Part shown: one piece after another, positions 1-64,000 of the stretch
How positions within the stretch are numbered: position 1 is the stretch's first letter
Layout of the letters: each line of letters starts with the position of its first letter
Source of the DNA: Terebella lapidaria
Taxonomy: Eukaryota; Annelida; Polychaeta; Terebellida; Terebellidae
Reading direction: 5' to 3'
DNA: 64,000 nt
Assembly (NCBI GenBank): GCA_949152475.1
Contig: OX424568.1
Coordinates: 7,291,667 to 7,355,666 of the forward strand
Notes under the pieces: model-generated
Told to the model about the DNA's origin: nothing
The model's input: only the letters and a program-made list of their open reading frames with translations
The model's database searches: none
Position numbers and translations under genes: made by a program

Positions 1-640
1 GAGGGCAGGGACATGAAGGATAGGACGGGTACGAGTGGTAGAGGGCAGGAACATGGAGGATAGAACAGGTACAAGTGATAGAGGGCAGGGACATGAAGGA
101 TAGGACGAGTACAAGTGGTAGAGGGCAGGAACATGGAGGATAGAACAGGTACAAGTGGTAGAGGGCAGGGACATGAAGGATAGGACGAGTACAAGTGGTA
201 GAGGGCAGGGACATGAAAGATAGAACGGGTACAAGTGGCAGAGGGCAGGAACATGGAGGATAGAACAGGTACAAGTGGTAGAGGGCAGGGACATGAAGGA
301 TAGGACGAGTACAAGTGGTAGAGGGCAGGGACATGAAAGATAGAACGGGTACAAGTGGCAGAGGGCAGGAACATGGAGGATAGAACAGGTACAAGTGGTA
401 GAGGGCAGGGACATGGAGGATAGGACGGGTACGAGTGGTAGAGGGCAGGAACATGGAGGATAGAACAGGTACAAGTGGTAGAGGGCAGGGACATGAAGGA
501 TAGGACGAGTACAAGTGGTAGAGGGCAGGGACATGAAAGATAGAACGGGTACAAGTGGCAGAGGGCAGGGACATGAAGGATAGAACGGGTACACGTGGTA
601 GAGGACAGGGACATGGAGGATATGACGGGTACAAGTGGTA
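1..640. repeat. 40-bp minisatellite, 16 units
   Basis: Sixteen consecutive 40-bp units begin GAGGGCAGG and end AAGTGGTA or AAGTGGCA. Three unit types differ at fixed sites: GGGACATGAAGGA, GGAACATGGAGGA and GGGACATGAAAGA. They partly follow an ordered three-unit cycle of 120 bp. The array runs off the left edge of the window, so its true size is unknown. No coding content is supported. Confidence 0.97.
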
Positions 641-760
641 GACAGCCGGAAATGAAAGATAGTATGGGTACAAGTGGGCAGAGAATTGAAGGATAGGAGT
701 GGGTAGGATAGGAAGTGGTAGATCACAAGAACATGAATGATTGTACGGGTATGTACTGGA
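641..760. repeat. Decayed edge of the 40-bp minisatellite
   Basis: Fragments such as GGTACAAGTGG, GAAGGATAGGA and GGAAGTGGTAG persist without regular spacing. This is a worn array margin leading into the 30-bp array. Confidence 0.7.
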
Positions 761-1946
761 ATAAAGCCAAGAATTCTATACCCATTCTATACCCATTCTA
801 TGTCATACCCATTTCAAGGCCAAGGATACTACGCTATACCCATTATGTCGTCAATAATACCATACCACACCATAGATTCTATGTCATACTTATTACAAGG
901 CCAAGAATCACATGCCATACCTATTGAAAGGCCAAGTATAATGTAACGGATTTGGGGTGTTCCCAACCGTTCCCCAATGTATTTCGTTCATTATTTTTTG
1001 ATATTTCGGTTGAATAACAGTTCCTTAAAATGTATATGTGTTTAACAGTTCATACGGTTTCATATTGGTAGTATTAGAAAGGTGTTCCGGCTTAGAACTT
1101 TTAAGATGGTTGAGACGGCCAAGAAACCCATACCGTACCCAATACAAGGCTGACAACCTCATTTCATACCCATTTCAAGGCCAAAAATTTAATGCCATAC
1201 CTATTACAAGGCCAAGAAATCCATGCCATTCCTATTATAAGGTCAAGAAGTCCATGTCAGACTCACTACAAGGCCAAGAATCCAATGCCATACTCAGTAT
1301 AAGATCGAGAATACCAGACCACATCATTACAAGGCCACAGATTCCATGTCATACCAATTGCAAGGCCACGGATTCCCTGCCATACCCATTCAAAGGCCTT
1401 GAATACCATACCACACCAATAAAAGTAAACGAATCCCATGCCGTGCCTATTACAAGGCCGAGAATCCCATGCCATATCGATTATAAGGCCAAAAATACCA
1501 TACCACAACATTACAATGCCGAGAAGCCCATGCCTCAACACGGCCAAGATTCCCCTCCCATACCCATTATAAGGCCAATAATTCCATGTCACACTCATTA
1601 CAAGGCCGGGAATGTCATGCCACATACATTATAAGGTCAAGAATAACATACCACACCATTCCAAGACTAAACGAATGGGATTAAAGCCAAGAATTCCATG
1701 CAATACTATAGGCCTGGTATCACTTTATTAAAGCCAGTACAAAACCAGGGATACTCTACCATGTCACACCCCAATCAAGATCACATATCTCATGCAACAC
1801 ACATTACAAGGCCACATACCCCATGTCACAACCATATCACACTAAATACAAGGCTGATAATTCCGTGCCACAACACTTCAAAGCCAAGGACACCATATCA
1901 CACTATTACAAGGCCAAGAAGTCCATGTCATACCGATTACAAGGCT
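761..1946. repeat. Degenerate 30-bp tandem array, part 1
   Basis: Imperfect units of about 30 (sometimes 31) bp repeat the theme TTACAAGGCCAAGAATCCCA followed by TGCCATACCCA. Because 30 is a multiple of 3, long open frames appear with a ten-residue period (for example 1038-1634 on + and 1266-1625 on -). They have no conserved domain and fray wherever a unit is 31 bp. A non-repeat patch (936-1118) interrupts it, and a transposon splits the array at 1947. Confidence 0.9.
936..1118. other. Non-repeat patch inside the 30-bp array
   Basis: The periodic theme stops after GGCCAAGTATA and resumes at GGCCAAGAAACCC. The roughly 185 bp between are AT-rich and show no match to the unit, no clear terminal inverted repeat and no open frame of note. 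It may be a small insertion or an older spacer. The GGCCAAG on both flanks may be array sequence rather than a target duplication. Confidence 0.5.
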
Positions 1947-1947
1947 A

Positions 1948-2547
1948 CCGGGAACCCCCGTAAATAAGCCCTCTCGATAATTGGCCCATGGGCGTATTAA
2001 CGGAAGAGCTTTCCGAAAATACGCCCGGGGCGTATTTTTTGCATGTTTTCGTTGCATGGTAAACCCGTAAACGTTACTAAAAGCTACTTCTGTGGCCGTA
2101 GATGTACCCTATATAGTTTTGTATTTCCCATGCAGTGTACCAATAAATAATGTGAAATAACCGTTTTACCGAGGCCTACATATGAGTTTGACATCGTTTC
2201 ATACCTACATATAATATTCAACTGCTATAATATGCTCTCTTCTGTATAATATGGTATCATATTTTCTGAAAAATAAATTTTGCCATTTTCTTTTTCACCA
2301 GATCTGTATCTACAGTAGTAATATTTTCCAGGATGTGAAGAATGTACATAACACATGCAAGTGGGCACTGCTACTGTTAACGATATAATCAGTACTCGAC
2401 AGCACAGCCTAATAGATCCATTCACAGAAATGTTCAAAAGTTTATTCCCAAAATACGCCCCCGGGCGTATTTACGATTTCAAATTTATAGTTCTCTGAAG
2501 GTGATCTTCCGTAAATACGCCCGGGGCTTATTTACGGGGGTTCCCGG
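1948..2547. mobile_element. 600-bp TIR element (MITE) with TA target duplication
   Basis: Perfect 23-bp terminal inverted repeats lie at 1948-1970 (starting CCGGGAACCCCCG) and 2525-2547, each flanked by TA (1946-1947 and 2548-2549). Removing the element and one TA restores an ordinary 30-bp unit (AAGGC-TA-AAAATACCA against AAGGCCAAAAATACCA elsewhere in the array), which supports insertion into a pre-existing array. GC-rich words built on AAATACGCCCGGGGCGTATT lie near both ends (about 2018-2040, 2451-2474, 2510-2533) and could form hairpins. There is no transposase frame, so it is non-autonomous. The TA duplication is typical of Tc1/mariner-type elements, but the TIR start is not a familiar mariner end, so the superfamily is left open. 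Confidence 0.85.
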
Positions 2548-2549
2548 TA

Positions 2550-4122
2550 AAAATACCAAGTCATATCCATTATAAAGCCAAGAATTCCATGCCATACATA
2601 TTTCAAGGCCAAGAACCCCATGCCATACCCGTACCCGTTATATGGTCAATAATACCATACCAGACCATTGCAAGGCCACGGGTTCCATGTCATACCCATC
2701 ACAAGGCCGAGAATCCCATGCAATACCCATAATAAGGCCAAGAATAACATTTCACACCATTACAAGTCCAATAATTCCTTGCCATATCCAATTCAAGGCC
2801 GATAATATCATGTCATATCGACTATAGGGACAAAAATACCATACCACACCATTACAAGGCCGAGAAGCCCAAGTCTTACCCATTACATGGCCAATGCATT
2901 CCATGCTCATTACAAAGTTGAGAATCCCATGTCATACATGTACACATTTTAAGGTCAAGAATAACATACCACACCATTACATATCTCATGCAACACACAT
3001 TACAACTCCACATACCCCAGATCACAACCATTATCTTACCAATACAAGGCTGATAATCTCGTGCCACCCATTTCAAAGCCAAGGACACCATGTCACACCA
3101 TTACAAAACCGAGAAGCCCATGCAATACCCATTACCAAGCAAGGATCCCATGCCACACCCATTATAAGGCCACTACGAGGCCGAGAAGCCCATGCCATAC
3201 ACATTATAAGGTCAAAGATACCATACTGCAACACTACAAGGCTAGGGGAATGTGATTAAACTCAAGAATTTCATGCCACACTATTACAGCCAGTACATAG
3301 GCAGGGATAATGTACCATGTCACACCCCAACCAAAACTACATATCCCATGCGACACACATAACAAGGTCACATAACCAACGTTAGAACCATGTCACACCC
3401 AATACAAGGCCAATAATCCAATGTCACACCACTTCAAAGCCAAGGACACCATGTCACACCATTACAACTCCAAGAAGCCCATGCCATACTTATTACAATG
3501 CTGAGAATCCCGTGCCATACCCATTAGAAGGTCCAGAGCACCATATCACACCATTACCATTTTCATGTCATGTCCAATACAATGCCGAAAATCCCATGCC
3601 ATTGCCATTTTATAAGGCCAACAATACAATACAACACCATGACAAGGTCAAAAAGCCCATGTCATACCCATTATAAGGCCGAAAATCCCATGCCATACCA
3701 TTATAAGGCCAAGAATACCATACCGCACCATTACAATGCCAAGAAGCCATGCCATACCATTACAAGATCGAGAATCCCTTGCCATACACTTTATAAGGTC
3801 AAGAATACCATACCCTACTATTACAAAGCCAAGCAAAAAAAAATTATGTCCAAGAATTCCAAGCCATACCACAGGCCAGATATTCCTTGTTACAGCCAGT
3901 ACAAAACCAGGGATACTGGACCATGTCACACCCCAACCAAGACCACACATCCCATGCCACACACATTACAAGGCCATATATCCCACGTCACAACCATATC
4001 ACACCCAATACAAGACCAATAATCCCATGCCACACCACTTCAAGGCCAAGGATACAATGTCACACCATTGCAAATCCATGAAGCCCATGCCATGCTCATT
4101 ATAGGGCCGATAATTCCATTCC
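2550..4122. repeat. Degenerate 30-bp tandem array, part 2
   Basis: This continues the pre-insertion array with the same ATTACAAGGCC and CCCATGCCATAC words at about 30-bp spacing. A longer sub-period is visible: segments with GCCAGTACA, then CCATGTCACACCCCAA, then CATGCRACACACATTACAAGG recur near 1730-1830, 3290-3390 and 3890-3990, so a block of several hundred bp has been copied. It abuts the 15-bp array at about 4122 with no spacer. Confidence 0.9.
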
Positions 4123-6000
4123 GTACTGTAACCCTCTGTACTCTAATCCACAGTACTATAGCCCTCTGTACTGTGGCCCTCTGCACTGTAGCTCTCTGTA
4201 CTGTGGTCCAATGCGCTGTTGCCCACTGTACTGTAGCTCTGTGTTGTAGCCCACGGTACTGTAGCTCTGTGTTGTAGCCCGTTGTACTATAGCCCTTTGT
4301 AGTATAGCCTACTGTACTGTAGCTCTCTTTTCTCTAGTCTACTGTACTGTGGCCCACTGTACTGTAGCCATCTGTACTATAGTCCTCTGTACCGGAGTTC
4401 ACTGTACTATAGCCTTCTGTACTATAGTCCTCTGTACTATAGTCCTCTGTACTGTAGCCCTCTGAACTATAGTCCTCTGTACTTTACCCACTGTACTGTA
4501 GTCCATTGTGCTATAGTCCTCTGTACTATAGCCCAGTGCACCATAGTCCACTGAACTACAGTCCTCTGTACTGTACCCTTTTGTAATGTAGTCCACTGTA
4601 CTGTGGCACACTGTACTGTAGTCCTCTGTACTGTAACCCACTGTACTGTAGCCCACTGTACTGTAGTCCTCTGCACTGAAGCCCATTGTACTGTGGCCCT
4701 CTGTGATGTAGCCCTTTGTACTCTAGTCCACTGTACTCTAGCCCTCTGTACTGTGGCCCTTTGTACTATAGCTCTCTGTACTGTGGCCCACTGTGCTGTG
4801 GCTCCCTGTAATGTTGCCCACTCTACTGTAGCTCTGTGTTGTAGCCCACTGTAGTCTAGCCCACTGTACTCTAGTCCACTGTACGAGAGCCCACTGTACT
4901 GTAACCCTCTGTACTGTACCTCTCTGTACTGGGGCCCCTCTGTACTGTAGCCCTCTGTAATGTAGCCCACTGTACTGTAGCTGCACTGTAGCCCTCTGTA
5001 CTGTAGTCCAATGTACTGTAGCCCTCTGTACTGTATCCCACTGTACTTTAGCCCTCTGTAATATAGCCCACTGTACTGTAGACCTCCGTACTGTAGCATG
5101 CTGTAATGTAGTCCTATGTACTATAGTCCTCTGTACTGTAGTCCACTGTACTGTATCCTTTTGTACTATAGTCTTCTGGACTATGGTCCTCTGTACTGCA
5201 GCCCACTGTACTGTAGTCCTCTGTACTATAGTTCTCTGTTCTGTAGTCCACTGTACTGCTGTCCTTTGTACTATAGTCCTCTGGACTATAGTCCTCTGTA
5301 CTGTAGCCCACTGTAGTCCTCTGTACTGTGGCCCACTGTACTGTGGCCATCTGTGCTGTAGCCCTCTGTACTCTAGTCCACTGTACTGTAGCCCTCTGTA
5401 CTGTGGCCCTCTGTACTGTAGCTCTCTGACTGTAGCCCACTGTGATGTAGCTCTCGGTGTTGTTGCCCAATGTACTGTAGCTCTGTGTTGTAGCCCACTG
5501 TACTGTATCCCTTTGTACTGTAGCCCACTCTACTGTAGCTCTCTGTACTCTAGTCCACTGTACTATAGCCCTTTGTACTGTAGCCCAATGTACTGTAGCT
5601 ATCTGTTCTCTAGTCCGCTGTACTGTGGTGCTGTCGTCCTTTGTACTATAGTCCTCTGTACTGTAGCTCCGTGAACCATAGGTCTATGTACTTTACCCAC
5701 TGTACTGTAGTCCATTGTGCTATAGTCCTCTGCATTATAGCCCACTGTACTGTAGTCCACTGTACTATAGTCTTCTGTACTGTACTTTTCTGTAATGTAG
5801 CCCACTGTACTGTGGCCCACTGTACTGTAGTCCTCTGGACTGTAGACCACTGTACTGTAGCCCACTGTACTGTAGTCCTCTGTACTGTAGCCCACTGTAC
5901 TGTAGCTCTGTGTTGTAGCTCACTGTACTCTAGCCCACTGTATTAGAGCTATCTGTACTGTAATATTCTGTACTGTAGCTCTCTGTACTTGGACCCACTG

Positions 6001-9000
6001 TACTGTAGCCCTCTGTACTCAAGTCGACTGTACTGTAGCCCACTGTACTGTAGTTCTCTGTACTGCAGTCCACTGTACTGTAGCCTTCTGTACTGTAGCC
6101 CACTGTACTGTAGTCCATTGTACTATAGTACTCTGTAATATAGCCCACTGTATTGTAGACCTCAGTGCTTTAGCCCACTGTATTGTAGCATGCTGTGCTG
6201 TAGTCTTCTGTACTGTAGCCCACTGTACTGTAGTCCTTTGTACTATTGCCCTCTGTACTGTTGTCCACTGTACTGTAGCCCTTTTTACTATAGTCATCTG
6301 TACTATGGTCATGTACTGTAGCCTACTGTACTGTAGTTCTCTGTACTATATTCCTCTGTACTGTAGCCCACTGTTCTGTAGCTTTCGGTTCCGTTGCCCA
6401 TTCTACTGTAGCTCTGTGTTGTAGCCCACTGTACTGTAGCCCTTTGCACTGTAGCCCACTGTACTATAGCTCTCTGTACGCTAGTCCACTGTACTGTGGC
6501 CCTCTGTACTGTAGCTCTCTGTATTGTAGCCCATTGTGCTGTAGCTCTCTGTACTGTCGCTCACTGTACTGTAGATCTGTGTTGTAGCCCACTGTACTGT
6601 AGCCCACTGTACTGTAGTCCACTGTACAAGATCCCACTGTACTGTAGCCCTCTGTACTGTAGCTCTCTGTACTGTGGCCCTATGTGCTGTAGCCCTCTGT
6701 ACTCTAGCCCTCTGTACTGCGGCCGTCTGTACTGTAGCCCACTGTACTGTAGCTCTCTGTACTCTAGTCCACTGTACTGTAGCCCACTGTACTGTAGTTC
6801 TCTGTACTGCAGCCCATTGTACTGTAGCCTTCTGTACTGTAGCCCACTGTACTGTAGTCCATTGTACTATAGTATTCTGTACTCTAGCCCTCTGTACTGC
6901 AGCTCTCTGTACTGTAGCCCACTGTACCGTAGCCCTCTGTACTCCACTCCGCTGTACTGTAGTCCACTGTACTGTAGCCCTCTGTACTGTAGTCCTCTGT
7001 ACTGTAGCCTTCTGTACTGTAGCCCACTGCACTGTAGTCCATCGTACTATAGTACTATGTAATATAGCCCACTGTACTGTAGACCTCTGTACTGTAGCCC
7101 ACCATACTGTAGCATGCTGTAATGTAGTCCTATGTACTATAGTCCTCTGTAATGTAGTCCACTGTACTGTATCCCTTTGTACTATAGTCCTCTGGACTAT
7201 GGTCCTCTGTACTGCCGCCCACTGTACTGTAGTCCTCTGTAGTATAGTTCTCTGTTCTGTAGTCCACTGTACTGCTGCCCTTTGTACTATAGTCTTCTGG
7301 ACTATAGTCCTCTGTACTGTAGCCCACTGTAGTCCTCTGTACTGTGGCCCACTGTACTGTGGCCATCTGTGCTGTAGCCCTCTGTACTCTAGTCCATCGT
7401 ACTATAGCCGTCTGTACTGTGGCCCTCTGTACTGTAGCTCTCTGTACTGTAGTCCTCTGTACTGTAGCCCACTCAACTGAAGCTCTCTATACTGTGGCCG
7501 ACTGTACTGTAGTCCACTGTACTGTAGCCCACTGTAGTCCTCTGTACTGTAGCCCACTGTAGTCCTCTGTACTGTAGCCCACTGTACTGTAGCCCACTGT
7601 ACTGTAGCTCTCTGTACGCTAGTCAACTGTACTATAGGTCTCTGTACTGTGACCCTCTGTACTATAGCTCTCTGTACTGTGGCCCACTGTGCTTTAGCTC
7701 TCGGTGCTGTTGCCCACTGTACTGTAGCTCTGTGTTGTAGCCCACTGTACTGTAGCCCTTTGCACTGTAGGCCACTGTACTATAGCTCTCTGTACGCTAG
7801 TCCACTGTACTGTAGCCCTCTGTACTGTGGCCCTCTGTACTGTAGCTCCCTGTACTGTAGCCCATTGTGCTGTAGCTCTCTGTACTCTAGTCCACTGTAC
7901 TGTAACCCTCTGTACTGTGGCCCTCTGTACTGTAGCTCTCCACTGTGGACCACTGTGTTGTAGCTTTCTGTACTGATGCCCATTGTATTGTAGCTTTGGG
8001 CTGTAGCTCACTGTACTGTAGCCCTTTGTACTGTAGCCCACTGTACTGTTGCTATCTGTTCTTTAGTCCATTGTACTGTGGCCCACTGTACTGTAGCCCT
8101 CTGTACTGTAGCCCTCTGAACTATAGTCCTCTGTACTTTACCCACTGTACTGTACTCCATTGTGCTATAGTCCTCTGTACTATAGCCCAGTGTACTGTAA
8201 TCCACTGTAATATAGTCCTCTGTACTGTACCCTTCTTTAATGTAGCCCACTGTACTGTAGTCATCTGTACTGTAGCCCACTGTACTGTAGTCCTCTGTAC
8301 TGTAGCCAACTGTACTGCGGCCCTCTGTGCTGTAGCCTTCTGTACTGTAGCGTTCTGTACTCTAGTCCACTGTACTATATCCCTCTGTACTGTGGCCCTC
8401 TGTACTATAGCTCTCTGTATTGTGGCCCTCTGTGCTGTAGCTCTCTGTATTGTCGCCCACTGTACTGTAGTTCTGTGTTGTTGCCCACTGTACTCTAGTC
8501 CACTGTAAAGAGCCCATTGTACTGTAACCCTCTGTGCTGTAGCTCTCTGTACTGTGGCCTCATGTGCTGTAGCCCTCTGTACTCTAGCCCTCTGTACTGC
8601 AGCCCTCTGTACTGTAACCCACTGTACTGTAACTCTCTGTACTCTAGTCCACTGTACTGTAGCCCTCTGTACTCCAGTCCACTGTACTGTAGCCCACTGT
8701 ACTGTAGTCCTCTGTACTCTAATCCACTGTACTGCTGCCCTTTGTACTATAGTCCTCTGTACTTTAGCACACTGTACTGTAGGCCACTGTAGTCCTCTGT
8801 ACTGTGGCCCATTGTGCTGTGGCCTTCTGTGCTGTAGCCCTCTGTACTATAGCCCTCTGTACTCTAGTCCACTGTACTTTAGCCCTCTGTACTGTGGCCC
8901 TCTGTTCTTTAGCTCTCTGACTGTGGCCCATGGGGCTGTAGCTCTGTGCGCTGTTGCCCACTGTACTGTAGCTCTGTGTTGTAGCCCACTATACTGTAGC

Positions 9001-9075
9001 CCTTTGCACTGTAGCCCACTGTACTGTAGCTCTCTGTACTCTAGTCCATTGAACTGTAGCCTTCTGTACTGTAGC
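6001..9075 (+). repeat. Higher-order duplication in the 15-bp array, copy 1
   Basis: The order of variant units matches 9886-12936 nearly base for base. The offset is 3885 at the left (CTTTCGGTTCC at 6382 and 10267), 3901 in the middle and 3861 at the right. The shifts come mostly from gain or loss of whole units plus small indels near 6495, 7275 and 7545. The left edge is approximate because the array itself is repetitive. Confidence 0.85.
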
Positions 9076-9885
9076 TCTCTCTACTGTGGATCCCTGTGCT
9101 GTAGCTTTCTGTAGTGTTGCCCACTGTACTGTAGCTCTGTGTTGTAGCCCACTGTACTGTAGCCCAATGTACTGTAGCTCTCTGTTCTCTAGTCCATTGT
9201 ACTGTGGCCTACTGTACTAAAGCCTTCTGTACTGAAGCCCTCTGTACTGAAGCCTACTGTACTGTAGCCCACTGTACTGTAGCCCTCTGTCTTACAGTCT
9301 TCTGTACTGTAGTACACTGTACTATAGCCTTCTGTACTGTAGTCCTATGTACTATAGTCCTCTGTACTGTAGCACACTGTACTGTAATCCTATGTGCTGA
9401 AGCCCTCTGTACGGTAGCCCTCTGTACTCTAGTCCACTGTACTCTAGTCCTCTGTACTGTGGCCCTGTGTACTATAGCTCTCTGTACTGTAGCCCACTGT
9501 ACTGTAGTCCTCTGTGCTGTAGCCAACTGTACTGTGGCCCTCTGTGCTGTAACCCTCTGTACTGTAGCCCTCTGTACTCTAGTCCACTGTACTATATCCC
9601 CCTGTACTGTGGCCCTCTGTACTGTAGTTCTGTTGTTGCCAACTGTACTCTAGCCCACTGTACTCTAGTCCACTGTAAAGAGCCCATTGTACTGTAACCC
9701 TCTGTACTGTAGCTCTCTGTACTGTGGCCCCTATGTGCTGTAGCCCTCTGTACTCTAGCCCTCTGTACTGCAGCCCTCTGTATTGTAGCTCTCTGTACTG
9801 TGGCCCTATGTGCTGTAGCCCTCTGTACTCTAGCCCTCTGTACTGCAGCCCACTGTACTGTAGCTCTCTGTACTCTAGTCCACTG

Positions 9886-12800
9886 TGCTGTAGCCCTCTG
9901 TACTCCAGTCCACTGTACTGTAGCCCACTGTACTGTAGTTCTCTGTACTGCAGTCCACTGTACTGTAGCTTTCTGTACTGTAGCCCACTGTACTGTAGTC
10001 CATTGTACTATAGTACTCTGTAATATAGCCCACTGTATTGTAGAGCTCAGTGCTTTAGCCCACTGTATTGTAGCATGCTGTGCTGCAGTCTTCTGTACTG
10101 TAGCCCACTGTACTGTAGTCCTTTGTACTATTGCCCTCTGTACTGTTGTCCACTGTACTGTAGCCCTTTTTACTATAGTCATCTGTACTATGGTCATGTA
10201 CTGTAGCCTACTGTACTGTAGTTCTCTGTACTATAGTCCTCTGTACTGTAGCCCACTGTTCTGTAGCTTTCGGTTCCGTTGCCCATTCTACTGTAGCTCT
10301 GTGTTGTAACCCACTGTACTGTAGCCATTTGCACTGTAGCCCACTGTACTATAGCTCTCTGTACGCTAGTCCACTGTACTGTAGCCCTCTGTACTGTGGC
10401 CCTCTGTACTGTAGCTCTCTGTATTGTAGCCCATTGTGCTGTAGCTCTCTGTCCTGTCGCCCACTGTACTGTAGATCTGTGTTGTAGCCCACTGTACTGT
10501 AGCCCACTGTACTGTAGTCCACTGTACTAGAGACCCACTGTACTGTAGCCCTCTGTACTGTAGCTCTCTGTACTGTGGCCCTATGTGCTGTAGCCCTCTG
10601 TACTCTAGCCCTCTGTACTGCGGCCGTCTGTACTGTAGCCCACTGTACTGTAGCTCTCTGTACTCTAGTCCACTGTACTGTAGCCCACTGTACTGTAGTT
10701 TTCTGTACTGCAGCCCATTGTACTGTAGCCTTCTGTACTGTAGCCCACTGTACTGTAGTCCATTGTACTATAGTATTCTGTACTCTAGCCCTCTGTACTG
10801 CAGCTCTCTGTACTGTAGCCCACAGTACTGTAGCCCTCTGTACTCCACTCCGCTGTACTGTAGTCCACTGTACTGTAGCCCTCTGTACTGTAGTCCTCTG
10901 TACTGTAGCCTTCTGTACTGTAGCCCACTGCACTGTAGTCCATCGTACTATAGTACTATGTAATATAGCCCACTGTACTGTAGACCTCTGTACTGTAGCC
11001 CACCATACTGTAGCATGCTGTAATGTAGTCCTATGTACTATAGTCCTCTGTACTGTAGTCCACTGTACTGTATACCTTTGTACTATAGTCCTCTGGACTA
11101 TGGTCCTCTGTACTGCAGCCCACTGTACTGTAGTCCTCTGTACTATAGTTCTCTGTTCTGTAGTCCACTGTACTGCTGCCCTCTGGACTATAGTCCTCTG
11201 TACTGTAGCCCACTGTAGTCCTCTGTACTGTGGCCCACTGTACTGTGGCCATCTGTGCTGTAGCCCTCTGTACTCTAGTCCATCGTACTATAGCCGTCTG
11301 TACTGTGGCCCTCTGTACTGTAGCTCTTTGTACTGTAGTCCTCTGTACTGTAGCCCACTCAACTGAAGCTCTCTATACTGTGGCCGACTGTACTGTAGTC
11401 CACTGTACTGTAGCCCACTGTAGTCCTCTGTACTGTAGCCCACTGTACTGTAGCCCACTGTACTGTAGCTCTCTGTACGCTAGTCAACTGTACTATAGGT
11501 CTCTGTACTGTGGCCCTCTGTACTATAGCTCTCTGTACTGTGGCCCACTGTGCTTTAGCTCTCGGTGCTGTTGCCCACTGTACTGTAGCTCTGTGTTGTA
11601 GCCCACTGTACTGTAGCCCTTTGCACTGTAGGCCACTGTACTATAGCTCTCTGTACGCTAGTCCACTGTACTGTAGCCCTCTGTACTGTGGCCCTCTGTA
11701 CTGTAGCTCCCTGTACTGTAGCCCATTGTGCTGTAGCTCTCTGTACTCTAGTCCACTGTATTGTAACCCTCTGTACTGTGGCCCTCTGTACTGTAGCTCT
11801 ACACTGTGGACCACTGTGCTGTAGCTTTCTGTACTGATGCCCATTGTACTGTAGCTCTGGGCTGTAGCTCACTGTACTGTAGCCCTTTGTACTGTAGCCC
11901 ACTGTACTGTTGCTATCTGTTCTTTAGTCCATTGTACTGTGGCCCACTGTACTGTAGCCCTCTGTACTGTAGCACTCTGAACTATAGTCCTCTGTACTTT
12001 ACCCACTGTACTGTACTCCATTGTGCTATAGTCCTCTGTACTATAGCCCAGTGTACTGTAATCCACTGTAATATAGTCCTCTGTACTGTACCCTTCTTTA
12101 ATGTAGCCCACTGTACTGTAGTCATCTGTACTCTAGCCCACTGTACTGTAGTCCTCTGTACTGTAGCCAACTGTACTGCGGCCCTCTGTGCTGTAGCCTT
12201 CTGTACTGTAGCGTTCTGTACTCTAGTCCACTGTACTATATCCCTCTGTACTGTGGCCCTCTGTACTATAGCTCTCTGTACTGTGGCCCTCTGTGCTGTA
12301 GCTCTCTGTATTGTCGCCCACTGTACTGTAGTTCTGTGTTGTTGCCCACTGTACTCTAGTCCACTGTAAAGAGCCCATTGTACTGTAACCCTCTGTGCTG
12401 TAGCTCTCTGTACTGTGGCCTCATGTGCTGTAGCCCTCTGTACTCTAGCCCTCTGTACTGCAGCCCTCTGTACTGTAGCCCACTGTACTGTAACTCTCTG
12501 TACTCTAGTCCACTGTACTGTAGCCATCTGTACTCCAGTCCACTGTACTGTAGCCCACTGTACTGTAGTCCTCTGTACTCTAATCCACTGTACTGCTGCC
12601 CTTTGTACTATAGTCCTCTGTACTTTAGCACACTGTACTGTAGGCCACTGTAGTCCTCTGTACTGTGGCCCATTGTACTGTGGCCTTCTGTGCTGTAGCC
12701 CTCTGTACTATAGCCCTCTGTACTCTAGTCCACTGTACTTTAGCCCTCTGTACTGTGGCCCTCTGTTCTTTAGCTCTCTGACTGTGGCCCATGGGGCTGT

Positions 12801-12936
12801 AGCTCTGTGCGCTGTTGCCCACTGTACTGTAGCTCTGTGTTGTAGCCCACTATACTGTAGCCCTTTGCACTGTAGCCCACTGTACTGTAGCTCTCTGTAC
12901 TCTAGTCCATTGAACTGTAGCCTTCTGTACTGTAGT
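9886..12936 (+). repeat. Higher-order duplication in the 15-bp array, copy 2
   Basis: This is the sister of 6001-9075, in the same orientation. The copies part company just after CCATTGAACTGTAGCC (about 9075 and 12936). A smaller related block (about 5100-5440) matches 7120-7400 and 11020-11280, so more than one round of duplication is recorded. Confidence 0.85.
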
Positions 12937-13745
12937 ACACTGTACTATAGCCTTCTGTACTGTAGTCCTCTGTACTATAGTCCTCTGTACTGTAGCCCTC
13001 TGAAATATTGTCCTTTGTACTTTACCCACTATACTGTAGTCCATTTAGCTATATTCCTCTGTACTAAAGCCCACCGTACTATAGTTCTCTGTACTGTACA
13101 CTTTTGTAATGTAGCCCACTGTACTGTGGCCCACTGTACTGTAGTCCTCTGTACTGTAGCCCACTGTACTGTAATCCTATGTGCTGAAGCCCTCTGTACG
13201 GTAGTCCTCTGTACTCTAGTACACTGTAATCTAGTCCTCTGTACTGTGGCCCTGTGTACTATAGCTCTCTGTACCAGCCCACTGTACTGTAGCTCTCTGT
13301 ACTGTAGCCCACTGTACTGTAGCTCTCTGTACTGTTGCCCACTGTACTGTAGCTCTCTGTACTGTAGCCCACTGTGCTGTAGCTCTCTGTATTGTTGCCC
13401 ACTGTACTGTAGCTCTGTGTTGTAACCCACTGTACTCTAGTCCACTGTACTAGAGACCTCTGTAATGTAACCCTCTGTACTGTAGCTCTCTTTACTGGGG
13501 CCCACCGTACTGTAGCTCTTTGTACTGAGGCCCTATGTGCTGTAGCCCTCTGTACTCTAGCTCTCTGTACTGTAGCCCTCTGTACTGTAGCTCACTGTAC
13601 TGTAGCCCTCTCTATTGTACCCTTCTGTACTGTATTCCACTGTACTGTAGTCTTCTCTACTGTAGCCCACTGTACTGTAGGCCTCTGTGTTGTAGCCCAC
13701 TGCACTGTAGTCCACTGTACTGTAGCCCTTCGTACTGTAGTCCAG

Positions 13746-14240
13746 ATTAAATGTATATCACACCTTGCATAATAACTTAATACTTATTATGAATATGTAA
13801 TAGTAGTATACGTGTAAGTCAAAGTCAGAATCCAGGGATTATTTTGTGTCGTTCAGGTTGTTATTGTCAACATCACAGCAGTAGATATAGAGCACAACTA
13901 AATTTACATGTACATACAAACAATACAAACTTCGCTCTGTATTTCTTTGATTAAATCATGGATTACTTCAGTGCAGTACAAGCACAGAGATAGAAATATA
14001 ATTTTCTTCCAACCTGCTCAATAGCATTCGTTTGATTATTGAAACACTATATCATACCTGACTGTATAGCATCTCCATAATATTCTGTTTAAGGTGACAA
14101 CTTTTATTTTTTACGGATATTTATTATCTCGAAGACAATGGGAACTGAAACACTCTAAATTCTATGCTGAACAACTATCTTACTAAGAAAAGTTCTTTAC
14201 TATAATTATCGCCTACCAACACAAATAACTGACAGTAGTG
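13746..14240. other. AT-rich DNA with no recognised feature
   Basis: About 495 bp of AT-rich, apparently single-copy sequence lie between the 15-bp array and the element pile. I see no open frame of note, no tandem period, no tRNA-like box and no element terminus. It could be the body of the element whose 3' hairpin lies at 14414, but no 5' end is visible. Confidence 0.6.
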
Positions 14241-14252
14241 ACACATGAAAAT

Positions 14253-14404
14253 GTAACAAAAAGACATTATGTAACAAAAGGACACCATGTAACAAAAGGA
14301 CAGTACATGTGTAACAAAAGGACGAAACATGTAACAAAAGGACAAAACATGTCCTTTTGTTACTTTGACCATGTCCTTTTGTTACATTTATGTAACAAAA
14401 GGAC
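14253..14404. repeat. Cluster of a 13-bp motif in both orientations
   Basis: GTAACAAAAGGAC (one copy with a mismatch) starts at 14253, 14271, 14289, 14311, 14331 and 14392. Its exact inverse GTCCTTTTGTTAC starts at 14351 and 14373. The pair 14331-14363 forms a hairpin with a 13-bp stem and 7-nt loop; 14373-14404 forms a second with a 6-nt loop. Spacing between direct copies is uneven (18-20 bp, then more). Confidence 0.85.
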
Positions 14405-14413
14405 ACTTTCAAC

Positions 14414-14440
14414 CTTCCGGAATTTAAATTCCGGCAAGTA
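14414..14440 (+). mobile_element. 3' terminal palindrome of a fifth family (E), orphan
   Basis: A palindrome centred on the 18-bp CCGGAATTTAAATTCCGG (14417-14434) continues into CAAGTAA, the closing signature of the other families. The left arm reads CTTCCGG where a perfect match would be CTTGCCGG. The expected CTGACCAACATA word in front is not recognisable. No 5' end with the matching word was found upstream. Confidence 0.5.
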
Positions 14441-14483
14441 ATGACTGACCAACATACTTGGCAAAATTTATTTTGCCAAGTAA
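14441..14483 (+). mobile_element. C-family 3' module, orphan
   Basis: ATGACTGACCAACATA is followed by the C palindrome (14456-14481: ACTTGGCAAAAT arm, loop, inverse arm) and AA. Its own 5' part is not seen to the left. It directly follows the E palindrome, as expected if an E element had inserted into the tail of a C element. Confidence 0.7.
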
Positions 14484-15068
14484 TGAAGCAATCGCTCAAA
14501 GAGCTAGGACTTGGCAAAATAAAGTTAGAGATCTTGAAGAGAAGTCTATAAACTAGCTTTGGTCTATAAACCCCTGCACCATAATACTGTAATATATTTT
14601 TTTCAATTATTTATTTGTCGTTAACTAAATTGTACATTTACTAAATTGTGTTGTTATGTTGTTTATAATTAAATGCAAGATCATGATTCTGTAAGTTAAA
14701 AATAAAAAAAAATAGTTTCAAGAGAGACTTGAACCCGGGTCTGTGGATTGAGAGTCATACGCTCTATGCACAGCACTAACGTCGCTGGCAGTTGGAGGAG
14801 GTGTATCCCATGTAACAATTCCTGTATGGTTTTCCAACCTCCATAGATATAAGCAATGTAACAGTTTTTTGGTCGCCAAGACAACAGTTTTTGAGCTATG
14901 ATCTTCAAATTCAATAGGCTTATGAAGGAGTCTTATGCGCATCTTCTGTGTAAATTTGATGTCATTCAGACCAGGATTGCGGCCGCTATCGTGCAAACTG
15001 ACGGACAGACAAACATGCAAACAAGATGACTGACCAACATACTTGGCAAAATTTATTTTGCCAAGTAA
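14484..15068 (+). mobile_element. C-family element 1, complete (585 bp)
   Basis: The start TGAAGCAATC contains the small hairpin GCTC-AAA-GAGC, then TAGG, then X = ACTTGGCAAAAT. The end has a GACGGACAGACAAACATGCAAAC tail region, CTGACCAACATA, and the palindrome of X (15041-15066) plus AA. A tRNA-like segment lies on the minus strand at 14723-14786. It has no coding capacity. It is the shortest complete member here and so the best model of the minimal element. Confidence 0.8.
14723..14786 (-). repeat. tRNA-derived segment (C type)
   Basis: Read on the minus strand it gives an A-box-like TTAGTGCTGTGCATAGAGC and a B-box-like GGGTTCAAGTCTC. A run of T (plus-strand A at 14700-14711) follows, as for a Pol III terminator. 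It is degenerate and not a functional tRNA. Confidence 0.65.
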
Positions 15069-15285
15069 TGAAGCAATCGTTCAAAGAGCTAGGACTTGGC
15101 AAAATAAAGTCAAAGAACTTGAAAAGAAGTCGATACACCAGCTAAAAAACGTTTCGAGAGAGACTTGAATCGTTTTTTTTTTAAATTATCTAGTTGCTGT
15201 TAAGTAAGTTGTACATGTATTAAATTGTGCAGTTGTGCTGTAAAAGACATGATCCTGTAAGTTGGAGAGAAAAAACAAGTTTTGA

Positions 15286-15351
15286 GAGGGAGTTGAACCC
15301 GGGGTCTGTGGATTCAGAGTCCTGAGCTCTATGCACAGCACCAACGTGACC
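15286..15351 (-). repeat. tRNA-derived segment (C type)
   Basis: The minus strand reads GGTGCTGTGCATAGAGCTC, then GGACTCTGAATCC (anticodon-arm-like), then GGGTTCAACTCC (B-box-like). An A-run on the plus strand at 15270-15276 would act as a terminator. Confidence 0.65.
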
Positions 15352-15619
15352 GACAGTGTGAAGTGGTGTATTTATTGTATGTACTGCTAAAAACCGGGAA
15401 TGGGGCCGGTTCCTTTGCCGGTTCGTCACCCCCAGCAGTCTTAATATAAGGGAGCCTGTGGCTTGACACAGACTGTATTTAGACTAGAGTTTTAGGCTTT
15501 GTTATATCACTTGTACATCACTGAGTTAGAAAACCACTGAAATGTTGTTTGAGATCTGCATCTGGATACATATATGATATACTGTATTGCTATGCAACCG
15601 AGCGTGTGTATTTAGGACG

Positions 15620-15731
15620 GGACATGTCCACAGGGGGTAATCGTTTCTACAGCTTATTGGCGTGTGAACGGATTGAGAATCAGATTCACCCCACTGCTAT
15701 TTCTACTTTGATATCTCGGCGAGTTTTCAAT
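15620..15731. repeat. ~112-bp conserved block, copy in C2
   Basis: It begins with the palindrome GGACATGTCC and ends GAGTTTTCAAT. It is the same, apart from one or two bases, in C6 (60193-60304), C8 (63028-63139) and all five 1,269-bp units, while flanking sequence between C and those units differs at many sites. A frame through it ends in a stop just after CCAAATG in all copies (TAA in C, TGA in the units), but upstream differences are mostly amino-acid-changing, so conservation looks nucleotide-level. On the minus strand it lies about 95 bp after the tRNA-like segment at 15826-15892, as a SINE central domain would. Confidence 0.75.
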
Positions 15732-15825
15732 CTATTCCAAATGTAAAAGGTGCATTATAAACTAGCAATAACACTGCAACTGACTGTATAAAAAGTAAGT
15801 TCGAGATAAAAGAGATTAGAGTTTT

Positions 15826-15892
15826 GAGGGAGGGTTGAACACCGGTCTTTGGATTCAAAGTCTTACGCTCTATCCACTGCACCAACGTCGCC
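15826..15892 (-). repeat. tRNA-derived segment (C type, Gln-like loop)
   Basis: The minus strand has TTGGTGCAGTGGATAGAGC (good A box), GACTTTGAATCC (an anticodon arm like tRNA-Gln with anticodon TTG) and a weaker B box GGTGTTCAACCC. No acceptor stem or CCA is seen, so it is a derived segment and not a tRNA gene. Confidence 0.7.
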
Positions 15893-16145
15893 GACAGTGT
15901 GAAGAAGTGTATTCCATGTAACAGTTACTTTATGGTTTTCCAGCCTCCATAGTTATAGTTATGTAACGGTTTTTCAGTCGCCAAGACAACAGTTTTTAAG
16001 CTATGACCTTCAAAATCAATAGGCTTGTGCAGCAGTATTATGCGCATCTTCTTTGAAAATTTCATGTCATTCCGACAAGGATTGCGCCCGCTATCGTGCG
16101 AACAGACGGCCATAACACATATTTGATCGCTGAGCAACATACAAC

Positions 16146-16684
16146 TGAAGCAATCGCTCAAAGAGCTAGGACTTGGCAAAATAAAGTTAAAGATCTTGAA
16201 GAGAAGTCTATAAACTAGCTTTGGTCTATAAACACCTGCACCATAATACTGTAATTTTTTTTTTTATTATTAATTCTTTGTCGTTAACTAAATTGTACAT
16301 TTACTAAATCGTGTTGTTATGTTGTTTATAATTAAATGCAAGATCATGATTCTGTAAGTTAAAAATACAAAAAAATAGTTTCAAGAGAGACTTGAACCCG
16401 GGTCTGTGGATTGAGAGTCATACGCTCTATGCACAGCACTAACGTCGCTGGCAGTTGGAGGAGGTGTATCCCATGTAACAATTCCTGTATGGTTTTCCAA
16501 CCTCCATAGATATAAGCAATGTAACAGTTTTTTGGTCGCCAAGACAACAGTTTTTGAGCTATGATCTTCAAATTCAATAGGCTTATGATGGAGTCTTATG
16601 CGCATCTTTTGTGTAAATTTGATGTCATTCAGACCAGGATTGCGGCCGCTATCGTGCAAACTGACGGACAGACAAACATACAAA
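16146..16684 (+). mobile_element. C-family element 3, 3' module displaced
   Basis: It is nearly the same as C1 through the tRNA-like segment (16385-16448) and the ATCGTGCAAACTGACGGACAG tail. It is cut after CATACAAA, where C4 starts. The missing CAAGATGACTG-hairpin module may be the orphan at 57798-57844. Confidence 0.75.
16385..16448 (-). repeat. tRNA-derived segment (C type)
   Basis: This copy is almost identical to 14723-14786, with B-box-like GGGTTCAAGTCTC on the minus strand and a plus-strand A-rich run just before it. Confidence 0.65.
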
Positions 16685-18149
16685 TGAAGCAATCGCTCAA
16701 AGAGCTAGGACTTGGCAAAATAAAGTAATGAACTTGAAGAGAAGTCTATAAACCAGCTTTGGTCTATAAACCCTTGCATCATAATACTGTAATAATATTA
16801 AATTGTGCTGCTACATTCTTCAGAATTGAAAGCATGATCATGATCTTGTAAGTTACAGATGAAAAATTACAATGACAACAAGTGAACAAAACGAATAGAG
16901 ACACTCGGTGAATACAAATCATGCCAGAATGGACTTAACACAGATGCATTATGATGCATGAAGGACACGATCATAATGGAACCAATGAGACACTGTTAAA
17001 TGACTTTAAGGAATTCATAGTGAGAAATAATTAAGTATGATGACATAATAACGATAAAGATTACTCGTGCTACATTTATTTGCTGATTTTGTACACTACG
17101 AATGTGTTGTTTCGTTGTTTGGAATTGAATACATGATCTTTTAACGGAGAAAAAAAATAGTTTTGAGATAGTATTGAACCCGGGTCTGTGGATTCAAAGT
17201 CCTACGCTCTACGCTCAGCACTAACGTGGCTGGCGATGTGAAGCGGAGTGTTTCATATAGCAATGCTATTATCGTTTTCATGTAATGCTTTTCAGTAACG
17301 ATTTTCTGTTACCGTGACAACAGTTTCAGAGCTATGATGTTCCAAATCAAAAGGGTTATGCGGACATTCCGTGCAAATATTATGTGAGAATTTTGTCAAA
17401 ATCACACAAGAATCGACCGCACAGCAATGTGTTAAACTTTGGATCCGAAATTCATGACCCCCATTTATTTCACCTGGAGTTTAAATCGTCAATTTTGACT
17501 CAACCGCTGTCGGTCATACATCAAATGATGCAGAATTGGCCATAGTAAAAGACGTGAACACTTTTGGAAGTGCAGGTGGAATGAAAATGGAGTTATGACC
17601 ATTTTTAATTTTTTGGTTTTTCAACGATTTTGTCGTTAATTCTTGACCTTTGACCTTGAGAAACGAAAGGAATATGCCGACATCTGGTGTGCATGTGCTG
17701 TGAAAATTTCATAAGAATCCGACAAGAATTGACTGCACAGCAATGCATGAAACTTTTGATCCAGAAACTCCTGACCCCCGTCTATTTAACCTGGAGTCAA
17801 AATCGTCAATTTTCACTCAACAGCTGTCGGCCATACATCAAAAGATGCAGAATTGGCCATAGTAATCGATGCTAGAAATCTCGAAACTCCAGATAAAATA
17901 TAACTGGAGTTACTACGATTTTTAATTTTTTGGTTTTTGAACGACCTTGACGTCAATTTTTGACCTTTGACGTTCAGAAACGAAAGGCTTATGTGGAATA
18001 TCCTTGCACATGTTTTGTCAAAATTTCATGAAAATCCGACAAGAATTGCGCCCGCTATCGTGCAAACTGACGGACAGACAAACATACAAACAAACAAACA
18101 AACAAGATGACTGACCAACATACTTGGCAAAATTTATTTTGCCAAGTAA
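16685..18149 (+). mobile_element. C-family element 4, complete (1,465 bp)
   Basis: It has a standard C start after CATACAAA and an intact 3' module with palindrome at 18122-18147. The interior has a tRNA-like segment (17166-17230) and two diverged tandem modules of about 320 bp (about 17330-17650 and 17650-17970). Each module holds a GACCCCC...ACCTGGAGT segment, then GCAGAATTGGCCATAGTAA, then a TTGACCTTTGAC line. Confidence 0.8.
17166..17230 (-). repeat. tRNA-derived segment (C type, Gln-like loop)
   Basis: The minus strand shows TTAGTGCTGAGCGTAGAGC, GGACTTTGAATCC and GGGTTCAATAC. A plus-strand A-run at 17150-17157 forms the putative terminator. Confidence 0.65.
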
Positions 18150-19186
18150 CGAGGGGCCATAGGCCCGGCAGTTGACGAATTCGCAAACTTTCATCTCAAT
18201 GTGAAAGGTCAAGGTCATAGTAATGTTATTATCTGGAAATGACATACACATTTGATTGTTTTGCCGCTTCCGAATGAAGTGGTTCAAAATCGATGACTCC
18301 GACGATTCAAGCAAATGTTATTACTTTACAGGTGTTTTTTCTGGGATTTCGATGACTTTGACCTTGATCTTTGACCTTTGTACTACAATTCGTAGAGGTC
18401 AATACTATCAATGGGTACAACAAGTTTCAAGATACTCCATACAGTATTGACGCTGTTATTGCCTTTTGAAATTTCGGAAATTAAACGTACGTGTAGGATG
18501 CAATCAGATTTTGATGATGCCAGAAACAAACGTAAAATACAACATTTTGCAATGAAAATTGTAGCTGGATCAAATAATTCATCCGAAGACACACTGAAAT
18601 ATTCCACTCATGCATATTCATGAAACGTTTTTTTTTTTTTCAAACTCCATAAACAGTGATAAAGGCACCAAGTAGTGGATTCTTTGTGTTTTCTGCTTCA
18701 GGCTTGATTTTGATTTAATATCGCGAAACAATAGAATTATATAAAAGGGTGACTGTGGAAAACATATCAGAATTAATACAAAAAAACACTCAGAAACAGA
18801 AAAAGTCATTTAGTCGGAATTTAAAAAAAAAAAAAAGACAATAGGAATCGAACCCGTGACCCCGCGCACCAACACCTAACGCCTTTACTGACTGAGCCAA
18901 TCTGTCGCTTGAAGTTACTGCGCGTGAAGTATATAGCGTACGAGAGACCGCGCTCAGAATAAATGCTGGTATATCCCATGGCTGGGCATTGGTGTGGCTA
19001 CTGTGGCGGCAGCGTGAGGAATTTTTTAGATATTTTTGTAACGTCTTCACTCAACCGATTTTCACGAAAATTGAACCATTTCTAGTCTTTAACATAAAGA
19101 ATAACCGTGTAAATTTTCGTGAAAATATCTCCAGAATTGTGGTCGCTATCGTGCTAACAGACATCTTACTGATGGACATACAATTA
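18150..19186 (+). mobile_element. A-family element 1 (TTCGCAAAC subtype), no 3' palindrome
   Basis: The 5' end has CGAG, the hairpin GGGCC-ATA-GGCCC, GGC and X = AGTTGACGAATT. The body contains TGACCTTGATCTTTGACC motifs and a minus-strand tRNA-like segment. It ends CATACAATTA, where another A element starts. Sister copies at 21531, 29435, 41379 and 43126 end the same way, so this subtype seems to travel joined to a following element. Confidence 0.8.
18844..18908 (-). repeat. tRNA-derived Pol III-like unit (A type)
   Basis: The minus strand reads A box TTGGCTCAGTCAG (one mismatch to the general consensus), B box GGTTCGATTCC (perfect), then TATTGTC and a long T-run (plus-strand A-run about 18822-18835). 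Box spacing is tRNA-like. Acceptor pairing is not evident. Confidence 0.75.
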
Positions 19187-20907
19187 CGAGGGGCCATAGG
19201 CCCGGCAGTTGACGAATTAGGAAGGTTACCGGACAATATATGTTTTAGATATATGTTTTAGTGAGATATTAGCCATTTTGTGCTCTGACCTCAATTTTCA
19301 AATCATGAGAAGATATAACATATATCATTTCCTATACATGTATGTCCAAAGCTGTGAAGTCGATAAAAAGCGATATATTAGCCACATTGTGCTCTGACCT
19401 TGAAAATGAGGTCGAAGGTCAAATGTCAAGGTCAAGGTCATAGAAGATAGAACTCGAGTTAATCTACAATATGAACTTGGTTTGAAGTCTCTAGGGCGAT
19501 TAGAACCGAAGTTATGGCCATTTATGTGTTTTCGACACTTTATGTGACCTTGACCTTGACCTTTGACCTAGGGTCCCCAAATTTCACCCATTTGCAAGTA
19601 TATACATAAGCATTTTATACGTACAATTTGGTCATGATACGTCCAAAACTGTGGTTGTAGAGCGGTAATATACGAAGAACAAACTAGATTTTGATGATAA
19701 CAATAGAATGCAAAGCAGTTTTTCCGTTGCCATGGCAACATTTTTCAGGCGAATTTGACTAAAATCAATGGGTGCCTGGCTTTGAGCCTAAAAAGTGTTC
19801 CCATAAAGTTTGGTGATGATCCGACCTAAACTGTGATATGTTTCAGTTAGTTTGAAAATTTGACCTTGAAGTTTTGAATGTGTCCTCATTTTTGCGACCA
19901 AGTTCAAGGTCAATTATAAAATTGACATGTACATATGGTTACCATGCCTCTTCTGAATGATATGGTTCAAATTTTATGAGACTACAATGATTCAAGCAGA
20001 TGTTATAACCGAAAAGGTGTTTTTCTAGGATTTCGATGACCTTGAACTTGACCTTTGACCTTTGTATTTCAATTCGTAGAGGTCAATGCTATTAATATGC
20101 ATGTCAAGTCTCAAGATATTCCATACAGTATTGACGCTGTTATGGCCTTTTGAAATTTCGGTAATTTGACGTTTATGACGTCATTGTGACGTGAGTGTAC
20201 GTCGCAGCGCCGAAAATAAGGTATCACTGCAATCAAGGGCCCAAGACCTTTCCAACGATATACTACTCGATATGATTCGCTGACCTTCGAACCTGACCTT
20301 GACATTCACCTCGTGGCAAACTCTCAAGGTCAAGCTCAAATGCCGAGGTCAAGGTCACAGAAGATAGAACTCGAGTTTATCTACAATATGAACTTGGTTT
20401 GAAGTCTCTAGCACGAATAGAACCGGAGTTATGGCCACTTATGTGTTTTTAACATTTTGCGTGACCTTGACCTTGACTTTGGACCTTGAGTCACAAAAAT
20501 TGTGCATTGTCTGTGCATGAATATATATATTGTATCTGTAAAATTTCATCAGAATCAAACAAAATTTGTGGACACTATGACCGTTTGAAATTTTTAAAAA
20601 TTAACGTTTATGACGTCACTGTGACGTCAATAAACGTCACAGCTCAAAACTGATGAAAAGGTATGTACCAGGGAATCAAGACCTTTCATTTGATATACTA
20701 CTTGATAGGTTTCAGTTAGTTTTAAAATTTGACCTTGAAGTTCTCCTCATATGACCTTATTTTCCTGACCAAGTTCAAGGTCAATCATGAAATTGACATA
20801 TAGGTTCGATTGCTATACCTCTTCTGAACGATATGGTTCAAATTTCATGAACCTACGACAATTCAAACGGATGTTATTACCGGGAACGTGTTTTTCTGGG
20901 ATTTTGA

Positions 20908-20935
20908 TGACCTTGACCTTGACCTTTGACCTTTG
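20908..20935 (+). promoter_or_regulatory. Nuclear-receptor half-site cluster (example)
   Basis: TGACCTTGACC followed by TTGACCTTTG reads on the minus strand as overlapping AGGTCA half-sites, including TCAAGGTCA (the extended half-site known for NR5A and ERR receptors) and an AGGTCA-A-AGGTCA direct repeat. Dozens of such lines occur in A, B and D interiors. The motif match is direct; any binding or function is inference. Confidence 0.3.
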
Positions 20936-21046
20936 CACTTAAATTCGTAGAGGTCATTGCTGTCAGTATGCATATCAAGTTTCAAGAGATTCCATACAGT
21001 ATTGACGATGTTATGGCCTTTTGAAATTTCGGGAATTTGACCTTTA

Positions 21047-21065
21047 TGACGTCATTGTGACGTCA
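21047..21065. promoter_or_regulatory. Paired CRE-like palindromes (example)
   Basis: There are two perfect TGACGTCA octamers (21047-21054 and 21058-21065) three bases apart. TGACGTCA is the known CREB/ATF site. The same pair recurs in sister modules, for example near 24808, 25678, 33571 and 49929, mostly intact. Confidence 0.35.
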
Positions 21066-21530
21066 GTGTACGTCGCAGCGCCGAAAATAGGGTATCACTG
21101 CGATCAGGGGGTCAAGGCCTTTCCAATGATATATTACTCGATATGCTGCGCTGATCTTCGTACTTGACCTTGACTTCGACCTGGGGCAAACTTCTCAAGG
21201 TCAAGGTCAAATGTCAAGGTCAAGGTCACAGACGATAGAACTCGAGTGTATCTACAATATGCACTTGGTTAGAAGTCTCTAGAACGATTAGAACCGGAGT
21301 TATGACCACTTATGTGTTTTCAACGTTTTGTGTGACCTTGACCTTGACCTTTGACTTAGGGTCACCAAAATTCACCGGTTTCCAGGTATATACCTAGGCA
21401 TTGTATCCATACGATTTGGTGATGATCCGGCCAAAACTGTGGCCTGTAACGTGCAAACAGACAAACAAACAGACAAACAGACAAACCGAACTGACCAACA
21501 TAGTTGACGAATTTTTAATTCGTCAACTAA

Positions 21531-22570
21531 CGAGGGGCCATAGGCCCGGCAGTTGACGAATTCGCAAACTTTCATCTCAATGTGAAAGGTCAAGGTCATA
21601 GTAATGTTATTTTCTGGAAATGACATACACATTTGATTGTTTTGCCGCTTTCGAATGAAGTGGTTCAAAATCGATGAGACTCCGACGATTCAAGCAAATG
21701 TTATTACTGGACAGGTGTTTTTTCTGGGATTTCGATGACTTTGACCTTGATCTTTGACCTTTGTACTACAATTCGTAGAGGTCAATACTATCAATGGGTA
21801 TAACAAGTTTCAAGATACTCCATACAGTATTGACGCTGTTATTGCCTTTTGAAATTTCGGAAATTAAACGTACGTGTAGGATGCAATCAGATTTTGATGA
21901 TGCCAGAAACAAACGTAAAATACAACATTTTGCAATGAAAATTGTAGCTGGATCAAATAATTCATCCGAAGACACACTGAAATATTCCACTCATGCATAT
22001 TCATGAAACGTTTTTTTTTTTCAAACTCCATAAACAGTGATAAAGGCACCAAGTAGTGGATTCTTTGTGTTTTCTGCTTCAGGCTTGATTTTGATTTAAT
22101 ATCGCGAAACAATAGAATTAGATAAAAGGGTGACTGTGGAAAACATATCAGAATTAATACAAAAAAACACTCAGAAACAGAAAAAGTCATTTACTGTAGT
22201 CGGAATTTAAAAAAAAAAAAGACAATAGGAATCGAACCCGTGACCCCGCGCACCAACACCTAACGCCTTTACTGACTGAGCCAATCTGTCGCTTGAAGTT
22301 ACTGCGCGTGAAGTATATAGCGTACGAGAGACCGCGCTCAGAATAAATGCTGGTATATCCCATGGCTGGGCATTGGTGTGGCTACTGTGGCGGCAGCGTG
22401 AGGAATATTTTAGATATTTTTGTAACGTCTTCACTCAACCGATTTTCACGAAAATTGAACCATTTCTAGTCTTTAACATAAAGAATAACCGTGTAAATTT
22501 TCGTGAAAATATCTCCAGAATTGTGGTCGCTATCGTGCTAACAGACATCTTACTGATGGACATACAATTA
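21531..22570 (+). mobile_element. A-family element 3 (TTCGCAAAC subtype)
   Basis: It is a near-identical sister of A1, starting directly after A2's closing AA and ending at CATACAATTA before A4. It has a minus-strand tRNA-like segment at 22228-22292. Confidence 0.8.
22228..22292 (-). repeat. tRNA-derived Pol III-like unit (A type)
   Basis: It has the same boxes as 18844-18908, with the T-run supplied by plus-strand A-run 22209-22220. Confidence 0.75.
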
Positions 22571-23926
22571 CGAGGGGCCATAGGCCCGGCAGTTGACGAA
22601 TTTGCCATAGAAACGTCAATTACGTCATACCGAATTGACGTTGCACGTAGCGTGTTGAAACTTGGTACGTCCCTGAATAATAAAGCTCCACATACGTTCT
22701 CATAATTACAGCCAATAACCTTCAAAATTGATTACACTGTGCTTGTTTGGAAGTTTGCTGAAAAGCCGTAAATCTCGTATGACAGGCCTTACGTTTATGA
22801 CCTCATAGCGGAAAATCTATCATGGCGGAAAAGTATTGGACAGTACCCTTCTAAACCAGAATTCAACGAGCTTTCCACTGGTGCAATCCGCTTCTCTCTA
22901 CGACAAATACTTTTTGATATATAGCCCCATTTCGAAAATTGACGTTTTACGTGATGACGTCATTGACGTTGCATGTAGCGTGTTGAAACTTGGTACGTGG
23001 CTGGATATCATTATTTCACATACTTCCTGATAATTACTGTTCAATACCTTCAAATTTGAGTGCACTGTAGATGTTTGAAAGTTTGCTGAAAAGTCGAAAA
23101 ATTGGTATGACAGGCCTTACGTTTATGACGTCATAGCGGAAAATCCATCATGGCGGAAAAGTATCGGACAGTACCCTTCTAAACCAGAATTCAACGAGCT
23201 TTCCAATGGTGCAATTCGCTTCTCTGTACGACAAATACTTTCCGATATATAACCCCATTCCAAAAATTGACGTTTTACGTCATGACGTCATTGACGTTGC
23301 ATGTAGCGTGTTGAAACTTGGTGTATGGCTGGGTATCATTATTCCATATTAGTTCTGACAATTACAGTATAATATCTTCAAAATTGAGTGCACTGTGGAT
23401 GTTTGAAAGTTTGCTGAAAAGTCGAAAAATTGGTATGACAGGCCTTACGTTTATGACGTCATAGCGGAAAATCTATCATGGCGGAAAAGTATGGGACAGT
23501 ACCCTTCTAAACCAGAATTCAACGAGCTTTCCAATGGTGCAATCCGCTTCTCTCTACGACAAATACTTTTCGATATATAGCCCCATTTCGTAAAATGACG
23601 TTTCACGTCGTGACGTCATTGACGTTCGAACAATCCGAGTAAAACTTCGCAGTTCGATGGAAGATACCATTATATATCGGTGTGCTGAATTTCAGAGATA
23701 TCGGTCCAAATGTGACTGCTGTGTGAATTTTTGAAAATCCGCCAATGATGAGAGATAGGGATTTTTCGATTTTTCAATGATTTTTGGTGACGTCATCAAT
23801 GAACCGATTTCTTTCAAAAACGTTCGGTGCTCTCCCAGGGCGGATACCTATCTATCAAAAAAGTTTCGGGATGCTAGCTCGAAAACTGTGGCCTGTAACG
23901 TGCTAACAGACAAACAAACATACAAA
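22571..23926 (+). mobile_element. A-family element 4 (TTTGCCATAG subtype), split by B1
   Basis: The A 5' end is followed by about three tandem ~330-bp modules containing GACAGTACCCTTCTAAACCA, TGACGTCATTGACGTT and ATGACGTCATAGCGGAAAAT. The element breaks after CATACAAA; its tail resumes at 26197 after B1. Confidence 0.8.
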
Positions 23927-26196
23927 AAATCGGCCATAGGCCAACACTTGACGAAATGACTAAACATTTGTTTACATTTAAAACATTTACCCATAATTTA
24001 CACATTGAAAAGATTTACTGAACAACTCCTCGACATTTGAAGAAAGATACTTTTTTCATGAAATTTTTACGTTGGGCAAACTTTTCAAGGTCAAGGTCAA
24101 AGTGCACATTCAAGGTCAGCGGACAAAGACCTTTTGATATGCTACAATATGGTCCCAGTTTGAACTTTCTATGACGAATAGTTCCGAAGTTATGGCAATT
24201 TTCTGTGATTTTGACCTTTTCTTTGACCTTGATCTTGACCCTTGACCTTGGGTCACGAAAACTGTGCATTGCCCGTGCATGAAGATATAAATTATACTTG
24301 AACAATTCCATCAGAATCGAACAAGAATTCCGGACACTGTGGCTTTTCGAAATTTCGAAAAATTTACGTACATGAGGTCACTGTGACGTCAATAAACGTC
24401 ACATTTGAAAACTGATGGGAAACTATTTATCATGGGTTCAAGGCCTTCCATTTGATATATTACTTGATACCTTTTAGTTAGTTTGAAAATTTGACCTTGA
24501 AGTTTTGCTCATGTGACCTCATTTTTCCGATCCAGTTCAAGGTTAATCATGGAATTGACATATAAGTCTGATTGCTATACCTCTTCTGAATGATATGGTT
24601 CAAATTTTATGAGACTACAACGATTCAAACAGATGTTATAACCGAAAGGGTGTTTTTCTGGGATTTCAATGACCTTGACCTTGACCTTTGACCTTTGTAT
24701 TTCAATTTTTAAAGGTCAATGCTATTAATATGCATGTCAAGTTTCAAGGTATTCCATACAGTATTGACGCTGTTATGGCCTTTTGAAATTTCGGTACTTT
24801 GACGTTTATGACGTCATTGTGACGTCAGTGTACGTCGCAGCGCCGAAAATAGGGCATCACTGCAATCAATGGCTCAAAACCTTTCCAACGATATACTAAT
24901 CGATATGGTGCGATGACCTTCGTATTTGACCTTGACATTCACCTTAGGCGAACTTCTCAAGGTCAAGATCAAATGCCAAGGCCAAGGTCACAGAAGATAG
25001 GACTCGAGTTTATCTACAATATGAACTTGGTTTGAAGTCTCTATAACAAATAGAACCGAAGTTATGGCCACTGATGTGTTTTTAACATTTTGCGTGACCT
25101 TGACCTTGATCTTTGACCTTGAGTCACGAAAATTGTGCATTGCCTGTGCATGAAGACATATATTATAAATGTGTAATTTCATCAGATTCAAACAAGATTT
25201 GTGGACACTACGACCGTTTGAAATTTCGGAAAATTAACGTTTATGACGTCACTGTGACGTCAATAAACGTCACATCTCAAAACTGATGAGACATTATGTA
25301 CCAGGCAATCAAGACCTTTCATTTGATATACTACTTGATAGGTTTCAGTTAGTTTGAAAATTTGACCTTGAAGTTTTCCTCATATGACCTTATTTTCCTG
25401 ACCAAGTTCAAGGTCAATCATGAAATTGACATATACGCCCGATTGCTATACCTCTTCTGAATGATATGGTTCAAATTTCATGAACCTACGACAATTCAAA
25501 CGGATCTTATTACCGGAAACGTGTTTTTCTAGGATTTCGATGACCTTGACCTTGACCTTTGACCTTTGTACTTAAATTCGTAGAGGTCATTGCTGTCAAT
25601 ATGCATATCAAGTTTCAAGAGATTCCATACAGTATTAACGATGTTATGGCCTTTTGAAATTTCGGAAATTTGACGTTTATGACGTCATTGTGACGTCAGT
25701 TTACGTCGCAGCGCCAAAAATAAGGTATCACTGGAATCAGGGGGTCAAGACCTTTCCAACGATATACTACTCGATATGGTGCGCTGACATTCGTACTTGA
25801 CCTTGACATTCACCTTATGGCGAACTTCTCAAGGTCAAGGTCAAATGTCAATGTCAAGGTCACAGAAGATAGAACTCAAGTATATCTACAACATGAACTT
25901 AGTTTGATGTCTCTAGGACAATTAGAACCGGAGTTATGGCCATTTATGTGTTTTTGACGTTTTGCGTGACCTTGAACTCAATATTTGACCTTGACCTCCC
26001 AAAAATGAACTCATCCATCTGTATTTGATTGCACATCTTCTGACCTATTTGCATGATTCTACGATCAAAATTGTGACCTGTGGAGCGCTAACACACAAAC
26101 AAACACACAAACAAACAAACAAACAAACAAACAAACAAACAGACAGACAAACGCGACTGACCAACATACTTGACGAAATTTAATTTCGTCAAGTAA
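23927..26196 (+). mobile_element. B-family element 1, complete (2,270 bp)
   Basis: The 5' end is AAATC, hairpin GGCC-ATA-GGCC, AAC and X = ACTTGACGAAAT. The 3' end has an (ACAAAC)n(AGAC)n tail, CGACTGACCAACATA, the palindrome 26168-26194 and AA. The flanks CATACAAA and TAAACAAAC join into a normal A-family tail when it is removed, and there is no visible target duplication. The interior has ~870-bp modules related to those of A2. Confidence 0.85.
26092..26152 (+). repeat. (ACAAAC)/(AAAC)n microsatellite in the B1 tail
   Basis: Runs of ACACAAAC and AAAC grade into AGACAGAC just before the CGACTGACCAACATA word. The order ACAAAC then AGAC is the same in B2, B4 and the 1,269-bp units, so it is part of the element tail and not a random simple repeat. 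Confidence 0.85.
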
Positions 26197-26261
26197 TAAA
26201 CAAACAAACAAACAAACCGAACTGACCAACATAGTTGACGAATTTTTAATTCGTCAACTAA
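26197..26261 (+). mobile_element. Severed 3' module of A4
   Basis: TAAACAAAC repeats, CCGAACTGACCAACATA, A palindrome at 26233-26259 and AA. No A 5' end precedes it closely; it completes A4 across the inserted B1. Confidence 0.8.
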
Positions 26262-27794
26262 CGAGGGGCCATAGGCCCGCAGTTGACGAATTGTCATAGA
26301 AATTGCAATGATGTCAAAAGGAGAAGCTGACGTCCTGACGTCATTGTCGTTGCACTTAACGTCTTGAAACTCAGTACATGACTGGGTATTAATATTCCAA
26401 ATAAGTCCTCATGATTACAGTCCAATAGCTTCAAATTTAAGTGCACTGTGGATGTTTGAAAGTTTGCTGAAAAGTAAAAAAATTGGTATGACAGGCATTA
26501 CGTTTATGACGTCATAGCGGAAAATCTATCACAGCGGAAAAAGATCACACAGTACCCTCCTACACCAGAATTCAACGAGCTTTCCAATGGTGCAATCCGC
26601 TTCCCTGTACGACAAATATCTCTCGACATATAGCTCCATTTTTAAAATTGACGTTTTACGTGATGACGTCATTGACGTTGCACGTAGTGTTTTGAAACTC
26701 GGTACGTGGCTGAATAATAACGCTCCACATACGTTCTCATAATAACAGCCTATTACCTTCAAAATTGAGTGGACAGTGCTTGTTTGGAAGTTTTCTGAAA
26801 AGCCGTAAATCTTGTATGACAGGCCTTACGTTTATGACGTCATAGCGGAAAATCTATCATGGCGGAAAAGTATCGGACAGTACCCTTTTGAACCAGAATT
26901 CAACGAGCTTTCCAATGGTGCAATTCGCTTCTCTGTACGACAAATACTTTTTGATATATAGCTCCATTTCGAAAATTGACGTTTTACGTCATGACGTCAT
27001 TGACGTTGCACGTAGCGTGTTGAAACTTGGCATATAGCTGGGTATCATTATTTCACATACCTTCTGATAATTCATTCCAATATCTTCAAATTTGAGTGTA
27101 CTGTGGATGTTTGAAAGTTTGCTGAAAGTCGAAAAATTGGTATGACAGGCTTTACGTTTATGACGTCATAGCGGAAAATCTATCATGGCGGAAAAGTATC
27201 GGACAGTACCGTTCTAAACCAGAATTCAACGAGCTTTCCAATAGTGCAATTCGCTTCTCTGTACGACAAATACTTTCCGATATATAGCCCCTTTTCGAAA
27301 ATTGATGTTTTACGTCATGACGTCATTGACGTTCAACCGATGCAAGTAAAACTTTGCAGTATGATGGATGATATCAACATATATCGGTGTGCTAAGTTTC
27401 AGAGGTATCGATCTAAATATGACTGCTGTGTGAAATTTTGAAAACTCGCCGATGATAAGAGACATGAAAAAGAATCAAATTCGTGACCCCCAAATTTTCG
27501 ACCTAGGGCGCAAATCGTGAGTTTTGGTCGTAGGACCATCAGACATGTACCATATGATGTGTAATTGACCAAATAAAAATACAAAAATAGTTAGAAAAAA
27601 TAATCCTATGTAGAACGTCAGTTATTGCGATTTTTCGATTTTGACCTTTTGTGTGACCTTGACCTTGACCTTGGAGCTAGGGTCACCAAAATATAACTAT
27701 TTCCAGATCTATACATAAGCATTGTACCCGTGCAATTTGGTGATGATCCGGTCAAAACTGTGGCCTGTATCGTGCTAACAGACAAACATACAAA
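26262..27794 (+). mobile_element. A-family element 5, split by A6
   Basis: The 5' end is slightly altered (GGCCC-GCAGTTGACG, one G fewer). It has ~330-bp modules with CRE-like words, then a GACCCCCAAATTTTCGACC segment related to C and B3 modules. It breaks after CATACAAA; the 3' module is at 29386-29434. Confidence 0.8.
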
Positions 27795-29385
27795 CGAGGG
27801 GCCATAGGCCCGCAGTTGACGAATTGTCATAGAAATTGCAATGATGTCAAAAGGAGAAGCTGACGTCCTGACGTCATTGTCGTTGCACTTAACGTCTTGA
27901 AACTCAGTACATGACTGGGTATTAATATTCCAAATAAGTCCTCATGATTTCAGTCCAATAGCTTCAAATTTAAGTGCACTGTGGATGTTTGAAAGTTTGC
28001 TGAAAAGTAAAAAAATTGGTATGACAGGCATTACGTTTATGACGTCATAGCGGAAAATCTATCACGGCGGAAAAAGATCACACAGTACCCTCCTACACCA
28101 GAATTCAACGAGCTTTCCAATGGTGCAATCCGCTTCCCTGTACGACAAATATCTCTCGACATATAGCTCCATTTTTAAAATTGACGTTTTACGTGATGAC
28201 GTCATTGACGTTGCACGTAGTGTTTTGAAACTCGGTACGTGGCTGAATAATAACGCTCCACATACGTTCTCATAATAACAGCCTATTACCTTCAAATTTG
28301 AGTGGACAGTGCTTGTTTGGAAGTTTTCTGAAAAGCCGTAAATCTTGTATGACAGGCCTTACGTTTATGACGTCATAGCGGAAAATCTATCATGCCGGAA
28401 AAGTATCGGACAGTACCCTTTTGAACCAGAATTCAACGAGCTTTCCAATGGTGCAATTCGCTTCTCTGTACGACAAATACTTTTCGATATATAGCTCCAT
28501 TTCGAAAATTGACGTTTTACGTCATGACGTCATTGACGTTGCACGTAGCGTGTTGAAACTTGGCATATAGCTGGGTATCATTATTTCACATACCTTCGGA
28601 TAATTACAGTCCAATATCTTCAAATTTGAGTGCACTGTGGATGTTTGAAAGTTTGCTGAAAGTCGAAAAATTGGTATGACAGGCTTTACGTTTATGACGT
28701 CATAGCGGAAAATCTATCATGGCGGAAAAGTATCGGACAGTACCGTTCTAAACCAGAATTCAACGAGCTTTCCAATAGTGCAATTCGCTTCTCTGTACGA
28801 CAAATACTTTCCGATATATAGCCCCTTTTCGAAAATTGACGTTTTACGTCATGACGTCATTGACGTTCAACCGATGCAAGTAAAACTTTGCAGTATGATG
28901 GATGATATCAACATATATCGGTGTGCTAAGTTTCAGAGGTATCGATCTAAATATGACTGCTGTGTGAAATTTTGAAAACTCGCCGATGATAAGAGACATG
29001 AAAAAGAATCAAATTCGTGACCCCCAAATTTTCGACCTCGGGCGCAAATCGCGAGTTTTGGTCGTAGGACCATCAGACATGTACCATATGATGTGTAATT
29101 GACCAAATAAAAATACAAAAATAGTTAGAAAAAATAATCCTATGTAGAACGTCAGTTATTGTGATTTTTCGATTTTGACCTTTTGTGTGACCTTGACCTT
29201 GACCTTGGAGCTAGGGTCACCAAAATATAACTATTTCCAGATCTATACATAAGCATTGTACCCGTGCATTTTGGTGATGATCCGGTCAAAACTGTGGCCT
29301 GTATCGTGCTAACAGACAAACATACAAAGAAACAAACAAACGGAACTGACCAACATAGTTGTCGAATTTTCAATTCGTCAACTAA
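27795..29385 (+). mobile_element. A-family element 6, complete
   Basis: This is a near-identical duplicate of A5, with corresponding positions 1,533-1,534 bp apart. It has its own full 3' module with palindrome at 29357-29383; one stem pair is broken by GTTGTCG for GTTGACG. It lies inside the tail of A5. Confidence 0.85.
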
Positions 29386-29434
29386 CAAACCGAACTGACC
29401 AACATAGTTGACGAATTTTTAATTCGTCAACTAA
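29386..29434 (+). mobile_element. Severed 3' module of A5
   Basis: CAAACCGAACTGACCAACATA plus a perfect A palindrome (29406-29432) and AA, directly after A6's end. Confidence 0.8.
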
Positions 29435-30475
29435 CGAGGGGCCATAGGCCCGGCAGTTGACGAATTCGCAAACTTTCATCTCAATGTGAAAGGTCAAGGT
29501 CATAGTAATGTTATTATCTGGAAATGACATATACATTTGATTGTTTTGCTGCTTTCGAATGAAGTGGTTCAAAATTGATGAGACTCCGACGATTCAAGCA
29601 AATGTTATTACTGGACAGGTGTTTTTTCTGGGATTTCGATGACTTTGACTTTGATCTTTGACCTTTGTCCTACAATTCGTAGAGGTCAATACTATCAATG
29701 GGTATATCAAGTTTCAAGATACTCCATACAGTATTGACGCTGTTATTGCCTTTTGAAATTTCGGAAATTAAACGTACGTGTAGGATGCAGTCAGATTTTG
29801 ATGATGCCAGAAACAAACGTAAAATACAACATTATGCAATAAAAATTGTAGCTGGATCAAATAATTCATCCGAAGACACACTGAAATATTCCACTCATGC
29901 ATATTCATGAAACGTTTTTATTTTTTTAAACTCCATAAACATTGAAAAAGGCACCAAGTAGTGGATTCTTTGTGTTTTCTGCTTCAGGCTTGATTTTGAT
30001 TTAATATCGCGAAACAATAGAATTAGATAAAAGGGTGACTGTGGAAAACATATCAGAATTAATACAAAAAAACATTCAGAAACAGAAAAAGTCATTTAGT
30101 TGGAATTTTAAAAAAAATGAAAATGGCAATAGGAATCGAACCCATGAACCCGCGCACCAACACCTAACGCCTTTACTGACTGAGCCAAACTGTCGCTTGA
30201 AAGTTGTCACCTGTTAAGTATTTACCGTACAAGAGACCGCGCTCAGTAAAAATGCTGGTATATCCCATGGCTGGGCATTGGTGTGGCTACTGTGGCGGCA
30301 GCGTGAGGAATTTTTGAGATATTTTTGTGACGTCTTCACTCAACCGATTTTCACGAAAATTGAACCATTTCTAGTCTTTAACATAAAGAATAACCGTGTA
30401 AATTTTCGTGAACATTTCTTTAGAATTGTGGTCGCTATCGTGCTAACAGACATCTTACTGATGGACATACAATCA
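29435..30475 (+). mobile_element. A-family element 7 (TTCGCAAAC subtype)
   Basis: Sister of A1 and A3. It ends at CATACAATCA before A8 and has a tRNA-like segment at 30132-30196. Confidence 0.8.
30132..30196 (-). repeat. tRNA-derived Pol III-like unit (A type)
   Basis: The minus strand reads TTTGGCTCAGTCAG and GGTTCGATTCC, followed by a T-rich stretch broken by C and A, so the terminator is weaker than in A1. Confidence 0.7.
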
Positions 30476-31661
30476 CGAGGGGCCATAGGCCCGGCAGTTG
30501 ACGAATTAGAAAGGTTACCGGACTAAGGAAGGTTACCGGACAATATATGTTTTAGATATATGTTTTAGTGAGATATTAGCCATTTTGTGCTCTGACCTCA
30601 ATTTTCAAATCATGAGAAAATTTAACATATATCATTTCCTATACAAGTATGTCCAAAGCTGTAAAGTTGATAAAAAGTGATATATTAGCCACATTGTGCT
30701 CTGACCTTGAAAAGGAGGTCAAATGTCAAATGTCAAGGTCAAGAAGATAGAACTCGAGTTAATCTACAATATGAACTTGGTTTGAAGTCTCTAGGGCGAT
30801 TAGAACCGAAGTTATGGCCATTTATGTGTTTTCGACACTTTATGTGACCTTGACCTTGATCTTTGACCTTTGTACTACGATTCGTTGTCGATCAATGCTA
30901 TCAATGGGTATATCAAGTTTCAAGATACTGCATTTAGTATTGACGTTGTTATGGCCTTTTGAAATTTCGGAAATTCAACCTGTATGATGCAGTCAGATTT
31001 TGATGATGCCAAAAACAAACGTAAAATACAACAGTTTGCTATGAAAATTGTAGCTCGATCAAATAGTTCATCCGAAGACACACTGAAATATTCCACTCAT
31101 AGTCATGAAACGCTTTTTTTGTTATCTCCATAAAGGCACCAAGTAGTAGATTCATCGTGTTTTCTGCTTCAGGGTTGATTTTGTTTTAATATCGCAAACA
31201 ATAGAATTAGATAAAAGGGTGACTGTGGAAAGCATATAAGAATTAATAAAAAAAAAAACACTCAGAAACAGAAAAAGTCATTTAGACTGGAATTTAAAAA
31301 GAAAAGAAAATGGCAATAGGAATCGAACCCCTGACCCCGCGCATTAACACCTAGCGCCTTTACTGACTGAGCCAATCTGTCACTTCGAAGTTGAGGCGTG
31401 TGAAGTATATACCGTACAACAGACCGCGCTCAGAAAAAATGCTGGAATATCCCATGGCTGCGCATTGGTGTGGCTGCTGTGGCGACAGCGTGAGGAATTT
31501 TTGAGATTTTTTGTGACGTCTATACTTGACCGAATTTAACGAAAATTGAACCATTTCCAGTCTATAACATAAAGAATAACCTTGTAAATTTTCGTGAACA
31601 TATCTCCAGAATTGATGACGGTATCGTGCTAACAGACATCTTACTGATGGACATACAATTA
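30476..31661 (+). mobile_element. A-family element 8, chimeric interior
   Basis: The first ~370 bp follow A2 (AGGAAGGTTACCGGACAATAT, with AGGTTACCGGACTA duplicated). From about 30855 it follows the A1 subtype, including a tRNA-like segment. It ends CATACAATTA before A9. The same chimera appears at 47949-49055. Confidence 0.75.
31319..31383 (-). repeat. tRNA-derived Pol III-like unit (A type)
   Basis: It has a perfect B box GGTTCGATTCC and an A-box-like TTGGCTCAGTCAG on the minus strand. The terminator run is interrupted. Confidence 0.7.
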
Positions 31662-32689
31662 CGAGGGGCCATAGGCCCGGCAGTTGACGAATTTGCCATA
31701 GGAACGTCAATTACGTCATACCGAATTGACGTTGCACGTAGCGTGTTGAAACTTGGGACGTCCCTGAATAATAACGCTCCACATACGTTCTCATAATTAC
31801 AGCCTATTACCTTCAAAATTGAGTGCACTGTGCTTGTTTGAAAGTTTGCTGAAAAGCCGTAAATCTTGTATGACAGGCCTTACGTTTATGACCTCATAGC
31901 GGAAAATCCATCATGGCGGAAAAGAATTGGACAGTACCCTTCTAAACCAGAATTCAACGGGCTTTCCAATGGTGCAATTCGCTTCTCTGTACGACAAATA
32001 CTTTCCGATATATAACCCCATTCCAAAAATTGACGTTTTACGTCATGACGTCATTGACGTTGCACGTAGCGTGTTGAAGCTTTGTGTATGGCTGGGTATC
32101 ATTATTCCATATAAGTTCTGACAATTACAGTCTAATATCTTCAAAATTGAGTGCACTGTGGATGTTTGAAAGTTTGCTGAAAAGTCGAAAAATTGGTATG
32201 ACAGGCCTTACGTTTATGACGTCATAGCGGAAAATTTATCATGGCGGAAAAGTATCGGACAGTACCCTTCTAAACCAGAATTCAACGGGCTTTCCAATGG
32301 TGCAATCCGCTTCTCTCTACGACAAATACTTTTCGATATATAGCCCCATTTCGAAAAATGACGTTTCACGTCGTGACGTCATTGACGTTCGAACAATCCG
32401 AGTAAAACTTCGCAGTTCGATGGAAGATACCATTATATATCGGTGTGCTGAATTTCAGAGATATCGGTCCAAATGTGACTGCTGTGTGAATTTTTGAAAA
32501 TCCGCCAATGATGAGAGATAGGGATTTTTCGATTTTTCAATGATTTTTGGTGACGTCATCAATGAACCGATTTCTTTCAAAAACGTTCGGTGCTCTCCCA
32601 GGGCGGATACCTATCTATCAAAAAAGTTTCGGGATGCTAGCTCGAAAACTGTGGCCTGTAACGTGCTAACAGACAAACAAACATACAAA
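31662..32689 (+). mobile_element. A-family element 9 (TTTGCCATAG subtype), cut by B2
   Basis: It has an A 5' end, about two ~330-bp modules and a GTGACGTCATCAATGAACC segment. It ends at CATACAAA, where B2 starts. No A 3' module follows B2, so the tail is missing or was lost. Confidence 0.75.
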
Positions 32690-34968
32690 AAATCGGCCAT
32701 AGGCCAACACTTGACGAAATGACTAAACATTTGTTTACATTTAAAAACATTTACCCATAATTTACACATTGAAAAGATTTACTGAACAACTCCTCGACAT
32801 TTGAAGAAAGATACTTTTTTCATGAAATTTTTACGTTGGGCAAACTTTTCAAGGTCAAGGTCAAAGTGCACATTCAAGGTCAGCGGACAAAGACCTTTTG
32901 ATATGCTACAATATGGTCCCAGTTTGAACTTCCTATGACGAATAGTTCCGAAGTTATGGCAATTTTTGTGATTTTGACCTTTTCTTTGACCTTGACCTTG
33001 ACCCTTGACCTTGGGTCACGAAAATTGTGCATTGCCCGTGCATGAAGATATAAATTATACTTGAACAATTCCATCAGAATCGAACAAGAATTCCAGATAC
33101 TGTGGCTTTTGGAAATTTCGAAAAATTTACGTACATGAGGTCACTGTGACGTCAATAAACGTCACATTTGAAAACTGATGGGAAACTATTTATCATGGGT
33201 TCAAGGCCTTCCATTTGATGTATTACTTGACAGCTTTTAGTTAGTTTGAAAATTTGACCTTGAAGTTTTGCTCATGTGACCTCATTTTTCCGATCAAGTT
33301 CAAGGTTAATCATGGAATTGACATATAAGTCTGATTGCTATACCTCTTCTGAATGATATGGTTCAATTTTTATGAGACTACAACGATTCAAACAGATGTT
33401 ATAACCGAAAAGGTGTTTTTCTGGGATTTCGATGACCTTGACCTTGACCTTTGACCTTTGTATTTCAATTCGTAAAGGTCGATGCTATTAATATGCATGT
33501 CAAGTTTCAAGGTATTCCATACAGTATTGACGCTGTTATGGCCTTTTGAAATTTTGATAATTTTACTTTTATGACGTCATTGTGACGTCAGTGTACGTCG
33601 CAGCGCCGAAAATAGGGTATCACTGCAATCAGGGGCTCAAAACCTTTCCAACGATATACTACTCGATATGGTGCGCTGACTTTCGTACTTGACCTTGACA
33701 TTCACCTCATGGCGAACTTCTCAAGGTCAAGGTCAAATGCCAAGGTCAAGGTCACAGAAGATAGGACTCGAGTTTATCTACAATATAAACTTGGTTTGAA
33801 GTCTCTATAACAAATAGAACCGAGTTATGGCCACTTATGTGTTTTTAACATTTTGCGTGACCTTGACCTTGATCTTTGACCTTGAGTCACGAAAATTGTG
33901 CATTGCCTGTGCATGTAGACATATATTATACTTGTATAATTTCATTAGAATCAAACAAGATTTGTGGACACTATGACCGTTTGAAATTTCGAAAAATTAA
34001 CGTTTATGACGTCACTGTGACGTCAATAAACGTCACTGTGACGTCAATAAACGTCACATCTCAAAACTGATGAAAAAGTATGTACCAGGGAATCAAGACC
34101 TTTCATTTGATATACTACTTGATAGGTTTCAGTTAGTTTGAAAATTTGACCTTGAAGTTTTCCTCATATGACCTTATTTTCCTGACAAAGTTCAAGGTCA
34201 ATCATGAAATTGACTTATACGCCCGATTACCGTACCTCTTCTGAATGATATGGTTCAAATTTCATGAACCTACGACAATTTAAACAGATGTTATTACCGG
34301 AAACGTGTTTTTCTGGGATTTCGATGACCTTGAACTTGACCTTTGACTTTTGTACTTTAGTTAGTAGAGGTCATTGCTGTCAATATGCATATCAAGTTTC
34401 AAGAGATTCCATACAGTATTGACGATGTTATGGCCTTTTGAAATTTCGGAAATTTGACGTTTATGACGTTATTGTGACGTCAGTGTACGTCGCAGCGCCG
34501 AAAATAGGGTATCACTGCAATCAGGGGGTCAAGACCTTTCCAACGATATACTACTCGATATGGTGCGCTGACCTTCGTACTTGACCTTGACATTCACCTC
34601 ATGGCGAACTTCTCAAGGTCAAGGTCAAATGCCAAGGTCAAGGTCACAGAAGATAGAACTCGAGTTTATCTACAATATGAACTTGGTTTGAAATCTCTAG
34701 GACAATTAGAACCGGAGTTATGGCCATTTATGTGTTTTTATCGTTTTGCGTGACCTTGACCTCAATATTTGACCTTGACCTCCCAAAAATGAACTCATCC
34801 ATCTATATTTGATTGCACATCTTTTGACCAATTTGCATGATTCTACGATCAAAATTGTGACCTGTAGAGCGCTAACACACAAACAAACACACAAACAAAC
34901 AAACAAACAAACAGACAGACAAACGCGACTGACCAACATACTTGACGAAATTTAATTTCGTCAAGTAA
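32690..34968 (+). mobile_element. B-family element 2, complete (2,279 bp)
   Basis: It is a close copy of B1, with palindrome at 34940-34966. A local duplication of a CACTGTGACGTCAATAAACG unit is present near 34010-34050. Confidence 0.85.
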
Positions 34969-35034
34969 CAAACAGACAGACAGACAAACTCGACTGACCA
35001 ACATACTTGACGAAATTTACATTTCGTCAAGTAA
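34969..35034 (+). mobile_element. Extra B-type 3' module
   Basis: CAAACAGACAGACAGACAAA, CTCGACTGACCAACATA, palindrome 35005-35032 (loop-side ACA instead of A) and AA. It matches the ends of the following 1,269-bp units better than that of B2, so it is probably the 3' end of the element into which B2 inserted. Confidence 0.75.
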
Positions 35035-36303
35035 TAATTGCCAAAATCAAAGCAATAAAAGTTCTGATATAAAGTGGCCTGTCGCTTGACCCAGACTGTA
35101 TTTAGACATGAGTTTTAGGCTTTAATATACCAGTTTGACAGCTCTGAGTCAGAAAACAAAAGAATTGTTTTGTTGTTTGAGATGTGCACTTGGATACATA
35201 TATGGTATACTGTACTGCTGCTCGACCGAGTGTGTATATTTAGAAGGGGACATGTCCACAGGGGGTAATCGTTTCTACAGCTTATTGGCGTGTGAACGGA
35301 TTGAGAATCAGATTCACCCCACTGCTCTTTCTACTTTGATATCTCGGCGAGTTTTCAATTTATTCCAAATGTGAAAAGTGGACCATAAACTAGAAATAAC
35401 ACTGCCACTGACTGCATGAAATACTTTAGAATTGAATGTTCAGTAAATTTGTGAAAATTGGAGCCATGAAAACATAAAAAATATCTGTAAAATCCAGAAT
35501 TATCATAGGATTCTGATTAAGTTTTGTCAGATTTTAGACAAAGTTTGAGGTCAATCATGGAATTGACATATAGGTCCGATTGCTATACCTCTTCTGAATG
35601 ATATGCTTCAAATTTCATGAACCTACGACAATTCAAACGGATGTTGTTACCTTAAACGTGTTTTTCTGGGATTTCAATGACCTTGACCTTTGACCTTTGA
35701 CCTTTGTACTTCAGTTCGTAGAGGTCAATGCTGTCAAAATGCATATCAAATTTCAAGGGATTCCATACACTATTGACGATGTTATGGCCCTTTGAAATTT
35801 CAGATTTTTGACGTTTATGACATCATTGTGACGTCAGTTTACGTCGCAGCGCCAAAAATGAGATATCACTGGAATCAGAGGCTCAAGACCTTTCCAACGA
35901 TATACTACTCGATATGGTGCACTGACCTTTGTACTTGACCTTGACATTCACCTCATGGCGAACTTCTCAAGGTCAAGGTCAAATGCCAAAATCAAGGTTA
36001 CAGAATATAGAACTCGAGTTTATCTACAATATGAACTTGGTTTGAAGTCTCTATAACGAATAGAACCGGAGTTATGACCATTTATGTGTTTTTATCGTTT
36101 TACATGACCTTGACCTCAATATTTGACCTTGAGCTTCCAAAAATGAACTCATCCATCCATATTTGATTGCACATCTTTCGACAAATTTTCGGGACTTTAT
36201 GATCAAAATTGTGACCTGTAGAGCGCTAACAAACAAACAAACAGACAGACAGACAAACTCGACTGACCAACATACTTGACGAAATTTACATTTCGTCAAG
36301 TAA
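35035..36303 (+). repeat. 1,269-bp tandem unit T1
   Basis: First of five head-to-tail units. It starts TAATTGCCAAAATCAAAG, carries a C-like segment with the conserved block (35248-35359), then a B-like half with TGACCTTTGACC lines, and closes with tail, CGACTGACCAACATA and a B palindrome. It looks like a chimera of C-type core and B-type 3' end. The 79-codon frame in it is shared by its copies but has no recognisable domain. Confidence 0.9.
35248..35359. repeat. ~112-bp conserved block in T1 (and T2-T5)
   Basis: From GGACATGTCC to GAGTTTTCAAT it is the same as in C2 except for one or two bases. The equivalents in later units are 36517-36628, 37786-37897, 39054-39165 and 40323-40434. The units lack the minus-strand tRNA-like segment that accompanies this block in C2 and C8. 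Confidence 0.75.
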
Positions 36304-37572
36304 TAATTGCCAAAATCAAAGTAATAAAAGTTCTGATATAAAGTGGCCTGTCGCTTGACCCAGACTGTATTTAGACATGAGTTTTAGGCTTTAATATACC
36401 AGTTTGACAGCTCTGAGTCAGAAAACAAAAGAATTGTTTTGTTGTTTGAGATGTGCACTTGGATACATATATGGTATACTGTACTGCTGCTCGACCGAGT
36501 GTGTATATTTAGAAGGGGACATGTCCACAGGGGGTAATCGTTTCTACAGCTTATTGGCGTGTGAACGGATTGAGAATCAGATTCACCCCACTGCTCTTTC
36601 TACTTTGATATCTCGGCGAGTTTTCAATTTATTCCAAATGTGAAAAGTGGACCATAAACTAGAAATAACACTGCCACTGACTGCATGAAATACTTTAGAA
36701 TTGAATGTTCAGTAAATTTGTGAAAATTGGAGCCATGAAAACATAAAAAATATCTGTAAAATCCAGAATTATCATAGGATTCTGATTAAGTTTTGTCAGA
36801 TTTTAGACAAAGTTTGAGGTCAATCATGGAATTGACATATAGGTCCGATTGCTATACCTCTTCTGAATGATATGCTTCAAATTTCATGAACCTACGACAA
36901 TTCAAACGGATGTTGTTACCTTAAACGTGTTTTTCTGGGATTTCAATGACCTTGACCTTTGACCTTTGACCTTTGTACTTCAGTTCGTAGAGGTCAATGC
37001 TGTCAAAATGCATATCAAATTTCAAGGGATTCCATACACTATTGACGATGTTATGGCCCTTTGAAATTTCAGATTTTTGACGTTTATGACATCATTGTGA
37101 CGTCAGTTTACGTCGCAGCGCCAAAAATGAGATATCACTGGAATCAGAGGCTCAAGACCTTTCCAACGATATACTACTCGATATGGTGCACTGACCTTTG
37201 TACTTGACCTTGACATTCACCTCATGGCGAACTTCTCAAGGTCAAGGTCAAATGCCAAAATCAAGGTTACAGAATATAGAACTCGAGTTTATCTACAATA
37301 TGAACTTGGTTTGAAGTCTCTATAACGAATAGAACCGGAGTTATGACCATTTATGTGTTTTTATCGTTTTACATGACCTTGACCTCAATATTTGACCTTG
37401 AGCTTCCAAAAATGAACTCATCCATCCATATTTGATTGCACATCTTTCGACAAATTTTCGGGACTTTATGATCAAAATTGTGACCTGTAGAGCGCTAACA
37501 AACAAACAAACAGACAGACAGACAAACTCGACTGACCAACATACTTGACGAAATTTACATTTCGTCAAGTAA
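36304..37572 (+). repeat. 1,269-bp tandem unit T2
   Basis: By eye it is indistinguishable from T1 apart from AAGTAATAAAAG against AAGCAATAAAAG near the start. Confidence 0.92.
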
Positions 37573-38841
37573 TAATTGCCAAAATCAAAGTAATAAAAGT
37601 TCTGATATAAAGTGGCCTGTCGCTTGACCCAGACTGTATTTAGACATGAGTTTTAGGCTTTAATATACCAGTTTGACAGCTCTGAGTCAGAAAACAAAAG
37701 AATTGTTTTGTTGTTTGAGATGTGCACTTGGATACATATATGGTATACTGTACTGCTGCTCGACCGAGTGTGTATATTTAGAAGGGGACATGTCCACAGG
37801 GGGTAATCGTTTCTACAGCTTATTGGCGTGTGAACGGATTGAGAATCAGATTCACCCCACTGCTCTTTCTACTTTGATATCTCGGCGAGTTTTCAATTTA
37901 TTCCAAATGTGAAAAGTGGACCATAAACTAGAAATAACACTGCCACTGACTGCATGAAATACTTTAGAATTGAATGTTCAGTAAATTTGTGAAAATTGGA
38001 GCCATGAAAACATAAAAAATATCTGTAAAATCCAGAATTATCATAGGATTCTGATTAAGTTTTGTCAGATTTTAGACAAAGTTTGAGGTCAATCATGGAA
38101 TTGACATATAGGTCCGATTGCTATACCTCTTCTGAATGATATGCTTCAAATTTCATGAACCTACGACAATTCAAACGGATGTTGTTACCTTAAACGTGTT
38201 TTTCTGGGATTTCAATGACCTTGACCTTTGACCTTTGACCTTTGTACTTCAGTTCGTAGAGGTCAATGCTGTCAAAATGCATATCAAATTTCAAGGGATT
38301 CCATACACTATTGACGATGTTATGGCCCTTTGAAATTTCAGATTTTTGACGTTTATGACATCATTGTGACGTCAGTTTACGTCGCAGCGCCAAAAATGAG
38401 ATATCACTGGAATCAGAGGCTCAAGACCTTTCCAACGATATACTACTCGATATGGTGCACTGACCTTTGTACTTGACCTTGACATTCACCTCATGGCGAA
38501 CTTCTCAAGGTCAAGGTCAAATGCCAAAATCAAGGTTACAGAATATAGAACTCGAGTTTATCTACAATATGAACTTGGTTTGAAGTCTCTATAACGAATA
38601 GAACCGGAGTTATGACCATTTATGTGTTTTTATCGTTTTACATGACCTTGACCTCAATATTTGACCTTGAGCTTCCAAAAATGAACTCATCCATCCATAT
38701 TTGATTGCACATCTTTCGACAAATTTTCGGGACTTTATGATCAAAATTGTGACCTGTAGAGCGCTAACAAACAAACAAACAGACAGACAGACAAACTCGA
38801 CTGACCAACATACTTGACGAAATTTACATTTCGTCAAGTAA
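37573..38841 (+). repeat. 1,269-bp tandem unit T3
   Basis: Same length and sequence as T2 as far as I can read. Confidence 0.92.
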
Positions 38842-40109
38842 TAATTGCCAAAATCAAAGTAATAAAAGTTCTGATATAAAGTGGCCTGTCGCTTGACCCA
38901 GACTGTATTTAGACATGAGTTTTAGGCTTTAATATACCAGTTTGACAGCTCTGAGTCAGAAAACAAAAGAATTGTTTGTTGTTTGAGATGTGCACTTGGA
39001 TACATATATGGTATACTGTACTGCTGCTCGACCGAGTGTGTATATTTAGAAGGGGACATGTCCACAGGGGGTAATCGTTTCTACAGCTTATTGGCGTGTG
39101 AACGGATTGAGAATCAGATTCACCCCACTGCTCTTTCTACTTTGATATCTCGGCGAGTTTTCAATTTATTCCAAATGTGAAAAGTGGACCATAAACTAGA
39201 AATAACACTGCCACTGACTGCATGAAATACTTTAGAATTGAATGTTCAGTAAATTTGTGAAAATTGGAGCCATGAAAACATAAAAAATATCTGTAAAATC
39301 CAGAATTATCATAGGATTCTGATTAAGTTTTGTCAGATTTTAGACAAAGTTTGAGGTCAATCATGGAATTGACATATAGGTCCGATTGCTATACCTCTTC
39401 TGAATGATATGCTTCAAATTTCATGAACCTACGACAATTCAAACGGATGTTGTTACCTTAAACGTGTTTTTCTGGGATTTCAATGACCTTGACCTTTGAC
39501 CTTTGACCTTTGTACTTCAGTTCGTAGAGGTCAATGCTGTCAAAATGCATATCAAATTTCAAGGGATTCCATACACTATTGACGATGTTATGGCCCTTTG
39601 AAATTTCAGATTTTTGACGTTTATGACATCATTGTGACGTCAGTTTACGTCGCAGCGCCAAAAATGAGATATCACTGGAATCAGAGGCTCAAGACCTTTC
39701 CAACGATATACTACTCGATATGGTGCACTGACCTTTGTACTTGACCTTGACATTCACCTCATGGCGAACTTCTCAAGGTCAAGGTCAAATGCCAAAATCA
39801 AGGTTACAGAATATAGAACTCGAGTTTATCTACAATATGAACTTGGTTTGAAGTCTCTATAACGAATAGAACCGGAGTTATGACCATTTATGTGTTTTTA
39901 TCGTTTTACATGACCTTGACCTCAATATTTGACCTTGAGCTTCCAAAAATGAACTCATCCATCCATATTTGATTGCACATCTTTCGACAAATTTTCGGGA
40001 CTTTATGATCAAAATTGTGACCTGTAGAGCGCTAACAAACAAACAAACAGACAGACAGACAAACTCGACTGACCAACATACTTGACGAAATTTACATTTC
40101 GTCAAGTAA
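38842..40109 (+). repeat. Tandem unit T4 (1,268 bp)
   Basis: One T is missing in GAATTGTTTGTTG (others GAATTGTTTTGTTG), near 38975. This shortens the shared frame and is the only difference I noticed. Confidence 0.92.
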
Positions 40110-41378
40110 TAATTGCCAAAATCAAAGTAATAAAAGTTCTGATATAAAGTGGCCTGTCGCTTGACCCAGACTGTATTTAGACATGAGTTTTAGGCTTTAA
40201 TATACCAGTTTGACAGCTCTGAGTCAGAAAACAAAAGAATTGTTTTGTTGTTTGAGATGTGCACTTGGATACATATATGGTATACTGTACTGCTGCTCGA
40301 CCGAGTGTGTATATTTAGAAGGGGACATGTCCACAGGGGGTAATCGTTTCTACAGCTTATTGGCGTGTGAACGGATTGAGAATCAGATTCACCCCACTGC
40401 TCTTTCTACTTTGATATCTCGGCGAGTTTTCAATTTATTCCAAATGTGAAAAGTGGACCATAAACTAGAAATAACACTGCCACTGACTGCATGAAATACT
40501 TTAGAATTGAATGTTCAGTAAATTTGTGAAAATTGGAGCCATGAAAACATAAAAAATATCTGTAAAATCCAGAATTATCATAGGATTCTGATTAAGTTTT
40601 GTCAGATTTTAGACAAAGTTTGAGGTCAATCATGGAATTGACATATAGGTCCGATTGCTATACCTCTTCTGAATGATATGCTTCAAATTTCATGAACCTA
40701 CGACAATTCAAACGGATGTTGTTACCTTAAACGTGTTTTTCTGGGATTTCAATGACCTTGACCTTTGACCTTTGACCTTTGTACTTCAGTTCGTAGAGGT
40801 CAATGCTGTCAAAATGCATATCAAATTTCAAGGGATTCCATACACTATTGACGATGTTATGGCCCTTTGAAATTTCAGATTTTTGACGTTTATGACATCA
40901 TTGTGACGTCAGTTTACGTCGCAGCGCCAAAAATGAGATATCACTGGAATCAGAGGCTCAAGACCTTTCCAACGATATACTACTCGATATGGTGCACTGA
41001 CCTTTGTACTTGACCTTGACATTCACCTCATGGCGAACTTCTCAAGGTCAAGGTCAAATGCCAAAATCAAGGTTACAGAATATAGAACTCGAGTTTATCT
41101 ACAATATGAACTTGGTTTGAAGTCTCTATAACGAATAGAACCGGAGTTATGACCATTTATGTGTTTTTATCGTTTTACATGACCTTGACCTCAATATTTG
41201 ACCTTGAGCTTCCAAAAATGAACTCATCCATCCATATTTGATTGCACATCTTTCGACAAATTTTCGGGACTTTATGATCAAAATTGTGACCTGTAGAGCG
41301 CTAACAAACAAACAAACAGACAGACAGACAAACTCGACTGACCAACATACTTGACGAAATTTACATTTCGTCAAGTAA
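40110..41378 (+). repeat. 1,269-bp tandem unit T5
   Basis: Last unit. Its B palindrome (ending 41376) and AA are followed immediately by an A-family 5' end. Confidence 0.92.
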
Positions 41379-41931
41379 CGAGGGGCCATAGGCCCGGCAG
41401 TTGACGAATTCGCAAACTTTCATCTCAATGTGAAAGGTCAAGGTCATAGTAATGTTATTATCTGGAAATGACATACACATTTGATTGTTTTGCCGCTTCC
41501 GAATGAAGTGGTTCAAAATCGATGAGACTCCGACGATTCAAGCAAATGTTATTACTGGACAGGTGTTTTTTCTGGGATTTCGATGACTTTGACCTTGATC
41601 TTTGACCTTTGTACTACAATTCGTAGAGGTCAATACTATCAATGGGTATAACAAGTTTCAAGATACTCCATACAGTATTGACGCTGTTATTGCCTTTTGA
41701 AATTTCGAAAATTAAACGTACGTGTAGGATGCAATCAGATTTTGATGATGCCAGAAACAAACGTAAAATACAACATTTTGCAATGAAAATTGTAGCTGGA
41801 TCAAATAATTCATCCGAAGACACACTGAAATATTCCACTCATGCATATTCATGAAACGTTTTTTTTTTCAAACTCCATAAACAGTGATAAAGGCACCAAG
41901 TAGTGGATTCTTTGTGTTTTCTGCTTCAGGC

Positions 41932-42635
41932 TTACTGTGTACAGCGCTGTATGGACTCAATACATCGCTGTGCCGACTCGACTGTCTGCGGCTGGCCGGG
42001 GAAAGTGAGAAATTTGAACTGAGTATTTGAGGCATATTTACCATGCAGCGCACTCCGAAAACTGCACAGTCCTTCTCAGTTACCTTGCAGCGACATCGCT
42101 GCAGTCTTAGTTGGGCGATTTCTACAGAAAATTCCAAACAAAATTCACTCTTTATTTCCGCACGATTTCGTGAAGTTTTTGTTGACATCTGCCGCCATAT
42201 TCTGGGCTGTTTTGTGTACGCATGTCAGAGGTCAACTGAATATTTGCATACTAGGTCGAGGTCACATTATCTGCGCATGTTCGTGCGCATGGGCAGACGA
42301 TGTGACCTCGACCTAGTATGCAAATATTTAGCTGACCTCTGACCTGCACATGCGCACAATGGCATATGGCGACCTGAGATATCAACGGAAACTCGATAAA
42401 TGTGTGCTGAAATAAATGGACATTTTGCATTGTATTTTTTCATAGAAATCGCCCAACTAAGACTGCAGCGATGTCGCTGCACGCTAGCTGGAACAGTCCG
42501 CACAGTTTTTGGAATGCACTGCACGATAATTATGCCTCAAATACTTTGATCAAATTTCTCACTTTCCCCGGCCAGCCGCAGACAGTCGAGTCGGCACAGC
42601 GATGTATTGAGTCCATACAGCGCTGTACACAGTAA
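41932..42635. mobile_element. 704-bp fold-back transposon with 8-bp target duplication
   Basis: The two arms (about 41932-42268 and 42299-42635) are inverted copies around a ~30-bp centre; the outer ~85 bp match perfectly, starting TTACTGTGTACAGCGCTG. CTTCAGGC is duplicated at 41924-41931 and 42636-42643, while sister copies (for example near 18695) have it once. There is no transposase frame. An 8-bp duplication is usual for hAT, and also occurs in P and Merlin elements, so the superfamily is not settled. The near-perfect outer arms and intact duplication suggest a young insertion. Confidence 0.9.
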
Positions 42636-42782
42636 CTTCAGGCTTGATTTTGATTTAATATCGCGAAACAATAGAATTAGATAAAAGGGTGACTGTGGAA
42701 AACATATCAGAATTAATACAAAAAAACACTCAGAAACAGAAAAAGTCATTTAGTCGGAATTTAAAAAGAAAAAAAGACAATA

Positions 42783-42847
42783 GGAATCGAACCCGTGACC
42801 CCGCGCACCAACACCTAACGCCTTTACTGACTGAGCCAATCTGTCGC
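42783..42847 (-). repeat. tRNA-derived Pol III-like unit (A type)
   Basis: Perfect B box GGTTCGATTCC and A-box-like TTGGCTCAGTCAG on the minus strand. The T-run after it is broken by one C. Confidence 0.72.
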
Positions 42848-43125
42848 TTGAACTTACTGCGCGTGAAGTATATAGCGTACGAGAGACCGCGCTCAGAATA
42901 AATGCTGGTATATCCCATGGCTGGGCATTGGTGTGGCTACTGTGGCGGCAGCGTGAGGAATTTTTTAAATATTTTTGTAACGTCTTCACTCAACCGATTT
43001 TCACGAAAATTGAACCATTTCTAGTCTTTAACATGAAGAATAACCGTGTAAATTTTCGTGAAAATATCTCCAGAATTGTGGTCGCTATCGTGCTAACAGA
43101 CATCTTACTGATGGACATACAATTA

Positions 43126-44171
43126 CGAGGGGCCATAGGCCCGGCAGTTGACGAATTGGCACTTTCATCTCAATGTGAAAGGTCAAGGTCATAGTAATGT
43201 TATTATCTGGAAATGACATACACATTTTATTGTTTTGCCGCTTTCGAATGAAGTGGTTCAAAATTGATGAGAATCCGACGATTCAAGCAATATTAAATGT
43301 TATTACTAGACAGGTGTTTTTTTCTGGGATTTCGATGACTTTGACCTTGATCTTTGACCTTTGTACTACAATTCGTAGAGGTCAATACTATCAATGGATA
43401 TATCAAGTTTCAAGATACTCCATACAGTATTGACGCTGTTATTGCCTTTTGAAATTTCGGAAATTAAACGTACGTGTAGGATGCAATCAGATTTTGATGA
43501 TGCCAGAAACAAACGTAAAATACAACATTTTGCAATAAAAATTGTAGCTGGATCAAATAATTCATCCGAAGACACACTGAAATATTCCACTCATGCATAT
43601 TCATGAAACGTTTTAATTTTTTTTAAACTCCATAAACAGTAATAAAGGCACCAAGTAGTGGATTCTTTGTGTTTTCTGCTTCAGGCTTGATTTTGATTTA
43701 ATATCGCGAAACAATAGAATTAGATAAAAGGGTGACTGTGGAAAACATATCAGAATTAATACAAAAAACACCCAGAAACAGAAAAAGTCATTTAGACTGG
43801 AATTTAAAAAAGAAAGAAAATGGCAATAAGAATCGAACCCTTGACCCCGCGCACCGAAACCTAACGCCTCTACCAACTGCGCCAAATCGTCCCTTGAAAG
43901 TTGGTACTGTTAAGTATATACCGTACAAGAGACCGCGCTCAGAATAAATGCTGGTATATCCCATGGCTGGGCATTGGTGTGGCTACTGTGGCGGCAGCGT
44001 GAGGAATTTTTGAGATACTTTTGTGACGTTTTCACTCAACCGATTTTTACGAAAATTGAACCATTTCTAGTCTTTAACATAAAGAATAACCCTGTAAATT
44101 TTCATGAACATATCTCCAGAATTGTGGTCGCTATCGTGCTAACAGACATCTTACTGATGGACATACAATCA
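43126..44171 (+). mobile_element. A-family element 11 (TTGGCACTTTC variant)
   Basis: An A1-like copy whose first bases after X differ (GGCACTTTCATC for CGCAAACTTTCATC), with a small AATATTAA insertion near 43290. It ends CATACAATCA before A12. Its tRNA-like segment is the best preserved in the family. Confidence 0.8.
43829..43893 (-). repeat. tRNA-derived unit with intact A box
   Basis: The minus strand reads TTTGGCGCAGTTGGTAGAGGC, a perfect match to the general A-box consensus, and GGGTTCGATTCTT (one base off the B box). It differs from all other A-type copies at several sites, including ones where it is closer to a real tRNA, so it may descend from a less decayed source copy. Confidence 0.75.
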
Positions 44172-45527
44172 CGAGGGGCCATAGGCCCGGCAGTTGACGA
44201 ATTTGCCATAGGAACGTCAATTACGTCATACCGAATTGACGTTGCACGTAGCGTGTTGAAACTTGGGACGTCCCTGAATAATAACGCTCCACATACGTTC
44301 TCATAATTACAGCCTATTACCTTCAAAATTGAGTGCACTGTGCTTGTTTGAAAGTTTGCTGAAAAGCCGTAAATCTTGTATGACAGGCCTTACGTTTATG
44401 ACCTTATAGCGGAAAATCCATCATGGCGGAAAAGTATCGGACAGTACCCTTCTAAACCAGAATTCAACGAGCTTTCCAATGGTGCAATCCGCTGTTCTGT
44501 ACGACAAATACTTTTTGATATATAGCCCCATTTTGAAAATTGACGTTTTACTTCATGACGTCATTGACGTTGCAAGTAGCGTGTTGAAACTTGATAGGTG
44601 GCTGGATATCATTATTTCACATACGTTCTGATAATTACAGATCAATACCTTCAAATTTGAGTGCACTGTAAATGTTTGAAAGTTTGCTGAAAAGTCGAAA
44701 AATTGGTATGACAGGCCATACGTTTATGACGTCATAGCGGAAAATCCATCATGGCGGAAAAGTATCGGACAGTACCCTTCTAAACCAGAATTCAACGGGC
44801 TTTCCAATGGTGCAATTCGCTTCTCTGTACGACAAATACTTTCCGATATATAACCCCATTCCAAAAATTGACGTTTTACGTCATGACGTCATTGACGTTG
44901 CACGTAGCGTGTTGAAACTTTGTGTATGGCTGGGTATCATTATTCCATATAAGTTCTGCCAATTACAGTCTAATATCTTCAAAATTGAGTGCACTGTGGA
45001 TGTTTGAAAGTTTGCTGAAAAGTCGAAAAATTGGTATGACAGGCCTTACGTTTATGACGTCATAGCGGAAAATCTATCATGGCGGAAAAGTATCGGACAG
45101 TACCCTTCTAAACTAGAATTCAACGAGCTTTCCTATGGTGCAATCCGCTTCTCTCTACGACAAATACTTTTCGATATATAGCCCCATTTCGAAAAATGAC
45201 GTTTCACGTCGTGACGTCATTGACGTTCGAACAATCCGAGTAAAACTTCGCAGTTCGATGGAAGATACCATTATATATCGGTGTGCTAAATTTCAGAGAT
45301 ATCGGTCCAAATGTGACTGCTGTGTGAATTTTTGAAAATCCGCCAATGATGAGAGATAGGGATTTTTCGATTTTTCAATGATTTTTGGTGACGTCATCAA
45401 TGAACCGATTTCTTTCAAAAACGTTCGGTGCTCTCCCTGGGCGGATACCTATCTATCAAAAAAGTTTCGGGATGCTAGCTCGAAAACTGTGGCCTGTAAC
45501 GTGCTAACAGACAAACAAACATACAAA
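44172..45527 (+). mobile_element. A-family element 12 (TTTGCCATAG subtype), cut by B3
   Basis: It has about three ~330-bp CRE-rich modules and ends at CATACAAA, where B3 starts. No matching A 3' module follows nearby. Confidence 0.75.
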
Positions 45528-46266
45528 AAATCGGCCATAGGCCAACACTTGACGAAATAACTAAACATTTGTTTACATTTAAAACATTTACTCATTAATT
45601 ACACATTGAAAAGATATACTGAACAATTTCTAGCATTAGAAATTGGCACTTTTAAGACACCTCCTGAGCATCACCCAGCAGAAAAATTCACAATTTTTAG
45701 AAATTAGACAAGAGTTGCTTCATTTTCACAGTGACCTTGGCCCTTGAATTCTGAATTTTCACAAATTTGTTAGAATTAATAATGCACAACTCCTGAGCAG
45801 ACATACATATTGAATCTTTATGACGTCTCCTGAGCAAGACCCAGCCATTTGAGACTGACTCATTCAAAACATTCAATCGATGTGTGTATCAACATAATAT
45901 ATACTACTAACAGCACAAAATTTTGATGATGTCATTATAAGAAAAATTATAGAATACAACACTGCTATAAATGTTCGTTACTACAACTTGGTAACTTTCA
46001 TATCATGATGCTGCATCTTCGGAGAACTATCTAATGAGTTCAAGCAGATCGTGATGGCCGTTTTTGCATGCCATACTGGTATTATATGACAGAGGCAACG
46101 ATAATTTTTGCACGCCATATTAGTACCAAATGATCATTCAACAGTGTATATTCATAATATATCAAAACAAATTGCAAAAAGTTCTTGGATAAAACCACTA
46201 TAATAGATTATAATGGTACTGGATATTCTTGAAAAAAATAAAGAGCAAAAAAAAAATATTTAAAAG

Positions 46267-46345
46267 CAGGTAGATTCGAACTAGCAGAGTCAAAAGCCTA
46301 CGTGTTAGAGAGCGAGTGCTGGAACCACTCGGCCACCGAGCCATC
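46267..46345 (-). repeat. tRNA-like segment, distinct type
   Basis: The minus strand reads GGTGGCCGAGTGGTTCCAGC (strong A box of the Ser/Leu style), CTAACAC in the anticodon-loop position and AGTTCGAATCT (B box). The T arm pairs at four of five positions but no acceptor stem closes. T-rich DNA follows. It is unrelated in detail to the A and C types: a tRNA pseudogene or another SINE head. Confidence 0.6.
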
Positions 46346-46559
46346 ATGCAATAAATTGCCATATTCCCCTTCCCCATGGAGAACAACATTTACTGTACAT
46401 GTATGACCGCATGCATGTCGGCATGACTGCACGAAGAAATCGATCCAAAATAACTGTAACTTTAAAACCCAAACTAGTATTGATAACCAACTTTCACAGT
46501 CAACTCAATTAAGGAATTAGGGCAAGAAAAGTCCACGTTTCACATTTGTGTATTCAAAT

Positions 46560-47830
46560 CTGCATAAAACATTTCATATCTCCTATAAATTGGCAACTTA
46601 TGTGAGGTAATTTTGCGGCCACTACACTAGGGCTACCACTATGCAACTTGCACATGACCCCCAGATTTTCGGCACCGGGCGATAATCGGGACTTTTGGTC
46701 GTACGACCATCGCACATACACCATTTGACGCCGAATTAACCATATAAAAATACAAAAATACTGACAAAAATTAATGTTGATCAAAAGTGGAGTTATTGCG
46801 ATTTTTCGATTTTGACCTTTTACATGACCTTGACCTTAATTTTCAACCTTGAGTTAAGAAACTCCACAGATTTGTTCAATTTGATAAGGCACAACTCCTG
46901 AGTAAAAATCAATAACCCATATCAGAAATTGGCCTCGCAATATGGGGTTGAAGGTTGCGAGACATGAAACCATAAAATCATGACCCTCAAATTTTCGACC
47001 TGGACCGACAATCGGGAGTTTTGGTCGTACGACCATCGGGCATGCACCGCAGGGCGCGGAATTGACCATAAAAAAATATAAAAATACTCAGAAAAAATAA
47101 CATTGAATAGAAACGGAGACCTTTACTATGACTTTAACTGTAATTCTTGATATTGAGTCCTACATCTTTACACATATGTTCAGTATGATAAGACACACAT
47201 ACTGAATAAAAATCAGCAACTTCTATCGGATTCTGACTCCACAATAACGGTTTGAATATTGCACAAAATACAAATGATCTGAAAACCCCCAAATGTTCAA
47301 CCATGGGCGATAATCGGGAGTTTTGGTCGTACAACCATCGGACATACGTCAGCTGATGTCGAATTGACCAAATAAAAATACAAAAATGTTTAGAAAAATT
47401 AATTTTGATCAAAAGCCAAGTTATTGCAATTTTTCGATTTTGACCTTTACTATGACCTTAACTCTAATTCTTGACCTTGAGTCCTATGACTTCGCAATCG
47501 TGTTTTGTGTGATAAGGCACAACTTCTGAGTGAAAATCAGCAACATATATCGGGAATTTGCTCCATAATATGGTTTTGAATATTGCGAGGTAGAAAAAAA
47601 CCTAAATTCGTGACCCCCAAATTTTCGACCTGGACCGAAAATCGGGAGTTTTGGACGTACGACCATCGGGCATGCATCATATGATGTGGAATTGACCATA
47701 GAAAAATATAAAAATAGCTAGAAAAAATAACATTGATTAAAAACGGAGTTATCGTGATTTTTCGATTTTGACCTTTTGCTTGACCTTGACCTCAATTTTT
47801 GACCTTGACCTCCCAAAAGTTAATCACTTG
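46560..47830. repeat. Four degenerate ~300-330-bp tandem modules
   Basis: Each module has GACCCCCAAATTTTCGACC (or variant), AATCGGGAGTTTTGGTCGTA, CGACCATCGG, AATTGACCATA, AAAAATACAAAAATA and a TTTTGACCTTT line. Starts are near 46649, 46978, 47278 and 47607. The same module occurs once in A5 and in A6. Confidence 0.75.
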
Positions 47831-47912
47831 GTCGAGTATTGACTGCACAACTTCTGACAAATTTTCAGCACTCTACGATCAAAATTGTGACCTGTAGAGC
47901 GCTAACAAACAA

Positions 47913-47917
<5 letters not shown>

Positions 47918-47946
<29 letters not shown>
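47918..47946 (+). repeat. (CAGA)n microsatellite
   Basis: A pure run of about seven CAGA units at the place where an element tail should continue into CTGACCAACATA. The expected terminus is missing, and A2/A8-like sequence starts at once. Confidence 0.9.
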
Positions 47947-47947
<1 letters not shown>

Positions 47948-47948
47948 T

Positions 47949-49055
47949 AGATATATGTTTTAGTGAGATATTAGCCATTTTGTGCTCTGACCTCAATTTT
48001 CAAATCATGAGAAAATTTAACATATATCATTTCCTATACAAGTATGTCCAAAGCTGTAAAGTTGATAAAAAGTGATATATTAGCCACATTGTGCTCTGAC
48101 CTTGAAAAGGAGGTCAAAGGTCAAATGTCAAGGTCAAGAAGATAGAACTGGAGTTAATCTACAATATGAACTTGGTTTGAAGTCTCTAGGGCGATTAGAA
48201 CCGAAGTTATGGCCATTTATGTGTTTTCGACACTTTATGTGACCTTGACCTTGATCTTTGACCTTTGTACTACAATTCGTTGTCGATCAATGCTATCAAT
48301 GGGTATATCAAGTTTCAAGATACTGCATTTAGTATTGACGTTGTTATGGCCTTTTGAAATTTCGGAAATTCAACCTGTATGATGCAGTCAGATTTTGATG
48401 ATGCCAAAAACAAACGTAAAATACAACAGTTTGCTATGAAAATTGTAGCTCGATCAAATAGTTCATCCGAAGACACACTGAAATATTCCACTCATAGTCA
48501 TGAAACGCTTTTTTTGTTATCTCCATAAAGGCACCAAGTAGTAGATTCATCGTGTTTTCTGCTTCAGGGTTGATTTTGTTTTAATATCGCAAACAATAGA
48601 ATTAGATAAAAGGGTGACTGTGGAAAGCATATAAGAATTAATAAAAAAAAAACACTCAGAAACAGAAAAAGTCATTTAGACTGGAATTTAAAAAGAAAAG
48701 AAAATGGCAATAGGAATCGAACCCCTGACCCCGCGCATTAACACCTAGCGCCTTTACTGACTGAGCCAATCCGTCACTTGGAAGTTGATGCGTGTGAAGT
48801 ATTTACCGTACAACAGACCGCGCTCAGAAAAAATGCTGGAATATCCCATGGCTGCGCATTGGTGTGGCTGCTGTGGCGACAGCGTGAGGAATTTTTGAGA
48901 TTTTTTGTGACGTCTATACTTGACCGAATTTAACGAAAATTGAACCATTTCCAGTCTATAACATAAAGAATAACCTTGTAAATTTTCGTGAACATATCTC
49001 CAGAATTGTGGACGGTATCGTGCTAACAGACATCTTACTGATGGACATACAATTA
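47949..49055 (+). mobile_element. A8-like segment lacking its 5' end
   Basis: It starts inside the A2/A8 body at GATATATGTTTTAGTGAG and follows A8 to CATACAATTA, where B4 starts. It has a tRNA-like segment at 48713-48777. The A 5' hairpin and X are missing, so the join with the CAGA run is a deletion or recombination point. Confidence 0.75.
48713..48777 (-). repeat. tRNA-derived Pol III-like unit (A type)
   Basis: Near copy of 31319-31383: perfect B box GGTTCGATTCC, A-box-like TTGGCTCAGTCAG, interrupted terminator. Confidence 0.7.
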
Positions 49056-51306
49056 AAATCGGCCATAGGCCAACACTTGACGAAACGACTAAACATTTGT
49101 TTACATTTAAAACATTTACCCATAATTTACACATTGAAAAGATTTACTGAACAACTCCTCGACATTTGAAGAAAGATATTTTTTTCATGAAATTTTTACG
49201 TTGGGCAAACTTTTCAAGGTCAAGGTCAAAGTGCACATTCAAGGTCAGCGGACAAAGACCTTTTGATATGCTACAATATGGTTCCCAGTTTGAACTTTCT
49301 ATGACGAATAGTTCCGAAGTTATGGCAATTTTTGTGATTTTGACCTTTTCTTTGACCTTGACCTTGACCCTTGACCTTGGGTCACGAAAATTGTGCATTG
49401 CCCGTGCATGAAGATATAAATTATACTTGAACAATTCCATCAGAATCAAACAAGAATTCCGGACACTGTGGCTTTTCGAAATTTCGAAAAATTTACGTAC
49501 ATGAGGTCACTGTGACGTCAATAAACGTCACATTTGAAAACTGATGGGAAACTATTTATCATGGGTTCAAGGCCTTCCATTTGATATATTACTTGATAGC
49601 TTTTAGATAGTTTGAAAATTTGACCTTGAAGTTTTGCTCATGTGACCTCATTTTTTCGGTCAAGTTCAAGGTTAATCATGGAATTGACATATAAGTCTGA
49701 TTGCTATACCTCTTCTGAATGATATGGTTCAAATTTTATGAGACTACAACGATTCAAACAGATGTTATAACCGAAAAGGTGTTTTTCTGGGATTTCGATG
49801 ACCTTGACCTTGACCTTTGACCTTTGTATTTCAATTCGTAAAGGTCAATGCTATTAATATGCATGTCAAGTTTCAAGGTATTCCATACAGTATTGACGCT
49901 GTTTTGAAATTTCGGTAGTTTGACGTTTATGACGTCATTGTGACGTCAGTGTACGTCGCAGCGCCGAAAATAGGGTATCACTGCAATCAGGGGCTCAAAA
50001 CCTTTCCAACGATATACTACTCGATATGGTGCGCTGACTTTCGTACTTGACCTTGACATTCACCTCATGACGAACTTCTCAAGGTCAAGGTCAAATGCCA
50101 AGGTCAAGGACACAGATGATAGGACTCGAGTTTATCTACAATATGAACTTGGTTTGAAGTCTCTATAACAAATAGAACCGGAGTTATGGCCACTTATGTG
50201 TTTTTAACATTTTGCGTGACCTTGACCTTGATCTTTGACCTTGAGTCACGAAAATTGTGCATTGCCTGTGCATGAAGACATATTTCATACCTGTATAAAT
50301 TCATTAGAATCAAACAAGATTTGTGGACACTATGACCGTTTGAAATTTCGAAAAATTAACGTTTATGACGTCACTGTGACGTCAATAAACGTCACATCTC
50401 AAAACTGATGATCAAGTATGTACCAGGGAATCAAGACCTTTCATTTGATATACTACTTGATAGGTTTCAGTTAGTTTGAAAATTTGACCTTGAAGTTTTC
50501 CTCATAGGACCTTATTTTCCTGACAAAGTTCAAGGTCAGTCATGAAATTGACATATACACTCGATTACTATACATCTTCTGAAGGATATGGTTCAAAATT
50601 CATGAACCTACGACAAATCAAATGGATGTTATTACCGGAAACGTGTTTTTCTGGGATTTCGATGACCTTGACCTTGACCTTTGATCTTTGTACTTGAATT
50701 CGTAAAGGTCATTGCTGTCAATATGCATATCAAGTTTGAAGATATTCCATACAGTATTGACGATGTTATAGCCTTTTGAAATTTCGGAAATTTGACGTTT
50801 ATGACGTCATTGTGACGTCAGTTTACGTCGCAGCGCCGAAAATAAGGTATCACTGCAATCAGGGGGTCAAGACCTTTCCAACGATATACTACTCGATATG
50901 GTGCGCTGACCTTCGTATTTGACCTTGACATTCACCTTAGGCAAACTTCTCAAGGTCAAGGTCAAATGCCAAGGTCAAGGTCACGGAAGATAGAACTCGA
51001 GTTTATCTACAATATGAACTTGGCTTGAAGTCTCTAGGACAATTAGAACCGGAGTTATGGCCATTTATGTGTTTTTATCGTTTTGCGTGACCTTGACCTC
51101 AATATTTGACCTTGACCTTCCAAAAATGAACTCATCCATCTATACTTGATTGCACATCTTTTGACCTAATTCCATGATTCTACGTTCAAAAATGTGACCT
51201 GTGGAGCGCTAACAAGCAAACAAACAAACAAACTAACAAACAAACAGACAAACAGACAAACGCGACTGACCAACATACTTGACGAAATTTACATTTCGTC
51301 AAGTAA
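49056..51306 (+). mobile_element. B-family element 4, complete (2,251 bp)
   Basis: It has a B 5' end after CATACAATTA, the same modules as B1 and B2 (a ~10-bp loss near 49900 removes TTATGGCC), and the 3' module with palindrome ending 51304 plus AA. Confidence 0.85.
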
Positions 51307-53654
51307 CGAGGGGCCATAGGCCCGGCAGTTGACGAATTTGCCATAGGAACGTCAATTACGTCATACCGAATTGACGTTGCACGTAGCGTGTTGAAACTTG
51401 GGACGTCCCTGAATAATAACGCTCCACATACGTTCTCATAATTACAGCCTATTACCTTCAAAATTGAGTGCACTGTGCTTGTTTGAAAGTTTGCTGAAAA
51501 GCCGTAAATCTTGTATGACAGGCCTTACGTTTATGACCTCATAGCGGAAAATCCATCATGGCGGAAAAGAATTGGACAGTACCCTTCTAAACCAGAATTC
51601 AACGGGCTTTCCAATGGTGCAATTCGCTTCTCTGTACGACAAATACTTTCCGATATATAACCCCATTCCAAAAATTGACGTTTTACGTCATGACGTCATT
51701 GACGTTGCACGTAGCGTGTTGAAACTTTGTGTATGGCTGGGTATCATTATTCCATATAAGTTCTGACAATTACAGTCTAATATCTTCAAAATTGAGTGCA
51801 CTGTGGATGTTTGAAAGTTTGCTGAAAAGTCGAAAAATTGGTATGACAGGCCTTTCGTTTATGACGTCATAGCGGAAAATCTATCATGGCGGAAAAGTAT
51901 CGGACAGTACCCTTCTAAACCAGAATTCAACGAGCTTTCCAATGGTGCAATCCGCTGTTCTGTACGACAAATACTTTTTGATATATAGCCCCATTTTGAA
52001 AATTGACGTTTTACTTCATGACGTCATTGACGTTGCAAGTAGCGTGTTGAAACTTGATAGGTGGCTGGATATCATTATTTCACATACGTTCTGGTAATTA
52101 CAGATCAATACCTTCAAATTTGAGTGCACTGTAAATGTTTGAAAGTTTGCTGAAAAGTCGAAAAATTGGTATGACAGGCCATACGTTTATGACGTCATAG
52201 CGGAAAATCCATCATGGCGGAAAAATATCGGACAGTACTCTTCTAAACCAGAATTCAACGGGCTTTCCAATGGTGCAATTCGCTTCTCTGTACGACAAAT
52301 ACTTTCCGATATATAACCCCATTCCAAAAATTGACGTTTTACGTCATGACGTCATTGACGTTGCACGTAGCGTGTTGAAACTTGGTGTATGGCTGGGTAT
52401 CATTATTCCATATAAGTTCTGACAATTACAGTCTAATATCTTCAAAATTGAGTGCACTGTGGATGTTTGAATGTTTGCTGAAAAGTCGAAAAATTGGTAT
52501 GACAGGCCTTACGTTTATGACGTCATAGCGGAAAATCTATGATGGCGGAAAAGTATCGGACAGTACCCTTCTAAACCAGAATTCAACGAGCTTTCCAATG
52601 GTGCAATCCGCTGTTCTGTACGACAAATACTTTTTGATATATAGCCCCATTTTGAAAATTGACGTTTTACTTCATGACGTCATTGACGTTGCAAGTAGCG
52701 TGTTGAAACTTGGTAGGTGGCTGGATATCATTATTTCACATACGTTCTGGTAATTGCAGATCAATACCTTCAAATTTGAGTGCACTGTAAATGTTTGAAA
52801 GTTTGCTGAAAAGTCGAAAAATTGGTATGACAGGCCATACGTTTATGACGTCATAGCGGAAAATCCATCATGGCGGAAAAGTATCGGACAGTACCCTTCT
52901 AAACCAGAATTCAACGGGCTTTCCAATGGTGCAATTCGCTTCTCTGTACGACAAATACTTTCCGATATAAAACCCCATTCCAAAAATTGACGTTTTACGT
53001 CATGACGTCATTGACGTTGCACGTAGCGTGTTGAAACTTGGTGTATGGCTGGGTATCATTATTCCATATAAGTTCTGACAATTACAGTCTAATATCTTCA
53101 AAATTGAGTGCACTGTGGATGTTTGAAAGTTTGCTGAAAAGTCGAAAAATTGGTATGACAGGCCTTACGTTTATGACGTCATAGCGGAAAATCTATCATG
53201 GCGGAAAAGTATCGGACAGTACCCTTCTAAACCAGAATTCAACAGGCTTTCCAATGGTGCAATCCGCTTCTCTCTACGACAAATACTTTTCGATATATAG
53301 CCCCATTTCGAAAAATGACGCTTCACGTCGTGACGTCATTGACGTTCGAACAATCCGAGTAAAACTTCGCAGTTCGATGGAAGATACCATTATATATCGG
53401 TGTGCTGAATTTCAGAGATATCGGTCCAAATGTGACTGCTGTGTGAATTTTTGAAAATCCGCCAATGATGAGAGATAGAGATTTTTCGATTTTTCAATGA
53501 TTTTTGGTGACGTCATCAATGAACCGATTTCTTTCAAAAACGTTCGGTGCTCTCCCAGGGCGGATACCTATCTATCAAAAAAGTTTCGGGATGCTAGCTC
53601 GAAAACTGTGGCCTGTAACGTGCTAACAGACAAACAAACATACAAATAAACAAA
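51307..53654 (+). mobile_element. A-family element 13 (TTTGCCATAG subtype, expanded), split by D1
   Basis: It has an A 5' end, then about six ~330-bp modules (A4 has about three), then the GTGACGTCATCAATGAACC segment and tail CATACAAATAAACAAA. The 3' module resumes at 55411. The extra length comes from repeated pairs of modules. Confidence 0.82.
51540..53460 (+). repeat. ~330-bp module array in A13
   Basis: ATGGCGGAAAAG (or close variants) recurs near 51558, 51888, 52213, 52542, 52870 and 53199. Alternate modules match best (GCTGTTCTGTACG and TTACTTCATGACG in every second one), giving a ~655-bp dimer period. Confidence 0.85.
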
Positions 53655-55410
53655 CGAGAGCCCATAGGGCACACACTTGCCAGAACCAAAATATATGTCA
53701 TATGCCAATGACATGACATATGGATTTAACAAATTGACGAAACTTACTTCCCTACTTACTACGTTTACTTACTTACTTTACTTCATTTTACTTCACTTTA
53801 GTTCACAAACTACTCATACTGTCATTGTTACCTCATTGAACGTCACAGTGCCAAAAATGAGACATCACTGGACTTAGGAGACCAAAAACTTTCTAAAGGT
53901 ATACTACCCGATATGGTGAGCTGAACTTCGTACTTGCCCTCGACATTGAGCTCATCACAAAGTCTCAAGAACAAGGTCAAAGGTCAAATTCAAAGTCAAA
54001 TAAGGAAGATTTTTTAATATGCTGCAATATGGTCTTAGTTTGAACTCTCTACGACGATTAGTTTCGAAGTAATGGCCATTTATGTGATTTTGACGTAATT
54101 ATGACGTCATTTGTCGTCAATTCTATGCTGCAAACTTACTGTGAAATGATTTTTTTGAATATGCATGTCAAAATAATTTATATATGTATTATATTATCAG
54201 CAGACAAGTTCATAATATCTTGAAATAATAAGTTTTTTTTGAAAATTTAGCGATTTGTTGCAACAAAAACGTCAATTACGTCAAAATGGATATATGGATT
54301 GAGCTAAAACTTGACAGAGAGCATCATAGGCCGAATCCACATCGTTTGCAGCTGTTAGGTCCGCAGTGAATCTTGTAAGTTTGCACATCTGACACTCAAA
54401 AGGCCTAAATGTCAGTCTGAAATCACATTCGACGTCATTATGACGTCAATTGACGTCCGATTCCAAAAATGACAACACATTTGGACAGTACTCTTGAAGA
54501 CCTTTCAAATGAGTTACTACTCGATAATTTTGCAAAAGGTCAAGGTCAAGGTCATTTTTAAGGTCAATTTCGACCTAGGCGCTTGCAAAGGCTATCGGTC
54601 ATACGCCTTAGGTGTAATAGCAAAAGTTGTTAGGCTAAGTGAGTGCATTACTGTGGATTTACTTTCGTGTCTCTATCTTGCTTACTTTCTGAGATATAGT
54701 GACCTACATGGTTTTCACTTGCAGGTCAATATTGACCTTGACTTTCGACCCTTGACCTTAAAATTTTTTGGAACATAAGAACTTATCCTTGACTATAAAC
54801 GGGTTTATCATTAGATTTTTACGCACAGTATTGACGTTTTTATCAGCATGGACAGCTTGAAACATGCAATTTCGCTTATCATGGGACTGATTTTGTTGCC
54901 ATAGAAACGTCAATTACGTCATAACGGATTGACCGATCGCGCTAAAAATTGACATTGAGCATAAGGGACCGGTCCCACATCGTTTCCAAGCATCAGATCG
55001 AAAATCGGAGGAGGTGACCTCCAAGGTCAAATATTCGACCTCAGGCGAACTTCTCAAGTTCAAGGTCAAATGTCAAGGTCAAGGTCACGAAAGATAGAAC
55101 TCGAGTTTATCTACAATATGAACTTGATTTGAAGTCTCTAGCACTATTAGAACCGAAGTTATGGCCACTTATGTGTTTTCAACGTTTTGCTTGACCTTGA
55201 CCTTGACCTTTGACCTACATACACCAAAATAGGACGTTTTCCGCGCGGTATACTAGAGAATATGTACACGAAATTTGGAGGAAATCGGGTGAGAAATGTG
55301 GACGCTAGGCTGTAAACAAACAAACAAACAAACACACAAACAAACACACAAACAAACACATCCACGAACAGACCAACATACTTGCCAAAATCGAAGATTC
55401 TGGCAAGTAA
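53655..55410 (+). mobile_element. D-family element, complete (1,756 bp)
   Basis: The 5' end is CGAGA, hairpin GCCC-ATA-GGGC, ACAC, X = ACTTGCCAGAA. The 3' end has ACAAACACACAAAC repeats, CAGACCAACATA and palindrome 55380-55408, whose right arm TTCTGGCAAGT is the exact inverse of the 5' X, while the left arm has one mismatch. It is the only D copy in the window and sits in the A13 tail. The interior is more diverged, with CRE-like and AAGGTCAAGGTCA words. Confidence 0.82.
53742..53807 (+). repeat. Degenerate (TTAC)n microsatellite
   Basis: ACTTACTTCCCTACTTACTA grades into TTTACTTCATTTTACTTCAC inside the D element, a local slippage product not seen in other families. Confidence 0.8.
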
Positions 55411-55459
55411 CAAACCGAACTGACCAACATAGTTGACGAATTTTTAATTCGTCAACTAA
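55411..55459 (+). mobile_element. Severed 3' module of A13
   Basis: CAAACCGAACTGACCAACATA, perfect A palindrome (55431-55457) and AA, directly after D1's end. Confidence 0.8.
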
Positions 55460-57797
55460 CGAGGGGCCATAGGCCCGGCAGTTGACGAATTAGGAAGGTT
55501 ACCGGACAATATATGTTTTAGATATATGTTTTAGTGAGATATTAGCCATTTTGTGCTCTGACCTCAATTTTCAAATCATGAGAAGATATAACATATATCA
55601 TTTCCTATACATGTATGTCCAAAGCTGTAAAGTCGATAAAAAGCGATATATTAGCCACATTGTGCTCTGACCTTGAAAATGAGGTCGAAGGTCAAATGTC
55701 AAGGTCACAGAAGATAGAACTCGAGTTAATCTACAATATGAACTTGGTTTGAAGTCTCTAGGGCGATTAGAACCGAAGTTATGGCCATTTATGTGTTTTC
55801 GACACTTTATGTGACCTTGACCTTGACTTTGACCTAGGGTGACCAAATTTCACCCATTTGCAAGTATATACATAAGCATTTTATACGTACAATTTGGTCA
55901 TGATACGTCCAAAACTGTGGCTTGTAGAGCGGTAATATACGAAGAACAAACTAGATTTTGATGATAACAATAGAATGCAAAGCAGTTTTTCCGTTGCCAT
56001 GGCAACATTTTTCAGGCGAATTTGACTAAAATCAATGGGTGCCTGGCTTTGAGCCTAAAAAGTGTTCCCATAAAGTTTGGTGATGATCCGACCTAAACTG
56101 TGATATGTTTCAGTTAGTTTGAAAATTTGACCTTGAAGTTTTGAATGTGTCCTCATTTTTGCGACCAAGTTCAAGGTCAATCATAAAATTGACATGTACA
56201 TATGATTACCATGCCTCTTCTGAATGATATGGTTCAAATTTTATGAGACTACAACGATTCAAGCAGATGTTATAACCGAAAAGGTGTTTTTCTAGGATTT
56301 CGATGACCTTGACCTTGACCTTTGACCTTTGTATTTCAATTCGTAGAGGTCAATGCTATTAATATGCATGTCAAGTTTCAAGATATTCCATACAGTATTG
56401 ACGCTGTTATGGCCTTTTGAAATTTCGGTAATTTGACGTTTATGACGTCATTGTGACGTGAGTGTACGTCGCAGCGCCAAAAATAAGGTATCACTGCAAT
56501 CAGGGGGACAAGACCTTTCCAACGATGTACTACTCGATATGATTCGCTGACCTTCGTACTTGACCTTGACATTCACCTCATGGCAAACTCTCAAGGTCAA
56601 GGTCAAATGCCAAGGTCAAGGTCACAGAAGATAGAACCCGAGTTTATCTACAATATGAACTTGGTTTGAAGTCTCTAGCACAAATAGAACCGGAGTTATG
56701 GCCACTTATGTGTTTTTAACATTTTGCGTGACCTTGACCTTGACTTTGGACCTTGAGTCACAAAAATTGTGCATTGTCTGTGCATGAATATATATATTGT
56801 ATCTGTAAAATTTCATCAGAATCAAACAAAATTTGTGGACACTATGACCGTTTGAAATTTTGAAAAATTAACATTTGTGACGTCACTGTGACGTCAATAA
56901 ACGTCACATCTCAAAACTGATGAAAAAGTATGTACCAGGGAATCAAGACCTTTCATTCGATATACTACTTGATAGGTTTCAGTTAGTTTTGAAATTTGAC
57001 CTTGAAGTTCTCCTCATATGACCTTATTTTCCTGACCAAGTTCAAGGTCAATCATGAAATTGACATATAAGTCCGATTGCTATACCTCTTCTGAATCATA
57101 TGGTTCAAATTTTATGAACCTACGACAATTCAAACGGATGTTTTTACCGGGAACGTGTTTTTCTGGGATTTTGATGACCTTGACCTTGACCTTTGACCTT
57201 TGCACTTAAATTCGTAGAGGTCATTGCTGTCAGTATGCATATCAAGTTTCAAGAGATTCCATACAGTATTGACGATGTTATGGCCTTTTGAAATTTCGGG
57301 AATTTGACGTTTATGACGTCATTGTGACGTCAGTGTACGTCGCAGCGCCGAAAATAGGGTATCACTGCGATCAGGGGGTCAAGACCTTTCCAATGATATA
57401 TTACTCGATATGCTGCGCTGATCTTCGTACTTGACCTTGACTTCGACCTGGGGCAAACTTCTCAAGGTCAAGGTCAAATGTCAAGGTCAAGGTCACAGAC
57501 GATAGAACTCGAGTGTATCTACAATATGCACTTGGTTAGAAGTCTCTAGAACGATTAGAACCGGAGTTATGACCACTTATGTGTTTTCAACGTTTTGTGT
57601 GACCTTGACCTTGACCTTTGACTTAGGGTCACCAAAATTCACCGGTTTCCAGGTATATACCTAGGCATTGTATCCATACGATTTGGTGATGATCCGGCCA
57701 AAACTGTGGCCTGTAACGTGCAAACAGACAAACAAACAGACAAACAGACAAACCGAACTGACCAACATAGTTGACGAATTTTTAATTCGTCAACTAA
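55460..57797 (+). mobile_element. A-family element 14, complete (2,338 bp)
   Basis: Near-identical copy of A2 some 36 kb to the left, with an intact 3' palindrome at 57769-57795. The small differences are mostly single bases. Confidence 0.87.
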
Positions 57798-57844
57798 CAA
57801 GATGACTGACCAACATACTTGGCAAAATTTATTTTGCCAAGTAA
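57798..57844 (+). mobile_element. Orphan C-family 3' module
   Basis: CAAGATGACTGACCAACATA, C palindrome (57817-57842) and AA. It follows A14 directly. It may belong to C3 or C2, whose tails are open at 16684 and 16145, which would make much of 16685-57797 later insertion. Confidence 0.6.
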
Positions 57845-58065
57845 TGAAGCAATCGCTCAAAGAGCTAGGACTTGGCAAAATAAAGTAAAGAACTTGAAAA
57901 GAAGTCTATAAACCAGCTTTGACCCGCATCATACGTACTGGAATATATATATATTTTTCAGTTACCTATTTGCTGTTAAGTAAATTGTACATGTATTAAA
58001 TTGTGCAGTTATGCTATATAAAAGACATGATCCTGTAAGTTAGAGAGAAAAAAAAAAAAGTTTTG

Positions 58066-58132
58066 AACGAGAGTTGAACCGGGGTCTGTGGATTCAAAGT
58101 CGTACACTCTATGCACAGCGCCAAGGTGACCG
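58066..58132 (-). repeat. tRNA-derived segment (C type, Gln-like loop)
   Basis: The minus strand has TTGGCGCTGTGCATAGAGTG, GACTTTGAATCC and GGTTCAACTC. A-run 58049-58059 on the plus strand is the putative terminator. Confidence 0.65.
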
Positions 58133-58649
58133 ACAGCAGAAGTGGTGTATGTATTGTAACAGGTCCTTCACGGCAAGCTACTGCTAGAAACCGGGAATGG
58201 GGCCGGTTTGCTCCGCCGGTTGATCATCCCCAATAGTTCTGATATAAAGTGGCCTGTCGTTTGACACAGACTGTATTAAGAGTAGAGTTTTAGGCTTTGT
58301 TATATCACTAGTACATCACTGAGTCAGAAAACCACCGATATGTTGTTTGAGACCTGCATTTGGATACATATATGATATACTGTATTAATACGCAACCGAG
58401 TGTGTACTGGTATATTTAGGAGTTAACAGAGATGCGCTATGATGCATGAAAAACATGATCATAATGGAACCAATGAGACACTGTAAATGATTTAAGGAAT
58501 ACATAGTGAGAAATAATTAAGTGTGATGACATTGAAACAATGAAGATTACTCCTGCTACTTTTATTTGCTGAGTTTGTACGACACGATTGTGTTGTTTTG
58601 TTGTTTGGAATTAAATACATGATCTTATAAGGGAGAAAAAAAAAAGTTT

Positions 58650-58715
58650 TGAGAGAGTATTGAACCCGGGTTTGTGGATTCAAAGTCCTACGCTCTACGC
58701 ACAGCACTAACGTGG
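58650..58715 (-). repeat. tRNA-derived segment (C type, Gln-like loop)
   Basis: The minus strand has TTAGTGCTGTGCGTAGAGC, GGACTTTGAATCC and GGGTTCAATAC. A-run 58636-58645 on the plus strand. Confidence 0.65.
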
Positions 58716-59839
58716 CTTGCAATGTGAAGAGGTGTGTTTCATATAGCAATGCTATTATCGCTTTTATGTAATGCTTTTCAGTAACGATTTTCTGTTGCCG
58801 TGACAACAGTTTGAGAGCTATGATGTTCCAAATCAAAAGGGTTATGCGGACATTCCGTGCGCATATTCTGTGAGAATTTCGTCAAAATCACACAAGAATT
58901 GACTGCAAAGCAATGTGTTAAACTTTGGATCCGAAATTCCTGACCCCCATGTATTTCACCTGGAGTTTAAATCGTCAATTTTGATTCAACCCCTGTCGGC
59001 CATACATCAAATGATGCAGAATTGACCATGATAAAAGACGTGAACACCTTTGAAAGTGCAGGTGGAATGAAAGTGGAGTTATGGCCATTTTTATTTTTTT
59101 TGTTTTTCAATGACCTTGGCGTTAATTCTTGACTTTTGACCTTGAGAAACAACAGGAATATGCCGACATCTGGTATGCATATGCTGTGAAAATTTCATAA
59201 GAATCCGACAAGAATTGACTGCACAGCAATGCATGAAACTTTTGATCCAGAAACTCCTGACCCCTGTTTTTTTAACCTGGAGTCAAAATCGTCAATTTTG
59301 ACTCAACAGCTTTCGGCCATACATCAAAAGATGCAGAATTGGCCATAGTAATCGATGAAAGAAATCTCGAAAATCCAGATAGAATATAACTGGAGTTATT
59401 ACGATTTTTAATTTTTTGGTTTTTGAACGACCTTGACGTCAATTTTTGACCTTTGACCTTCAGAAACGAAAGGCTTATGAGGATGCTCTCTGCGCATATT
59501 GTGTGAAAAGTTCATGAAAATGCGACAAGAATTGCGCCCGCTATCGTGCAAACTGACGGACAGACAAACATACAAACAAACAAACAAGATGACTGACCAA
59601 CATACTTGGCAAAATTTATTTTGCCAAGTAATGAAGCAATCGCTCAAAGAGCTAGGACTTGGCAAAATAAAGTTAATGATCTTGAAGAGAGGTCTATAAA
59701 CTAGCTAAAAAAACGTTCAGAGAGAGATTTGAATAGTTCTTTTTTTTTAAATTATCTAGTTGCTGTTAAGTAAGTTGTAATTGTGCAGTTATGCTATGAA
59801 CGACATGATCTTGTCATTTAGAGAGAAAAAACAAGTTTT

Positions 59840-59905
59840 GAGAGAGAGTTGAACCCAGGTCTGTGGATTCAGAGTCCTGAGCTCTATGCACAGCGCCAAC
59901 GTGGC
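59840..59905 (-). repeat. tRNA-derived segment (C type)
   Basis: The minus strand has TTGGCGCTGTGCATAGAGC, GGACTCTGAATCC and GGGTTCAACTC. A short A-run lies just before it on the plus strand. Confidence 0.65.
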
Positions 59906-60192
59906 CTACAGCGTAAAGTGGTGTATGTATTGTAACAGTTCCTCTATGGCAAATTACTGCTAAAAACCGGGAATGGGCCCGGTTCCTTTGCCGGTTCGTC
60001 ACCCCCAGCAGTCCTAATATAAGGGAGCCTGTCGCTTGACACAGACTGTATTTAGACAAGAGTTTTAGGCTTTGTCATATCACTTGTACATCACTGAGTT
60101 AGAAAACCACTGAAATGTTGTTTGAGATCTGCATCTGGATACATATATGATATACTGTATTGCTATGCAACCGAGCGTGTGTATTTAGGACG

Positions 60193-60304
60193 GGACATGT
60201 CCACAGGGGGTAATCGTTTCTACAGCTTATTGGCGTGTGAACGGATTGAGAATCAGATTCACCCCACTGCTCTATCTACTTTGATATCTCGGCGAGTTTT
60301 CAAT
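60193..60304. repeat. ~112-bp conserved block, copy in C6
   Basis: Nearly the same as in C2 (one changed site is CTCTATCTACT). It persists here although the adjoining tRNA-like segment is gone. Confidence 0.72.
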
Positions 60305-60879
60305 CTATTCCAAATGTAAAAGGTGCATTATAAACTAGAAATAACACTGCAACTGACTGTATAAAAACTAAGTTAGAGATAAAAGAGATTAGAGATTAGC
60401 CGACAGTGTGAAGAAGTGTATTCCATGTAACAGTTACTTTATGGTTTTCCAGCCTCCATAGTTATAGTTATGTAACGGTTTTTCAGTCGCCAAGACAACA
60501 GTTTTTAAGCTATGACCTTCAAAATCAATAGGCTTGTGCAGGAGTCTTATGCGCATCTTGTTTGAAAATTTCATGTCATTCCGACAAGGATTGCGCCCGC
60601 TATCGTGCGAACAGACGGACAGAACACATATTTGATCGCTGAGCAACATACAACTGAAGCAATCGCTCAAAGAGCTAGGACTTGGCAAAATAAAGTAATG
60701 AACTTGAAAAGAAGTCTATAATAAACCAGCTAAAAAACGTTTTGATAGAGACTTGAATAGTTCTTTTCTTTAAATTATCTATTTGCTGTGAAGTAAATTG
60801 TACATGTATTAAATTGTGCAGATATGCTATATAGAATAAAAGACATGATCTTGTAAGTTAGAGAGATAAAACAAGTTTT

Positions 60880-60946
60880 GAGAGGGAGTTGAACCCGGGG
60901 TCTATGGATTCAAAGTCCTGAGCTCTACCCACTGCACCAAAGTGGC
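60880..60946 (-). repeat. tRNA-derived segment (C type, Gln-like loop)
   Basis: The minus strand has TTGGTGCAGTGGGTAGAGCTC, one of the better A boxes, then GGACTTTGAATCC and GGGTTCAACTCCC. Confidence 0.68.
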
Positions 60947-61459
60947 CGGCAGCATCAAGTTGTGTTGTATTGTAACAGTTCCTCTATGGCAAATTACTGC
61001 TAAAAACCGGGAAGGGGGCCGGTTTCCTCCGCCGGTTGATCAGCCCCAATAGTTCTGATATAAAGTAGCCTGGCGTTTGACACAGACTGTATTAAGAATG
61101 AAGTTTTAGGCTTTGTTGTATCACTAGCACATCACTGAGTTAGAAAACCACCGAAATGTTGTTTGAGATCTGCATTTGGATACATATATGATATACTGTA
61201 TTGCTATGCAACCGAGTTTTGTATATTCAGGAGATAACACAGATGCGCTATGATGCATGAAACACATGATCATAATGGAACCAATGAGACACTGTAAATG
61301 ACTTGGAAAATATATAGAAAGAAATAATTATGTGTGATGACATAGAATTGACGAAGATTACTGCTGCTATATATATTTGCTGAATTTGTACACTACGAAT
61401 GTGTTGTTTCCTTGTTTGGAATTGAATACATGATCTCATAATGGAGAAAAAAAAAAGTT

Positions 61460-61527
61460 TTGAGATAATATTGAACCCGGGTTTGTGGATTCAAAGTCCT
61501 ACACTCTACGCTCAGCACTAACGTGGC
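61460..61527 (-). repeat. tRNA-derived segment (C type, Gln-like loop)
   Basis: The minus strand has TTAGTGCTGAGCGTAGAGTG, GGACTTTGAATCC and GGGTTCAATAT. A-run 61446-61456 on the plus strand. Confidence 0.65.
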
Positions 61528-62592
61528 TGGCGATGTGAAGCGGAGTGTTTCATATAGCAATGCTATTATCGTTTTCATGTAATGCTTTTCAGTAACGATT
61601 TTCTGTTGCCGTGACAACAGTTTCAGAGCTATGATGTTCCAAATCAAAAGAGTTATGCGGACATTCCGTGCACATATTATGTGAGAATTTCGTCAAAATC
61701 ACACAAGAATCGACTGCACAGCAATGTGTTAAACTTTGGATCTGAAATTCTTGACCCCCATGTATTTCACCTGGAGTTTAAATCGTCAATTTTGATTCAA
61801 CCGCTGTCGGTCATACATCAAATGATGCAGAATTGGCCATAGTAAAAGACGTGAACACTTTTGGAAGTGCAGGTGGAATGAAAGTGGAGTTATGACGATT
61901 TTTAATTTTGTGGTTTTTCAATGACCTTGGCGTTAATTCTTGACCTTTGACCTTGAGAAACAACAGGAATGTTCCGTTATACTGTGTGCATATGCTGTCA
62001 AAATTTCATAAGAATCCGACAAAAATTGACTGCACAGCAATGCATGAAACTTTTGATCCAGAAACTCCTGACCCCCGTCTTTTTAACCCGGAGTCAAAAT
62101 CGTCAATTTTGATGCAACAGCTGTCGGCCATACATCAAAAGATGCAGAATTGGCCATAGTATTCGAGGCTAGAAATCTCGAAACTCCAGATAAAATATAA
62201 CTGGACTTATTACGATTTTAAATTTTTTGGTTTTTGAACGACCTTGACGTCAATTTTTGACCTTTGACCTTCAGAAACGAAAGGCTTATGAGGAAGATCC
62301 TTGCACATGTTGTGTCAAAATTTCATGAAAATCCGACAAGAATTACGCCCGCTATCGTGCGAACGGACGGACAGACAAACATACAAATGAAGCAATCGCT
62401 CAAAGAGCTAGGACTTGGCAAAATAAAGTAATGAACTTGAAAAGAAGTCTATAATAAACCAGCTAAAAAACGTTTTGAGAGAGACTTGAATAGTTTTTTT
62501 CTAGTTGCTTTTAAGTAAATTGTACATGTATTAAATTGTGCAGTTATGCTATAAAAGACATGATCTTGTAAGTTAGAGAGAAAAAACAAGTT

Positions 62593-62661
62593 TTGAGAGA
62601 GAGTTGAACCCGGGTCTGTGGATTCAAAGTCCTGAGCTCTATGCACAGCACCAAAGTTGCC
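62593..62661 (-). repeat. tRNA-derived segment (C type, Gln-like loop)
   Basis: The minus strand has TTGGTGCTGTGCATAGAGCTC, GGACTTTGAATCC and GGGTTCAACTC. Confidence 0.65.
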
Positions 62662-62743
62662 GACAGTGTGAAGTGGTGTATTTATTGTATGTACTGCTAA
62701 AAACCGGGAATGGGGCCGGTTCCTTTGCCGGTTCGTCACCCCC

Positions 62744-62890
62744 AGCAGTCCTAATACAAGGGAGCCTGTCGCTTGACACAGACTGTATTTAGAGCAGTCC
62801 TAATATAAGGGAGCCTGTCGCTTGACACAGACTGTATATAGAGCAGTCCTAATATAAGGGAGCCTGTCGCTTGACACATACTGTATTTAG
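62744..62890 (+). repeat. 49-bp unit repeated three times
   Basis: Units start at 62744, 62793 and 62842 with AGCAGTCCTAAT and end ACTGTATTTAG or a one-base variant. Other C elements (near 15435, 60008 and 63897) have a single copy. Confidence 0.92.
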
Positions 62891-63027
62891 ACTAGAGTTT
62901 TAGGCTTTGTTACATCACTTGTACATCACTGAGTTAGAAAACCACTGAAATGTTGTTTGAGATCTGCATCTGGATACATATATGATATACTGTATTGCTA
63001 TGCAACCGAGCGTGTGTATTTAGGACG

Positions 63028-63139
63028 GGACATGTCCACAGGGGGTAATCGTTTCTACAGCTTATTGGCGTGTGAACGGATTGAGAATCAGATTCACCCC
63101 ACTGCTCTTTCTACTTTGATATCTCGGCGAGTTTTCAAT
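63028..63139. repeat. ~112-bp conserved block, copy in C8
   Basis: GGACATGTCC through GAGTTTTCAAT, the same as in C2 but for CTCTTTC against CTATTTC. Confidence 0.75.
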
Positions 63140-63231
63140 CTATTCCAAATGTAAAAGGTGCATTATAAACTAGAAATAACACTGCAACTGACTGTATAAA
63201 AACTAAGTTAGAGATAAAAGAGATTAGAGTT

Positions 63232-63300
63232 TTGAGGGAGGGTTGAACACGGGTCTTTGGATTTAAAGTCTTACGCTCTATCCACTGCACCAACGTTGCC
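63232..63300 (-). repeat. tRNA-derived segment (C type)
   Basis: The minus strand has TTGGTGCAGTGGATAGAGC (good A box), GACTTTAAATCC (loop changed from the Gln-like form) and a weak B box GTGTTCAACCC. Confidence 0.68.
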
Positions 63301-63553
63301 GACAGTGTGAAGAAGTGTATTCCATGTAGCAGTTACTTTATGGTTTTCCAGCGTCCATAGTTATAGTTATGTAACGGTTTTTCAGTCGCCAAGACAACAG
63401 TTTTTAAGCTATGACCTTCAAAATCAATAGGCTTGTGCAGGAGTCTTATGCGCATCTTCTTTGAAAATTTCATGTCATTCCGACAAGGATTGCGCCCGCT
63501 ATCGTGCGAACAGACGGACAGAACACATATTTGATTGCTGAGCAACATACAAC

Positions 63554-64000
63554 TGAAGCAATCGCTCAGAGAGCTAGGACTTGGCAAAATAAAGTATTGA
63601 ACTGGAAAAGAAGTCTATACACTAGCTTTTACACTAGCTTGATACAGTTATTAAATTGTGTTGTTATGTGGTTTAGAGTGAAATTCATGATCATGATTGT
63701 GTAAGTTGAAAATAAAAATAAAATAATTTCAAGAGAGATTTGAACCCGGGTCTGTGGATTCAAAGTCCTGATCTCTACGCACAGCACCAAAGTGGCCAAC
63801 AGCGTCAAGTTGTGTTGTATTGTGACAGTTCCTCTATGGCAAATTACTGCTGAAAACCGGGATTGGGGCCGGTTCCTTTGCCGGTTCGTGACCCCCAGCA
63901 GTCCTAATATAAGGGAGCCTGTCGCTTGACACAGACTGTATTTAGACAAGAGTTTTAGGCTTTGTTATATCACTTGTACATCACTGAGTTAGAAAACCAC
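63554..64000 (+). mobile_element. C-family element 9, cut by the window end
   Basis: C 5' end (GCTC-AGA-GAGC, one loop base changed), a tRNA-like segment and the ACTGCTGAAAACCGGGATTG region shared with C2, C6 and C8. The right part lies outside the window. Confidence 0.75.
63730..63797 (-). repeat. tRNA-derived segment (C type, Gln-like loop)
   Basis: The minus strand has TTGGTGCTGTGCGTAGAGATC, GGACTTTGAATCC and GGGTTCAAATC. Its A-rich plus-strand leader is broken by T. Confidence 0.65.

Follow-up and report, generated by a model that had tools for sequence, protein, structure and literature searches.

Nested Helentron-type elements with family-specific words at both ends in the annelid Terebella lapidaria

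The repeats in the window, the 64,000-nucleotide stretch of the Terebella lapidaria genome analysed here, represent an established type of rolling-circle transposon, Helentron/HINE (Helitron2), present as nested copies. We are highly confident that the whole is best explained as a nested array of HINEs in a single orientation, most likely moved by rolling-circle replication through the enzyme of a Helentron with the same ends, whose recognition would depend on a family-specific word, X. The initial annotation of this DNA had assigned its 5′ and 3′ ends on the strand opposite to that of the published convention. What it called a 3′ palindrome is the 5′ subTIR X with its complementary arm (the head), and its 5′ hairpin is the 3′ terminal hairpin of a Helentron, which together with the 3′ subTIR forms the tail. 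Read on the minus strand, the order is TT–[5′ subTIR X + complementary arm]–TATGTTGGTCAG–GTTT/GTCT microsatellite–body–3′ subTIR–3′ hairpin. Features are listed by window position, with head and tail positions given on the plus strand.

14456–14483, minus: family C head (5′ subTIR and complementary arm) with no prior tail, left edge of a nested block
14484–15067, minus: complete family C HINE of 584 bp; in plus reading, hairpin GCTC-AAA-GAGC, TAGG, X = ACTTGGCAAAAT ... CTGACCAACATA, X-TT-X′, A
15069–18149, minus: composite family C unit, tails 15094, 16171 and 16710, one head 18122
18150–21530, minus: composite family A unit, tails 18170 and 19207, head 21502
22620–23626, no strand assigned: 328-bp tandem repeats, 3.1 copies, in the central part of a family A element
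23930–26194, minus: family B HINE in the microsatellite of a family A element, tail 23946, head 26168
27795–29383, minus: family A HINE inside a second one of the same family, heads 29357 and 29406 in that order
32689–34967, minus: family B HINE, tail 32709, head 34940
35005–41377, minus: six family B heads of tail-less units with a period of 1268–1269 bp (35005, 36274, 37543, 38812, 40080, 41349)
49057–51305, minus: family B HINE, tail 49075, head 51277
53655–55408, minus: family D HINE inside a family A element
55460–57795, minus: family A HINE beside family C head 57817, tail 55480, head 57769
57845–59630, minus: family C HINE, tail 57870, head 59604
59631–64000, minus: family C tails 59657, 60680, 62413 and 63579, with no heads in the window

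All 21 heads and 28 tails in the window were called on the plus strand, and their words agree within families. A search blind to the word (..ACATA followed by a hairpin) returned 21 heads on the plus strand, and none on the minus strand of the window or in its reversed sequence. The motif CTGACCAACATA is present in 20 of the 21 heads, the family D head having CAGACCAACATA instead; the window has 20 exact matches to it, all on the plus strand, and 31 with up to two mismatches, against 7.8 expected from shuffling. Genome-wide there are 3557 exact matches, compared with 140 for the reversed word. When hairpins with a 4-bp stem and a 3-nt loop were collected from the plus strand, 27 of 356 were followed within 1–5 nt by a head word, compared over 11 letters with no more than one mismatch allowed; the same search gave 0/356 on the minus strand and 0/356 in the reversed sequence. 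Another tail of family C, at 15094, with one stem base altered (GTTC-AAA-GAGC), brings the total to 28; a looser tail rule gave seven tail-like matches on the minus strand of the window. An inverted repeat adjoins the 5′ subTIR in 21/21 heads, which were found by that feature, and a short hairpin with an exact stem lies between the 3′ subTIR and the 3′ end in 27/28 tails, those 27 likewise having been found by it. All 21 heads end in AA after the palindrome, as the initial annotation stated; its spacer of 3–4 nt between tail hairpin and X is in fact 2–4 nt (GGC or GC in family A, AAC in B, TAGG in C, ACAC in D). Across the genome the family A stem followed by GGC and AGTTG occurs 304 times, and the same stem followed by GGC and ACTTG not once. 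At its gathering thresholds, Rfam gave no match in the window.

The two ends do covary between families. In eight of them (A, B, C, D, G, H, I and J) the tail word equals the outer arm of the head in 11 of the 11 letters compared, and the subTIRs have the published layout of 11–15 bp, with the 5′ copy terminal and the 3′ copy internal. Because copies within a family inherited their ends in common, covariation is to be counted over families, of which there are eight, with six distinct words. Six of 40320 pairings of the families are equally good, since three families have one word in common; for the six distinct words, only one of 720 pairings does as well. The claim that the word at one end always matches the palindrome at the other stands for the outer arm. 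It fails for the inner arm of family D, ACTTGCCAAAAT, which differs from the tail word: in the family D HINE at 53655–55408 the tail word ACTTGCCAGAA agrees with the outer arm ACTTGCCAGAATC, and in the inner arm an A replaces a G, leaving a G·T wobble on the minus strand. Four of the eight families have unlike head arms, and in each of these the tail follows the outer arm. Counted by distinct head type, the arm mismatches comprise ten G·T pairs on the minus strand, one G·T on the plus strand and three transversions. Thus 10 of 11 transition mismatches are minus-strand wobbles by arm type, a polarity whose independent support may come down to three positions (6, 8 and 9). The sole changed tail stem of the window (15094) goes the opposite way, with T·G on plus and A·C on minus. 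Predicted DNA energies for X paired with the 3′ subTIR are lower than for X paired with the inner arm in families D, G, H and J, and equal in A, B, C and I. A literature search on wobble pairs in Helitron hairpins gave no title on the subject, which does not prove that none exists.

Matched, family-specific end words are known from other species, and the suggestion that such a covarying set was undescribed is not upheld: subTIR specificity and compensatory stems are already present in four reports (PMC2374699, PMC3627910, PMC4067079, PMC7492417). For DINE-1 and Helentrons, 13-bp subTIRs vary by species or type and stem changes are taken as compensatory, families are defined by subTIR identity of at least 11 bp, and autonomous partners encode an endonuclease (PMC2374699, PMC4067079); a microsatellite, central repeats and a TT target have also been described (Yang & Barbash, 2008, PMC2374699; Thomas et al., 2014, PMC4067079). 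In Helitron2, the 5′-ATIR folds with adjacent nucleotides and the 3′-ATIR lies right before the 3′ hairpin (Bao & Jurka, 2013, PMC3627910). Compensatory changes were noted there in two related elements, 1N1_CQu and 1N2_CQu, together with the proposal that pairing of the two ATIRs undoes the 5′ hairpin and sets the end point (PMC3627910). The present genome differs from that account in having eight families, and in the four with unlike arms it is the outer one that the tail equals. This tracking of the outer arm, with transition mismatches mainly G·T on the minus strand, is a new detail, if a modest one.

A close anatomical description is that of Cg_HINE from the Pacific oyster, whose 5′ subTIR is normally 11–12 bp with a complementary inverted repeat 1–12 bp away, followed by a GTCY-type microsatellite, tandem repeats, a 3′ subTIR and a palindrome; a TT preference is given, with no target-site duplication seen (PMC7492417). 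The same source speaks of ‘element-specific diagnostic changes’ in subTIR, inverted repeat, stem and loops (Vojvoda Zeljko et al., 2020, PMC7492417). The window HINEs share this arrangement of parts, the comparison being one of descriptions. The Pearl elements of bivalves have tandem core repeats and a tetranucleotide microsatellite, and in both respects they resemble the window HINEs, again by description. They have been re-categorised as non-autonomous Helentrons (PMC7492417).

The initial annotation had suggested looking for a copy with a Rep-helicase between such ends, and one exists for family C. There are 150 scored Rep-domain matches in the 761.6-Mb genome. The autonomous family C Helentron, at C15:7357930-7377222 (19.3 kb), starts 2.3 kb past the window edge and is bounded by a tail and a head of family C, between which no further end was called. 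Its open frame of 2757 aa encodes DUF6570, OTU, Helitron_like_N, PIF1 and Exo_endo_phos domains, with the motifs HAH at 1525, YVAAY at 1706 and a Walker A, and so combines an HUH Rep with two tyrosines and a PIF1 helicase. The C-terminal Exo_endo_phos match (residues 2572–2745) scores E = 2e-5 and 24.9 bits against a cut-off of 24.5. On the head side this copy is 91.7–92.1% identical to three family C HINE stretches of the window over 1.16–1.29 kb (91.7% over the 1.2 kb of the HINE at 57845–59630), and on the tail side 77.5–81.4% identical over 285–328 bp. Homologous copies have frames of 2866 aa on C8 and 2712 aa on C1, the latter with a family C head at 41319018. The Rep frame is antisense to the 5′-to-3′ direction set by the element ends, an orientation reported for a minority of published Helitron2 elements (PMC3627910). 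The OTU and DUF6570 domains of this 19.3-kb element, and long clusters mostly in one orientation, set the present case apart from DINE-1/Helentron as described (PMC2374699, PMC4067079). Pairs in opposite orientation were also seen, at C1:46404177+ and 46410219- (6 kb apart) and at C1:46442108- and 46453613+ (11.5 kb apart).

A domain-complete autonomous Helentron that shares its ends and approximately 92%-identical flanking sequence with its own HINEs is what the oyster study lacked, where the HINEs could not be linked to an autonomous partner (PMC7492417). An autonomous partner is demonstrated for family C only, and none is established for B or D. For family A, three Rep matches out of the 56 on C1–C5 have an exact tail upstream, at distances of 11.3, 11.6 and 13.3 kb; the first of these matches has an exact A-type head 10.1 kb downstream, with no other exact A end between among the matches listed. 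At C1:47241937, the nearest downstream A-type head owns a tail (47233469), so that the case for an autonomous family A copy is suggestive only. That Rep frame is followed by 328-bp repeats 80–86% identical to those of the A HINEs.

Could the array instead be a satellite, spread by unequal crossing-over and gene conversion, with relic ends whose words agree through homogenisation? The tandem units of approximately 1269 bp with heads lacking tails (35005–41349) have this character, as do evenly spaced head runs elsewhere, for instance at C3:24.92-24.98 Mb. However, a complete family C copy (L002) stands alone between flanks that are not repeat-like, and at three isolated places on C1 a B tail has CTGACCAACATA 2.2–2.6 kb downstream, with the head identified as B at two of these places. 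The Rep frames are long and open, and the nesting in the window is bracket-like, with two uninterrupted sister sites, both paralogous: 21414–21539 for the A-in-A insertion (89.7% over 126 bp) and another for the D-in-A insertion (93.7% over 111 bp). The window yielded no convincing uninterrupted sister for either B-in-A or A-in-C. The four nested joins fit T/T (AA on the plus strand), with ambiguity from oligo-A and microsatellite sequence, and they lie in repeat-rich ends where a short target-site duplication would be indistinguishable from the repeat. We regard a satellite origin as very improbable and the units as mobile, as initially proposed.

Pairing each head with the nearest open tail gave a match in 13 of 21 cases (0 mismatches in 11 letters) and left 15 of 28 tails open; seven heads met the tail of another family (35005, its five following tandem copies 36274–41349, and 57817), and one had no preceding tail in the window. 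Heads of one family often directly adjoin tails of another. Such adjacency would suit a chance abutment of two unrelated kinds of transposon, one a MITE whose 3′ end is palindromic and the other a hairpin repeat. That reading is hardly credible and is contradicted by the complete, autonomous family C element and the solitary copy, in which the same head–tail pair recurs. Neither do the ends as read conform to a canonical Helitron1 (5′-TC, CTRR-3′ ends, no subTIR) or to a cut-and-paste MITE with inverted repeats at both termini, one copy here being internal, behind the hairpin. CACG-TAG-CGTG before ACTTGG was considered as a fifth tail and dropped, all eight matches falling within the 328-bp repeat. 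Viral contigs gave 39 stretches with the motif (16 fixed letters), none of them followed by a hairpin (0/39), and these look like chance matches.

To our knowledge, how a Helentron recognises its second end has so far not been proven, and at least eight related end families on one chassis, in one genome and with thousands of ends, form a natural set for the question of strand pairing. On the nested-HINE reading, an element starts on the minus strand, presumably the moving one, with T(T) and the 12-nt X, foldable with the complementary arm just inside; the conserved TATGTTGGTCAG, the microsatellite and a body often made of tandem repeats follow, up to the 3′ subTIR, an inverted copy of X, and the short 3′ hairpin. 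The Rep-helicase-endonuclease of full-length copies with the same ends would most likely nick at T/T and peel off the minus strand by rolling-circle replication. The far end would be recognised once the 3′ subTIR pairs with X, or a protein brings both together, and both words would therefore have to change together in each family. The enzyme probably tells families apart by X, and the pairing of the two words may well be direct, strand to strand.

Alternatively, the Rep-helicase domain may co-evolve with one 12-nt duplex site at both ends, with no strand pairing. A sequence-specific protein would need just such inverted copies of a single word, and the rest of the chassis is common to the families, yet the inner arm largely stays complementary in the families read, and its transition departures mostly keep G·T on one strand, an argument made weak by the few independent positions. 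The kept G·T pairs and the largely complementary inner arm point to a folded single strand, not to a duplex site alone, and we consider the duplex-site explanation possible but doubtful. A strand-pairing refinement is equally tentative: the 5′ hairpin might be a weaker decoy, whose inner arm holds X locally on the transferred strand (through G·T in several families) until the emerging, fully complementary 3′ subTIR displaces it, so that strand displacement between the words would read both family identity and the stop. Each word would then be insulated from the others, allowing families to coexist in one genome.

The window spans C15:7291667-7355666 and, from 14.4 kb on, is a dense nested repeat array. 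A word-blind search (..ACATA plus hairpin) recovered 21 heads, each consisting of a terminal word X (the outer arm), a loop and the complementary inner arm X′. All lie on the plus strand; the same search found none on the minus strand or in the reversed window sequence. Tails (a 3-nt-loop hairpin and spacer before the matching word) number 28, of which 27 have an exact stem and one, at 15094, a single stem change. In the control, a head word followed the hairpin in none of 356 minus-strand hairpins and none of 356 hairpins in reversed sequence. Eight tail-like matches inside a 328-bp repeat were excluded from the tail count, and a looser tail rule gives seven tail-like matches on the window's minus strand. 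The initial annotation described the ends accurately. It gave the elements the wrong direction: the published convention places the 5′ end at the terminal subTIR and the 3′ end at the hairpin with its internal subTIR (PMC3627910 and PMC7492417). So read, the window elements lie on the minus strand as TT-X-loop-X′-TATGTTGGTCAG-(GTTT/GTCT)n-body-X′-spacer-hairpin. Their likeness to HINEs, the non-autonomous Helentrons, was hidden because they had been read backwards.

Sequence read beyond the window (71 kb surrounding three Rep-helicase copies, 38 kb from other clusters, and short loci) yielded further families; no ends were found in 16 kb on the downstream side of two more Rep copies. Both ends were read in eight families. 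In each of these, tail word and outer arm are identical over the 11 letters compared; the inner arm gives four mismatches over all eight families together. Since copies within one family are not independent, families are the sample for covariation. When tails were allotted to heads at random, 6 of 40320 pairings fitted equally well, six rather than one because three families have one word in common; with the six distinct words only, 1 of 720 does. Across the assembly (761.6 Mb, 438 contigs), the A stem followed by GGC and AGTTG has 304 exact matches and its ACTTG counterpart none; the B tail has 810, GACCAACATAGTTG 1288 (reversed control, 2) and CCGACCAACATACTTG 1040 (reversed control, 0).

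An autonomous Rep-helicase copy between such ends, which the initial annotation proposed to look for, exists for family C. A genome search for Rep gave 234 first-look candidates, and all 150 scored matched Helitron_like_N. One match, C15:7370188, is 14.5 kb beyond the edge of the window and belongs to a 2757-aa open frame (domains DUF6570, OTU, Helitron_like_N, PIF1 and Exo_endo_phos; motifs HAH, YVAAY and Walker A). The element is bounded by two family C ends, a tail with its word at 7357958 and a head at 7377190; no other ends were called between them. It is homologous in blocks, from tail through frame, to a copy on C8, and a homologous copy on C1 terminates at a family C head (41319018). 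Its last 1.2–1.3 kb are 91.7–92.1% identical to the window family C HINEs and its first 0.3 kb 77.5–81.4%. The Rep frame opposes the 5′-to-3′ sense of the element ends, as is also reported for Helitron-1_DR and Helitron-2_CRe (PMC3627910) and Helentron-Da-40 (PMC4067079). For family A, the evidence for an autonomous copy is position only.

The initial annotation knew of no description of the covarying word set, but four papers already describe such features: tabulated species-specific subTIRs with compensatory stems (PMC2374699), families defined by at least 11 identical subTIR bases (PMC4067079), ATIR compensation with a pairing hypothesis (PMC3627910), and oyster HINEs whose subTIR, IR and stem are all element-specific (PMC7492417). 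Family-specific matched ends having been published, the finding belongs to a known kind; what is added is the autonomous partner and a lead on wobble polarity.

That lead comes from 20 arm types, which were read in 77 heads that start A[CG]TTG and differ in their context. Arm mismatches by type are ten G.T on the minus strand, one G.T on the plus strand and three transversions; the polarity may come from only three independent positions (6, 8 and 9). The only changed tail stem in the window, at 15094, is T.G on plus, the opposite polarity. The tails of families D, G, H and J agree with the outer arm, and in these families X is predicted to pair more strongly with the 3′ subTIR than with the inner arm (D, −13.3 vs −10.2; H, −15.4 vs −11.9); in A, B, C and I the two predictions are equal. 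Bao and Jurka proposed that the 5′ hairpin is destroyed when the 5′ and 3′ ends pair, and that this fixes the end point (PMC3627910); the tail's fidelity to the outer arm and the stronger predicted pairing both suit that proposal.

When each head was joined to the nearest open tail (one as yet unpaired), 13 of 21 window heads found a cognate tail, seven reached a tail of another family and one had no preceding tail; 15 of the 28 tails stayed open. Six of the seven non-cognate heads recur every 1269 bp or so, in units that have a head and lack a tail. The remaining one, the C head at 57817, may have its tail beyond the nested block. Described as Helentrons, these are tandem units that lack the 3′ end, and composite units in which a single 5′ head is combined with several 3′ ends. 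Tandem copies with a truncated 3′ end are reported in PMC7492417 and end bypass in PMC5148889; the units here would be expected products of missed termination. A satellite-like run of A-type heads spans 65 kb (C3:24913974-24979014), with a period largely about 908 bp.

B, D and A elements are inserted in microsatellite adjoining an A head. With the flanks joined, A-in-A matches an uninterrupted sister at 21414-21539 at 89.7% over 126 bp, and D-in-A one at 21433-21539 at 93.7% over 111 bp; no convincing sister came from B-in-A, at 81% over 111 bp, or from A-in-C, which gave a single 76-bp match that lies in end sequence. One orientation mostly prevails: on C1–C5 all 52 neighbouring A tails no more than 20 kb apart agree, as do all 20 Rep-tail pairs no more than 30 kb apart, with exceptions among other ends (C1:46404177+ adjoining 46410219-; C1:46442108- near 46453613+). 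A strand-asymmetric oligo-T target would bias insertion to one orientation. Among the matches listed, heads and tails on C1 (100.8 Mb) concentrate at 33.4–48.4 Mb in long, mostly single-orientation runs; this region is perhaps pericentromeric.

Simple-sequence arrays occupy the window up to about 13.7 kb. These and other features are:
1-677, 40-bp array
1160-3833, 30/31-bp arrays
4123-13740, 9.6-kb satellite with about 649 copies of the 15-bp unit GTACTGTAGCCCTCT (72% matches)
14247-14410, ATGTAACAAAAGGAC repeats and their inverted copy, immediately left of the nested block
14720-14790, 18840-18920, 22225-22290, 30130-30200 and 42780-42850, tRNA-like stretches (by eye)
41932-42635, foldback insertion (about 0.7 kb; 82% self-complementary) within a family A element

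CTTCAGGCTT flanks the foldback on both sides, perhaps as its target-site duplication. The tRNA-like stretches, such as GGAATCGAACCCGTGACCCC... in A bodies and TTGAACCCGGGTCTGTGG... in C bodies, are perhaps captured SINE or tRNA pieces. In the bodies at 19390-21430 and 24080-26010, TGACCTTGACC/TCAAGGTCA and TGACGTCA words are frequent; they resemble nuclear-receptor and CRE sites.
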